A model generated the notes under the pieces. It did no database searches, was not told the origin of the DNA, and saw only the letters and a program-made list of their open reading frames with translations. 64,000 nt of DNA from Allacma fusca (Eukaryota > Arthropoda > Collembola > Symphypleona > Sminthuridae), in NCBI GenBank assembly GCA_947179485.1, contig OX359249.1:49363402-49427401 (forward strand), given 5' to 3'. How positions within the stretch are numbered: position 1 is the first letter of the stretch; each line of letters opens with the position of its first letter. A program made the position numbers and the translations under genes. Below are positions 1 to 64,000 of this stretch, piece after piece.

Positions 1-86
1 CTATAACTCCAGCACAGGATAGCTATTGCTTCGGAGATACTGTGTCGTTAGACAAGGCAAAAGCTGGAAAGAAGACTTGGAAAACT
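1..86 (+). CDS. Possible 3' end of a coding exon
   Basis: The third frame is open from the window edge and reads into a plausible splice donor (ACT then GTACGT at 87). The peptide contains ...SYCFGDTVSL...GKKTWKT. I do not recognise it. The same frame closes with TAA shortly after the donor, as expected for exon then intron. No partner exon was found downstream, so this could be chance. Confidence is low. Confidence 0.2.
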
Positions 87-1031
87 GTACGTACTCTCTT
101 AAAGTATTTAAAATTTTAATTTCATTTTAATGTAAATGTTTGTGTTAATGTTAGTACTTGCTTCATTACTATATATAAATGACTTTTGAACTCGAGGATT
201 CACATAATTCTCAATGCATTTGATTTAGCTACTTTGGATTTTCACAAGGGTTTTGATAAACCACCGTTATTAACCCACAGCTGGGGATTCGATTCTTCTG
301 AAGCATCGCGTTTTTCCATTCATCAAATATCAAAAACTCACGGGGTTGTATTGTGTCGGACCACAGAGCTAGATATCAGATTCCTATCTAATAACATACG
401 GAATTAAGGGAACGAAGCACTGCCCTTCTTCTTGACCTCCGAAACGAATTTCAGAAATTACTTTCAAGTTATTTATGGGATAATGTTGGGGATAATACAC
501 GGAACGAGGTAAATGAATATATTCTGGCGAATTTTTTTCCTGACATTTATCATCAGGTTTAAGGTTGACCAAAGTGGTCATGTTTGACTATCTTTGAAAC
601 GCTTGGTTGACCACTGACTATATTGATTGTGAATCATATGAAAAAAATTTTTTCAATCACATCATTCCATTTATCTTATCCCAGGAATTGATCCGTTCTT
701 TGTGGGCTGGTCAAAAACGCCTTCCTTCCAAAATGACTGAAAGGAAGGAGCGGTATTAGGGATAAAATGTTGAAACGAACGCCTTTAGCACCCGACCAGC
801 GAACCGTCCATATTTAACCAACTGGGAATAAGCAATGCTGAAAAAGATACGCCATTGGACTAGGATTGTATTTTTCATAATCCTGTAAACAACAACCAAC
901 AACAGAGGCTATACCTTCAGTGTCGGTGGACGTCATAGCATTGGATAAGGCGGGGACAGGGGATGTGACGGAAGCACAAGTGCGGGATGCGGGGATGGAT
1001 CGGAGTAGTTATTCAAAACAGGATCAACATA
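87..1031. other. No recognised gene
   Basis: AT-rich sequence with only short open frames on both strands (for example 186-407 plus and 384-581 minus). None has a recognisable motif. I see no repeat structure here apart from homopolymer runs. Confidence 0.5.
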
Positions 1032-1087
1032 TTCAACCGGGTAGTAAAGTTAGTGCTGGAATAGAACTACTTTACTACCCGGTTGAA
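1032..1087. repeat. 19-bp perfect hairpin abutting a MITE end
   Basis: Arms 1032-1050 and 1069-1087 are exact reverse complements (TTCAACCGGGTAGTAAAGT) separated by 18 nt. The right arm runs into the terminal repeat of the MITE at 1083, so the hairpin may mark a rearranged MITE end. Confidence 0.8.
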
Positions 1088-1441
1088 AGAGTGGGCCGTC
1101 TTCGTCTTCGTCATCGTCTTGGTGTAATACAAATTTGAGATTCAAATTTCCGCGCGCTGTTTTTCATTGGCTGAGCCAGCAATAACTGGCTAAATAAATT
1201 ATTAAAATTATTTTTTTTAAATTAAAAAAATATTAAAGCATTATACTGTTTTGTGCTTTTTCTTTTTATGGATTTATTTGAGATTCAAATTTAAGCGAGC
1301 TTTATTTTTATTTGCTGAATCAGTAATAGCTGACTAAATAAATTATAAAAAATATTCTAAAAAAATAAAACATTATACACTAGCAAGGGCGGCGGCATTG
1401 CACGGGCAGACGTCCACAACCAAGACGGTCCACTCTTTCAA
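1083..1441. mobile_element. MITE, family 1, copy A
   Basis: The ends are inverted copies of TTGAAAGAGTGGGCCGTCTT, with one mismatch at the right end. The interior holds GAGATTCAAATTT and GCCAGCAATAACTGGC blocks, which recur in the copies at 23045-24777 and 25083-25399. There is no coding capacity. In copy B the ends extend outward to TAATTTGAAAG, which suggests a TA-containing target. The superfamily is not assigned. Confidence 0.7.
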
Positions 1442-1509
1442 ATTAGAAATTAGCCTAATTATATAATGCCAAGTTTAACATTTTGTATAAATTACAAATC
1501 ATTATACGC

Positions 1510-2673
1510 GTGAAGAAGGCCCCAACTCAGCACAACACATAGTCGGCTAACACGGCATTCGGCTTCAAAGCATGTACCCTAATAAAATCTAAACTTCCCA
1601 ACCGATTTCAATGCAAATGATTTCCCCGAACTCGACATGAAGAGTTGTGGTGGTACATCTCGAAAAACCGCACAATATCCCGCCCCGTAGAAATTGCAAT
1701 TGCCCAGCCCCATATGGGGAAATATCAATGTACTCTAATAACATCTAAAGTTCTTAACCGATTTCAACAAAAATGGGCTCCCCGTACTCAGCATGAATAG
1801 TTGTGGTGGTACATCTCGAAAAACCGCCAAATTTCCCGCCCCTAAGAAATTTCATTTACCCAGCCCCAAATGAGAGAATTTCAATGTACTCTAATAACAT
1901 CTAAAGTTCTTAACCTATTTCAACAAAAGTGGGCTCCCAGAACTCAGCAAGAAGAGTTGTGGTGGTACATCTCGAAAAACCGCCAAATATGCCGACCCGT
2001 AGAAATTTTGTTTAACCAGCTCCATATGAGAGCATTTCAATGTATCCTAATAAAATCGAAACTTCCCAACCGAATTCATTGAAAATGGTCTCTTTGAACT
2101 CATAATTATGAGTTGTGGTGGTACATGTCGAAAAACCGCCAAATTTCCCGCCTCAAAGAAATTTCGTGTAACCAGTTCCAAATGAGAGAATTTCAATGTA
2201 TCCTAAAAAAATCGAAAGTTTTCAACCGATGTCAATGAAAATTGTAGTTATTGAGGTGTCTGTGACTGATACACAGTAAAACCCCGATGTAGTTTGATTT
2301 ACTATGAAAGTTACTGATTCCTCATATAAATAAATAATGGACTTTCCCGAATTACTATTCTAAATATTAACGACAGTATTTATTGATATGTTAACTGTTC
2401 CGTAGTTTCATTGAAATCGGTTGCGAAGTTAACATTTTACAAGGATACATTGAAATTCTCTCATTTGGGGCTGGCTAAATGAAATTTCTTCGGGGTGGGG
2501 AAATTTGACGGTTTTTTGAGATGTACCATCACAACTCTTCATGCTGAGTTCGGGGAGCCCAATTTAATTGAAATCGTTTGGGAACTTTAGATTTTATTAG
2601 AGTACATGTTTTGAAGCCGATGAATTTGTTGGCCGATGGGTTGGGGCTGAGCCTGAGTTAGGGCCTTTTTCAC
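1510..2673. mobile_element. Foldback element with tandem-repeat arms
   Basis: The left end (GTGAAGAAGGCCCCAACTCAG, 1510 onward) and the reverse complement of the right end (to 2673) match closely. Homology continues inward through GGCTTCAAARCATGTAC into a 156-bp repeat unit. The left arm holds about four direct copies of the unit and the right arm about 1.4 inverted copies. There is no transposase. It abuts the 3' side of the minus-strand LINE relic, whose open frame runs through the right end. Confidence 0.65.
1556..2240 (+). repeat. 156-bp tandem repeat, about four copies
   Basis: The block GTTGTGGTGGTACATSTCGA recurs at 1644, 1800, 1956 and 2112, exactly 156 bp apart. Each is followed by an AAAAACCGC..ATTTCCCGCC-type stretch and AAATGAGAGAATTTCAATGT. 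Copies are diverged by scattered substitutions. Confidence 0.85.
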
Positions 2674-2727
2674 TGCTATCAAATCCATTGCAATCCCAGT
2701 TTTCCCATCCACCTTGGTGGATGGCTT

Positions 2728-3897
2728 GAATGCTAGTATAAATAACGCCGGCCCTAATACTGACCCAGCAGGCACACCATTTAAGTCAGAAAAGGGATTA
2801 GATAAGGAATTATTTACATAGATTTTAAAGCTACGCTTATACAGGTAATCAGCAGTAAATCTTAATAAGTGGAGATTGCATTTAAATTTTCTGTGCATTT
2901 TGTTTAACAGAATTAGCCTAGACACAGAGTTAAAAGCTTTCTTCAGGTCAATAAATATAGCAAGTACTTTAACTAGAGGCGGATTTAGGTAGGTACATAA
3001 TTTGTGTATAAGGACGAACACAGCAGTAAAACATGAACGTCGACGTCTAAAACCATGCTGTTGCTCATCAACATAATGATCAAGCACACTAACAAGTCTC
3101 TTACACACTATTCTCTCAAGGAGCTTATTTAAAAATGGTAATGTATATATAGCCCTATAGGAATCAGCGTCGTCCATGCTCCCTTTACCTTTATACAGCG
3201 GTGTTACAACTGCTTGTTTAAGCCTAGCAGGTAGCTGCCCACGGAGTAAAACTAAGTTATATAGTAGCAGAATGGGTGTAACTATAGCCGCATGACTAAA
3301 AATATTACCATTTAATATGTCCCTACCACTACATAATTTTTTCATACCTCTGAAGTTTTGTTGTAGCTCACGACTGTCAATAGGTACAAAGTCTTCTGAA
3401 GAGGGGTGAGGAAGAGCGTTTTTAAACTCCAATATGTCAGTATCTATGTAGTTGCATGGTACACAGAATGAGGCAGCCAAAGCATTACAAATACCCAAAT
3501 TATCAGTAACTGGCACATTATTCATGTTGAGCTTGCTTATACTTACATTACCTTTAGTAGGAACCCCAGATAATTATTTTACAATTTTCCATATGGCAGC
3601 AGAGGATGTATCTGCATTGCTTTTAAGGACATGCTGAAAGTATTCCCTTTTAGTAGCGAATATACTGGATCTTACTCTAGCCCTGAGTTCCCTGTACATA
3701 CTCATTAAGTCAGCACTGCCTTGCTTTAGAGCTTTACATTTAATTTTGTCTCTCAACCTTATCATACTTAAAATCTCAGGAGTGACCCACGTCTTCACAA
3801 TAACCTTCTTCTCTAAAGTTTTTTCAGGAGCGAATTCATTCAAATGGACTTTTATGGTAGTCGAGATTACATTATATATAAAGTCAACTGAGTACAT
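2728..3897 (-). pseudogene. LINE reverse transcriptase fragment
   Basis: The peptide contains LLYNLVL..G..PARLKQAVVTPLYKGKG, Y-R-A-I-Y-T-L-P-F-L-N-K-L-L-E-R, EQQHGFR, a F-I-D-L-K-K-A-F box and a GVPAGSVLGP box. These are RT motifs 1 to 4 of LINE enzymes. The upstream block 3897-3574 is the basic linker usually found between endonuclease and RT (...WVTPEILSMIRLRDK...). At about 2728 the protein switches to unrelated sequence (KPSTKVDGKTG...), so the catalytic aspartate pair of the palm is missing. In the FIDLKKAFNSV box the usual D of AFD is N. Confidence 0.75.
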
Positions 3898-3980
3898 ATT
3901 GTCATTTAAAAAATTCCAGTCGATTTTACATAGTTCTGTATTTAAACCTAACCAGTCAACGTTCTTAAGAGGCCTGCAAG

Positions 3981-4469
3981 TTATTTTGTTACAAACATTA
4001 CTGACCGCAGTTTTAAGGCGATAATTAAAGCATATGCTATCATGATCAGATAATCCTGTAACATTGGTAACCCAGTCAATTTTTGTGTCAAGCGGGATGT
4101 ATACATGGTCAATGAGTGAGCTGGATTTCCAACTGCACGCCGGGTCTGTGCAGAAATGGTTTGTTTATAGCCAAACAGATTCAGACATGCATGGAGCCTT
4201 ATCGTATTTAAATTAACTACAGACAGGTCGAGGTTGATATCACCAAGAAGTATACATTTAGAGTTTAAGCCAGAGACAAATTTGAATAGACTATCTAAAA
4301 ATAAGAAAAACTTATCAATGCTCTGAGAAGGTGGGCGATAAATCACAACAACAACAATAGAATAAAATGCTGAAATTCCCATTTTCACACATAAATACTC
4401 CACTCCACTGTTATGGGTTTCTACATTTGGTGACAAAACTGCATAACGAATTCGCTGGTGTACATACAT
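3981..4469 (-). pseudogene. LINE APE-type endonuclease fragment
   Basis: The recognisable parts are VVVIYRPPS, the ILLGDINLDL block (the conserved GD.N of APE endonucleases) and a C-terminal TR....S.SL stretch that normally precedes the SDH motif. The frame degenerates before SDH. The N-terminal catalytic region beyond 4469 is not open. Confidence 0.65.
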
Positions 4470-4761
4470 ACATACACCTCCACCTCTTCTACCATCACTT
4501 CTGTTTTTAGCGATTAATTCATAGCCAGGAATGTTATAAACACAACTCTTGGTCTGATCATTAAAAAAAGTTTCAACAAAGGATGCTACATCAATAGACT
4601 CATTGGATAATAATAGTTTTATCTCTTCAAGCTTTGAAACACAAAAATTATTGAGGTTTAGATAGAAAATCTTAGGACACTTGCGTGCCCGTTGCTTACA
4701 ATTAGAGGTAACGGAAATAACATCCGGACAAACCGCAGAAGTTTCAAAATTATATGTTATG

Positions 4762-4971
4762 TCAGTTATTAGATTGGTTACTTACACTTACATTTAGTTC
4801 AGTACAGTTAGAACCAATCCATAAATCCGGATCAATACCCCTATAATCACATAACCGAATGCTCAAGCATTTTCTGTGGAACACGTTCTTACACTTATTA
4901 CAGTGTAGGAACAACACATTCTTACGTAACTTAAGAGAACACAAATTACAAATTTTTGACAGTAAAGCCAT
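4762..4971 (-). pseudogene. PHD-like zinc finger (LINE 5' part)
   Basis: A 69-residue frame starting with ATG shows C-x2-C ... C-x2-C-x4-H-x3-C spacing (CNLC, HCNKCKNVFHRKC) and a late W..S.C. This resembles the PHD finger found in CR1-group ORFs. Its position directly upstream of the endonuclease on the same strand supports that reading. A host PHD exon is the alternative. Confidence 0.5.
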
Positions 4972-7267
4972 AGGGCCACAGTAATTTATTTAGTTTGTGC
5001 CAGTGATAAGTACCGGCATAGTTAACAAAACAATGTTACAATGTTAGCTTTTATGTTAGCTTCACCTATAATGCGCCTGTCAAGGAAGAAACTAACTGCC
5101 TTGATTAAAGGACATGTTGTCCCTTTGGCATTTCTGAACAGACTGCTAAAAACTTATAATAAATATTAATCTGGCAGGTTTGAAACTTCTCACTACTTCG
5201 AAAAGTTTTGTAAATATTGTTTAAAATCCTCTCGCCCATCCAGACGGTTCAGAAAAAAATCCTAAATCCAATACCCAACTTTTTAAATCATGTGACCATT
5301 TCCTGTTGAGCTCCAAGCCCTGAGTAATTGGTATAGAGCTTCTTTCTTAAAAACAATCTAGTTAAGGTCGGCAAACCCGTCTTCATGGGGCGTTTTCGCA
5401 ACTTCAGATATCTTTTAAAAAATTAAATAAAATGTGAACACCTTACTAACCAATTATAATTTAAAATGAGGAGTATTATCCCTAAAGCTTACATTTTGTC
5501 GCTCATCCCTTTCGAGCATCCACAGCTCCTCCAATTTTAACATCAGACGTGTTAGTTTTGTACTTTACTCAGGAAGTTCAGTTTAATGATGCCGGAAAAA
5601 ATTGTACATTGGACGGGGTCCCTTGATCCTATGATATTACAGTAAATGATTGCTTGGAGTAATTCCGCAAGCGTTTCCCAATTCGGGCGGACAACTGACG
5701 ACATATTTGTATTATGCGATTTTTAATACATAATAACAATGAAGTAATTAGTTCATGTTCTTCATTCCTGATAGCATGTACCTAATACATTTTAATAGCC
5801 TCATTTACTTTTAGCTAAAGGCAAAGTTCTGGAGGGTTCCAATCTCCACGTGTCATCGAATATGAATTTCCCGGAAAGATTGTCTTACATATGGTATACA
5901 CTAGTTACACTACAAAACTGTGATCATAAAGACTTTAAAGTGCAATTATATATTACTTTTCAGGCGCATAAACATTTCTCTTTTACGCCAACGTTATTTT
6001 TTTCCAAAAATAAGAAATTCATATTTTGGGGCTTTGAGGTGTGACAATAAAGTTTTTAGATAAACAAGTACAAATAATTACTTTTAGTCATTGTATCAGC
6101 ATAAGCTTTTCTCCAGGGAGTAAAATTAGTATCAAAGAAGCCTTATATTTACTACAACTTAAATGCCTCTTAAGTGACAACTCCTTGTGTGTACGAGTCA
6201 ATTTCGGGGATCTTAAGAAAACTTAAGTACACAAGGTGAACTTGCTACGTAGCTGAATTAAGTATGCATAGGATGTTATAGCTAACCATAAATACTAGTT
6301 TTTTCTCAAAACTACTAATGCTAGGGCATCATGAAGAGACTATATCTTCTCTAGGAAAGTAAACTGCTGTATAGACATGAGTGTTCATATAATTACGTTG
6401 GAGTTTTTCTTGATGTATCACCAGAGAATCTAGTATCTACGTAGTTACAATCATTACGAGAGGTAAGGTTTTGCTCATTTCATTGTCATGGTTGCTTCTA
6501 TTTAAAGTTCTGAACACGCACGTAGGAACAGTGCTCTTTCCACGCCGGAACAGTCATTAAATATTATAATGCTAAATTCATGATTTTGGAGCCCGCTGTG
6601 AACTTGATTACTTTGGTAATAAATTTGGGATTAAATTATTTGTAGATTTTGAGTCAGCAAATCAGGAGGGTATAATGACAGAACATCCAGGTAAAAATAC
6701 GAAGGAAAAACTGATCAACTGAGCCCATGGTAGATTCGTGGCTTTCACAATCTTACAATAACTGCTTGTTTAATTTCTTCCTTAAAGTGTCTCCAAAGCA
6801 CTCCGGTACCTACAGTATAACCTGCGAGTAAGTAACAATAATATGCAAATTGTGAAATTATTTCTAAATGTTGCGTATTGCAAAAGTATTAACGGCTAAT
6901 GGTGACGGGTGACAACGAGTCATCCTTCACAAAGAATGTGTTTCTGGGACAAAATGTGTGGATATTATTACCACAATAAAAAAGTAATAACATCAGCAGG
7001 TGTTGTAATGAAATAAAATCTACGGTGGAGCAAAATGATTGTGTACATATACCAGTTTTAAAGCTATCGTAATTTTCGAAATTTTAATTTTGAGTTCAGT
7101 TTCTTTATTAAGCTGCTCTACAAATTGTTTCTGCATTGAGCACATAATATTTATTTTCAGATAAAAGCATCCTCAAGGAGTTTGTGATTATTATTAGGCT
7201 TCACTCTTTACTCTCAATCAGTTATGCCCTCCAATCATTTTGGGTTGCAGCAATCATCAACTGAATC
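4972..7267. other. Intergenic or intronic, no assigned gene
   Basis: No long open frame. Two small exon-like pieces are noted under findings: around 5816-5850 and 6788-6828, the latter reading SPKHSGTYSITC before GTAAGT. Apart from those I see nothing. Confidence 0.4.
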
Positions 7268-7556
7268 ATGAAAATTTTCGTTGTCGCGTGCCTTTTGGCG
7301 TGGGTTCATACAGGTAGTGTGTTGTATAAATTAGTTTATTTTCTATTATATTATATTTTCAGTTATTTTATTTGACTTCATCGTTTTATCAACTGAGGTT
7401 TCATCTTCTGTTTCAGCCTTCTCAGATCCGACTCCAAACGGAGATTCTCATCTTGAAAGGGGTCCAAAAGGCCAAATGACTCCAACGCAGTCAAAGGAAG
7501 CAGCCCCTCTAATTGTTGGAGGTAGACAAGCAGAACCAAACGAATTTCCATACCTT
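7268..7556 (+). pseudogene. Chymotrypsin-like serine protease, N-terminal exons only
   Basis: Exon 1 (7268-7313) begins ATG and encodes a signal-peptide-like MKIFVVACLLAWVHT, ending in a GTAGTG donor. Exon 2 starts at 7417 after TTTCAG, with the phase preserved. It gives a short propeptide followed by LIVGGRQAEPNEFPY, the activation-site and N-terminus signature of S1-family proteases. After EFPYLFV the homology stops: no His, Asp or Ser catalytic exon is seen in the next 260 bp. A hAT-like element begins at 7828, and no GDSGGP exon appears on its far side. It is either a broken gene or one whose remaining exons lie outside the window. The protein would be secreted and cut at the IVGG site if intact. 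Confidence 0.55.
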
Positions 7557-8100
7557 TTTGTTCGATATTTTATTTGCTTAATCCCATCGAAGAAAAATAT
7601 TTCGAATAATTTTTTTAAAGCATAATCGTACTGATTTGAACTTTGTTAAAAAATTACATTGTACGAAGTATAAAATATATATTAAATTATTTCTCATTAT
7701 TTTACAGATCTGATGAGTCAAATTCCTTTAGGCAATACATATGAATATTATGTTAAATGTGATACAGAAAGAAAAACAATTGCTTAACAAAATGAGGAGA
7801 AAAAAATGCTTGAAAATGGGAAGACGATAAGCATGAGATCGGTTCGGATAAAGCACAAATCCGAACCGTAACCGAACCCAAGTTTGATGTTAATTTTTTG
7901 TCAAAATCCGACATGAACCGTTTTGTTCGATAAAAAAAACTCCTACCCGAAACCGAACCGCCATACATCGGTTCGGATGATTTTTATAACCGAACCGTTT
8001 GTCGGTTATCCGAATAACCGAAACAATACTGCCCATTTTACCAGTGAAAGCTTCATTCGAAACAGATAAATATTTATTAAAATCTGTTTTAATTAAAACC

Positions 8101-8149
8101 AGCATTCAAGCCATCCACCAAGGTGGATGGGAAAACTTGGATTGCAATG
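8101..8149 (+). repeat. About 45-bp segment shared with the 2.7-kb locus
   Basis: AGCATTCAAG followed by CCATCCACCAAGGTGGATGG and GAAAACT.GGATTGCAATG also occurs, inverted, at about 2689-2737 where the LINE RT frame ends. CCATCCACC..GGTGGATGG is a 9-bp inverted repeat with a 2-nt centre. Confidence 0.6.
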
Positions 8150-8949
8150 ATCTGTAATTCATAAAAAAAATATGAAACTAAAATCTGTAACAGTAACCAA
8201 CTTCGTCGCTTATTAATGGCTTTATATATTAATTTTTTTCATTACTTTCCTTGCAAAAAGCTAAATTTAAAAAATTTAAAAGGGGTCAACTCTGGACCGG
8301 TCAGGGTAAAAGAAATAATAAAGGCCTTGATTCCATGCAGAAAGGCCTTTCTATTTATTTGATTATATAATACGTTATTCAAAGTCAAAGTGCCCCGTCA
8401 CTGTCCGACAAAATCAATGGCTTAATATTCACTGTTTTACCTACATTTCATTGGTTTTTGAATTAACTTCACTGTTGTATTGACTTTATCTGTAGTCACA
8501 AATAAGCATCGAATGGAACTGTCGTCGTAGCTAGATATAAAACACACTCTTAAGAAAATTAAACGCATCCTACTTATGTTAGCAGCACTGCCACAGGCTT
8601 TGGTCAAAATTGGATTAGCTGTTTTTTAAAAACTGAAGCCTCTCCTTTTACTACATGAAATCGGTACTCAAAAAATAAATTTTGGAATAAAATTGTTCTC
8701 AAATTTTTCCGGGGCATAAATGTTTTTGAAAAATATTTAAATGCTGTTTAGTAAATAGGTGCTGTATAGGGGGCTCATAAAGTTGTAGTTAAATTAGTTA
8801 GTCATTTTTGCAATTTTAAATTGTCCCTGTTTGTGTTCATTTTGCTGGAACCCATTATTAAAATTATAAGAATTAATCATAAAATGTTATCTATAAAACA
8901 CCCTAATTTTTGACCACGAAAGTGTCAAATGTTTTGAATAATCCAGAAC

Positions 8950-9073
8950 GCTATAAATAAATATTGTTTTAAGGACTTTTTAATCGTTAAATTTACTGAT
9001 TTGTAAAAATGTATGCGGGACCAACTCCCAGCCGTGGTCTAGGGATCAAACTTGGGACATGCGCAGAGCCTTA
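8950..9073. repeat. Interspersed repeat, left flank of DNA transposon
   Basis: The reverse complement matches 23333-23455 (CGCGGCTGGGAG.TTG..CCGCATACAT core). Together with 13458-13640 it makes one copy of the repeat at 23180-23455, split by the transposon at 9074-13457. Confidence 0.7.
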
Positions 9074-9427
9074 CCCTACTAGCACAATACGCCAGTAATG
9101 CGCCCGAATAGCGCCGTTCACTTGCGCTAGATTTGCGCCTGTTTTGTCCAAGCATTTCGACTCTATCCGTGCGCCAATATTCAGGCGCCAAAACCACGCA
9201 GGTTTTAATGCATAGTTAGTGCACAAAATGGACGCATAATGAAAATGCTTATGCAGATAAAAATGGTTCACGTCTTTCGTAATTTTTAAGCTCGCTCACT
9301 ATAAATGTTTGTACAGTATGAAATTAAGCATTTGGCAAGTAAATTTGGCCAAAGTAATACAATATGCTCATATTAAATTTATTGATTTTTAATCATTGTT
9401 ACTACTCGAAATGTAACCAATATTCAA

Positions 9428-11282
9428 CTACAACACCGAAGTATAAGGTATGCATAAACATTTTTCACATGACAAATCTAAAGGGATGAGAACACATTTT
9501 TGTCGTAACAAAGTAATATCGCCAACATAAAGTTTAGAAAATGTATTGTATGTTTTCACAATATTAAGTAAAGAACTGTTGATAGGATATCCTTCAATTT
9601 TTTCAGTTCCTCTATAGAACCTATATGCCAGTTTGACAACGTCCCCATGCTTATAAACATTTACCACCCTAATTAACTTATTATCTAATGTGTAAACACA
9701 GCTGTCAGCAGCGTTGGAACTAACACTAACATTTTTATAGGAATATTTATTTTTCCCAATGAAATGATCAAATGGATTTGACAAAACAACTCTGTTTGCA
9801 CTATCAATTTCTCCCTTGCGCTTTACTACTTGTTCAACACATTTTGATTTATTTCGTAATTAACCTTTTAAATACTGGTTGTAGTTCTCAAAAATAAATG
9901 AACTGAAACAGTCAAGCGCCCCAAAGGTTTTGCAATCATCAGAAAGATGAGACAAAGAGTGAAAATTATATGACATAATTTCCTCTCCGTACAGTCTTTT
10001 AGCACTTTGAATGAATTCTTAAATCAATTGCTTTGCGACAGCGTTGAATTTATCGCAACGAGCTTTCAATGAAAGTAAAATGAAAATTGCACAATGAAGC
10101 TTTGAAAAATGTTGAAACTTCAGTGAAGACAAATGGGGCTTAAGAACACCTAATCCCATGTAAATTAAAAAAGACGGTACTCAGTACCTTTAAAGCGGTC
10201 CAACTCTTTTAGCGACCTTGATTTTCTGGCAAAATCTGATGGAATGTGACCCCGTACAAATTCTAGCATATTTGAAATTACCACAATTTCTTCATAACGC
10301 CAAGCAATACTAAATGAAAATAGTCTAATGGGACAGAATCGATTACATCAAAATTTACTAAGTCGGACAATGGACAATTTCCTAAATGATGTTCTGGCTA
10401 CAACTTTAACCGAAAATTTTCATTTGTACGCTTTGTACATCCCGAATCTACAAATACTACCCTACCCTTACATTTCCCTTCAATAAAGCGTTTCTCACAG
10501 CTATAATACCCTGAATGAATTTTAATATTTTTTATGTAGGCACGAGCCGGGGCGTCAGCAATGACAACTTTTAAGATGAAGTTATACGTTTTATTATTAT
10601 AAGATAATCCATTTTCAGTAAGCACATTGCATTCATTAATGAACTCACTTAAAAAATCAAGAGTTATTTGGCTTACTGTTTCCAGCAAAAATTGAAATTA
10701 TAAAAGGATTTTTGCATAAATTATCAACATACCCCAAAATTGGCCAAAACTGCATGGATCTGCTTTTACTAAGTGGTACCTCGTCTATACCGTGAGATTA
10801 TCTGCAATACTAAAATAATAATACGTTCTACCTAATTTAGAAATTGTACGCACACTACGGGGAGTCCCTAAAATTGTTCGCGCATCCGAATGTATATCTA
10901 ACGATACGTGTTTTTTAAAAATGCGTAATAAGCTATTTACAGCAGTGTGTGAAATTTTATGATGTATGGCCCAATCTGCCAAATCAGATTCAATATCAGA
11001 AATGGAAGAACGATTGTGTTTGTTTTTTACCAAACCATTCTCACCATCTGATTCACTAAATGTAACACTACCACTACTCAGTATCTCTAAATCAATACTA
11101 TCTAAGTAATTATCACATTCGGAGAAACTAGAATAAGTGCTAGATACATTTTCATCACTTCTGGAAAAACTAGAATTATTAGATATGTTACATATGTTAC
11201 TTGGGGGACTTTCAATTGTACGTAAAATGTCTGCGGTCTGTTTTAAAAATTTTCTTCTCTTCGTTCTATTACTTTGAAACAT
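9428..11282 (-). pseudogene. Transposase-like protein, DAPARA/HSGYYSC type
   Basis: Three fragments are in order. 11282-10785 starts at ATG and ends with a TILGTPRSV block. 10688-10398 contains VVIADAPARAYIKNIK followed by HSGYYSCEK, a D-A-P-A-R-A box and a zinc-ligand-like stretch. 9784-9428 is the C-terminal part. Uncharacterised transposase-like proteins of this architecture are widespread in arthropods and cnidarians, usually next to DUF4806 genes. Resemblance to Tnp2/CMC-type transposases is my inference. Frameshifts between fragments, and C-to-R replacement at the second expected zinc cysteine (SCEKR), show that it is dead. Confidence 0.5.
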
Positions 11283-11736
11283 TGTCCTGTTGATGTTGAT
11301 TTCCTCCTTTAAGCGCTTTTGAATTTCTGAAATAATTGATGTAAACCTCCTTTGCCTTTTGATCAGTTAACGTAACAAAATCAGGGTACAGCCGAACTGA
11401 ATCTAAAATAAGATACATATATAACATATTGTTAGCCATATATATCTACATGAGACCAAACATTATTTTCCAACATCACAATCTCAATATTGGCGTATTG
11501 TGCATTGTGTATTCACTATTGTGTAAATCTATGCATAACTAGCTAATAAATAAAGAGTTCGTGTACCAATTATAACTTCTCCTATCTTCAGGGTCTGAAA
11601 ATTCAATTTCTGGTTTTTTCCTGTGTAGTTGATATGACGAGCCAAGCATGAGCTAATGAGCTTTTCGAGAATATTGCGAAAGACTTGCTCGGCTGACTTT
11701 CCCCCTACACGAGAAAGTCTCCGAGTCTATAATTAG

Positions 11737-13055
11737 TCAATAATTTACAGGAGAAAAAATTAAGTAATATTTTTGTACAGACATTAACCCGTCGTGATAA
11801 CCTGAAACCATATCATGTGCGATTACATATCTCGTGAAAACTATTACACATTTAACATGTCTTGTAGGCTTAATGTTTAACACTTTAAACAATACGTTGA
11901 CACTTACCAGCTTGTTTCGGTTTTCCGGCAATTCTAACCACTTTTCAATCTCAATAACATCCGTTTTCGTTTGAAGTGGAAGATCTGGAAGAGATAAATC
12001 TTCTAAATTGGTCACGGACTGCTGTAAAATGCTAACTTTCTGCAGGTCTTGAATTTCCTTCTCGATTGACAAAAGTTTAGCAATGACCACTTTCTGGTAC
12101 CCTGAAAATTGAAAGGCATATAAATACACGTCAAATATGCATTCATTTTTAAAAAGCAAACAAAATCTTTCCTACTTTTGTTTTCGGTCTGCATCTCTTC
12201 AAGCTTAGTCATCAGAGCACTCTGAGCTGTAACAGCAGCAACATTTTCTGGGGGAAAAGATCCTTATTTTATGATAGTACGTAAAAGCTTCAATTAACTT
12301 GCACCATTGTAATATAATCCAATCCATTAGGTACATTAATAAACTTTTCGTATTTTAAGTTGCTGGTTTGTAAATAATCGTAATTAAAACACTTACCGGC
12401 TTCAAATATGTTATCACCTTGAAGGAATGCATCCAAGTCTTTTGACGGTGGTGATGAATGTGTAAAAGATGCACCGGACAATTCCTCCTCAACAGTAAAA
12501 TTCTCTACCCGATCACTCAGGCTGCTCTGCTTGGAACTGCACTGCACTCTATCATTTGAAACTAGTTCAAATCCGGGGTATTTCTTCGGCAGGGGTCTTC
12601 TTTTTTGTTGAATTGATTCTGTCTGTCCAGTCGGTGTCCAGATCAGATTTTTCAAGCAAAATTTCTTGAACCTTGCAAGCGCCTTTAAACGTTTCTGAAA
12701 TACATTTTATGCGAACACAAAAAATGTAATTCATAAATTTTGAAATATTTAATATTATCAATCATCAAGTTAAAAAACGCCAATATATACAATTATGCAA
12801 TTTTATTTACACATAGTTAGTACACCGTATTAATTTTGGATTAAAACTTACGGCATTTTTTCCAAATTGAACGGGGTGTTTCTTCCACTTAACGGTAGGC
12901 TTCTATAGGTTTGCAATTTTTCCTCTAATTGACAAATTAAATTTTTCTGGAAAACTGCATTCCGTTTCTGTTTCAGTCAACCACGATAGTGGTACCACTT
13001 CAACATTTTTCTCCTTAAGAAACTCCACAACAACAAACTCGTTTACACTACTCAT
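11737..13055 (-). pseudogene. DUF4806-domain protein, multi-exon
   Basis: The minus-strand start is at 13055 (MSSVNEFVVVEFLKEKNVEV) with a PLSWLTE block, the typical N-terminus of these proteins. It has an in-frame TAG after about 50 codons. The first exon ends at 12852 with GTAAGT. The next exon, near 12696-12394, gives SDLDTDW and a SPPSKDLDAF block, with a frame change in the middle. The following exons (about 12240-11740) contain a coiled stretch and LPLQTKTDVIEIEKWLE, matching the DUF4806 core. It is probably an accessory DNA-binding partner of the adjoining transposase; that role is inferred. Confidence 0.5.
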
Positions 13056-13457
13056 TGAAATCAACAAATTGTAAAAAATTTGTGGGTTAACTGCACTTAT
13101 TGTTTTTAATGATTGCTTAAAATTTGGAAGTGTAAAAAAACCGTTGCAAGCCTGTGTTGTTTCAAGTCACATTATATGGTCACACTGTTAAATATTAACC
13201 ATGCCGTCTTCCTGCACTATGCGCATGCTTCAACTTATTTTCATTCGCATACAATTCATGCAATTTTTACATGTTATTTGCGCCGTTTGTTTCCAAGCTT
13301 TATTGAAGCCAAGTCTTTTGCGTGTACTTGTGTAAATTTTGCGCTGAATACATAACGCTAATAATGTGCATAATTTTCGCAAAGATTTATGCTTGGCACA
13401 ATTTCGACTCTGGAAGCGTCAAAAATGCGCAATATGAGGCTATGTGTGCTAGTAGGG

Positions 13458-13640
13458 AGTGTGAAATTCAACAGTGCGCTCAACCATGATTTTTTCACGT
13501 GTTTATCGATTTTTTACATTTTAGTTGGCTTTCATTCTGCTATCTATCTAGACTATTATCATGCAGGTTTTAATATGTCACAATGTAACAAACCAAGAAA
13601 GCAAATTTTCCTGCGGAGCAGGGCTTTTACTAGTTTTATT
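13458..13640. repeat. Interspersed repeat, right flank of DNA transposon
   Basis: The reverse complement aligns with 23180-23333, including CCCTGCTCCGCAGG and GATAAACACGTGAAAAAATC. It is the second half of the split repeat whose first half is 8950-9073. Confidence 0.7.
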
Positions 13641-15015
13641 ATATTTTTTGTAAAAAGAAAAGATGTAATCTAAAATGGAATTATTTTTTATCGTTTTGGA
13701 CAGTATGTATACAGTAGCACTTGGTTACTATAACTTAAGCCTGTGCAAGTGAACAAAACAAAATTAAAAAAGAAAAATAATTGTCCATCTTTTCTTTAAA
13801 AAAATTTGTTTGAAATAAAAATCCAGGCATTTTTTCCATGAATAAAAGAAAAAAATTAACCTCTTTGCTTCAACATTTCATGTACATAAGTGACGACTGG
13901 CACTGTTACCATCATCACCTTCATCATCATCAAGACATCCGTTTTCAGATTAGTATAAAGGATGTCGTTCAAACTTAAAACAATTATTACACTAATTTTT
14001 ATCAAATTCTATATCCATTATTTAACTTCAATGACAACTAAAAATCTAAGGACCAAATCTCCAGTAAGACCAAATGGCCTCGCTTTTCAACCTATTTTGA
14101 AGGCTCATTGCTCCCGGTAATTTCTGCTCTTATTACGGAGTCGGAGGTTTCCACTGATGACTGATTAGTTGCAGTAATAAGGCACTTATTTAATTTAAGC
14201 TAAAAAACTAATAGCAAAAAAAGCTTAAAGAGAAGTTGCTTTTGCGCTTTCAAAAGTTAAAAACAAGTTTTATTGTAAATCCTGTCAAAATAAATCTCAA
14301 TATGTTACTGAAAATAGTTAAAATTATTGAAATTACGAAAAGCAACGCCACGAAGGATAAATTGTATAAAAACACTATAACGTTGTATACTCATGTCAAT
14401 ATTATTATTAAATGAGAATTTCTTAGATACCTGTAATGTAATTTATAATTCTCTATTACTTGGGAAATCCTCCAGGGTAGCATTAAACTAAAGCTCCGTG
14501 CGTTACTCTTAAAATTAGCGTGCACGATATAGGCATACCGCAAGTCTATTATGGATAATTTAAATTTAAATCTAATTCTTTAAACAATATGTTGAATTTT
14601 GAAATTCAAATATGTTATGAGGTAGGTATTTATGCATTTGTTTTCGTGGCGTTGCTCGCTTCTGCTCAATCGAAAGAGTGGAAACTTGGTTCAAATGGTC
14701 CTCCGCATTGAATACCTCTGCATTATGTACCACATCCAGCGTATTTATATCGACAATATCGTCATCAAAAAATTGTCAAACGATTCACTCAATTCAAATT
14801 CATTTTCAGCAGTTGCTACTGCTTCTGCCAGTATTATAATACACCTGTTGAGCTCATCTGAAAATCTGAGTTGAATAATGGCGTTGTCGGAATTTGAACG
14901 CAGAGTTAAAATTATGTTGAAAGGCCAAAGCAGATGAAGTATGTCCATTCGTAAAATTTTCTTCCCGAAATGGTAGATACAACAATAAAATTTAGTAATA
15001 ATTTTTGAATAATAA
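13641..15015. other. AT-rich, repeat only
   Basis: No gene is recognised. 14130-14360 is an inverted relative of 22490-22700, sharing GGCGTTGCTTTTCG, TTTTCAGTAACA and GCGCAAAAGCAACTTCT blocks when reversed. It is a low-copy interspersed repeat of unknown class. Confidence 0.5.
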
Positions 15016-17028
15016 TTAATGATCAGTTTGTGTCAGTGGATTAAAGTTGGGAAACTTTACTATAGCATGAAGCACCCTTCTTTGACCAAATCCTTTGCCT
15101 TCTAACAATGGATATTTAGGTCTATCATTCTGCATTGCATTCAATGAATTCCTTATCATAGTCTTCGTCCATGTTGGTGTATGCAGAATTTTTCGACAAA
15201 ACTTAGTACATTGCAACAAACTCAAAAAGGCAAATGTTTTCAAACAAAGGGCTTCGATAGTAGTTATTCGTAGTTTATATATGTCTATGATATTTAAACA
15301 ACGATGGATTCCCAATTGTGTACTTATTCACCATTCTCGTCCTATTTTCCCTCTTGAATGCAGGAAAAAAACGGTAGCGTGGCTTGATTTATGAAGTGGC
15401 AATCTACACGCTCGAAATGCTGCCTCTTGTGATCCCAGCTCTCTCAGTCTCATTATATCCTTAGTCTGTTTGAATAACTTTCTACGGGGATTTTCATTTA
15501 CGTTTTCTTGGGCAAAAGATATCCCATTTCGTAAGGGTACGCGTATTGCTTCAGGTTCTGATTTGCTGCAATTTCAAAGCTAAACTATAATAGAAAAGTA
15601 TTACTAGACTATTGTTGTAAATTTGTTTCGTTACCTCATATACTTCGCTACATTATAGGCAATTGACATTTCATTGGTAACAGCTTGGATATCAATGCTG
15701 CATTTTAGAGCCTGCAATAGTATTGGATGATAATTATTTATCATAGACTCATCCTTGCTTCTCCTGAAATTTATAAATCGTCCTTTGTTTGCATTTGCTT
15801 CTTCCTTGCTTAATACAGCAGTCTCTTTACATTCTGGTTTGGGATAATTGAATCGACACTGGTTATGAATACTTTTATAACAACAGGAGATATGCCTGTG
15901 GGTTTGATGTTTAATCACAGTGTTTCTTAAACCTGTAGTTGTGCTGCATGAAACATTTGAATTCAAAAACGGCACAATTCCTTCATCATTGAAAGTTGGT
16001 GCTTCTGGATTAAAGAATAGGCAATGAACATGATGAAGGCAATGAACTACATGTTTGATTTTTAGTACTTTTTATACCTTGAGAGTTTTGAGGGAAAATA
16101 TCACTTCCCAGGTGAAGTCCACCTTTGAGTACATAAACTTGGTTAGAAATATTCATGTAACTAGAATTTCCAACGAAAATGTCTGAATCAGTTTTTCGTC
16201 TTGATCTTGTTCCAATGATAGAGCGGAAATGGTTGCGCCGTATATGTTGCTGTGGTTTAAATTGATATGGCTGTAAAGAGGATTATTTAGCATTATCCAC
16301 GAAAGAGCTTCTCTTAAAGCGGAAGGCCTTAAAAGCAGTCGTCGGTGTGAGTCTACATTTTCTAGCTTCTGATGGACAACAATTCTTCCAGCATTTTCCA
16401 CTTGTAACGGAAGTTGATTGGGGATTTCTTCAACTGATTTTTGCAAAATGAACCACACTTCCTTTAATACCAAACTGTCCTTTGCCTTTTGCTAGATGAA
16501 ATATTTTCATTTGGTAGTATTTGAGAAACCAGTGAGAGCTCTACGTCTGACAACGCATTAACCATTTCCGGAATATCATCTGGAATCATGAAATTCCATC
16601 GACATTGAGATGAGAGTTTCCCTTTTCTATTCCACTGGTTACAACTGCAGCACAAGTCAACCGAACCGATTATTGGATTGGGTTTTCGGTTATAGCTATA
16701 ATTTGGCGAACGGTTTGCTCTCTTAATTTGCTTTTGCAAGACCTTTAGGAAACATTAATCGATCACAAATGAAGCAAGTGGTGTCCGTTTAAACGGAAGT
16801 TCTTTTCTTGCACATTGCTTCGAATCTGTCAGCAAAACTTGGATGCTGAGCTTTATTCTCATTTGCAGTGACTACATGCAAAGTTGTGGGTACGACAAAG
16901 CTACATGCATTACAAGAAGAATTTATACAATTTTGATTTTCTGGGCATGAATTGTATCTGCGTTGTAAACACCAGGCTTCGTTTCTCACGTAGTTGTAAT
17001 CACATTTTTTACCCACCATTTCTTTCAC
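15016..17028 (-). pseudogene. Helitron Rep/helicase relic, N-terminal half
   Basis: The minus-strand fragments are in order. 17028-16789 is a Cys-rich N-terminus. 16739-16464 contains CCSCNQWNRKGKLSSQCRW and IPDDIPEMVNALSDVELSLV, the start of DUF6570. 16473-16153 ends with LRPSALREALSWIMLNNPLY, the DUF6570 end. 15975-15631 carries the Helitron helicase-like signature: a HTHRHISC cysteine block, INNYHPILLQ, SIDIQAV and AYNVAKYM. 15315-15016 gives NDRPKYPLL and AIVKFPNFNP, the segment downstream of Rep. Frames are broken at each junction and the Rep tyrosines are not found. The PIF1 half is absent here. A PIF1 tail of this type sits at 63 kb. Confidence 0.7.
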
Positions 17029-17719
17029 AACCTAACATTGAAAATAAATTACAGCTTCATGATTTCACTAAACTCTCTTAAATAACTAAGATTTCAATTT
17101 TGACCTGACTCCATATTTTAAACGTAAAATATGCCATATGTGCGAACTCATTTTCATGCGTCCTCCACTTTTGAACTAATTCTTTAGAACGGCAAGAATG
17201 ATTGTGACGCTTGTTATTCACACAGAAAATTTCACACAGAAAATTTCAGCATGCAAAGCCTTTTAATAAATTCGTCCTCCAGCTGTAAATTTATTTGAAG
17301 AAATCGAATATTAATGTATAATTTTAAATACAATTAGTTTTCCCGTAACTGTGATGTAATGTACATATAATCATAAAATCAGTAACATTTATTCAACATT
17401 TAATTACACTTTGCAATTACACAACTAACAGTGAACAGGCGTTATTTAAGTAATTATTTGTGTGTGTCGTATTGTGCAGCAAAACTTTCAAGTTCGTAGT
17501 CCTCAACTTTATCTAATAATTTCTCCACAACTTGTATAACGTCAGGCGTAACGTCCGCCCAGTCATCAAACTTATTATTTGATAGAGTCATTATAACTTC
17601 TCTCTTTATTTCACAATTTATTTTCACTTCGACAACTTTTTCTTTTTTTATTTCGTCGTTCGTCAATATGTTGGTTGTACAGTAGTTCATTACAGCGTTC
17701 ATCACATCACACATCCTGT

Positions 17720-18855
17720 TCCATGAATTGAAGCAAGTACTCCTTAACAGGAGGGCTTAAAGTGAATTTTAACTTATAAGCTTTTGTCGCGCCTTCATCA
17801 AATTAAGTTTCGCCCTTTTCACGGATTTGTCCATCATATCAATAATTTATATAGGTATTACATAATTACCTTTACATTTAATCTTAATTACAAAACCACT
17901 GAGATAGAAATTTTTTAATGTACATAATGCTAACCTTTAAGTGGAATAATCTCAACCCAGAAATCACAATGGTTTTTACTTCCAACATAATTCTGTCACA
18001 GTTTCTCCCAGAGACTATTCTCAGTAAGTGTAATTGTGATGTGATTGTCAAGTAACCTTTGTTTTCATTCATCATCACATTCCCCATCTCCTTGCTCCGA
18101 CTTAATAATATTATCCTTTAGATCTTCAATAAGCTGCTATTTCATGATAATAATAATTTTTTGCAAAACAGTTGGTAGATAATTGTCAAGGACCAATCAG
18201 CAACAACGTAATTCTATAAAAACTGGTAATCCAACTTAAGGATTCAACGAATATTTAAGGGGTGACCCCTTAAAGATCACAACTTCAAAATTTGGCATTC
18301 ATCTCCTAGTTATAAAAAGCGTCTCATTATTAAATTTCATGCAAATCCGATTAGTGAAACACCCTCAAATATTTTCCAATGCTAAATGAACTGTATCCAT
18401 GCAGCTGAAATTCTCCATTTGCCTCCAATTTTTGTTTATTTTTGCGAAGGGCTCTACGACTTTAAGGATCACACAAACAAATATTTACGGAGATTCGCCT
18501 TTGTCTCCCATTGACTTTAAGCTTTTGATACTGGAGTAACATCAAACTGTTCAGGAGATATCGGGTAAAGTCACTTTTTGAGGTATGGGTGAAAGCATAG
18601 AACTTGCTTTTAGGGATTCTGGACAGACCTGTGCATGCACGCAGACCTGGGCACGTAACCTTTTAAAGCAACTTCTCAAAAATTAAATAACGGTGTTAGA
18701 AATAATTGCGATGTGATGAACAAATGTATGCCCGTTCGTGGACCATACGTTGTGCTTTCTAAATATATTGCAGATACATAATGAAACAATCGTTTGTCTC
18801 GAGAAATTCAGGCTACAGCCATTCTCGATTACGATTGGCTAAACATTGTAGGAAC
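17720..18855. other. No recognised gene
   Basis: AT-rich DNA between the Helitron relic and the right subterminal zone of the large hAT-like element. Only short frames without motifs are present. Confidence 0.4.
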
Positions 18856-19407
18856 GAAATTCAAAATCCGTTTAACGGAACGGTTAAATTCATATATAAA
18901 ACCGATCCGAAACCGATATTCGGTTGGACATTGACATATCAGAACCGTTCGGTTATTTCAATATTGTTGCAACTTTTGTATCCAAACCGTCGGTTTCAGT
19001 TAACCGATGGTCGGATAACCGCGTTAAACCGAACCGATCTCATGCTTAGAAGACGCCAATTTGATTGTGAGAACTTCGGAAAGAAAGCAACAATTACGAC
19101 CAAATGTCCGTTATCAGAAAATGTTCGATGAAACGGGTGTAGTAAAAACATTTCACATAACATGACGTTTTCTATGAATCGTGTAGGGAGTGAAAGGTTG
19201 TCACAAATTGTTTTTTCAAACACTGTGTTTGTTGTTAAATATCCTTGCACGCACCCCCTAACCCTCAAGGGAGTTACTCATAGACTCCAATAGATTGTAG
19301 CTTTGTTCTGCATTTTCGAATGTTGTGTTCAATGGCATGTTCAAATAGGGGAGACGGGCATGAACAAGAATCGAATTATTATTTACTATTTTGAATACAT
19401 CAATTGT

Positions 19408-19791
19408 TTATTTTAACAACACACGCCATTTGTGGATCCTGGATTGTATTAAATTTGAGACCGTTTGTTGCAAGTGCATTAGTTGGCTAGAATTAATACA
19501 CTGAGCTAGTAGTCCAGTCAAGTCAATGGAAGATACATGTTTTGATCTTTTGAGCTGAATTGTAGCGAACATTGGTTTCCCTATTTCGACTAGCGAACCA
19601 GCAATGATGGATTGCCACGATGAACAATGCTGAACTTGATTAAAAACTTGGTTAGAAATATTAATTCCAGCTCGGAGTTCTGGGGTTAACTTGGGTGCAC
19701 CCACCAATAGGCAATTTGACGGTAGTGCCCGAATTTTCTCATTGCAGGTCATTTTCTTTTCTAAAAAGCCAGCTGTTGCGATCAGTTTCAA
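19408..19791 (-). pseudogene. Gag-like fragment (DIRS-type?)
   Basis: A 127-residue open frame contains LPSNCLLVGAPKLTPELRAGI and a following QSIIAGSLVEIGKP stretch. This spacing resembles the C..L..PKLNPE..... region of gag-like proteins carried by DIRS-type and related elements. No reverse transcriptase or recombinase follows. The match is from general recollection of the family, so confidence is low. Confidence 0.3.
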
Positions 19792-19799
19792 ACTAGCGG

Positions 19800-20466
19800 C
19801 TAAGTCAGAATTAACTAGTAATCAAGCCATCTGCTGACGCGGATGAAATTTCAGGCAATTTTAATTTTAAAATAATTTAAATGCATCAATAATGTTTTAT
19901 ATTCAAATACCCATTAAAAACAACTCCATTGCATTAAATACAACATAGAAGTTTTTTACAGTAATTAACCAGAATTATTACATGAATTGAACCGTCTGTA
20001 GCCAATTTACGAAATTACCTAATATTAAATAATTAATACTTTTTTTACATTTCGTAAATAGCTATTCGTAGCAACGTCATTGTTGGAGTGGCTTCATCTA
20101 TTACAATAAACAAAAATCGCATGGTATGGAGGTTGATAGCTCATCGTCAACAATAATAAACTCAACCAATTTATCAATCAATCAAGGCCAACCAAGGACC
20201 AATTTTTTGCATTTTCGGGCACAACTCATAAAGCATTTCTTTAGATACTTAAAATTTTGCTAATATAATATATTGAGTAGAACATTAGAGATCTCAACGT
20301 ATCCACATTACAATTAATTATACATCGGAGAATTTGAATCATATCTCTTAAGTCCACAAGCTAAATACTTATTACGTAGGGATGATAGTCCACATAGCCA
20401 GCATAGCACTTCATTGGATATCATACGTTTACCTTTTTAGATAATTCTATCGCAATTAAGTCTTAA
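19800..20466. other. No recognised gene
   Basis: AT-rich sequence without long frames or clear repeats. Confidence 0.4.
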
Positions 20467-20474
20467 CTCGGCGT

Positions 20475-20842
20475 TAAAGGCGTGGCCCGCAGGCCATTCC
20501 CCAAACCAACCCGAGTATTACCCGCAAACCGTCAACCTCTGAAACATCGGCCCGCCCCATCCAGACCGTAATTTTTTAGGCCCGCGCCAGACCGCAGCCC
20601 GCCAGGTTTCAGTTGACATGAACCGACCCAGCTTGCGGGCCCGCACTGGGGCCCGCCAATGCTTACTGACACGCTATAGCATTCCCCCGTTGAGAGACCC
20701 AGCCAGTTGAAATACGATAAAAACACACCCCGATCCACAACTTGCAACATGACAAAGCACTAAACCCAAACCCTCCCATAACCCGCACAGGTGGGTCGGG
20801 GTTAAGCCCGACCCGAATTTTTACCCGCGGGCCACGCCTTTA
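20475..20842. mobile_element. hAT-like MITE with CCCGC words
   Basis: The terminal inverted repeat TAAAGGCGTGGCCCGC is exact at both ends. The flanks CTCGGCGT and CTCCGCGC agree at 6 of 8 positions. The 368-bp body is unusually GC-rich for this window and dense in ACCCGC/GGCCCGC words on both strands. It is non-coding. Confidence 0.65.
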
Positions 20843-21222
20843 CTCCGCGCGCATAAATGATTTCAAAAAAGATTATCAACATACTAATGCGACAATCCTT
20901 GAGAACCCCTTTGACTAGTCCCCCCTTGCTAAACCTTTGTTACACGGCCTGGTGGCCGCAGATACGTATACATCATGTTGTTAACTACATTTTAACATTG
21001 AACATCGCTGATTCCAAGATATCGCCATGACTTTGTCTGCATTGTTTTGTTCGATGAGCCTACTGTCTTGGAGCTCCATTCGTACAAATGATTTATTATC
21101 CGTTGTTGCTCAAATTACAGGTCCGGTTTAATTGCAAGCTTCGATTTATTTAATTTAGAAACATTTTTCCAGATTAGACCGCAATCGTATTTGGAGTAAA
21201 ACTTAGAACAACTTTATTCCCT

Positions 21223-21779
21223 TCAGGGAATACGGAATATTTTCTCGACCCGAGAATTTACGCCTATTACCCGCAGAAGTTCGGAGATAATGTTGTCAAC
21301 GTCTTCCATCTTTGGACGCAGGGTTAGATTAGTTCCCGTTATGATAATTGGTCTCGCATTATCGGGATTCTTAATTTCCAACATGTCATTTTGCACGTGA
21401 ACAAGCTCGGTTTTTAAGCTGGCGTAGTTATCAGCAACCGTCCGTTCAAGTGTTTCTATTCTTACGTTCTGATTATCCAGTGCATTCGTTAGGGATTGGA
21501 GGTTTTCCTTTAAATTTGCAGTCTTTGATTAAGAAGAGAAGCACTGGTTTTCTTTGAGCCCTCCTGTAGATCCTTCAGGGCTTTCAGGTTCTTTCCATGG
21601 TCGCCCGCTTCGCCCTTTGATTTCACAACTTCTCATCTATCATCTCTCCTCAGTACTCTTCCTTCACGGGTTGTTCGGGATGATGATGAACTATCGTCCG
21701 TGTCCACGATTATCGGACCGCCTATTAAATTAGGAAATTTGGTAGTATTGTGTGACTTTTTATTGTTCATATCAGTCAT
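21223..21779 (-). pseudogene. LINE ORF1-like coiled-coil protein fragment
   Basis: The minus frame from an ATG at 21779 (MTDMNNKKSHNTTK) has an Asp/Ser-rich N-terminal part. After frame breaks near 21630 and 21530 it runs into a heptad-like coiled coil (NALDNQNVRIETLERTV) and a RPIIITGTNL block, ending in TGA at 21223. Coiled coil followed by an R.IIITG strand is typical of ORF1 proteins of some LINEs. No RT is adjacent. A host coiled-coil protein is possible. Confidence 0.4.
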
Positions 21780-22489
21780 GATTTTGTCTGCCTGATGTGG
21801 ATATATTATACACAAAAACATGCCTTAGCCCGGTTTAGCTTCCAGCGGCTGCGGTAGAAGGGAATTATTTGTAAAAATATTACTATTCTTACGTATTGCT
21901 ACTTTCTTACATATCCTAACTATATAGGTACATAAAAGCAGTTATGTGGAGAAAAATGGCGAAAACAAGGAAACTGAGGGCTGCTTGTGTTATTCCTTGA
22001 TGTACCGTATTTGACTGTCTATACTTGGAGTTATCTTAAGAGATAAGGGAGCAACCTTTTTCCCGTGTTACTTCCTTCAGTGTCAATCTAATAAGCTCAT
22101 TCATGGGTTAATATCGGATCAGCTGTTTTTAAATTATGTTTGGATGCATGTATTACGGTAGACAAAAAATGGACATTGTTTTGATGTTAATTTGACGTTG
22201 CGGGATATAAATGTTTTTCAAAATAATTAAATGTAATTGTTATTTGACGCATCAGCCATGATAATTAATCGGGTCGGTTAAGGTGTCTTCGAAACTCAAA
22301 TATATAGGATTACGAAGAACCACCAGAGTAAGCTGTGGCCTTCCTTTTAAATACCAGTCAAAGTTGTAAGCTTTAGCTAGAGCTATCTTTAGCTTCGTGA
22401 GATTACAATAATTATTTTTAATTCCAATCACTTTTACTACAAAATAAAAAGGTAAGAGGAATCACAGGCGCATCCGTCTTTGATAAACT

Positions 22490-22700
22490 CTAAAATAAAC
22501 TAATAGCTAAAAAGCGTCGTGTTGCGCGTAGCGTTGCTTTTCGTCGTTTCAAGCGTTTTCATCATTTTCAGTAACAGAATATTGATTCCTTTGACAAACC
22601 CAACCAGAAAACTTGTTTTTAATTTTTGAGGGCGCAAAAGCAACTTCTGTTTTAGCTTTTTTAGTTATTAGTTTATTTCCAACTTTTGGTGCAAATGCAC
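22490..22700 (+). repeat. Interspersed repeat, relative of 14130-14360
   Basis: It shares GCGTTGCTTTTCGT, TTTTCAGTAACA, AAACTTGTTTTTAA and GCGCAAAAGCAACTTCT with the inverted copy at 14 kb, in the same order. No terminal repeats are obvious. Confidence 0.65.
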
Positions 22701-23044
22701 AGTTTACAGCCGTATCCGATGGTATCCAATGCTAAGTAGAAAAAATGATATTCACGTCCAGTAATGTTAACAACACAGGAAAACAAATTATTCATTCAAA
22801 CCATCAACAATATTAAACTCAAACATCTCTTAATCTCTGGATCTCTTCCATAGCCTGTTGGTTAGCTATATTAGTTGTTCAATATCAGTTGTATATCCCG
22901 ACCGACACTTTCAGTTTGAGGGAATTATTGTCTTGCTTAGATTGCAACATATATTACGCAGATTAGCTTATTAGTATTAAGTTTAAGATTTTAATAATTT
23001 AATAGACGACTGATAACCGGCAATCTTATATCATGCCTGCTAAT

Positions 23045-24777
23045 TTGAAAGAGTGGGCGGTTTTCGTCTTCGTCTTGGTGTTATACGAATTTGAGATTCA
23101 AATTTCCGCGGTTTTTTATTCGCTGAGTCAATTACGAAAATTATTTTTCTTAATGAAAACATATATTAAAGCACTAGTATACAGCCCTGCTCCGCAGGGA
23201 AATTTGCTTTCGGTATTGGTTTGCTGTAACGCATTAAAACCTACATGATAATAGTACAATTTAAGCCATTTAAAATGTTGAAATTCGATAAACACGTGAA
23301 AAAATCGTGGTTGAACGCATTGGTGAACTTCTTACTAAAGCCCTGCGCATGCCCAATGTTTGATCCCTAGATCGCGGCTGGGAGCTTGCCCCGCATACAT
23401 TTTTACAAAATTAGTAAATTTATCTTTTAAAAACTTCATTAAAACAACATCAAGTATTTTACCTTGATATTCAGTGTCAACAATTTTTACTTTAACTTTC
23501 CTTCCAGTTGTAGCTCTGCAAAGTTCCTCTAAACGGATATGAAAAAAAATACCGACATTTTAGAATAAATCACCGAATGCGGACACCGCCAAATGTGAAT
23601 GTTCTAAATGAAAAGGTCGGTATAACTAAGAAAATTATTTACATGAAAATGTTTTTGAAAACCTTTTCCAAACGACTAATTTTCTTCCGTAGTAACTAAA
23701 CGGATTTCGCCAGAATGACCTTTGTGGACAACGTTCACTAAAGCTTATTGAGTCATATGATTTCCGATTGATTGTGCCGATTCGAATACTTTTCAATTCG
23801 AATAAAATAAGAAAGGAGCAATGGGATTGGAACTCATACCATATTTATTTTTTTATTTGCAAGTAAGAAAGGAACATCTATGGTATGGGTAGTTCGATTG
23901 GCCCGCCTTCGTTGTTTATTTTTGTTTACAAATAAGACAGGAGCATCAGTACAACGTGATGAATAGTCTGATGCAGGGTCGGATTTTTGTGGGAAGACAG
24001 GAAGATTCATTTTAGGGCAAAATATTTCTGGCAGCGAAAATCTCAAAGGAAATGGATTCTATTTTTCGAACAGGGATTTTAAAATTTGTTGATGTTCTTT
24101 ATGGCAATGATTTTCAAAATTGTTGGCGTGTTTCAGAGAAACAGGTATTTTTAGATTGGTTGACCTCATTTGACAGGGATTTGACCTCTTCTAGGAAAAT
24201 TATTTTTGCCAACCGGGATTTTGAAAATCGTTGAGGGCCTCCCTGCAGGAGTATTTGATTCAGCTCGGAAATTCAGAAATGATCTTCCAGGGATAATTAC
24301 AAAAATTCGACCCCTCTGCCCTGGTTTGATTGGCTCTCATTCGTTGTTTATATTTATTTTCCAATAGTAAAAGAGCATAAGTACAATGTGTTGGGTAGTC
24401 GTATTGGCTTGTTTTATTTTTCGAATATGCCATTTTACTTTTTGTACTTTTTTTACGAAGACGCTTTATAATTTTTTCGCTGTTTTACGAAGATTCAGTT
24501 TTACTTTTTTACAATATATTATGCTTTTACTTTTTGTATTTATTTACGCAGCTGTTTTTATATTTTGAGTGCTTTTTAAAAATAATATGCTTTTTCATGT
24601 TTTGTACTAATTAGATGCAGATTTCTTATTGGCTCGTAGATTTGGCGCGAAAATTCAAATGAACATTCAAATGAACATACATTTTAGCTCCATATAATAT
24701 AAGATAATACAACAAGCAACATGGCGCCGACATTGCCACAGGCCGCCGTCTACCGCCAAGACGGCCCACTCTTTCAA
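23045..24777. mobile_element. MITE family 1, copy B, enlarged by insertions
   Basis: Outer ends TTGAAAGAGTGGG (23045) and CCCACTCTTTCAA (24777) match copies A and D. The left 130 bp and right 60 bp are family sequence. The middle contains the interspersed repeat at 23180-23455 and unassigned AT-rich DNA. The flanks read TAA on the left and TTA on the right as part of the extended inverted ends. Confidence 0.5.
23180..23455 (+). repeat. Interspersed repeat, unsplit copy
   Basis: It joins sequences matching 13458-13640 and 8950-9073 without the 4.4-kb transposon between them. It therefore represents the pre-insertion form of that locus. It starts with a small hairpin (CCCTGCTCCGCAGGG). Confidence 0.75.
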
Positions 24778-25118
24778 ATTAGAAGCGAGAATTATTTGTT
24801 TAAATTATTAAAGCAAAATTAAATTAAAAGACCACTTTACCGTATGTTAGTCTACACTTTTACTAGGGTTGTCTTATTATGCTACTAGGAGCACTGCACA
24901 GCCAGCAATTGCTGGCTCAGCGAGGCAAATGTAAATGGGGGAGGCAGTAAATAGTTGTATACATACAATAGCATAATATTAGCACAACCCTAGTAAGAAT
25001 GTAGACTAACGTACGGTAAAATGATTTTTAAATTTAATTTTGCTTTAATAATTTTTTTAAATAATTATTATTCTCTATTAATTTGAAAGAGTGGGCCGTC
25101 TTGGTGGTAGACGGCTGC
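24745..25118. repeat. MITE-derived long palindrome
   Basis: Arms of about 140 bp (24745-24885 and about 24978-25118) are inverted copies running from GTCTACCGCCAAGACGGCCC through TAGTCTACA. The ~90-bp spacer contains the perfect palindrome AGCCAGCAATTGCTGGCT. An inverted copy of the same spacer lies at 25410-25490. The right arm is also the left end of copy D. Confidence 0.65.
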
Positions 25119-25399
25119 CCGTGTGTATGTCGCCGCCCTTGCTACTGTATAATGCTTTAATTTGTTTTTAATTTAAAAAAAATAATTTTAATATTTTTTT
25201 TAATTTAAAAAAATAGTTTTAATATTTTTTTTAATTTAAAAAAAATAATTTTGACATTTTTTTTACTTTAAAAAAAGAACTTAATAATTTATTTAGCCAG
25301 TGTTATTGCTGGCTCAGCCAATAAAAAACAGCGCGCGGAAATTTGAATCTCAAATTCGTGTTACACCAAGACGAAGACGAAGACGGCCCACTCTTTCAA
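25083..25399. mobile_element. MITE family 1, copy D
   Basis: It starts TTGAAAGAGTGGGCCGTCTT and ends with the exact reverse complement. The interior has GCCAGTGTTATTGCTGGC and AAATTTGAATCTCAAATT, as in copy A in inverse order, plus runs of TTTAAAAAAA. It is non-coding. Confidence 0.75.
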
Positions 25400-25768
25400 C
25401 TTAGTAGATAGGATGATTGCATACAACTATTTACTGCCTTTCCTATTTACATTTGCCTCGCTGAGCCAGCAATTGCTGGCTGTGCAGTGCTCGTATTATA
25501 TAATTAGTTAAAGACGCGAAGTGAAATATATATAATATTATAAATAAGGGTAGACTTGGTTCACTTTTTAACACAAGGCTTATATTTTATTCGCAGCAAC
25601 GTTTCGAGCTTTTACTCTTCTTTAGGCATATGATATCAAAAATTTCCAATTCTGAATTGAATAATATTGGTCCGACCACTACCCCTGATCAGGTTTTGAA
25701 TAGTGACTTTCCAGATAATAAGACTTCATCCAACGCCAACGATTTTGGTTGCACCACACTACTAGAAC

Positions 25769-27005
25769 TAGTGCCCCTCATGGGTACAGGTTTTACCCGG
25801 GTATTTGGGTACAGGTTCAGGTACAGGTACGTATCAGGTACAGGTACGTATCAGGTACATACTTCTTGTACCCATCCAATTTGGGTACAGGTTCAGGTTC
25901 AGTCGTTAGATACCTGAAAATTCAGGTTCAGGTTCAGGTATGGGTACAGGTACAAAAAGTAATCTTTTGGGTATAAACCCATCAGGTACGGGTACGCACT
26001 GGGTAAATACCTGAACCTGAATGTAAAATACCTGAACTTTCAGGTACTTTTCAGTCAATAATAATTTCCAAGTAACGCCTGTAAAGGTGTTGTTGAGCTT
26101 TAAAAACTCCTCCGAATTTTTGACCTTGAAACATTTTACATTAAAATTTATACGTATAAACTCAGTCAGGAAAACTAATTCCACCTTATAGGAACACGTG
26201 GCTAGTTACCCAGCATTAGCTGGAATGACCAGAGATTTTTTATCAGTTCCTGGAACTGCTAAAGAACAGAGATCTAAGATTGAGCGAGCCTTCTCCTATG
26301 GCCCAGATCTTCTGACGCATAAACGCTTATATAAGAGTGGAGTTACGGTAGGAAATGTTTTTGTTTCAAAGCTTGGCTGAAGTTAAAATCTGAGGAGTTT
26401 GAATCTAAAAAATGTTTTCCATTGCAAAAGCAATTGCAGGGTGCAAAACAAATTCTTAATCGTTTAATTTCTTGCCATTATTGAACGTTTAGAAAATATT
26501 ACACTGCATTTGTATTGTTGGACTGAACTTATTTATATCGTAGGTTTTGCTATCTATTATCCTTTTCAACCTTTATGTAATCATTTTTAGCCACTGATAA
26601 TTCCAGTACTTAGTCATTCTTTCGAAGAGTAAATAATAAAAATATATCTAATCTGATAAATAAATTTATTGAGTCAAAATGTCTTGGTCGCAGATATTTT
26701 AATTTTTTATTTCGTGTAAAATATTTGGTAATCCTTTAAATTTGTACAATGGAAAATACCCGGGTAGGTTCAGGTACTTTTAAAATATACCCGGGTACAG
26801 GTACTTTTTTGGGTACTTTTTGGGTACAGGTACTTTTCAGGTACAGGTACTCCTGATTTGGTTTGAGTACAGGTACAGGTTCAGGAAAATTGAACCCGGG
26901 TATTCAGGTACAGGTACGGGTATAGGTTCAAAAAATCCATGTACCCATGATTCAGATACAGGTTCAGGTCCAGGTACAACATTTTTGTACCCATGCGGAG
27001 CACTA
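25769..27005. mobile_element. hAT element, GGTACAGG-word type
   Basis: A perfect 8-bp target duplication ACTAGAAC lies at 25761-25768 and 27006-27013. The ends TAGTGCCCCTCATGGGTACA and TAGTGCTCCGCATGGGTACA match 18 of 20. Both subterminal zones (25785-26040 and 26755-26990) are filled with GGTACAGG/GGTTCAGG/CCTGAACCTG words. The insertion interrupts the gypsy relic. Confidence 0.88.
26198..26380 (+). pseudogene. hAT transposase C-terminal dimerisation remnant
   Basis: The open peptide YPALAGMTRDFLSVPGTAKEQ with a following RAFSYGPDLLTHKR matches the hAT dimerisation signature (YP.L..MA.D.L.IP.T....ER.FS....L.T..R). Only about 60 residues are left, inside the element's middle. The conserved E-R before F-S reads ERAFS. 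Confidence 0.7.
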
Positions 27006-27371
27006 ACTAGAACATGATTTCGAGTTATCAGATGATACGCCAGTGAGATGCCGTCCATACAGTGTTTCCCCACTTGAGCGCGCTGAGTTTGACAAGCAGG
27101 TCAAAATATTGATAGCCAAGGGTGTAGTGTAAGAAAGTGATTCCCCCTGGAGTAGTCCAGCTCTTTTGGTCAAAAAATTTGATGGCATCTATAGAATGTG
27201 TGTCGATTTCCGTAAGCTGAATGATTTTGTTTGAAGCTTTGTCAGGGTTTTAGTTGATTTCAAAATTAGATTTCCTTCCCGAGTTCGATCAGATTAAAAA
27301 TTCCAAAAGAGTTAAGGAATATTCGAGATTCGTTACCCCAAACGGACAATTTACTTTCAACCGGATGCCTT

Positions 27372-27866
27372 TTGGTCAGATCACAGCACCCCAAACCTTA
27401 TAAAGACTCATGGATAATATCGTCGAGGAAACATGATGGAAGTGGAGAGGAACTTGATAAGGTTCCAACAATCAATAGGGTTCCAGCCGAGACAAAAATA
27501 GATTTATTGCCGGAGGTCACAAGCCAGGTGCAGCCAGGAATGTCAGAAGTTATTCCTGAATTGCCACCGTTACTCAAAGTGACTCAGGAATGTGGAGTCA
27601 AAACGATCAAGGCAGATGGAAAATGTCTGCCTGAACAAAACGTTAGGGAAAAGATGGCTGACGTAGGTGAGCAGGACCGTCGAGCAGAGGAGCAGCCAAT
27701 CCCAGAGGAGTTAGCTGAGAGTGAGGAAAATGGCCGACCAATGGGAGTCAAGGAGCCTGGAATGGATTCGGAGAAGTCTAGAAAATATCGGGAGAAGAAA
27801 AATGGGTTGGATAGAGACATGAAGCTGAACGGACGTGCCCGATATTTGCTCCGATCAAGAAAATAG
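27372..27866 (+). pseudogene. Unidentified open frame inside the gypsy RT
   Basis: A 164-residue open frame starts in gypsy RT sequence. From about 27443 it continues as an acidic Glu/Pro-rich protein (VREKMADVGEQDRRAEEQP) ending in a basic RARYLLRSRK tail. The gypsy palm resumes at about 28180. The insert resembles the C-terminal tail of some LTR-element polyproteins, but I cannot place it. No target duplication was identified. Confidence 0.4.
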
Positions 27867-30150
27867 GAGTGAAGTGAAATCAGTCATTTCTATTGAATTT
27901 CCTTCTAAGTTTGTTTTGCGAAACCAATTATAATTTTACGATCGGTGACTAAAATTGTCATATTTTGGATTTAAGGAAATTAGAGGGTTGCGAGAACAGT
28001 AAATAAACTAATAATTTTCACAAATATCCGTAAAATAATGTGACTTGTGGATAGTTAAATTTTATTACAGCCAAGATCCTATAATTTTATCATCATTAAT
28101 TTCTAATGTCACGAGATTTCCTTTTCACCATCATAAAGGGCTATTCGAAGGTGAGATTGTGTCGTATCTCAAAGTATCAACGACAGATAAAATGTTAGGA
28201 TTCCTTAAATGGCAGGTAGCGGTCTGCTTCATAGACGGCGTAGCGGTATACTCCAAATCCTTTGATCAACATCTCATAGATCTAGGGAGTGTTAGAAAAT
28301 GTTATTGATGGAGGACTTACTCTCAAGCCCTCCAAATGTCAATTTGATGTGAAGATAGTAAAGTATTTAGGTCATTACATCTTTTGTGATTGACTGAAGT
28401 AGACACCGAAAAAGTGAAATCCATCGAAAATTTTCCTGTTCACAAGAGTATAAAACCGCAAAGTCCTTCCATTGCATCTGTTCCTATTACCGACAGTTCG
28501 TAATTAATTTCAGTAAAATTTCAGCCCCTATTACAGCATTGTTCAAAAAGATTTTTTATACAGAAGACTGTCAAAAATCTTTTGATGAGTTGAAACGGAA
28601 GTTAGTCGAGGACCATATATTAACTCATTTCATAGACGAATGTCCCACCATTCTCGCCACGGATGCATGTCAAGATGGTATTACAGGAATTCTTTGTCAA
28701 ATTCAAGACTGTAAGGAAAAAGTGGTCCCTAAATGAACCTGAACAAAAACATCATGTATCAGAGTTAGAGGGGTTAGGGGTAGTAGTCAGTCAAATTTTT
28801 CCGTCCGTTTCTGTACGGTAGTCGTTTTGAAATTCAGACGGAATTCCCTTACGTACTTAATGACTATGAAATATTTAAAAGGTAGGCTATCCCGATGGAG
28901 TAAGGCTTTGTTGGAATATCAATTTAACATATAATACAAGACGGGAATCCTAAATTCTAATGTAGTTACCCTATCCAGAAATCCTAGCAATCCCGCCCCA
29001 ATTTCCGAAACAGACTACCCTGAATTATCCACCAGTCTAAATAAACTTAACCTCTAAGATCCCGAGCATATACAGGGTCTCATCAGCAGTCAGAGAACTG
29101 ATACCTTCATTGCTCCCATAATTACCCATAAGATACGCCGGCACGATCCCAAGCTAGGTAGATATCCAGATTTTACACTACAAATTGGATTATTATATCG
29201 AACGAAAAGTAATGTTGGTGGTACGCTTTGGAAACTGTGTATCACAACCGATTCTCGCAAAAAACTGAACAAATTAGTACATACCCACCCTACGGGTGGT
29301 CACTTGGGCGTAAGTAAAACCCTAAATACAATTCAATCCAGATATTACTGGTCCCACTTAAAAAAGATGTTCAAAAATATACCATTTGTCAAAGACATTA
29401 TCGCGGAAAAACTCCCACATCTGGACCCATGATCTCCTTTCCATCCCCACAAAATTCCTTCGAAACGGTGGCTATTGACTTTGCTGGTCCATTCCCTGAA
29501 TCCCCCGGAGAAAATACCTGATAGCAGTGGATCATCTCACCCGCTATGTTGAATTCTACCCAATTTCTGCCCAAAATTTCTATGAAGCCCTTAGAGGATC
29601 CTCCAGTCATTTATCAACAAGTATCGTACACACAACCTTATTATTACTGACCCCGGGAGTCGGTTCACTTCAAAAGCCTTTCAAAAGTTCTGCGAGGACT
29701 TTCGAATAAACCACCATCTGATACCCCTCAGGCTCATCATGTGAATGGTTTGGTAGAACGTCACATTGGTACAAAAACGCGTAATTTCAAAGTTTTTGTC
29801 GGTTAAACATGACCAGTGGGAAACTTGGTTATTTTCCTCACTATTTGCACATAATACCTCATTAAACTCAATTTCCAAATTCATCCCTTATTATTTACTT
29901 TACGAACGAGACCCAATACTCCCGTGTGACAAAAAATTTCCTAGTATAGATTGGCGAGGGGATGATCGCTACCGAGATAAGACTTTAAAATGTGTCTCTT
30001 TTGCCTGTGATCAGGCTCGCTCTAACACCAACCTTACCCGTAAAATACTAAAGGAGATATATGATTCAAATTTTCTCCCTGTAGAATATCAACCGAAGAA
30101 ATTAGTTTTAGTAGCCGAATTCAAGCGAAAAGCAGGTCGAGAAGTGAGAG

Positions 30151-30211
30151 GCACAGCGAGCTGAAAAAGCTCAAGTCTGCCTGCGACAGACGGAAATTCA
30201 GCTCGCTGTGC
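30151..30211. repeat. 15-bp perfect hairpin
   Basis: GCACAGCGAGCTGAA (30151-30165) is exactly complementary to 30197-30211, with a 31-nt loop. It lies where the gypsy relic ends and may mark a foldback junction. Confidence 0.8.
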
Positions 30212-30991
30212 TTCTGGGGTTGGTACCACCACGCTATATACAACCGGCTTGCTTCGATATATAGTAGGCATCGGCATACCGATATAGCCATACGTTATTT
30301 TCGTCCATATCGTACATTTTTCTTAACGATAATTGAACGTTAAGTATTAAATCTCTTACACTTTGAACGATATATCGGCCAGTTTCCATATCGTAAATAC
30401 GTGGTTAAATTCCTCAAACAAGGGTTCACCCTAAACATTTTAATGAATATTACCTAATTCAAAACATCACGTCAGTCAGCTCATAATAATACCATATAAA
30501 TTCCTGGTTTCCTCAAAACATGCGTATTTATGTGTGTACCAGTTCTCATTCAATTAATACCAACTATAGCTCGGTGTTCCGTATGGGATCCGTAAAAAGA
30601 AAAGTTCTTTGATAATTTTTCGAACAATGCATTTTTTGACACTTTTTGTTATAAACAGTAGTAATAGGGTGAGTATTTAATTAATAGTCAATACTTACGC
30701 AGTGTTGGTCAATTTATATTTTTGTTTACCTTCCAGTAAACACTATCTACATTTTATAAGTATTGTAAGCCCTTTCCAGCTCCGATCTATTCTTAGATTG
30801 TCAAAGGCCTTTTGTCCCAAGGAATTGAGTGGCGGTTTAACCCGCCAGCAACACCACATATGGGGGTCTATGGGAAGCAGCCGTGAAGTCGGCCAAATTC
30901 CACCTCCAACGTGTCCTTGGCCGAAGCCCGCTGACCTACAAGGAGTACGACACGCTACTTAAGGAAGTCGAAGCCTGCATGAACTCCAGAC

Positions 30992-33040
30992 TAGGCCTCC
31001 GCTCATGTACAACTCAGACATGAATGTTTCATGTTTGACTCATGTCTCAACTCATGTTCATGTATCTGAATATCGAGTCACAAACCATTCATGTGCATTT
31101 AAAACATACTTGACAACAGACATGATTTTTCAAGTCATGTCTTATGTCATGTGCAGGTTACCTTGAAAACATGACAATATTTTCATGTACACTTTCATGT
31201 TCACAAAAGCGGAAGACATGAACTCAAGCTCAAAAACACGAATATTTTCATGTCACCACAAAGTATGCTACTAATAGCCAAATGTTTCCATGTCGTTCAA
31301 TTCCTTTATCGTATTAAGCGTCATTTTAAGTTGTGCACTGACACTATTAAGGAAAAAGAAGGTTCAAATATGACCGAAAAAGCACCTGGAAGTAGCAGTA
31401 TTCAGGAAATTGGCATTTTTGGAAGAATTTCAAGAATTGCCATTAAAAAACGTTAAGAAACAACGATCAAGTGTACATAATCATTTCACACTCGAGGAAG
31501 GAAATATCTGGAGATATTATTGTGTACGTACAATTTAGTTAGCGGCAAGGACAATGAATACTTTGCTTTTAGATACTCCCTTAAAGTTGAAGCAAATTCG
31601 GGAACCGGATATTGAAGAAGGCCTTTAGTCCTTTAGCATCACAAATCAATTGATTTAAAGAAAGAACCTGTCGCAGACCACAAGGGTGCAATTGTAGAAG
31701 CATTTGCTAAACAAGCTAGTGTTATTCCTAGAGCTTCCAATGTGTTCAACATTTTTGTTCCGTACGAAATTCCGTTCCGTTCCGAAACCTACAAATAATA
31801 TTGTTCCCGGTTCCGTTCCGGCTGTCGGGACATCGGAACATTTGAACTGACACCGTTCGGAACAAAGTAGTAAAGCATTTTTTCCGTTTCAGGTTGTGTT
31901 CCGTTCCGTATTATGCTAGTTTTTCCGTTCCGAACCCGTTCCGTTCCGAAATATCCCGGAATTTTTTACAACATATGAAATGCGTGTACAAATTACTGGC
32001 AACTTAATATATGTACATGATATACTTTTAATATAATTATTGAATGCTAGGGAATGCTATTATTTAATTATATAAAATAATATTTAATAATAATTATGCC
32101 ATATAAAAAGAACTACTTTTCAGCATTATATAATTATTATTATTTATTTTTTAGCAATAAATATTTTTAGCGTGTGGACTTCAATGGCCTAACAGTGTTA
32201 ATTTCCTGCAAGCTTGCTTCATTGCTGCTAATAATTTCGATTTCAGAATTTTAATTTCGAGAAAAATCGTCCATGCCCATTTTTATTAAACAAAATTAGT
32301 TATTCTGTTGATTTTCATGGAAAACGATACTCGCATTACATATAAGCATTTGCGTAAATTAAATCTGTGTTCATTCAATTTCGCTATTTTGGCAAAAAAC
32401 TGCTTACAAGCCAGAGCGATAAGAAATGTGTTTCCATTCTAGTTGAACGATGGCGCGACACTTCAGAAATTGTACCGGGATCGGTTCGGAACGGAACAGA
32501 ACAATTCCGCTTTCCGATGACATAAATTATATGGGACATTTTTCGTACCGATGCTCCGAACCGTCCCGGTCCCAATATTATCGGTACAAGTGCTCATGTT
32601 CCGGTTTTGTGCCGATTCAATGACGGAACCAAAAAGAATGTTCCGAAATTGTTCCGTTCCGTTTCCGAACACGGAACTTCGGGATTTCGGAAACCCGAAG
32701 GAAGCTCTAGTTATTCCCTTATTGCGGGAATCCGAATCTCTCTTGTTGTGTACTTTCTTAAATATAAGCTTAATAACTCTTCTGAAATTTAGTTCATGTC
32801 ATCATGTTCATGTACATGTTCATGTCCAGTTCATGTACTTGAAATTGCCACTTTTCATGTTCATGTAAATGTCATGTTCATGTGTGCTTTATTCACATGA
32901 AATAAAAATCAAGTATTCGTTTTGAATCACATGATTTAATTCGTGTAATTTTGAAAACAACTCATGTAAAACATGAAAATTCATGTTCATGTTCAAGTTC
33001 ATGTTCATGTTTAAGAAAATTGTACATGTGCGGAGGCCTA
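30992..33040. mobile_element. hAT-like element, CATGTTCATG-word type
   Basis: Target duplication CTCCAGAC (30984-30991 and 33041-33048) is perfect. Ends TAGGCCTCCGCTCATGTACA and TAGGCCTCCGCACATGTACA match 19 of 20. Subterminal zones (31005-31255 and 32790-33030) are dense in CATGT/TTCATG words. Removing it restores the BEL integrase frame at E-A-C-M-N-S-R-P. The middle (31260-31728) has no recognisable transposase and is split by a second hAT. Confidence 0.85.
31729..32709. mobile_element. hAT-like element, GTTCCG-word type (nested)
   Basis: Target duplication GTTATTCC (31721-31728 and 32710-32717) is perfect. The first 10 bp TAGAGCTTCC are inverted at the right end. Both ends are packed with GTTCCG/CGGAAC words (31755-31960 and 32480-32690). 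The 500-bp AT-rich centre is non-coding. It is the youngest layer of a hAT in hAT in BEL stack. Confidence 0.85.
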
Positions 33041-33726
33041 CTCCAGACCATTGTGCCCGGACAGTACTCACCCAGATGAACTGCAACCATTGGCACCAGG
33101 TCACTTCCTAATTGGAGGACCCTTAGTTCCAGGATGGGAAGATGACCTCCAGGATGAGAATCCCAATCGTTTGTCTCGGTGGCAATGTCAACAGCAGATC
33201 ACTCAACATTTCTGGAGGCGTTGGAAAGAATAATATCTACAACAGCTTCAGACCCGAACCAAATGGAAAGTAGCTCAGAAGAATATAAAAGAAGGCGACC
33301 TGGTCGGCGTTGAAAACAGCAGATGGAACCTTGAAGCGGCCTGTCGTCAAACTAGTGGTCCTACCAACCAATCCCGATGATGATGACGAAAATTAAATTT
33401 TATCAGCTAGTTTTATTAAGCCTTTTTACTTATTGATACATTAAATGCGTCTCACTATACTAATACATCACGGCCCAGCGGGATGTTTACCTTCCAGTAA
33501 ACAATATCTACAATTTATAAGTATTGCAAGCCCTGTCCAGCTCCGATCTATTCTTAGATGCGACCTGTCCTCGCAAGTAACATTTTATCTTTTTATTTAA
33601 ATTAATGAAATTTCAAGAAAGGCACTCCTTTGTATTTTGTTAGGCGCTAAAGATAATGTCATGACTAATTCCTAAATGTTAAGTGTTCTATTTTTTTGAA
33701 ATAAAAAAAGAAGAAAGAAGAAAGGA

Positions 33727-34512
33727 GTGTTTCAAGGCTTACCATGTTCACCTTTACAATTTAACATCTCAACTAATCATGTTCATAAAGAGCTTTCAGA
33801 AATAGAAGTAGCAAATCGATACGGTTTTGAAATACATCCTGATGTCATGAAATTTACAAATGCGGGATTTGCAGATGATTTAGCAGTAGCATCGGATTCA
33901 ATAAAAGGAACTACTGAGCTGGGTAGAATAGCGTTGTTTAATTTGAACAAAGTCGGGTATAACTCAAACCCAAGTAAATGTAAGGCTATTGTAATTAGCA
34001 ACGGAATGTTAGTTAATCAACCAGTACAAATTAGCAATGATTTTATCATTCCTGCAATTGAAATGGTTGAGGCTATCAAATATTTAGGTGTCACTTATAA
34101 TGCTGAAATAGTTTTTGACATGCCAGCTATAATTAAAAATTTTGGTAAAGATCTCCAAAATTTAGTATCAACACCTATGTTAAGATCTGATCAGAAGCTA
34201 AATATTATCAATGAATATATATGGCCTACATTAATTTACCCTTTACAATGTGCGCCATTAAAGATTCCAATGTCATTTTTGAAAAATTTAAATAAGCTAA
34301 TTTCTAGTGCAATCAAAGAAATAATTGGTTTACCGAATTACATTCCAAACGCAATGCTTTACACATCAAGAAAATTAAGAGGATTGGAAATGGTGAACGC
34401 AGAATGGGAAGCTTTCCTACAACATTATAATATTTGTTTAGCTTTGTTAAAATCAAATGACAAATTCATCCCTTACGTAAGAGATTCGCACGTCAAATTG
34501 AGCCTCATATGA
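33727..34512 (+). pseudogene. R2-like reverse transcriptase fragment
   Basis: A 261-residue open frame begins inside an RT (VFQGLPCSPLQFNIS), followed by TNAGFADDLAVASDS, the catalytic F-A-D-D box. It continues through NLNKVGYNSNPSKCKAI, a EAIKYLGVTYN box and an R2-type thumb (LNKLISSAIKEIIGLPNYIP). The N-terminal DNA-binding fingers and C-terminal endonuclease are absent. An A-rich tract (GAAAGAAGAAAGAAGAAA-like) precedes it. The assignment to the R2 group rests on motif style. Confidence 0.55.
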
Positions 34513-34639
34513 CTTACGAAAACTTACAAAACTCAACGTCCGATAGACCGACATGTTTTACTCAGAATAACGTCGAAGTTCAACATTTAAATTATTACCC
34601 TTATTTAAAGTTGGGTTGACCTAATTTTCTACTCGGGAT

Positions 34640-35140
34640 GGAATTGCCTATTCTAATACATCGAAATTTTTAAAAAGGTCTCCCCCTAACGATTTTGACA
34701 AACATTTGCATGTGTGTGCCCAATTATTGCAAGCTAGTATGCAAAATCTTATGTAATACCAAGGGCTTGGCCCTTAAAAATTAATTATTTAAAAATGCAA
34801 ATTATGGTTGCCATAATCATAACCTTGAATATTTGAAACGTACATCTTCAGTATGTATAGTTAACGAGATCTGAAGCTGTTTATACATAAGTTTTCCCTT
34901 GAGTCTACGGAATTGCCTATCCTAATACATTGCAGTTTTTTAAAGGACTTCCCCCACAACAACTGTGATAAAAATTTGCACATATGTCTGCCTAGTTATT
35001 GCAAGCTAGTGTGCAAAATCTTTTGATGGGGGACCAAGGGCTAGGGCCCTTAAAAATTAATTGTTTAAAAATGCAAATATAGTTGTCATAATCATAACCT
35101 ATAATATTCGAAACCTAACTTGAAGTCTTTACAATATTAA
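34640..35140 (+). repeat. 269-bp tandem duplication
   Basis: GGAATTGCCTATYCTAATAC is repeated 269 bp apart (34640 and 34909). Both copies continue through TTATTGCAAGCTAGTRTGCA, CCAAGGGCTWGG and AATTAATT.TTTAAAAATGC. The copies are diverged by point changes and small indels. It lies directly downstream of the R2-like fragment. Confidence 0.75.
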
Positions 35141-35174
35141 CAACTAATAATTCAATTATTTGAACTTCATGAAC

Positions 35175-35670
35175 TGTCTGCTTACAGTAGACAACATGAT
35201 GTTTATATAAGATATAACCAGGAACATAATCCTCATGCTGTTTTCCTTATTATGCTAATTGTAAGGTGACTACTGGGCCCAGTGACTTTAGCTCAGTTTA
35301 TTTTTACTAGAAGTCAGTAGACTCCTTATCTAATCTAACTGAACTTGTTTTGTTAAGATGACCTACAGTAAGTTTATAAATAGAGTACCGCTCAATTTAT
35401 GCGTCCCTTTTGAAGAATGATTGAATGAAAGGTAGAAGCAAAATAGAACCCTACGAACACACTTGTCTTCTCTGACTGCTGAAACTTATTTTTATGTTGA
35501 CATTATTTTGTGTAATTAAATTAATATTTTGGGTTCCTAATTCGACTTCGAATTTGCTCACACACATAACATTTTCTCATAGCACGAGGTGCTCTCATCA
35601 CACTAACTAATTATCTCGGCGAACACATCATTTTATCTCATACAGTCCGTTCCAACATCCACGGCTATCA
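35175..35670 (+). repeat. BEL 5' LTR
   Basis: It begins TGTCTGCTTACAGTAGACA, an imperfect inverted repeat, and ends ...GGCTATCA. TTTATATAAG near 35203 may be the TATA region. It pairs with 41177-41668. Confidence 0.93.
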
Positions 35671-35673
35671 ATT

Positions 35674-35685
35674 TGGTCCTTCGAG
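35674..35685 (+). promoter_or_regulatory. tRNA primer-binding site
   Basis: TGGTCCTTCGAG, 3 nt after the LTR, is complementary to a tRNA 3' end of the form CTCGAAGGACCA. The tRNA species is not determined. Confidence 0.75.
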
Positions 35686-35798
35686 TTTTGTTTGATTCAG
35701 TGCGTGTGTGCGAAGTGTTAGTGGAGTGTGAAAATTCCATCTGAGAAAATAGAAGAAGCTACTCAGAAGTCATCACCTTACCCCTAAAAGTACTGAAA

Positions 35799-37140
35799 AT
35801 GACTGCAGTGGTTGACGCTTGCAAAGCAACCAGGACATATTTGAAAGGTCGTATCACATCCCTTCTGAAGAAAGCTAGCAAATGCGGCGCGGACACCGTA
35901 GACGTTGAGGTTTTCAATGAGATGAAAACTAAATCCACGGATCTGAAGATTCAGACTGAGGAAAATTACCAGGAGCACATTGCCGCAGCAGCACCTGATA
36001 CTTACGACGAGGTCACCAGACACTACCAAGAAATGCAGGACAAGTTAGACGACGTAGACGTATTTCTTCAAACATGTGCCCAGCGGTTCCGACAGCAGAA
36101 ACTGGTTGAAGAGGGGAAGATCAGAAACGAAAATATCCAACTAGAATTGCAGAAATTACACCTGGCAGAGAAGAAGTTGCAAGTTGAGAAGGAGCTTGAG
36201 GAGAAGCGTATAGAGAAAGGAGTTCAAGGAATTCCTAACAATTCCCAGCAGCCTCCACAGCGACCGAAACTGCCTCAACTGTCACTTCCGAAATTCGATG
36301 GAAAGTTCGAGGAGTGGTTACCGTTCAGGGACCGATACAACCAAGCCGTCCATATAAGGTCAGATCTCTCCGGAGAGGAGAAATTTGCATATTTGTTGGC
36401 TGCATTGCAAGGCAAAGCAGCCGACGCTATTAAAGCCATACCCCTAAGTAACGAGAATTATGGACCTGCCTACGAAAGAGTGGTCAAGCTTTTCGAGCAT
36501 GTTCGAGAAATCGCCTTCAAGCAGTAAAGACACCCTCATTGATCAGCCTAGTATGAGCTCAAGAAGCGTAGATGCAATCATCAGCATAACAAATGCAACA
36601 ACAAATGCGTTATCATCCTTGGAAGCAGTGGACTCCAGCATTAACCTCGGAGAACTCCTGGTCACACGCCTGGTGACAAGAAAGCTGGACGGGGTAACGT
36701 TGGATAGATTCAACCAATCATTGGATGACAGAAACATCCCGTCATTGAAAAAACTGTTAGACTTTTTGGACAAAGAAATGGTTTCAATTCAGAGTTCATC
36801 CCAAACACAAAGTGCGTCACCACAGAGGGCGTCGCAGAATCAATTGGGAGTTACAACTGTAGCTTCTGCCCAGCCAAAGAGAGATGGAGTAAGTATTAAA
36901 CTATGTTTAATTTTCAATGCTGATCATCCTCATTACAAATGCCCAAAGCTAACTGAGGGTCTTGATAAAGATAAGCGAAGACTAGTCCTCAAGGCGAATC
37001 TATGCACAAACTGTCTCAGCGGGGGTCACGGGTGGAAAGCTTGTAGGTCCACAGCAACCTGCAGAAGCTGTAGTCAAAAACATCATACACTTCTTCACAA
37101 CAGTTTCCGGCGGAGAAGACCGTTCTTAATACTCAAGTGA
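35799..37140 (+). pseudogene. BEL gag, frameshifted
   Basis: The ATG at 35799 opens MTAVVDACKATRTYLKGR, a helical, Lys/Glu-rich N-terminus with a long coiled coil (about 36110-36220). It is followed by the DUF1759-type core (LPQLSLPKFDGKFEEWLPF). The frame shifts near 36500 (0 to +1) and continues in the 36460 frame through the capsid C-terminal part. A zinc knuckle CTNCLSGGHGWKAC (CX2CX4HX4C) with a second CRSCSQKHHTLLH finger follows, ending at 37140. The gag end overlaps the pol frame start by a few bases. Confidence 0.85.
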
Positions 37141-38780
37141 AGCAGTGCAAGCATGTCAACCTCAAACCTACAGCAATTGTAAGAATTGCCAACCAGAAAG
37201 GGGAAGGAGTAGAATGCCGCGCCCTGATCGACAACTGCTCAGATGTAACCTTGATCCAGGAGTCATTAGCCCAAGCCTTGGGACTCAAACCACAGAAGCT
37301 ACCTAATAAGCAAGTCATTGAATCCCTGCAAAAGAAGCATGACACAACGATCACCGAATTCGTGGACATTGAGATGACGTCAAATTTCCCCACTCTAACC
37401 TACAATGTCAAGGCGTACATTATAAAAAGCATTGGTGGTCCCTACCCGCATGAAGAAATGAATCCCTCCCAGTGGGATCACATCCCGAAGGTTGGATTAG
37501 CTGATCCACATTATTTTAAACCAACGAAAGTTAAGTTGCTGTTGTCTACGGACCTTCATTACGAAATTATTAGGAGTCGCATAATTCGGGGTCAGCCCAT
37601 AGCCCAAGAGTCAAGCTTAGGATGGCTTGTCGGAGGAGGATCAGCAAATTGTACAAGCAACCCCAGGTGCCACCTCACAGATAGCATCGATCTTCAGCTG
37701 CAAAAGTTTTGGGAGATAGAAAATGGCCCAGGAGTGGAGATGAAGTTGACAAAAGAGGAGCGTGCGTGCGAAGCCCATTACATTGATACAACGACAAGAC
37801 TCACGGATGGGTCGTACCAGATGGAACTTGCGTTTAAAGATTCATCCCAACCGTTGGGACACTCAAAGGCAATGGCCATTAAAGGATTTTACGGACTGGA
37901 AGCAAAGTTGGAACGCAACCCAAAGCTCCGGTCAGCCTATTGTCAAACCATAGAAGACCTGATTAAAGACGGTCACATGGAGTTGGTTCCGCAGGAAAAC
38001 GTACGTCCGGATGCACAAACCTACTTCTTACCTCATCATGCCGTCTACAAGGATCCAAGCACAACTACAAAACTAAGAGTAGTTTTTGACGCGAATGCAA
38101 AAACTACTGCCGGAATTTCACTCAACAACCAACTCATGGTCGGCCCGGTCATTCAGCAAGATCTCACCACCATTCTCATCCGATGGAGGTATTGGCTCGT
38201 CCCACTCACTGCGGACATCAGACAGATGTACTTGTACATACATGTGCACCCGAAGCGCAGACTGAAGAAAGTCACCTTTGGCACTGCATCAGCTCCTTTT
38301 CAGGCAATAAGGACTCTCCATCAATTAGCAAATGATCATCACCAGGACTAGCCGGAAGCAGCGGACGCCCTCAAGAGGGATTTTTACGTGGATGATGTAT
38401 TGACGGGAGCAAACTCAACGAAAGATGCAGTCAACCTTAGCCGGGATCTACGATATCTCACAGCAAAAGGCAATTTCATCCTTAGAAAATGGTCATGATC
38501 CGAGGCAACGGTATTGGCGTCGATTCCAGAGACAATGAGAGTAACGTCCCTACCTGTGACAATGGACAAGGGCGAAGAAACGAAGGCGCTGGGAATGATC
38601 TGGAGCCCTGCCCACGACGAATTCAGGTTCAAAGTTCAAGTGGCTACCCCATGGGCGTCAACTAAACGACAGATTCTTTCGGAAATTGCAAAGGTATTTG
38701 ACCCTTTAGGGCTTTTGTCGCCAGTCACGGTAAGAGCGAGAATTATGGAAGTGTCACACAGGTTGGGACAGCCCAGTGCC
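37137..38780 (+). pseudogene. BEL pol: protease and reverse transcriptase, defective
   Basis: The protease region reads CRALIDNCSDVTLIQESLAQ. The usual D-S/Q-G-S of the retropepsin active site is D-N-C-S, so catalysis is doubtful. RT follows: LRVVFDANAKT, LTADIRQMY, VTFGTASAPF and the catalytic FYVDDVLTGA. Between HVHPK and the RRLKKVTFG block about 20 residues normally present in BEL RTs are missing, an in-frame deletion. Stops interrupt at 38349 (TAG) and about 38497 (TGA). Confidence 0.85.
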
Positions 38781-39636
38781 AGACCAGTTGCTTCGGAAGT
38801 GGCACTTCTACCAAAGCGAAATCAAAGAAGTGGAGAAGTTGCGCATCCCAAGAGGTATCACAATACTCAACCCGAAACAGTATCAACTACACGGCTTTTG
38901 TGATGCCTCGGAGAAAGCATTTGCTGCAGTCGTGTACTTACGAACCCTGGGACAGGAGAAAATCCAAGTCAGGTTAGTTGCGGCAAAGACTCGGGTGGCC
39001 CCTGCAAAAGAACAATCCTTGCCGAAGCTGGAATTGTGCGGAGCTGCACTATTAGCTCAACTACTCATCACAGTGAAGGAAGCGCTTAGTGTCATCGAAG
39101 TGAACATGACGGCTTACACAGACTTCACTATTGCTTTAGCGTGGATCCAAACTGAGCATCCGCAAAAATGGAAGACATTTTTTCGTAATCGAGTGATCAC
39201 AATACAAGAAAATGTCCACCATAGCAAATGGCGCCACGTACCAGGACTGATATATCCGGCGGATTTGCCTTCAAGAGGCATATCCACAGGCGAATTATTA
39301 GAAAGCACACTATGGTTTGAAGGTCCAGAGTTTCTCAACACCACCGAACTGGAACCAACTCCAACCGAGGGGACCAGGCCAAGTTCCGAGCTCAAGCACG
39401 AAGAACTACAAGTAGTAGTCCTGGAACAGAAACTACAACCACAGAGAGTATGTTTAGTAAGTCACATCCCCAAGTTATTCCCCGATCTACAAGAAATTGT
39501 GGCTAGGTATTCAAAGTGGAACCGTTTGAGGCATCACGTTGCATGGTGGATACGACTCTGTAGGCACTACCTAGCAACAAGGAACAATCAAGCTACCCGG
39601 AATCTGTGTGCCCAGCTGAACCCTACAGAAATTTAA
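38776..39636 (+). pseudogene. BEL pol: RNase H region
   Basis: After a frame change near 38780 the peptide runs PDQLLRKWHFYQSEIKEVEK, then LHGFCDASEKAFAAVVY, the first RNase H aspartate box. It continues through a PKLELCGAALLAQL block and TAYTDFTIALAWI, where the box usually reads DS. WRHVPGLIYPADLPSRG corresponds to the N.ADLPSRG end motif. TAA closes the frame at 39634-39636. Confidence 0.85.
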
Positions 39637-39654
39637 AACGCAGAAGAGAGAGTA

Positions 39655-40986
39655 GTGTACTTTCTCCAGCAATGTTACTTTCCAGAGGAAATGTCAGCTC
39701 TGGTGGAGAACAAGTCGCTTCCCAAAAAATCTCCACTGCTATCCCTTACTCCGTTCTTGAAGAACTGGCTGTTAAGAGTTGGAGGGAGGATCAATAGAGC
39801 AGACCTGGAATTTGACAACCGTCATCCCATTTTGTTACCAAGGCATCATGTATCTGATATAATAATTGAACATTTACATTTGCAGTTGAAGCATGGTGGG
39901 ACAAATCTCACATTAGCCATGTTACAGCGTCGTTTCTGGGTCATCAGAGGGAGGATACAAGTTCGAAAGTGCATGAATAAGTGCAAGTTGTGTGCAATTA
40001 ACCGTGCTAGTACCCCGGAGCAGCTAATGGCAGAATTACCAGAAGCAAGAGTCCGCCTGACACCCCCCATTTACTCACACAGGAGTGGATTATGCTGGTC
40101 CCGTCCCCATTAAAGAATCAACCAGGAGAAACGCCAAGATCAACAAAGCCTACATAGCAGTATTTGTCTGCTTGTGCACGAAGGCTGTCAATCTTGAATT
40201 GGTCAGCGACATCACCACATCAGCGTTCCTGGCGGCTCTTACCCGGTTCTCATCACGAAGAGTAAAGCCAATCACTATCAAGAGTGACAATGGAACTACG
40301 TTCGTTGGAGCTAACAGAGAGCTGAAGGAACTTTACAACCTTATGAAGCAACAGCAATTTGACCAGGAAGTAGTCCGACACCTTGCTGATAGTGGAACCA
40401 AATGGTCCTTCATCCCACCTGCAGACCCGCATATGGGTGGTCTGTGGGAAGCCGCGGTTAAATCCGCCAAATTCCATCTGAAGAGAGTTATTGGCAAGAA
40501 TGCTCTCACCTACGAACTCTACGACACCCTTCTCAAGGAAGTGGAGGCGTTTCCCCGATTTCGTCAGAGCCGAACGACCTCACAGCGTTGACTCCAGGAC
40601 AATTCCTCAATGGAAAGCCACCAATGGCCATTCCCGAACCTGATCTATCCCATTTGAAGGTCAATCGACTGGACAGATGGCAACAACGTCAACAAATGAT
40701 GCAACATTTTTGGCGCCGGTGGCATCAAGAATATCTACAACAGCTTCAACGACGTACCAAATGGAAGCACGTTTCTCCAAATGTTCAACTTGGTGACTTG
40801 GTTGTACTTCAAGATGACCAACAACCCCCACAATTTTGGAAGTTGGGCAGGATAGAGGAAGTACATCCCAATCCTGGTGATCCCGAAGCTCTCGTACGGA
40901 CGGTCGCAGTCAAAACCTCATCCGGTAGCTACAAGCGTCCCATTACCAGACTGGTGTTATTGCCACGTAAAGATGAGGAAGAGTAA
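39655..40986 (+). pseudogene. BEL pol: integrase, three frames
   Basis: An H2C2 zinc region (HPILLPRHHVSDIIIEHLH ... KCMNKCKLC) lies in the 39655 frame. The DDE core is in the 40085 frame: MDYAGPVPI, IKSDNGTTFVGA and the PPADPHMGGLWEAAVKSAK stretch with its catalytic E. The C-terminal DNA-binding part from 40588 contains LTPGQFLNGKPP, QHFWRRWHQEYL and VQLGDLVVLQDD, ending at a stop at 40984-40986. Frames change near 40075 and 40585. Confidence 0.88.
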
Positions 40987-41176
40987 ACCTACTGACAAAA
41001 TCCTCATTTTTTTCTCAGCCACGAGTAGACCAGTACCTTATGCTGGAGCGTCAGCTCTGTAATCCGAAAGGAAGCTTGGAACTGTGGATGCTATGGTGTG
41101 AAAAATGTCTCACGGGTTTTGTCATTTACTTAGTTGAATAAATAAAAACATATTTTTAATATTTTGCCGGCCAGAC

Positions 41177-41668
41177 TGTCTGCTTTTAGTAGACAACATG
41201 ATGTTTATATAAGATATAACCAGGAACATAATCCTCATTCTGTTTTCCTTATTATGCTAATTGTAAGGTGACTACTGGGCCCAGTGACTTTAGCTCAGTT
41301 TATTTTTACTAGAAGTCAGTAGACTCCTTATCTAATCTAACTGAACTTGTTTTGTTAAGATGACCTACAGTAAGTTTATAAATAGAGTACCGCTCAATTT
41401 ATGCGTCCCTTTTGAAGAATGATTGAATGAAAGGTAGAAGCAAAACAGAACCCTACGAACACACTTGTCTTCTCTGACTGCTGAAACTTATTTTTATGTT
41501 GACATTATTTTGTGTAATTAAATTAATATTTTGGGTTCCTAATTCGACTTCGAATTTGCTCACACACATTTTTCTCATAGCACGAGGTGCTCTCATCACA
41601 CCAACTAATTATCACGGCGAACACATCATTTTATCTCATACAGTCCGTTCCAACATCCACGGCTGTCA
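41177..41668 (+). repeat. BEL 3' LTR
   Basis: It starts TGTCTGCTTTTAGTAGACA and ends ...GGCTGTCA, followed by the TGAAC duplication. Nearly identical to the 5' LTR; the main length difference is 4 bp near CACACACAT. Confidence 0.93.
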
Positions 41669-41673
41669 TGAAC

Positions 41674-41990
41674 ATTTTAATAATTTATTACTATTATATG
41701 GACTTATAATAGGTTCATGGGGTTCATGTGTGTACAATTGAAAGTTGTGAGGGCACTCACAAGGGCGAGGGAGAGGATTTTATTTTAAAATTACCACCTC
41801 ACGAGGGTGAGGACAAGTACACTCCATTTTTAAATTGCTGCGAAGCTGCAATAATCTTTTTGATTCCTTCATGATTTACTCTTGACAATCCTACGAAATC
41901 CACCTGCAAGTCCAACCAACGAGATCTGATTCACTAACACAAGATCATAATGACTTGTAGTTTCCGAAGAAGTTAGCTGGAACACAGGCT
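41674..41990. other. No recognised gene
   Basis: A short interval between the BEL element and the next. It contains CACTCACAAGGGCGAGGG and CACCTCACGAGGGTGAGG words, possibly a remnant of a word-rich element end. Confidence 0.4.
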
Positions 41991-42008
41991 ACAAAATATG
42001 GCATAACT

Positions 42009-42125
42009 TAATTCCTAACGACCCGAATCTAACGACTAACGATTTCCACTAATTCCTAACGACCCGAATCTAACGACTAACGATTTCCACTAATTCCTAA
42101 CGACCCCAATCTAACGACTAACGTT
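42009..42125 (+). repeat. 41-bp tandem repeat, about 2.8 copies
   Basis: Units start TAATTCCTAACGACCCGAAT at 42009, 42050 and 42091. The unit contains the element's own terminal sequence plus CGATTTCCAC. Copies are almost identical. Confidence 0.88.
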
Positions 42126-42184
42126 GTCATTGTCATTCCTTACAGACTCGTTGTTAGTAGATTTTCCGTCGGTGCAAGTATTGG

Positions 42185-42415
42185 GAATAACCGAACTTGC
42201 GATTACAATTTAAAATTGATAATGCAAGCACCATTAATGCCGTAACTGGTACTTGCTAAAATGCGGCAATTAAATCGTGCAAATAACCGAAGTTGAACTT
42301 GCAATTATTTCATAAGTTACTTGCAGTTGGTAAGGCAATTGCAAAAACAGTTGGATATAATTGTACCAACAAGTACAATTGTAAGTGCAATTGCAATTTC
42401 TAATTGCAAGTTAAC
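42185..42415. mobile_element. Small element rich in ACTTGCAATTG words
   Basis: Both sides carry ACTTGC/GCAAGT and CAATTGCAA words. The left AACCGAACTTGCGATTACAA and the inverted right AGTTAACTTGCAATTAGAAA are similar. Target duplication is not resolved. It resembles the word-saturated ends of the hAT-like elements. Confidence 0.4.
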
Positions 42416-43131
42416 TGATACACAATATAAATCGTCGGCGAAGAGACAAAATGATCTGTGCATTTTTGATTGGTAGCAAAATAATATACATGCTGTTTCA
42501 CTAAATTGAACAAAGTGTATTAAATAAAATAATCTAGATGCAATGCACAATGAAACAGAGATGCACAAATGACATTGCCGAAATAGCACTGTGACTGGAT
42601 GTTGCGCAAATTTATGGTGAATTTTAGGTGTTTTATTTGCTGGTTTTAATTTTTGCTTAATATTTACGCTTAAAATGCCATAACGCATTTTCGAATATTA
42701 AACGCATGTAGTTGAACGTTACATAAACGTTACGAGGAAAACTAATTTATTGGACTATTCATCCGCCATGATAGGAACGTAATCTTGCTAAATAGGACCT
42801 ACTACATTGTGAAGTGTATCGCCTGCGTCTTTTGATGTGAATATTTTGTGGTTACAGGTAATTTAATTAATCATTAACGATAATTAACCGTATAATTTAA
42901 TGCCGAAATATAGCGATAGACACATAAGAAGACTCGCCTCCAGCTTTGCTCAAGACTACTCAAAACTGAAACCATCAAACAAAAATCAATCAAGTAAATG
43001 TGAAGTGAATAAATCCGGAAAAAACGTTAAATTTACGTTACTTTCGTAATGCATGCACGCTATATATGCGTTATATTCACGCAACGGTGCTACTTGGGTG
43101 CTTTCCTTCAAAGCTTCCAAGGCTAAAATAT

Positions 43132-43843
43132 TGTGACGAGATATTATGATGGTTCTTTTAATCTCGTGCCCAAGTTCGGATGAGTCGATAATTGTGTGTA
43201 GTGGATAATGAGAATAAAATACTCGTGGATAAAAATAGGTTTATACTGGATAATAATCTGTTAATAATTTATTCTACATAAAATCAAGGATGAAATTGAA
43301 ATAAAATGATAAGGAAAATCTTAAGATCTAATTCTTTGTGTTGAAATCTGTAGTTGAAAGTCTCTATGATTTACAATAGGATCCAAGTATCTATTCCTAT
43401 TGTAAATCTCTGCTGGGCTGTCCATCTTCGATTCTTGGGCAGGGGCCGAAATGGAATAGGATCTGTGTACGCGAGCTTTGATCCAATCCATCCGAGAGCC
43501 TCCCAAGAACTTACTGTCTTTTCTTGCTTGACTTAACCTAAGGTTTTGGTCTTAGCCTATTTACATGTTATGTACATAATTACATTAATAGCATTTCATC
43601 ATAATTATTGTTTATAGAAACAATGAAATGTATTAGGATTAATTGTCTTCACATCCTGTCTCATATCATGCCTTCCATCAGATTCTGCTGAGTGGAAGTG
43701 CTGACGGGTCTAAAGGATAGATCTTCCTTCTCAGATCTGCAGATGTGGATTAATTATTTATGCTAACGTGCCATATTCGCGATCTTTGGTCACGTAGACT
43801 CCTCTCGTCACGTAACTTCAGGTGTACAATTTGGGATGTAACA
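43132..43843. mobile_element. Candidate solo LTR
   Basis: It begins TGTGACGAGA and ends GGATGTAACA (TG...CA with near-inverted TGTNAC tips). It is flanked by ATAT on both sides (43128-43131 and 43844-43847). No internal coding region is present. ATAT duplications are common for gypsy-type insertions, but four bases give limited support. Confidence 0.45.
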
Positions 43844-43849
43844 ATATTG

Positions 43850-45180
43850 TAAAATTTCAATCAATTTGAGGTTTAGCTATATAATAATGTTTCATACTAA
43901 ATCACAAAACAGTATCTTTAAAGAGACAATTTTATGAAAATCAAATTATTTTACATGTTATATTATTAGGACCTCGTTCGCATACATGATGATGCATGCT
44001 TATAAGACTCCGCGAGCAAACATTATTGTAAAAATCCAACACAAAAACATTTGAGACTGACAAGAGTTCCATAGTTTAAACACCGGACATCAGCAACAAG
44101 TAACTTTTGCATTGAAAAATTTTGAACTCCTACAATTAGTGTTTTACTTTGAGCAATAAAATTACTATAGAAGCTCCAAGTTTTGAAATATTGTACAACG
44201 GCAAGTTCGTAAGTTATAAAATCCAAAATTCATTACTAATGAAACTTCATTTTGTATAGATATTTTTGTGTTGTATTCCTTGTACTATTGTTAGGTATGT
44301 ACTGTAACTACGTAGAATAATTAAGTACTCCCAGGAGTAAAGGAATGAGTTGTGAATACTCACAACCTTAGGTTAAGCCAATTCTAATTTTAGAAGTAAT
44401 GGATAAAGTAATTAAAATGAACATTTAAACAAAGGTGCAGAGTAAGCACTTCTGCACGGCTAAGGCCAACAAGTGTCAACGTCCGGTTACGTCCTGTGAG
44501 ATGTAACGTCTAGACTTAAGAATGTAAAAATCGGCTCCAGTAGCCACTTGTTAAGTTTAAGACTTCCAGACTCTTCAGTGAATAACTGAGTCATTCCTGT
44601 AACATCTAATTTTAGTTGTTCCATCTTCGTTTCATCGTTCTTTTAATTTCCGTTTTAATAAAAGCCAATTAGTCTTCGGATTAATGTAAAAGTTCACCCA
44701 AGTCTTTATTCAGTCTTGTCCTTCATTCAGCACGATTATTAATTACTTACAAATCACAGATTACTCCATATTTCTTATCAATTCAGTACGTAAGTAATCC
44801 ATGAGTTAGTCTTGAATGGCATGTCCAAAAGCAACTCTTTCACTATTATCAAAATTTGAATTATTCACAGGCAGCGGTCAAATCTTTCTTTTAAAACCCG
44901 TGTAGCCTTTTTACATAATAGAGTTGAGTATTTGCAACTTTTGAAAGCAAATGAATATTGCAAAATGTTTAAGGATATTTGAAATCTTGAATCTCTTAGC
45001 CCGTTTTTTAAACCACGGACAATAATGAATTAAGACAATTGGATTTCTTTTTGGAAAATCAACATTAAAACTTTCTTCAGACTAGATGGGCTTGAAAATG
45101 TCATGCAAACTCCCATCTTTAAGCTGGAGGATCAATACTGGTCATAGTGTATATATGTTTCCAATCCTCATTTTCATATG
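43850..45180. other. No recognised gene
   Basis: Non-coding. 44294-44840 has an LTR-like look (TGTTAGG start, AATAAAAGCC, a CTAT on each side), but the ends do not pair, so it is not called. Confidence 0.35.
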
Positions 45181-45185
45181 TTTTT

Positions 45186-45343
45186 TGCCAAAATGCCGAA
45201 AATCTTGCCCAAAATGTCGAATATGCCGGCCTTTTTTCAAAGTAAGTCATTTCCAGGAGATTTTCGGCGTTTTTGGCATTTTCAGGGCATTTTCAGGTAG
45301 GCAGGCATAATACCCAGGGCATTTTCATTTTTAGAACCCTGAC
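45186..45343. mobile_element. Truncated hAT-like end, GGCATTTTCAGG words
   Basis: GGCATTTTCAGG and CAAAATGCCGAAAA words fill the interval. It ends AAAAATGAAAATGCCC-like, with CAGGGTTCT in reverse, a common hAT tip. The matching left end is missing. Confidence 0.35.
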
Positions 45344-45478
45344 AATAACCACAACATTTTAATGACAGTGTGCATATTTTTCACGTGAGCATCCGCTTCA
45401 CGCTATACGAGGTTTCAGTAACCGGTAAATTTGAGCAATGATTAATCGTTTGGACTGCAATTCAGAGTAAACAATACA

Positions 45479-45588
45479 ATTCAGTCCAGCAGTGTGAACT
45501 GAATCGTTCGGTTCGGTTCAATATGTGAACCGAATCGAAAAAACTACGAATCGAATTGAATCGAAAAATTTCGGTTCTGGACTGAATT
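45479..45588. repeat. Small foldback with GGTTCGG words
   Basis: Arms ATTCAGTCCAG (45479-45489) and CTGGACTGAAT (45578-45588) are exact inverses. The inside carries CGGTTCGGTTC and GAACCGAATCG words. Confidence 0.7.
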
Positions 45589-45604
45589 ACGAATAACGAC
45601 CACT

Positions 45605-46341
45605 ATTAGAGAGTGATCGTTAGTGGTTAGAGAGTTATCGTTAGTCGTTAGAGAGTTATCGTTAGTCGTTAGAGAGTTGTCGTTAGTCGTTAGAGAGTTG
45701 TCGTTAGTCGTTAGAGACTGATCGTTAGTCGTTAAAGACTGATGTTAGTCGTTAGAGACTGATCGTTAGTCGTTAAAGACTGATGTTAGTCGTTAGAGAC
45801 TGATCGTTAGTCGTTAACGACTGAGCGTTAGTCGTTAACGACTGAGCGCTAGTCGTTAAAGACTGATCGTTAGTCGTTAACGACTGATCGTTAGTCGTTA
45901 ACGACTGATCGTTAGTCTTTAAAGACTGATCGTTAGTCGTTAAAGACTGATCGTTAGTCTTTAAAGATTGATCGTTAGTCGTTAAAGACTGATCGTTAGT
46001 CTTTAAAGACTGATCGTTAGTCGTTAAAGACTGATCGTTAGTCTTTAAACATTGATCGTTAGTCTTTAAACATTGATCGTTAGTCGTTAAAGACTGATCG
46101 TTAGTCTTTAAAGATTGATCGTTAGTCGTTAAAGACTGATCGTTAGTCTTTAAAGACTGATCGTTAGTCTTTAAAGACTGATCGTTAGTCTTTAAACATT
46201 GATCGTTAGTCTTTAAACATTGATCGTTAGTCTTTAAACATTGATCGTTAGTCGTTAAAGACTGATCGTTAGTCGTTAAAGACTGATCGTTAGTCGTTAA
46301 AGACTGATCGTTAGTCGTTAAAGACTGATCGTTAGTCGTTA
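45605..46341 (-). repeat. 21-bp minisatellite, about 35 copies
   Basis: The unit is CGTTAGTCGTTAAAGACTGAT with variants at a few positions (GTC.TTAAA.A.TGAT). Because 21 is divisible by three and the minus frame lacks stops, it reads as an open heptapeptide repeat (TNDQSLT/TNDQCLK) in a 246-residue frame at 45773-46513. This is most likely an artefact of repeat length, not a gene. The unit derives from the terminal repeat of the surrounding 4.4-kb element. Confidence 0.93.
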
Positions 46342-46764
46342 CATTCGTGTCGTTAGGAATTAGGGTGTGCCACAAAATATCTTTCCATATGAATCTGTCA
46401 AGGAACATACAATAACTATGAACCCCTATAGCATCTACGGAGGGAAGTAAAAAATATTCGATTCTCCCATATTTTAGCAGTTCGTTTAAAAAATTTGTTG
46501 TTTTTAAATACATACATATTACATCTCACTAGTTTGAAAACTCGGGATGCGACGGTCAAGGAAAAGGTCCAAAGTAGGGAAGCTCGTATCAAGTTCGGCA
46601 AGGTTATAAGTTTTTTTACTAATGAATAAAATAATAACATTATAATAATAAATTAATGAGAAATTATTCTTGAACTCCCCGAGACATGATTTACAACGGG
46701 CTCTAGTATAAATTTCAAGAGCACTACAATCGTCTAGCTTTCACATTCTCCGGTTAGTATCTAC

Positions 46765-48495
46765 CAGTGGTCGTCACGGGAACGGGTAAAACCCGGGTAC
46801 ATGGGAACGGGAACGAGTACAGGAATGGGTACGGGAGCAAGTACTTTGTTCCCAACCAGTTTGGGTACGGGAACAGGAACACACTCAAGTGAACCGAGAC
46901 ACCGGGAACAGGAACCGAGATTTTCATTTTGTTCCAGTTCCCGATAGGAACGGGTATAGTCTACGCATGATCCCGTTCCAATACCTCTTGTTCCCGGGAT
47001 CGAGTGGGTACTTTTACCATCTTCTAGAAACGCACTCAAAATTGATCTTGGAAGACTTTATTTATGTAGACAAATCAATTTGCGTATTACATTCATTCTT
47101 TTTTCCTGCAATTTCTACACACATATCCTTGCCTTAAAGATAATAATGTTAGAACTCGTGTTTCAGTACAATTGCGATATTTTCTAGAATATTTCTACAA
47201 GTTAATCTAATAAATATAATAATAATAATTATTATTAGTTTATACGTTTACTGCAAGTTTTATCCTTGAAAAATTGATTGCTCGAGTTAAAGTTTTGTTT
47301 TCAAATAAAGCTAACAAAGGGAACTGATCTGTGCTGGCGCTGGCTTATATTTTTCAGATATATTTTAAATGCAGAATAAATATCTTTGGGTCAGCAATTG
47401 ATCTTAAATATTGAGTACCGTTTTGAAACCCTCATCAACTTGGAATTTTATTATTTGAAGAGCATCATCAATACTCCATTCATTCCTTTCCCAGTATGGC
47501 ATTTTAAAGTGTTGGTATTCGGTCTACTCGGTACATAATCTCTGAAGAATTAAACAATCAGTTATTACGCCGTACGTTTCGCTATGGGGGAGCGTTTCGC
47601 CGCCCTGCATATTGTCTGTTTTAATCTGCAAAACGAAGGGTTTGGTGGTTACAGAAATCCTGATAATAATTTTTACCGTACTAATTGTAAGTACAATACG
47701 ACTTGGACCCGGGAACAGGACTGGGAACACCAGTTTGTGGGAACGGGTACGGGTCCAGAATAGGGGTGAGTATCTCGCTGGTTTTAAAGTTCTCGTTTAT
47801 CTCGTTCTCGTTTTTGGAAATATACGAGAACGAGATATTTTGAAAACGAGAGTAGCGAGAGTAAGCAATTAACGAGACAAACGAGACAGGAAAAAAACAT
47901 GGTTTTTATTGAACTATACAATACTTCATTGTAAACACAATATCTGACGATAGAACGGGCAAGTTTCATTAATTTTACTAATAGAAACAATCACAAAAGG
48001 CAAGCTGTTTATTTTTGAGTATAAACCATTAACTTTGAAAGCAAATAAAGGTCTTGAAAAATATAAATGAACACCTCTAACAGTAAATATTAGGAAAAAG
48101 CGTTAAACAGATTAGTAATTGTCTCAATGATAAAAAAAACGCCCTAATTTTTAGCTTGTTACGGAATCAAGTAAGAATTAATTCTAAACGATATTCTCGG
48201 TTAATAAAACGAGATGTCTCGCCCTCTCTCGTTGATGTAAAAAGCACGAGACAAACGAGAATCTCGTCTCGTTGTCTCGTTATGCTCACCCCTAGTCCAG
48301 AACATTCATAATTTCTGGGTACGGGAACAGGAACGGGTCTGGGTACGGTTTTTTATTAAATTCATGGGAACGGGTACCTAAAATACTGTTCCCATCATAA
48401 CGGGAACGGGTCCGGGTACGGGAACACTTAAAGAGAGTACCCATTGAGTCGGAACAGGAACGGGAACAAACCTTTTCTATCCATGACGACCACTG
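46765..48495. mobile_element. hAT-like element, GGAACGGG-word type
   Basis: The ends CAGTGGTCGTCA are exact inverses. Subterminal zones (46777-47010, 47700-47755 and 48310-48475) are full of GGGAACGGGTAC/GTTCCCG words. The 8-bp flanks GTATCTAC and GTACACAT agree poorly (4 of 8), so the duplication is eroded or absent. A second hAT is nested at 47761. No transposase is recognised. Confidence 0.65.
47761..48294. mobile_element. hAT-like element, GAGACGAGA-word type (nested)
   Basis: Target duplication GTCCAGAA is perfect (47753-47760 and 48295-48302). The ends TAGGGGTGAG are exact inverses. The first and last 130 bp are filled with CGAGAACGAGA/TCTCGTTTGTCTCG words. It is 534 bp and non-coding. 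Confidence 0.88.
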
Positions 48496-49002
48496 GTACA
48501 CATATGTAACTCTTAGTATTTAATAAGAAAAATTAGCATACTCCTAACTGAACAATTTATCATATTTTATCATACTGGGATGAAGGTGTGTGTGTGTGTG
48601 TGTTTGAGGTTGGGTAGTATCATTTATATTTTGTCTCTTGTCACAAAAATACTATCCACACGGAAGGGACAAAACTCCAAGCTGTACATAAATGTACAAA
48701 TAGCCCCTTACATAAATGTACGACTTAATCCAGTTGGGGAGGAATTGAAAGGGAGAAAGGATAAAGTGAGACGGATTTAGAGAGTGACAGTTCACCTCAA
48801 CTCTCTCGCCCGTCTCTTTCCCGTAGTTTGAAAAACTCTTGTTCAAGAGACACCTCTCCAACCCCCTAAGTATTCCCACAGGAGTACATACAATCCCATT
48901 TAACAATTCCAATGATGAGTGTCGAAGGCTTGGGAATTGGAATTTATTAGCCCGCACCTGATACTTATATTCTGTACGACGGGTTTTTTTACTTCTGAGG
49001 AA

Positions 49003-49218
49003 ATGATGACAAGAAGGAAAGAATTTGACTACGAGCAGGTGCTGGAGTTGTTAAAGACCTCAGAGTGATCTGTGGATCAGAATCGTTTCAAGAGCTACGG
49101 CTGGACATTACAAATTTCCGCACGGAAGGAGAAAGTATGGGATAGGACGGGAGTAGCCAATAACGACGAAGGTGTACTTTACATGCTCAAAGAGCGTACA
49201 GATGGCTTTAGTCTGTAG
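49003..49218 (+). pseudogene. Unidentified 72-codon frame with in-frame TGA
   Basis: ATG at 49003 gives MMTRRKEFDYEQVLELLKTS, then TGA at 49066, then an equally protein-like SVDQNRFKSYGW ... NNDEGVLYMLKERTDGFSL to TAG at 49216. It looks like the start of a transposon-borne protein with one nonsense change. The family is not recognised. Confidence 0.35.
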
Positions 49219-50080
49219 ACATTGTAGAGGAACAACTTTCTCCATTATTTATTTCCCATCTCCTCAAAGAGTTATCCACACTACTTACACACGTATATAC
49301 ATACCCTGACCCTACTCGCACTCCTCACAGCCCAAAAAGAGATCACTGGGTTTCGATTTCTATCAACCACTGGACGGGGAAACCTCTGCCCGTCAAAAGA
49401 ATACGTGCATTCCTTCCCTGTACATAAATAATTACACATGTCATTACTGTACTGGAAGAGGTGGTGAAAGGTATTCTGACTGGGAACACTCGGGACTCAC
49501 CAAAGAATTCCCAATAAATAGTCAGATACAGTAATAGTGACGGGAGGGAACTGACCAATTTATATCAGAGTTGTAATCATTTATTGTTAGCTCCCTACAC
49601 ACACACAAATAATCAAATACACTACAAGTCTGGTAAGTGAGGTTAGTGTGGCTCTCGAGAATAAATATACTTTGTTGACATCCAAGTCAATCATGATTAG
49701 GAATATTGGATAAGGGTTGTTGGATTAGTGGAAGTGTAGTATTTGCATGTTTACTTTAATTTTTTGACTTGGCCAGTTTTAGTGGATCGAAAAGTATTCC
49801 GTTGACACTTGGCAATGTCTTGACTCCCTATAGTGATGTAGTGAGCTTTCATGGGATTTGTATATACACATGCTTTGTAAATATTTGAGAGATTCATATC
49901 CTTGAGAGGAAATTAGTCGGAATGCAGGGTTTGTGTTTGTGGTGGCATGAGAATTTGTATGAGATTAAAAACGCCTCCTTTATTATTATGGTTGTGCAGT
50001 TCCTGGATGAGTTCGAACTAGTGTGAAGGTCATCACCTGGGATACTCCGTCAACGTCAACTTTCAAGGAGTGTGATCTCC
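49219..50080. other. Upstream region of synaptojanin
   Basis: No coding motif. It should hold the promoter and 5' untranslated exon(s) of the gene starting at 50081. I see no clear TATA box. CCATGG context surrounds the start codon. Confidence 0.4.
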
Positions 50081-53000
50081 ATGGCCCTTGGAAAACCTTT
50101 TCGTGTTCACGGTCTCTGTAGTGGACTTGGGGAAAAATTTAGCATTTTGTTAACTCACAGGAATAAGGATGAAGCTTTGTTATTTGAGTCGAATGCTGTG
50201 GCTCAGATCAGTGAGTTTTACTATAGTTCCAGTGTTTGGGATGTTTGGGGTGATTAGGTTGATTGTAGTTGTTGTGGGATATTGTTTGAGGACATTGTTG
50301 TTGGATTGAGTGGAAATGAAAATCCGAGGGATTGGGTGAGATGGTGGACTAATGTTATCTTGAATTTTTAATTTTGAATAGCCAAATCTGAGGTGCAGAT
50401 CATCAAGAGTCACTACCGGGCTCTACCCGAGTCGTTCATTGGTTGCTTGGGCGTGCTGCAGTTCTATACAGGTCAGTGTGTAAGTATTTGTGGGAGGAAT
50501 GTACAGAATAACATTTAATTGGGCATTATGTAATATTTTCGTCGTCGAAAACCTGTTCCTTGACGTTGACACAATGAATAAATTGATTTTATTTTTTTCG
50601 CTGCGATTTAGCACCGAATTCGAGAGGTAACATGAATCCCAGAGAGCATGACTATGCTTCTTTGTGAAGTTTATGTATATGCGTCGTCCAAGTGGGCTTT
50701 TGAGCTGTATTCGTGTAGTATTGAGAATGAAAACACATGTGAAGTGTGCAGTAGAACTGCTTGTTGTTTGGAAGTGGTCTTAGTTGTATGGTACTTAGTA
50801 ATTACGAGTGCATGGTTACCGTGTTCTAATTTGTTCCTTACAATTATTATATAGAGAGTGATCAGCTGATATACTTAGTGATGGTGAGTGAAGTTCAGTC
50901 AGCAGGGAAGATCGGCGATTCGGATATTTACAGGATTACCATGACCAGCTTTATAAACCTACGTGGACCCTCTCCTGAGGACGATAAAATTTCTGAAGTG
51001 AGTTCAAAGATATTGAGCACGTATGGTGTAAAATATAGAATACTTACTGGGCATTTGTTTTTTGCAGATTAAAAAAGTCTTGAATTCCGGAACCTTTTAT
51101 TTTGCATGGGCTGGCGGGAATGAGCCGCTGGATATTTCACTTTGTGAACAGAAGAGACTATTTACAAAGGTTACTGATAACCGTTTCTTTTGGTAAGTTT
51201 TTTGTAGCCTTTTCGAGTTATAACTTATTTTGTTGTGTACCAGAAACTCACCAATTTATTCCTGCAGGAATCGAACTATGTTTTTACATCTCATGCGGTA
51301 CGGAATCAACTGCCATGACTGGCTACTAAAAGTAACTTGTGGTTTTGTGGAAATCAAAACTATATACGCCGGCGTTCATCATGTAAAAACAGCCATAATT
51401 TCTCGTCTCAGTTGCGAAAGAGCGGGCACTAGGTTTAACGTTAGAGGTACAAATGACGATGGGCATGTGGCGAATTTCGTCGAAACTGAACAGATTGTAT
51501 CAACTGGGCAAAGAACAACCTCATTTCTTCAGACAAGGGGCTCTGTTCCCTTATTCTGGGAACAGCCAGGAGTTCAAGTATGCCAGAAATTTTATTGGTC
51601 GTAATGTTTGGTAGAATTACTTGGAGTTTTTATTATTTCCGACATTTTTGCGAATTATTTTGCAATGTATGAATTAATAATTCAGGTTGGATCTCACAAA
51701 GTACGGCTCTCCCGTGGCCCCGAGGCAGCTTGCTCAGCATTGGGGAGACATTTGCAACTTTTAAAGGATCGCTATGGGAAGCAAGTGATAGTCAATCTTC
51801 TCGGTTCTAGTCTCGTTGGATCAAAGGAGGGAGAAGCTATGCTCTCATCCTTGTTCCATGTAAGTAGGATTTTTGTTTAACTTTGAATATGCGGGAGCTT
51901 GTTTTCAATAATTATATAGTTCTGACTACTTTTCTCAATTTTACTGTCAAACTTAACTGAAGCCGGGTTTTTGGTGAATGGCTTAGTCTCAGCATGTTAA
52001 CAGTGCAGATCACTGTGATATTGCCCACGTTCTATTTGACTATCATCAAGAAGTTCGAGGACAGAAAGGCTTGGAGAAGTTAGAGCGTGAAATTCAAAAA
52101 CATATGCAAGACTTCGGGTTTTTCTCTATTAATGAAGGCAATCCTGAGAAGTGAGTTTAATTAAAAAGTGCACCCGGTTTTTTCGCTTCTCCAATTTGAT
52201 GAGTAATTTCTCTTGATTCATTCAGATATCAATATGGAACCATTCGTACAAATTGCTTAGATTGCTTGGATAGAACTAATTGTGTCCAGACCTTCATCGG
52301 TTTGAAAGTCCTCAAAAGTCAGTTGGAAGCCATGGAAATGATGGATAAACCACAAGTATTACAAAGGTTTGAAGAAATTTTTCGACAAATGTGGGTAAAC
52401 AATGGAAACGAAGTCTCAAAAATTTATGCAGGTACTGGTGCAATCCAAGGTGGATCAAAGGTAATGAAATGTTTTATTTCTCTATTTCAATATGACTCGC
52501 TGGAGATTAAGTTTTCAATTTTTAATATCTTACAAAAATTCTTCTAGCTGATGGATGGTGCCCGCTCAGCCGCGCGAACAATTCAAAACAACCTACTAGA
52601 TCAAAGCAAACAAGAAGCAATTGATGTTCTTTTACTTGGCCATACATTCAATACAGAATTAACCAGTTATTCGAGATCGTTGTTACCTTCACATTATTTA
52701 CATGGTATAAAATACAAATTCATGCGCAACTTTTTCATGTCAGTCTCCTGAAGATTGCTGTCTAACCTGATCATAATTAAACTTGTCTTGTAGCCCCACC
52801 AATAATTCTCCGGCAAATGGTGAAACGATGGGAGGATTACACTGCTCCTAAGAAAATTAAAGTCATAGTTGGGACATATAATGTGAATGGTGGGAAACAT
52901 TTTCGATCTGTTGTGTATAAGGACCTATCCTTATCAGATTGGTTGCTTGATGCTGCAAAGATAGCTAGAACCTCATGTGAGTATTGACAGCTTTTCACTC

Positions 53001-55904
53001 GATTACTTTGCATAACATGGCAATGTATTAAAATTTGACTACGCATTTTTTAGCTGATGGATGCTTGCGGGTCATTACAGTAAAATCTTATTTTTGTATG
53101 AATTATTTTACACTAGCGCTAGTATCGTTTGACGAAGATGGAGATCTAGATAAACCTGCCGATATTTATGCAGTTGGATTCCAGGAAATCGTGGACCTGA
53201 ATGCAGGGAATATTGTTGCAGCGAGGTAAATTGTTCATTAACAAATTTTCGATCTGCAAGATGTGTACGGTTATTTCCCTAACATGTATTACGTTTTTAT
53301 CATTTTTTTACACGTAGCTCAGAAAATAAGAAAGCCTGGGCGGAGGAACTCGGAAAAATTCTCAATCGAGATCGTGGTTATGTACTGCTCACGTCATTGC
53401 AGCTTGTCGGCGTATGCCTTTACGTTTTTGTTCGTCCAGAGTTACTAGGACATATTAGGGATGTCGCTACTGATTCCGTCAAAACCGGGTTGGGTGGTGC
53501 TACAGGTTTGTATACATTTAAAAACATTTTGTTCTAATTGCTGTAATAGTCGCACTTGCATAACCCAAGCTTTAACAAATAATGTTTCAAATGCAGGAAA
53601 CAAAGGAGCCGTAGCGTTGAGGTTTGTCTTGTACAGTACTTCAATTTGTTTCGTCTGCTCACATTTTGCTGCTGGACAGTCCCAAGTCAAAGAAAGAGAC
53701 GAAGATTATGCTGAAATTACAAGAAAGATATTATTTCCTATGGTAATAATTTCGGTACTGAAGCTTGACAAATGGTTTTCATCATTATAAATTAAACAGT
53801 GAGATTTTGATGATGCAGGGACGAACTCTTGAATCGCACGATTACATTTTTTGGTGTGGAGACTTTAACTACCGCGTAGACATGGACAGAGAAGAAGTCC
53901 GGGATTTAATAAACCGCCAGGAATGGAACTTGCTTCGAGAGAAAGACCAGTTAACTATGGAGAGAGACAAGGGGAACGTGTTCCAAGGCTATGAAGAAGG
54001 AGATATTCAGTTTGCTCCTACTTATAAGTACGATTTGTTCTCTGAAGATTATGATACCAGTGAAAAATGCCGGATCCCTGCTTGGACTGATCGAGTTTTA
54101 TGGAAAAGGAGAATGCCGCTCTCAGATATGGGTGATTACAATATGGCTTTAAATTTTTTACTGTAATATTCCGGAGTACGAGCACAATAATTTTCTACAG
54201 TACAATAGTTACTGAGCTTAGCATCATAACATATAGTGGCTGATATATACCTTAAAGGGACCATTCTCGGCGAAGGAGTAAAATTAAATATCGGCGAACG
54301 TTGCTAAAAGCGATATAGCAAACAGATGCTTGAAAAGGCAGAGCTGAGATTATGGAGTATTGGCAGTGTTGTAGATGCTCCATTTTGCTTTTTCAAAAGT
54401 TTGTAGATGTTAATATTTGTAACTAAGCTCATTGTGCATGATGCGTTCTTGCAAGTAAGTCTGTCGCGACATTTCCTTCGACTGTCTTTGAGTGTTTGTA
54501 ATTTTTTTCTCATTTTCAGCTCCGCCTCCTGACTGGAACTCAGGCCGGTGCATTCACTATGGAAGAGCTGAACTGAAGCAAAGTGATCACAGGCCTGTAG
54601 TATCAGTAATTGAAATCGAAGTAGTCGCTGTTGATGACAGAAAGAGAACACAAACATTTGCTGAGATTGTCAAGCAGCTCGGCCCTGCAGATGCTACAGT
54701 CATACTGAGATCACAAGACCCCGCCGTCTTCCAAGCGGCGGAGAATGATGATAAAATTTTGGAAGAACTTTCTTCCTGTGGAACAGTCATTCTCGTTCGC
54801 CATTTAGGGGATCAATTATGGGTAACTTTCCGGGATGGTTTGTCTGCACTGGCTGCATGTAAACTCGAAACGATACAAGTGGGTTTCCTATCTGTCTTAT
54901 TGCTAATGAAATCAGAAAATACATTAGTAACGATAAACGAATATGAAGAGCAGACTTAAATACAATGGAAATTCTCTGGTAATAATTTAGGTGGGCAATT
55001 ACTCCGTTTATATCAGCCTGAAAACTCAGGATTGGGAAGGGCACCTGGAAAAGGAGATGACTCTGTGCGTTAATAATACAGTTGCGCTTCTTCCCAACAG
55101 TTCAAGCAATAAATCTTCAGATAATTACACCACAGTGGAAGGTATTTACATTAGTTACATTTTAAATTTTAAATCATTCGTAATGAGTAGGAAAAACGTA
55201 TTGGAGTGTCTAACATGTAATACGGTTCAGTATAACCCGAAACAATATCTGTTTGTTTCGCAACTAACCTACAGTTCGTATTAGCGATTGCACTAGCGTT
55301 AAAGTAACGAAAAGATTTTCTGTTCCAGAGATAGTTGAGAAAACACATATGGGAACTTATATGGCCGAACGTGGAGATAGAAACAATGTTCGTATTCCTC
55401 CCAGGCCTGGACCACCGTCCAGACCTCCACCCCCACGTTCACCAGCTGCAGAAAGAAAATTTCCTGTCAAGGTGGGTTTAGTTACTGCTTGTTAACAGGG
55501 TTTGAAGAATTTTTCATTGAAGTATCAGCAAAGAAGATGAAAATTTATTTTGGAAATTTATTATTGAATAACAGGATGATCCTAGTACGATATCACCAAG
55601 GACTTCGCCGAGGGACTCTCCGAAGCAGGAAATTGGAACGTTGTTATTTCCTACTAATCAGCAACAAAAGCCAGTTCAGCCAACACAGCCTAATTTGCCT
55701 CCATTGCCACCTCGGCAACCTCAGAATTCGAGCAATCCAAATTCAGAACCGTCGTCACCCAAACGAGAATTTCCTTCCAAACCAGTGGAGTCAAAATCAA
55801 AAGGAAATTTCGATGACCGCCCTCCTATCCCAGCTCGAATGACACAGCCTGGGTCAGCCCCTCCGATCCCTGCTAGAGCTCCTGCCATTCCTCCAAGAAG
55901 ATAA
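50081..55904 (+). CDS. Synj: Synaptojanin, 18 coding exons, 1145 residues
   Basis: Phosphoinositide phosphatase of clathrin-mediated endocytosis; its SAC and 5-phosphatase domains strip PI(4,5)P2 so that synaptic vesicles uncoat. Exons, all with GT/AG and matching phase: 50081-50210, 50382-50471, 50855-50997, 51068-51192, 51268-51577, 51686-51859, 51993-52150, 52226-52460, 52548-52704, 52794-52976, 53123-53225, 53318-53505, 53597-53742, 53819-54131, 54520-54878, 54991-55141, 55329-55471, 55575-55904. SAC domain: [12 protein letters not shown], catalytic C387 to R393 (CX5R). 5-phosphatase: GTYNVNG (534-540), WCGDFNYR (726-733), PAWTDRVLW (801-809), SDHRPV (840-845). An RRM-like DUF1866 region follows (about 870-985), then a Pro-rich tail with PSRPPPP (1018-1024) and several P.IPAR repeats, likely SH3 targets of endophilin and Dap160. 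All catalytic motifs are intact and the stop is TAA. The start MALGKPFRV matches the family. Acceptors of exons 7 and 11 are weaker. Confidence 0.95.
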
Positions 55905-57612
55905 ATATTCAAGCGGCTTCAGACAGCTTTATTTCATTTTGCATTTGAGTATTCTATGTCGGTATTGGTACCTATTATTTTTTTAAGTACATCCTTGGCC
56001 GTTTTTTGAAAAATAGTACCGTGTGTGTTACCGTTGACGATACACGCATACATTTTATGTGTTTCATTATAATCTAGGCCTGAACATGAATCCTCTTTTT
56101 GAAATTGAAACTACTATGTTTTTAAGATACTTATATCACGTTTAATAGAAAAACACATTTCTCAACTATCTCCGGTTACCTTCACTTTAATGGAAGTAGT
56201 CATTGCATGGTGCTGAACCGGAATAACTTGGAGCTACTTTCTGAACAAAACAAAGTTTTTCCAAGTGGTGTTAGGTATCAACCGTGCATATAAGTATATT
56301 TGCGATTTAGGTGAACAAGCCTATGCTACTTAAACATTCCTTTTTTCCAATCATTGCGTACCTGCCATTAAATGTATATTGAATTCTAGTGGATCTAGTA
56401 TATAAAATTTATTATTATTATTAAATTATTATTGTTGTTCGAATGAAACTGTACTTGAGCACATCGCATATGTGTGTACGTAATCAAGAGCAGTATACGT
56501 GGGTTGTAAGTAGAATCAGGACTTTCTGACATGTATCGAACAAAGTTTGTCAGCGTAATGAAGCTTTTACGCATAAGAAACTGCATTACAAAGAAAATCC
56601 TCGAAAGAAGTCTGTATGTACATCAAAGTTTCTTAAGTCAAGCTTCAGCAATGTAGATGGTATTAATTGAGAAGAGCAGCCAGTCGTTAATTGAAATTGG
56701 TTAAGAGCATGTGAAATGTCGCTGGAAATGGTTCGGACTTGAAAAATGACACCAAAGCGTCATAACATTTCACCCCTTAACATTATTCCAAAAAAGTATT
56801 ACAAACATCAATGCACATATTCAAAGGCCACGCATTTGTTCCAAGTGTAGAGTGGTTGAATGTGACTATCAAATAATTGGGTTTGATGTTCAAGTCCGCC
56901 TGAAAAAAATCTATTTAGTAACACCGCTAGCACTTTGTGCATGCAAATGTAATCAATTTTACATGTGCTGTAAACCATCGCAGAATAAAAGTAAAATTGT
57001 GTTAATAGTGTTGTGATTTCTTTGAAGTTCCGGCATAATATATATGTATAAAGTTGTTATTTTCATTTTGTTTATACTAGCCATGCTGTTCAGCTGCTGC
57101 ATAGTAGCAACTAGCAACTATCTAGCTAAACTGCAAGCACTGCACAAGACTGCATAATAACTATTACCAAAGCATTCAGATCTATAAAAAAAATGTATAA
57201 TCTATGTTTATGAAATAGATTTACCCGGTATCTTATCTTGCCAATTAGTGATCGTAGTCAAACTAGTGGTACAGAAATTCTGACTAATTTTACGCAATCC
57301 TGAACAATAATAATTATTATTATTATAAATGAATATAATATAATAAATATAACTATATTAATTATTGCTTTGCCAGTAGCCCAGTAGTTTGAAAATTTTA
57401 CTCAGTTATGGGCAACTAGTCATGTAAAATACTTCAAAAGAATCCGGATATCTCATATATGCTAACAACCACAGTCTCCATTTATGCGCACTATTGAATT
57501 AATAATCTTGGGGTCCTCTGGGAGTAGATGACATTTTTGCTCAACATTGAGTAGACAGTTTTCTTTTAATTGACCCTGCTGCGTATGTGTACATATGCAA
57601 TTATGTAAGGAT
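55905..57612. other. 3' UTR and intergenic region
   Basis: No coding motif. It contains the presumed synaptojanin 3' UTR and AT-rich ATAATA runs (57308-57365). The next gene is convergent, ending at 57613. Confidence 0.5.
56984..56989 (+). terminator. Candidate polyadenylation signal of synaptojanin
   Basis: AATAAA followed within 25 bp by a GT-rich stretch (TTGTGTTAATAGTGTTGTG). It would give a 3' UTR of about 1.1 kb and lies before the convergent gene at 57.6 kb. Confidence 0.4.
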
Positions 57613-58400
57613 TTATTCTTTCAGCTTTCGAATATCCTGTTTTAGAGCTTGAAAGTGTTTCTGAATGATTTTGAGATTGCATTGATATGAGCCCGAGGAA
57701 TAAGCGTCGTCGCAACCCAACCGTCTCATGATCTTTTGAATCCCTCGGCGTATTTCTTTCTCTCTCATGTCTTCATCCGTTTCAGGAACGATGTCTGAGG
57801 CCATTGTTTCTTTCTCAAGCTTTACTGCTTCCTCGAATCCTTGATCAAGCATTTCAGCCTCATCAATATCCTCTCCACTGTCATCGTCATAATCAAGGTT
57901 CCTACGAAATATCTTCACGTCACCGCCTACATTCTTTTCCCCATAAATCTCCTTCCTTTCCTCAACAAGAATGCCCGCTATCTGCTTTCTCAGTGTCTTA
58001 TGATTTTCCCAAATCTGCTGAAATGTCGATTCTTCCGTTTGGTGTCCGGATCGTTTGCTAACATAACCCGTCTAATGAGAAAATCCGAAATTCTATAAAT
58101 ACAATTAAACTTAATTGTATGCGTACAAATTCAGCAAAAATCCAGGATTGTGTTAGATCACATCTGCATGAAAATCTAAAATAATTCAAGAGACCTTTGC
58201 TCGCTCTAAAGCATCCATATCTTCCACCAGTCCCACAGCTAGGTCCGCTACTTCCTTGTCCTTTTCCACAATACCCATGAGTGTTTTGACAAAGTCGCGG
58301 TTTCTTGATGATGCAGGAACTAGCCCAATATCACTGGACGGATCACTGGATGCATAGCAAAAGCTAATCAGCTCAGATTTCACAGCATGTTTGTAGCGGC
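57613..58400 (-). CDS. Unidentified protein, last two exons
   Basis: Two minus-strand exons with matching phase: 58400-58195 (acceptor TGTACAG, donor GTCTCT) and 58071-57613 (acceptor ATTAG), ending TAA. Together they give about 220 residues: a helical part (SELISFCYASSDPSSDIGL ... VEDMDALERAK), a Lys/Glu-rich stretch, an acidic patch (DYDDDSGEDIDEAEMLDQGF), and a C-terminal helix ending QALKQDIRKLKE. Codon quality and splice phasing suggest a real host gene. I do not recognise the family. The upstream exons should lie at coordinates above 58,440, where I could not find them. AATAAA follows the stop within a few bases on the minus strand. Confidence 0.6.
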
Positions 58401-58667
58401 CTGTACATATTAGATTTCATAAATTACCAGCCAACATTTTCGTATAATGTTTTGAGACTCTAGACGAGCCCTGTGTTACTGTGTACCAACAATCCTGAAA
58501 TACTGTAATGTTTTAAAATTTGGTCTTCAGATTCACAAATAGACTAATTACGGAGACTTGTAAGAATCGTTAGATAAAAGTAGTTAGCTATGAATGACCT
58601 TTTTTATGACATGTAGGTGGAATGGATTTTTTACCCCCGTCGGTCCGATAGGAATTTTGCCTGTGGT

Positions 58668-58890
58668 CCTATCCTTTAACATGTGTGTGTGTTAAAGGAT
58701 AGGAAGAAGGATGCTTGGGCCGAACGCTGGAAAAACAGGGGGTAGTACAATAAATTTGTGCTGCTTCCTTCAGCGTTCGGGTCCTTTAAGGGCGGAGATG
58801 CAGTAAATCACTGCAAAGGGTCGTAGCGTTGAGTACTCATGCAGGGATGACATTTATTGCACAGAAGTGCAGCTGCATGAGTACTCAACG
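58668..58890. repeat. Three consecutive perfect hairpins
   Basis: Stem 1: CCTATCCTTTAACA (58668-58681) with 58690-58703, loop TGTGTGTG-like. Stem 2: CCGAACGCTG (58720-58729) with 58771-58780. Stem 3: CGTTGAGTACTCATGCAG (58827-58844) with 58873-58890. No open frame is present. Confidence 0.85.
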
Positions 58891-59089
58891 ACAATTTTTT
58901 TAATTAAGCATGAACTTTTGAGTGTGGGAAAGATGCAACGGATAATTTTATGAAAATCACTTGGGGAGAGGAAAATTTCGTATGTGAATGATATGTATAA
59001 ATTTAGTTTAACTTTGTGACTGGAGTGGAGCGGGTCCAGAAAAATATTTAGATTGTTGTGAAAAAATATTGTAGTTGTTTGAAAACATT

Positions 59090-59850
59090 AATTGCTCAGA
59101 TCAACTTGGTTACTGTGAGCAGATTAAAAATCTGCGTTTAAGTAAGCTAGCGAACTTGAAAGAAATTACTTAGGTAAAAAAACTGAGTTTGAAAACTGCA
59201 ATATTAAAAGTTCTTTTCGGAAAGTGAAACATTTGTTTATTTACTTCGGTGTCCGGTGGTATTTATATATGTGTTTGGTTATTGTGAACAGAGTAAAATC
59301 TGGGGCCAAAAAGACTTCCGAACTTGAAAGAACTGTAGGGCAATTAACAAAACTGAAAGAAAGAACTTAAGGAAAACACTGAATTTGAAAACTACAATAT
59401 TTAAGTTCTTTTCGGAAAGACAATATTAGCATATAGTTTATTTGCTTAGATGTGCAGTGGTATTTATATATGTGTTCGGTTATTGTGAACAGAGTAAAAT
59501 CTGCGGGCCAAAAAAAACTTCTGATCTTGAAAGAACTGTGGGAAAATTAACGAAGGCAATAATGAACTTTAGTTTATTTACTTAGATGTCCTGTGGTATT
59601 CATGTGTTCGGTTATTGTGAACAGAGTAAAATCTGCGGCCCAAAAAAACTTCTGAACTTGAAAGAACTGTGGGAAAATTAACGAACTTGAAAGAAAGAAC
59701 TTAAGGAAATGACTGAATTTGAAAAGTGCAATTAAAGTTCTTTTTGGAGAGAATAATGAACTTTAATTTATTTACTTAGATGTCCTGTGGTATACATGTG
59801 TTTGGTTATTGTGAGCAGAGTAAAATCTGGGTTAAAAAAACTTTCGAAAA
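59090..59850 (+). repeat. About 200-bp tandem repeat, five copies
   Basis: GGTTATTGTGARCAGAGTAA with following AATCTGSGG and AACTTGAAAGAACT recurs near 59106, 59277, 59479, 59610 and 59804. Full units are about 195-203 bp; one is shortened to 131 bp. Confidence 0.85.
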
Positions 59851-59949
59851 GAACGGAGGAAAAAGACGGTGACTTCAGTGAAAATAAAATCCTGCTCAGG
59901 GAGATAAAATATGGGATCCTATTCAAAGGTTTGCATTGTAGTATTTATT

Positions 59950-60050
59950 TTTAGCACGAAAATGTGCATTTTATTTTTTTTTAGCACGAAAATGTGCATT
60001 TATTTTTTAGCACGAAAATGTGCACTTTAATTTTTAGCACGAAAATGTGT
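59950..60050 (+). repeat. Four short TAGCACGAAAATGTGCA repeats
   Basis: TAGCACGAAAATGTG occurs four times at spacings of about 25-34 bp. CAGCACGAAAAT recurs alone near 60693. GCAC..GTGC gives each unit a small hairpin. Confidence 0.85.
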
Positions 60051-60499
60051 CTTGAACAATAATGACCGAGTAAATAGAAGTAGTCTCTGTTGAGAATTTC
60101 CAATTTTGAGAAGTTGCAATACTTTAGCAGCGGTGACGGGAGAGAGATTGGCAGGATTTCAAGCTGCAGCTTGTACACATTGATCTAATGGCTTACTTAT
60201 AAACCTTTTGTAATTCGGTCTATGTTTAAGTAATTTACAAATGTAGATATTGCATAACAAAATGTAGACATGGAACTGCTTTCCTCGGGTTTTCGCAAAT
60301 AGCAATTGTCTCCAAAATTTTCTAAGCATAGGTTCAATAGAAGTAAAAGCTTTATACACTTTTTATGCATTTTCATTTGTTCATGTAAACCGGAGGGAAA
60401 TAATATCTGCATTTGTGAGAATGTTTTTGAAACCCTGAAGTTGCTCCCTACTCATTTTGAGAACAATTGGAGTAAATGCTTCCCAAACACAAACAAAGC

Positions 60500-61730
60500 A
60501 TAGATTTATGAAAAAACAGACTCTGATGCTTTTGTATTTTAGAGAGGTATCTTAATTGTATCTTCAGTGTGTTTGAATATTTAGAAATTTACATTTTTCA
60601 AGTTGGCACACTATAGTGCTGGAATAGCGGAGCATAGGTATGTATTTACAACTACTGTCATTAGAGGATCGTTTAAATAAGAATTAATTTTCAGCACGAA
60701 AATTTCTTATGTGATGGGGACACACATGTATATGCACTGATGAATCCGGGTTTGGGTTTGGTTTATTAGTTTTTATTATTCAGTGCCATGAAGAAAGGCT
60801 CGAATTTTAGTTTTAGTGTTTTGATTCTTCCACTTAGCTCTGACGAGTGCGATAAATTACAGACTCGAGAACCATTAGGCCACGCTAGTTGCATAAAAAT
60901 GCATATTCAAAACTGCAATTTCAGTTCATCTGTTTGTTTTTTTCTCATGCCAATACTTTGGTAACGATACGTGTATTGCTATACCAGTGGGATGGTGGTT
61001 AATCTCTCGTTACGTACTAAAAATGGTTACAGAGGGTTTAAGGTAGTGAAAACCTCACTTGCCATTTTCAATGAGAAAGGAATCACATTTTAAAGACGGG
61101 AATTTCCATCTTGGGTGAAATTTGAGATCACAAAATTGAAGCGTTCTAGCTGAGGGAATAAGAACGAACAAGTTTCTCACATTTCACTCTGACATATAAT
61201 ATCATTAGTGGATCAATTTACCTGTACGGTGTACTTAAACCAGCTCAAGCAGGCAATAACAAACTTATCCTCTTTTGGAGAGCCCGCTGACATAGTCTGC
61301 GATGTAAAGGAGGCTTCAAGAAATTTTTAATATCATCTAGACGAAATTATCCGGATCTTTTTCAAATGACCTCATCAATACAGAAAAGTTTCACTAAACA
61401 AAAATATATTTATTTTCAGCTAAGTACTCCCGATCCGGATTTAGGTTAATAAAATAACGCATTGAAATTCTAGACTCTATCCTGTTTATTAGGGTCTATT
61501 TCCAATGTACTCATTCTAGTCTCCATAAAACCAATATGCATGCGTGGAGCCGTAAACAAGCTCCAGAATGTTGTCAGCAGTAATTAAATTAATACTGGTG
61601 ACGAAGCATTGGGTCAAATTATTTTCTTACCCAGGTGTTGTTAAGGCGTACATTAATTCCAATACTGGCTATTTATGTATTTGAGTTTGTATGTTCCATT
61701 ACTTCTTCCCATTATGGGGTACTTTGAGCA
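60500..61730. other. No recognised gene
   Basis: AT-rich, short frames only. No repeat was identified except the single TTCAGCACGAAAAT word near 60691. Confidence 0.4.
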
Positions 61731-61734
61731 AAAT

Positions 61735-62420
61735 GGTCATGTTTTATTGTATAATCTTATAACTTTTGAGCTAATCTACTATCCTAGTCATTTTACTCGA
61801 CCAGCGTGTAGCCGGTAAGTAGTAGATGCTGTTGCTATGCAATTTCAGTAAGATTACCTAAACATCTCAAAAGTAATGCTAATCTGAAGTCATGGAATGA
61901 CCGTAAATTACTCATTTTCTCATCATTTGCATATAACGTTTGAACCAATCTACTATCGTTAAGGTTTGACATTACCAGCGTGTAGCCGGTAAGGAGTAGA
62001 TGCTGTTGCTATGTAATTTTAGTAAGATTGCCTAAACACCTCAAAAGTTATGCTAATCTGAAGTCAAGGAATGACCATAAATTAATCATTTTCTCATCAT
62101 TTGCTGATAACTTTGGAACCAATCTACTATCGTTAAGGTTTGTCATTACCAGCGTGTAGCCGGTAAGGAGTAGATGCTGTTGCTATGTAATTTTAGTAAG
62201 ATTGCCTAAACACCTCAAAAGTTATGCTAATCTGAAGTCAAGGAATGACCGTAAATTAATCATTTTCTCATCATTTGCTGATAACTTTGGAACCAATCTA
62301 CTATCGTTAAGGTTTGACATTACCAGCGTGTAGCCGGTAATGAGTAGATGACGTTGTGATGTAAAATTGGTGAATTTGGGCGAATAGCCTAAACGTTATG
62401 CTAATTTGAAGATTGTGTGT
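61735..62420 (+). repeat. 174-bp satellite-like tandem repeat
   Basis: CCAGCGTGTAGCCGGTAAG-type blocks sit at 61801, 61975, 62149 and 62323, exactly 174 bp apart. The second and third units are almost identical; the first and last are diverged at the edges. This suggests recent homogenisation in the middle. Confidence 0.92.
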
Positions 62421-62631
62421 TTACTAGTAATATAACCCATACGCCCGCACATTTAGGTGTTGCGAACTTTCGGATTTTATCGATCCATTTAATAATTATT
62501 ACAGGAAGCATCGAGATGCCTTAAACATAGCGATTGCAGTATGTTGTAGCAATAAGTAGTTTTAGACTTCATAATGATTGCCTATCAGGGAAAATTGAAT
62601 TATTGTAGTTCATAGAAGGTTCATCTCTCAT

Positions 62632-63140
62632 AGAACACATCTACAAGTATACACATACATATTTCACTTGTAAGGTGAATAAGAGCAAATAGTTAGAGAA
62701 AGTGTGGACTTCCATATATTTTGACGAGTTTATATACCACCCGAATGAGTCACCAGCTTTCTCGGTTCAGCTTGTCTTCTGAATTTTCTGTATGAGAGAT
62801 ATTCACCAAATGTAGAAATTCGTCCGAGGTAAAACAAGAAAATCAGTATGCGATATTTGTATGAATAAATTATTTTCTTTTCTTCCATCCCTCCTTCAAT
62901 TCGGAGCAGTGTGTGAAAATATCTCAGTGAACCAAAATGAGTAACGTTGTGCTGAATAAAAATATTTTTGTCATGTGGAAGTTGGGATGGGACAAGAATA
63001 TAAGACAATTCTAGTTGTATCCCTTACGTTTATGCTATGGGATACCGATTTATAAAGTGGCGGGTCTCAATGTCAGTTCAATTGCAATTTTCCTGGGTTC
63101 GAGGCAAAACTCGCCTGGTATGGACTATGTTGCTTTGAGC
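62632..63140. repeat. Left arm of a perfect inverted duplication
   Basis: Position x pairs with 126632 minus x. The arm matches 63492-64000 exactly where I checked. It ends directly at the N gap. The right arm is cut by the window edge, so the true arm could be longer. Confidence 0.93.
63015..63140 (+). pseudogene. Helitron PIF1-like helicase tail, left copy
   Basis: YPLRLCYGIPIYKVAGLNV followed by FLGSRQNSPGMDYVALS is the C-terminal PIF1 motif (H/YK..G.....V...LG....PG..YVALSR). A TAG lies immediately upstream in the same frame and the homology does not extend further 5'. The copy runs into the gap. Confidence 0.75.
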
Positions 63141-63340
63141 NNNNNNNNNNNNNNNNNNNNNNNNNNNNNNNNNNNNNNNNNNNNNNNNNNNNNNNNNNNN
63201 NNNNNNNNNNNNNNNNNNNNNNNNNNNNNNNNNNNNNNNNNNNNNNNNNNNNNNNNNNNNNNNNNNNNNNNNNNNNNNNNNNNNNNNNNNNNNNNNNNNN
63301 NNNNNNNNNNNNNNNNNNNNNNNNNNNNNNNNNNNNNNNN
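63141..63340. other. 200-N assembly gap
   Basis: Exactly 200 undetermined bases, a round number typical of a scaffolding placeholder of unknown true length. Confidence 0.98.
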
Positions 63341-63617
63341 ATGCTATGTTGGGGTGATTGCCCTTATTTTGTAGAGCTATACGTCGCTTTTCTTCGAATC
63401 GAATGAGCCGGGACCTTCTACCATCATATGTAAATCTATCATCTCTAAATATTTCGTCCAGGATCATTAATTGATCAGGGTCGTGCACTCTGCTCAAAGC
63501 AACATAGTCCATACCAGGCGAGTTTTGCCTCGAACCCAGGAAAATTGCAATTGAACTGACATTGAGACCCGCCACTTTATAAATCGGTATCCCATAGCAT
63601 AAACGTAAGGGATACAA
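63341..63617 (-). pseudogene. Helitron PIF1-like helicase tail, right copy
   Basis: Same protein as the left copy but 50 residues longer. After YVALSRVHDPDQLMI it has DEIFRDDRFTYDGRRSRLIR and an EEKRR stretch, the usual end of Helitron helicases (F..DRF ... R...E..R). The ATPase Walker motifs are not in the window. It could belong to the same Helitron family as the relic at 15-17 kb; this is untested. Confidence 0.75.
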
Positions 63618-64000
63618 CTAGAATTGTCTTATATTCTTGTCCCATCCCAACTTCCACATGACAAAAATATTTTTATTCAGCACAACGTTACTCATTTTGG
63701 TTCACTGAGATATTTTCACACACTGCTCCGAATTGAAGGAGGGATGGAAGAAAAGAAAATAATTTATTCATACAAATATCGCATACTGATTTTCTTGTTT
63801 TACCTCGGACGAATTTCTACATTTGGTGAATATCTCTCATACAGAAAATTCAGAAGACAAGCTGAACCGAGAAAGCTGGTGACTCATTCGGGTGGTATAT
63901 AAACTCGTCAAAATATATGGAAGTCCACACTTTCTCTAACTATTTGCTCTTATTCACCTTACAAGTGAAATATGTATGTGTATACTTGTAGATGTGTTCT
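63492..64000. repeat. Right arm of a perfect inverted duplication
   Basis: Reverse complement of 62632-63140. It continues to the window edge. Confidence 0.93.

Follow-up and report, generated by a model that had tools for sequence, protein, structure and literature searches.

Family-specific subterminal repeats are already known from hAT transposons, a superfamily of cut-and-paste DNA elements with inverted tips of 5 to 27 bp (PMC3517528). In Ac/Ds of maize, many transposase-binding AAACGG hexamers lie within the terminal 200 bp (PMC3260210). The Hermes transposase of the housefly binds subterminal repeats through its BED domains, the first repeat lying at about bp 15–18. About 220 bp of each Hermes end are required, and repeats beyond 50 bp can be mutated with about 70% of the activity retained (PMC10368747). 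Tol2 of medaka depends on 200 bp of one end and 150 bp of the other (quoted in PMC10368747). In Herves of Anopheles gambiae, CG/AATTCAT is repeated at both ends and is sufficient for transposase binding, and the binding sequences are described as varying between hAT elements and thereby conferring specificity (PMC3143072).

Here we analyze a stretch of 64,000 nucleotides of the springtail Allacma fusca (contig OX359249.1, hereafter the window), for which an initial annotation proposed at least seven hAT-like elements of one design, each with ends saturated by a word private to its family. Comparing these elements with relatives across the genome, we consider it probable that they are non-autonomous hAT transposons and that the words serve as binding sites for the BED finger of their own family's transposase, rewritten stepwise.

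Elements and end words in the window

Table 1. Elements and transposase remnants located in the window.
Feature	Position	Strand	Description
Element A	7828..19048	-	deleted hAT; tips TAAGCATGAGATCGGTTCGG; word AACCGA/CGGTT; duplication 7/8; later insertions inside
Element B	20475..20842	.	candidate; 368 bp; 16-bp perfect inverted tips; C+G-rich; duplication 6/8
Element C	25769..27005	+	hAT deletion derivative; perfect 8-bp duplication ACTAGAAC; word GGTACA/CAGGT
hAT dimerisation-domain remnant in C	26192..26350	+	matches to Pfam PF05699 and L044
Element D	30992..33040	+	hAT deletion derivative; perfect 8-bp duplication CTCCAGAC; word TCATGT; contains E
N-terminal transposase remnant (BED region) in D	31443..31726	+	short matches to genomic hATs
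Element E	31729..32709	.	non-autonomous; nested in D; perfect 8-bp duplication GTTATTCC; word GTTCCG
Element F	46765..48495	.	12-bp perfect inverted tips; word GGGAAC/GTTCCC; contains G
Element G	47761..48294	.	non-autonomous; nested in F; perfect 8-bp duplication GTCCAGAA; word ACGAGA

In all seven elements, 10–14 of the first 14 bases pair between the two ends, or 11–14 by count, and the inverted tip of A is perfect over 20 bp. The shared design holds for A and C–G, which have paired tips and word-filled ends; B is weak and failed the word tests. The four perfect 8-bp duplications annotated before were recovered at C, D, E and G, while the two copies at A, GAAGACGA and GAAGACGC, agree in 7 of 8 bases and the flanks of F in only 4 of 8. 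The ends of C and D are exact, since rejoining the flanks of either element with a single copy of the duplication leaves a reading frame open across the join. A blind scan of the window for an exact duplication plus tip gave 8 matches, among them C, D, E and G, against 0–6 in ten shuffles, so the count by itself is not decisive. Three further members had been suggested at 42185–42415, 45186–45343 and 45479–45588, and we found no tip with an 8-bp duplication there beyond weak partial matches.

Counted over both end zones, the most frequent hexamer exceeded all 1000 shuffles in C (19 copies against a maximum of 13), D (30 against 9) and E (20 against 13), and the 99th percentile without exceeding the maximum in A (12; maximum 12), F (16; 17) and G (14; 18). 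In B it occurred 6 times, which is not significant against a 99th percentile of 8. Likewise, a single hexamer shared by both ends was equalled in none of 200 shuffles for A, C, D, E, F and G and in all 200 for B. B is a candidate element whose hAT identity and word are not established. Two of the annotated family words are not the best ones: AACCGA is the commonest hexamer in the end zones of A (15 copies, GGTTCGG 7), and ACGAGA occurs 15 times in those of G, where GAGACGAGA is found once.

GTTC is enriched in five of the seven window families, and a GTWC-type core occurs in the top hexamers of four of the seven, which was equalled by 354 of 20,000 random sets. A universal GTWC core with two family letters was nevertheless rejected, as families elsewhere in the genome with CGGATA, ACGTTA, GTAGAG and other words lack it; the core is therefore a trait of some families only. 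We also rejected a common 6-bp lattice suggested by clusters of GTWC/GAAC at 16, 29, 35, 41, 47 and 53, which homology of related ends explains better. The rotation control is a poor null here because homologous blocks survive rotation intact.

Genomic copies and transposase-bearing relatives

The tips of C–G match 176–793 sites each in the 392.7-Mb host genome (C 793, E 445, F 338, G 291), against 0–1 for reversed patterns. As the initial annotation anticipated, copies elsewhere carry tips and 8-bp duplications: perfect duplications were found at other genomic copies of A, C, D, E and F, including two E copies (L053 and L054), and F copies elsewhere have duplications of 8/8 (L051) and 7/8. 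L027 is one genomic copy of C; for G, no genomic copy could be delimited end to end.

Transposase-bearing relatives sharing tips and word were found for A and D. The ends of A are 86–88% identical to those of the hAT-bearing elements L021 and L025, and the ends of D about 92–93% identical to those of a 4397-bp transposase-bearing copy; for B, E, F and G no such partner was found. A tip resembling that of G, at C1:66107827, is some 665 bp away from a hAT match. L021, L025 and the 4397-bp copy encode a hAT transposase with the C-terminal dimerisation domain, of which C retains a remnant. This remnant matches L044 (43% over 53 aa, E 2e-10 against a local database of small size) and PF05699 with E 0.026–0.039, which fails the cut-off, and the BED-region remnant in D has an equivalent reading in the 4397-bp copy. 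A Pfam search with the disrupted interiors of D and F and a PDB sequence search with the C remnant gave no match, and public viral contigs contained neither relatives of this remnant nor exact tip matches. Some elements are clearly internal deletion derivatives. Transposase relatives directly support the predicted hAT identity of A, C and D, and tips, duplications and copy number support that of E, F and G.

End architecture across families

Element ends could be located at 24 of 36 transposase loci examined. A blind scan of 20 loci, which left out tips composed of no more than three letters and thereby G, yielded 19 elements, and block shuffles yielded 0, 0 and 0. In 34 of 37 elements a single hexamer common to both ends beat all 200 shuffles. 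Across 29 elements (58 ends; near-duplicates, window A, B and D, and L023 left out), word coverage was 0.20–0.52 at 21–240 bp and 0.01–0.05 past 280 bp; the arrays start just inside the tip of about 12 bp and fade near 240 bp. Being bounded by tips and duplications, they differ from free-standing microsatellites, and the concern that they might be unrelated microsatellites did not materialize. The 35 perfect duplications prefer T at position 2 and A at position 7, with 40 of the 70 symmetric counts, which is the pattern of the Ac family. A Buster-type duplication (consensus nnnTAnnn; PMC3517528) was rejected, positions 4 and 5 being mixed (A 11, T 12 of 35).

Words and transposases

Among 19 of the 22 full elements (L015, L019 and L043 were left out as copies of more than 90% identity), transposase similarity correlated with the word spectrum of the ends (Mantel r 0.64, p 5e-5); the correlation with interior DNA was 0.12 (p 0.13). 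Left and right spectra had a cosine of 0.69 within one element versus 0.07 between families, and the best match was the right one for 15 of 19. Words differ between transposase clades and within a clade are variations on a theme, mostly one or two letters apart. The ends of sister families with transposases about 50–59% identical align base for base without gaps, as seen in the best 22 of 1860 pairs. Of 16 chosen pairs, 4 showed repeated in-place swaps of one word letter at the 1% significance level.

These comparisons support co-divergence of transposase and word. The proposed rapid co-evolution is supported in this respect; "rapid" is not supported because CGGATA is common to L017 and L018, whose transposases are 58% identical, and because words within clades lie so close together. 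The words are private to families in part only: they differ between clades, but the unrelated L014 and L034 have similar spectra (cosine 0.69).

A BED-like N-terminal finger (cysteine pair and/or recognition helix) was recognized in 20 families by eye or pattern rather than by a Pfam BED match. For the 19 Mantel elements plus D, similarity of the BED helix correlated with the words when the rest of the protein was partialled out (r 0.21, p 0.009). Because 19 of 355 ordinary six-column windows perform equally, the helix is not established as the sole part of the protein that tracks the words, and the link between finger and word is only suggestive. L036 and L042 share all six helix residues and have different main words. 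Helix TTNLKK occurs with TTGTAC and TTNLKD with TTGTTG; TANMKN is paired with CGGTT and TGNMGY with CGGATA.

Discussion

Each end comprises an inverted tip of about 12 bp followed by roughly 230 bp filled with a short word, which is most likely read by the N-terminal BED zinc finger of the family's transposase. Many word copies could offer multivalent docking, allowing a transposase oligomer to hold both ends while passing over those of other families. Deleted copies would be mobilized in trans by a partner that shares their word. Once the finger changes, many sites would go on to acquire the same letter change. The tolerance of Hermes for mutated repeats past 50 bp counts against this reading.

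Other origins of the words have to be weighed. Microsatellite-like expansion by slippage close to the transposon tips, in which the words would serve no binding function, would fit the many copies arranged in tandem at 5–6 bp and the plain triplet repeat of L023. However, the same word appears at both ends and on both strands and fades at about 240 bp across families, nearly all elements beat their shuffles, and the words track the transposase clade although left and right ends are otherwise dissimilar (19–30% ungapped identity over positions 31–200); we regard slippage as very improbable. Descent alone, by which words would be common within clades without selection or co-evolution, predicts the gap-free alignment of sister ends and agrees with the 12 of 16 chosen pairs in which the repeated-change test was not significant. 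It is marginally less improbable than slippage and still a poor candidate, as the ends stay alignable at transposase identities where interior DNA carries no such signal, and A versus L017 as well as L036 versus L040 show an identical letter change at several sites. A host protein such as a promoter, chromatin or silencing factor might bind the words instead of the transposase, and in cells Hermes ends do depend on a further, unidentified feature besides the BED sites (PMC10368747). A single favoured word would then be expected, whereas the words follow the transposase clade at both ends, and this explanation seems to us as remote as slippage.

Binding of the words by the family's own transposase might extend to a readable recognition code, with one end architecture, fixed site positions and letters rewritten in concert. 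Each rewrite would be linked to one or two BED-helix residues, and specificity would thus evolve in steps, through co-substitution at dozens of sites. We offer this extension tentatively and think it rather less probable than its failure. The architecture to which it refers consists of the tip, a first word near bp 12–15 and an array of about 230 bp.

How the specificity of an enzyme can change when dozens of DNA sites must follow is a hard question. If the words are docking sites, this one genome would hold a natural record of joint change in a protein and in the dozens of sites it binds. Some 20 transposase-bearing hAT families whose ends are mapped, with several letter-alignable sister groups and readable BED helices, are a resource that permits direct swap experiments between finger and word and could aid the prediction of orthogonal hAT gene-transfer tools. 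We found no report of in-place rewriting of gap-free sister ends in the literature searched.

Among the described systems, Hermes resembles the elements studied here in its BED finger, which binds short subterminal repeats that start just inside the tip, and in its need for about 220 bp of each end; its AAGT sites, a different word, are sparser, with 17 reported in an end of 449 bp and 14 in one of 464 bp. Tol2 similarly has AAGT motifs and a AAGTACTT palindrome right after the tip (quoted in PMC10368747), but again represents one family with another word. The subterminal word of Herves is likewise repeated at both ends; Herves is a single family, with no comparison of sister families at aligned sites. 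The likeness to Ac/Ds extends to its 11-bp inverted tips, 8-bp duplication, repeated hexamer and deleted derivatives (PMC3260210). Whereas Ac/Ds has one word in one family, the single genome of A. fusca combines about 20 families that bear a transposase and differ in their words.

Results

The initial annotation had described seven hAT-like elements in the window, A to G (table), with 8-bp target duplications, four of them perfect, and ends saturated with a short family-specific word. We confirm the four perfect duplications. When C or D is excised in silico, leaving the flanks and one duplication copy, a reading frame (by eye, resembling retrotransposon pol) stays open across the join, so that the boundaries of both elements are exact. 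Stretches of 250 bp that contain at least six copies of one hexamer mark ends of every element except B, two tandem arrays (41.9-42.3 and 45.6-46.3 kb) and weaker patches near 24.3, 30.2, 42.2-42.5, 45.1-45.4 and 59.6 kb. Judged by the commonest hexamer over both ends, C, D and E exceed every shuffle, A, F and G exceed the 99th percentile but not the shuffle maximum, and B is not significant.

Features of the window and of host loci
Feature	Position	8-bp duplication	Commonest end hexamer against 1000 dinucleotide shuffles
A	7828-19048	7/8	>99th percentile, not > maximum
Frames within A, minus strand	9428-12706; 15631-16071
B	20475-20842	6/8	not significant
C	25769-27005	perfect	> all
D (contains E)	30992-33040	perfect	> all
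E	31729-32709	perfect	> all
41-bp array	42009-42123
Minisatellite	45606-46341
F (contains G)	46765-48495	4/8	>99th percentile, not > maximum
G	47761-48294	perfect	>99th percentile, not > maximum
Inverted arms	62632-63140; 63492-64000
Nested hAT, locus L027	1903-5840	both perfect
Nested element, locus L015	3025-3945	perfect, GCAGCAAG
Eleven F tips, host contig C1	63.12-64.14 Mb
G-like tip, host contig C1	66107827

The minisatellite consists of 35 copies of the 21-bp unit TTAAAGACTGATCGTTAGTCG and is related to the 41-bp array, which has TAACGACTAACGA nearby; tips were found at neither. The frames within A do not look like hAT and have no Pfam match above cut-off; one of them we take to resemble a Helitron protein. 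The inverted arms, 509 bp each and perfectly matched, enclose 351 nt and are possibly an assembly scar; the window contains 200 N.

In the host assembly (392.7 Mb, window included), 150 or more matches to the hAT dimerisation domain exceed the Pfam cut-off. With at most two mismatches allowed, the tip patterns (forward+reverse) matched 389+404 times for C, 91+85 for D, 230+215 for E, 166+172 for F and 151+140 for G, against 0+0 for the reversed patterns (0+1 for E). Among copies elsewhere in the genome, perfect duplications flank a C copy (L027), both E copies (L053, L054), one of two F copies (L051; 7/8 in L052) and, of five D loci, L047, L048 and, after its far end was added (L050), L045; in L046 and L049 the far tip was not seen within the cut sequence. 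The eleven tabulated F tips on C1, all in one orientation within about 1 Mb, suggest segmental or tandem duplication.

Transposase-bearing copies with the same tips were found for D and A. L045/L050 (4397 bp, duplication ATCTAGAG) encodes a BED-like finger and a hAT C-terminus, and D matches it at the ends (92-93% identity) and in inner pieces (89-94%), which makes D an internal deletion derivative. The ends of A are 86-88% identical to those of its relatives L021 and L025, both with perfect duplications. The G-like tip on C1 lies about 665 bp from a dimerisation-domain match, likely a transposase-bearing G relative.

Tips and duplication (7/8 or 8/8) enclose the transposase in 24 of 36 loci taken by position around hAT matches (14/20, 1/4, 5/6 and 4/6 by batch). 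When L009-L028 were scanned blindly for elements combining tips, duplication and a common word, 19 were found, against 0, 0 and 0 in block shuffles. One hexamer at both ends beat all 200 shuffles in 34 of 37 elements; the exceptions were window B (reached by 200/200 shuffles), L023 (117/200), whose word is a triplet repeat, a type excluded by this test, and L010b (3/200). In L027 an L022-type hAT (word ACGTTA) sits within the C-family copy, the outer tips being those of C. The nested L015 element, inside a TAGTGCTGTAAT hAT, has tips CAGWGCTTCTG and a CGGGAC array that translates as proline-rich open frames.

Word and transposase co-diverge: transposase similarity correlates with the end spectrum at r 0.64 (p 5e-5), against r 0.12 (p 0.13) for interior DNA. 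Transposases at least 90% identical have words common to both copies. Within clades, at about 49-59% identity, words are identical or close to one another, while in the looser groups (37-46%) they clearly differ. Of the 19 inner branches of the transposase tree 13 are starred; long-branch warnings apply to L014, L015 and L022. Words can also be reused, since the unrelated L014 and L034 have similar spectra (cosine 0.69), as has L013 with L022 and L031 (0.48-0.49).

Words of transposase-tree clades
Clade	Words
L022/L031	ACGTTA, ATAACG
L015/L016 + L023	TTGTAC, TTGTTG
L009/L013 + L014	GTAGAG, GTAACG, TGAACT
L017/L019, L018, L021, L026	CGGATA, CGGATA, CGGTT, CGGAT
L033/L037	GAGTAC, GACTTG
L041/L043	GGACCA, CTGTTC
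L034, L035, L036, L040, L042	CAGTTC, GATTCA, CGATTC, CGTTTC, CAATTC

The proposed reader of the word, the BED zinc finger, was taken as the six residues preceding the zinc-binding histidine in 20 families. Its similarity still correlates with the words once the remainder of the protein is accounted for (partial r 0.21, p 0.009), but 19 of 355 ordinary six-column windows correlate equally well, so that the finger is not singled out. A single finger residue (K to D) separates L016 from L023, and their words differ; L036 and L042 share all six residues and have unlike main words, L036 also carrying CAATTC 13 times.

Over positions 14-62, 1860 pairs of ends were compared gap-free and unshifted. 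Identities in the top 21 pairs are 0.59-0.84, each equalled by 0 of 218 shifts; 20 lie within one transposase clade (window A grouped with L021) and the remaining one joins window C with F. Among 16 chosen pairs (2000 nulls), the same letter changed repeatedly within words between A and L017 (four AACC-to-ATCC changes; 0/2000), between L036 and L040 (five changes at one end and eight at the other; 0/2000 each) and between L034 and L040 (four changes, one end; 10/2000). Twelve of the 16 pairs, including C with F and C with D, were not significant at 1%.

Discussion

In kind, these elements are ordinary transposons newly added to an already known superfamily, and they form an unusually rich set. 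Passages of published work describe short subterminal repeats that are bound by hAT transposases and differ among elements (PMC3143072, PMC10368747, PMC3260210). Searches of the open-access literature other than preprints gave no title or abstract on words being rewritten in place in ends that align without gaps between sister families, and it is this rewriting that deserves further pursuit.

With the word picked from positions 41-220 only, its coverage over 58 ends rises from 0.21 at 1-20 and 0.41 at 21-40 to a peak of 0.52 at 41-60, stays at 0.24-0.38 over 61-220 and falls through 0.20 (221-240), 0.10 (241-260) and 0.06 (261-280) to 0.01-0.05 farther in; the first copy starts at 10-18 in 37 ends. 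The length of this zone is similar to the end lengths that, according to passages of PMC10368747, are required by Hermes (~220 bp), Tol2 (200 and 150 bp) and Ac (at least 200 bp).
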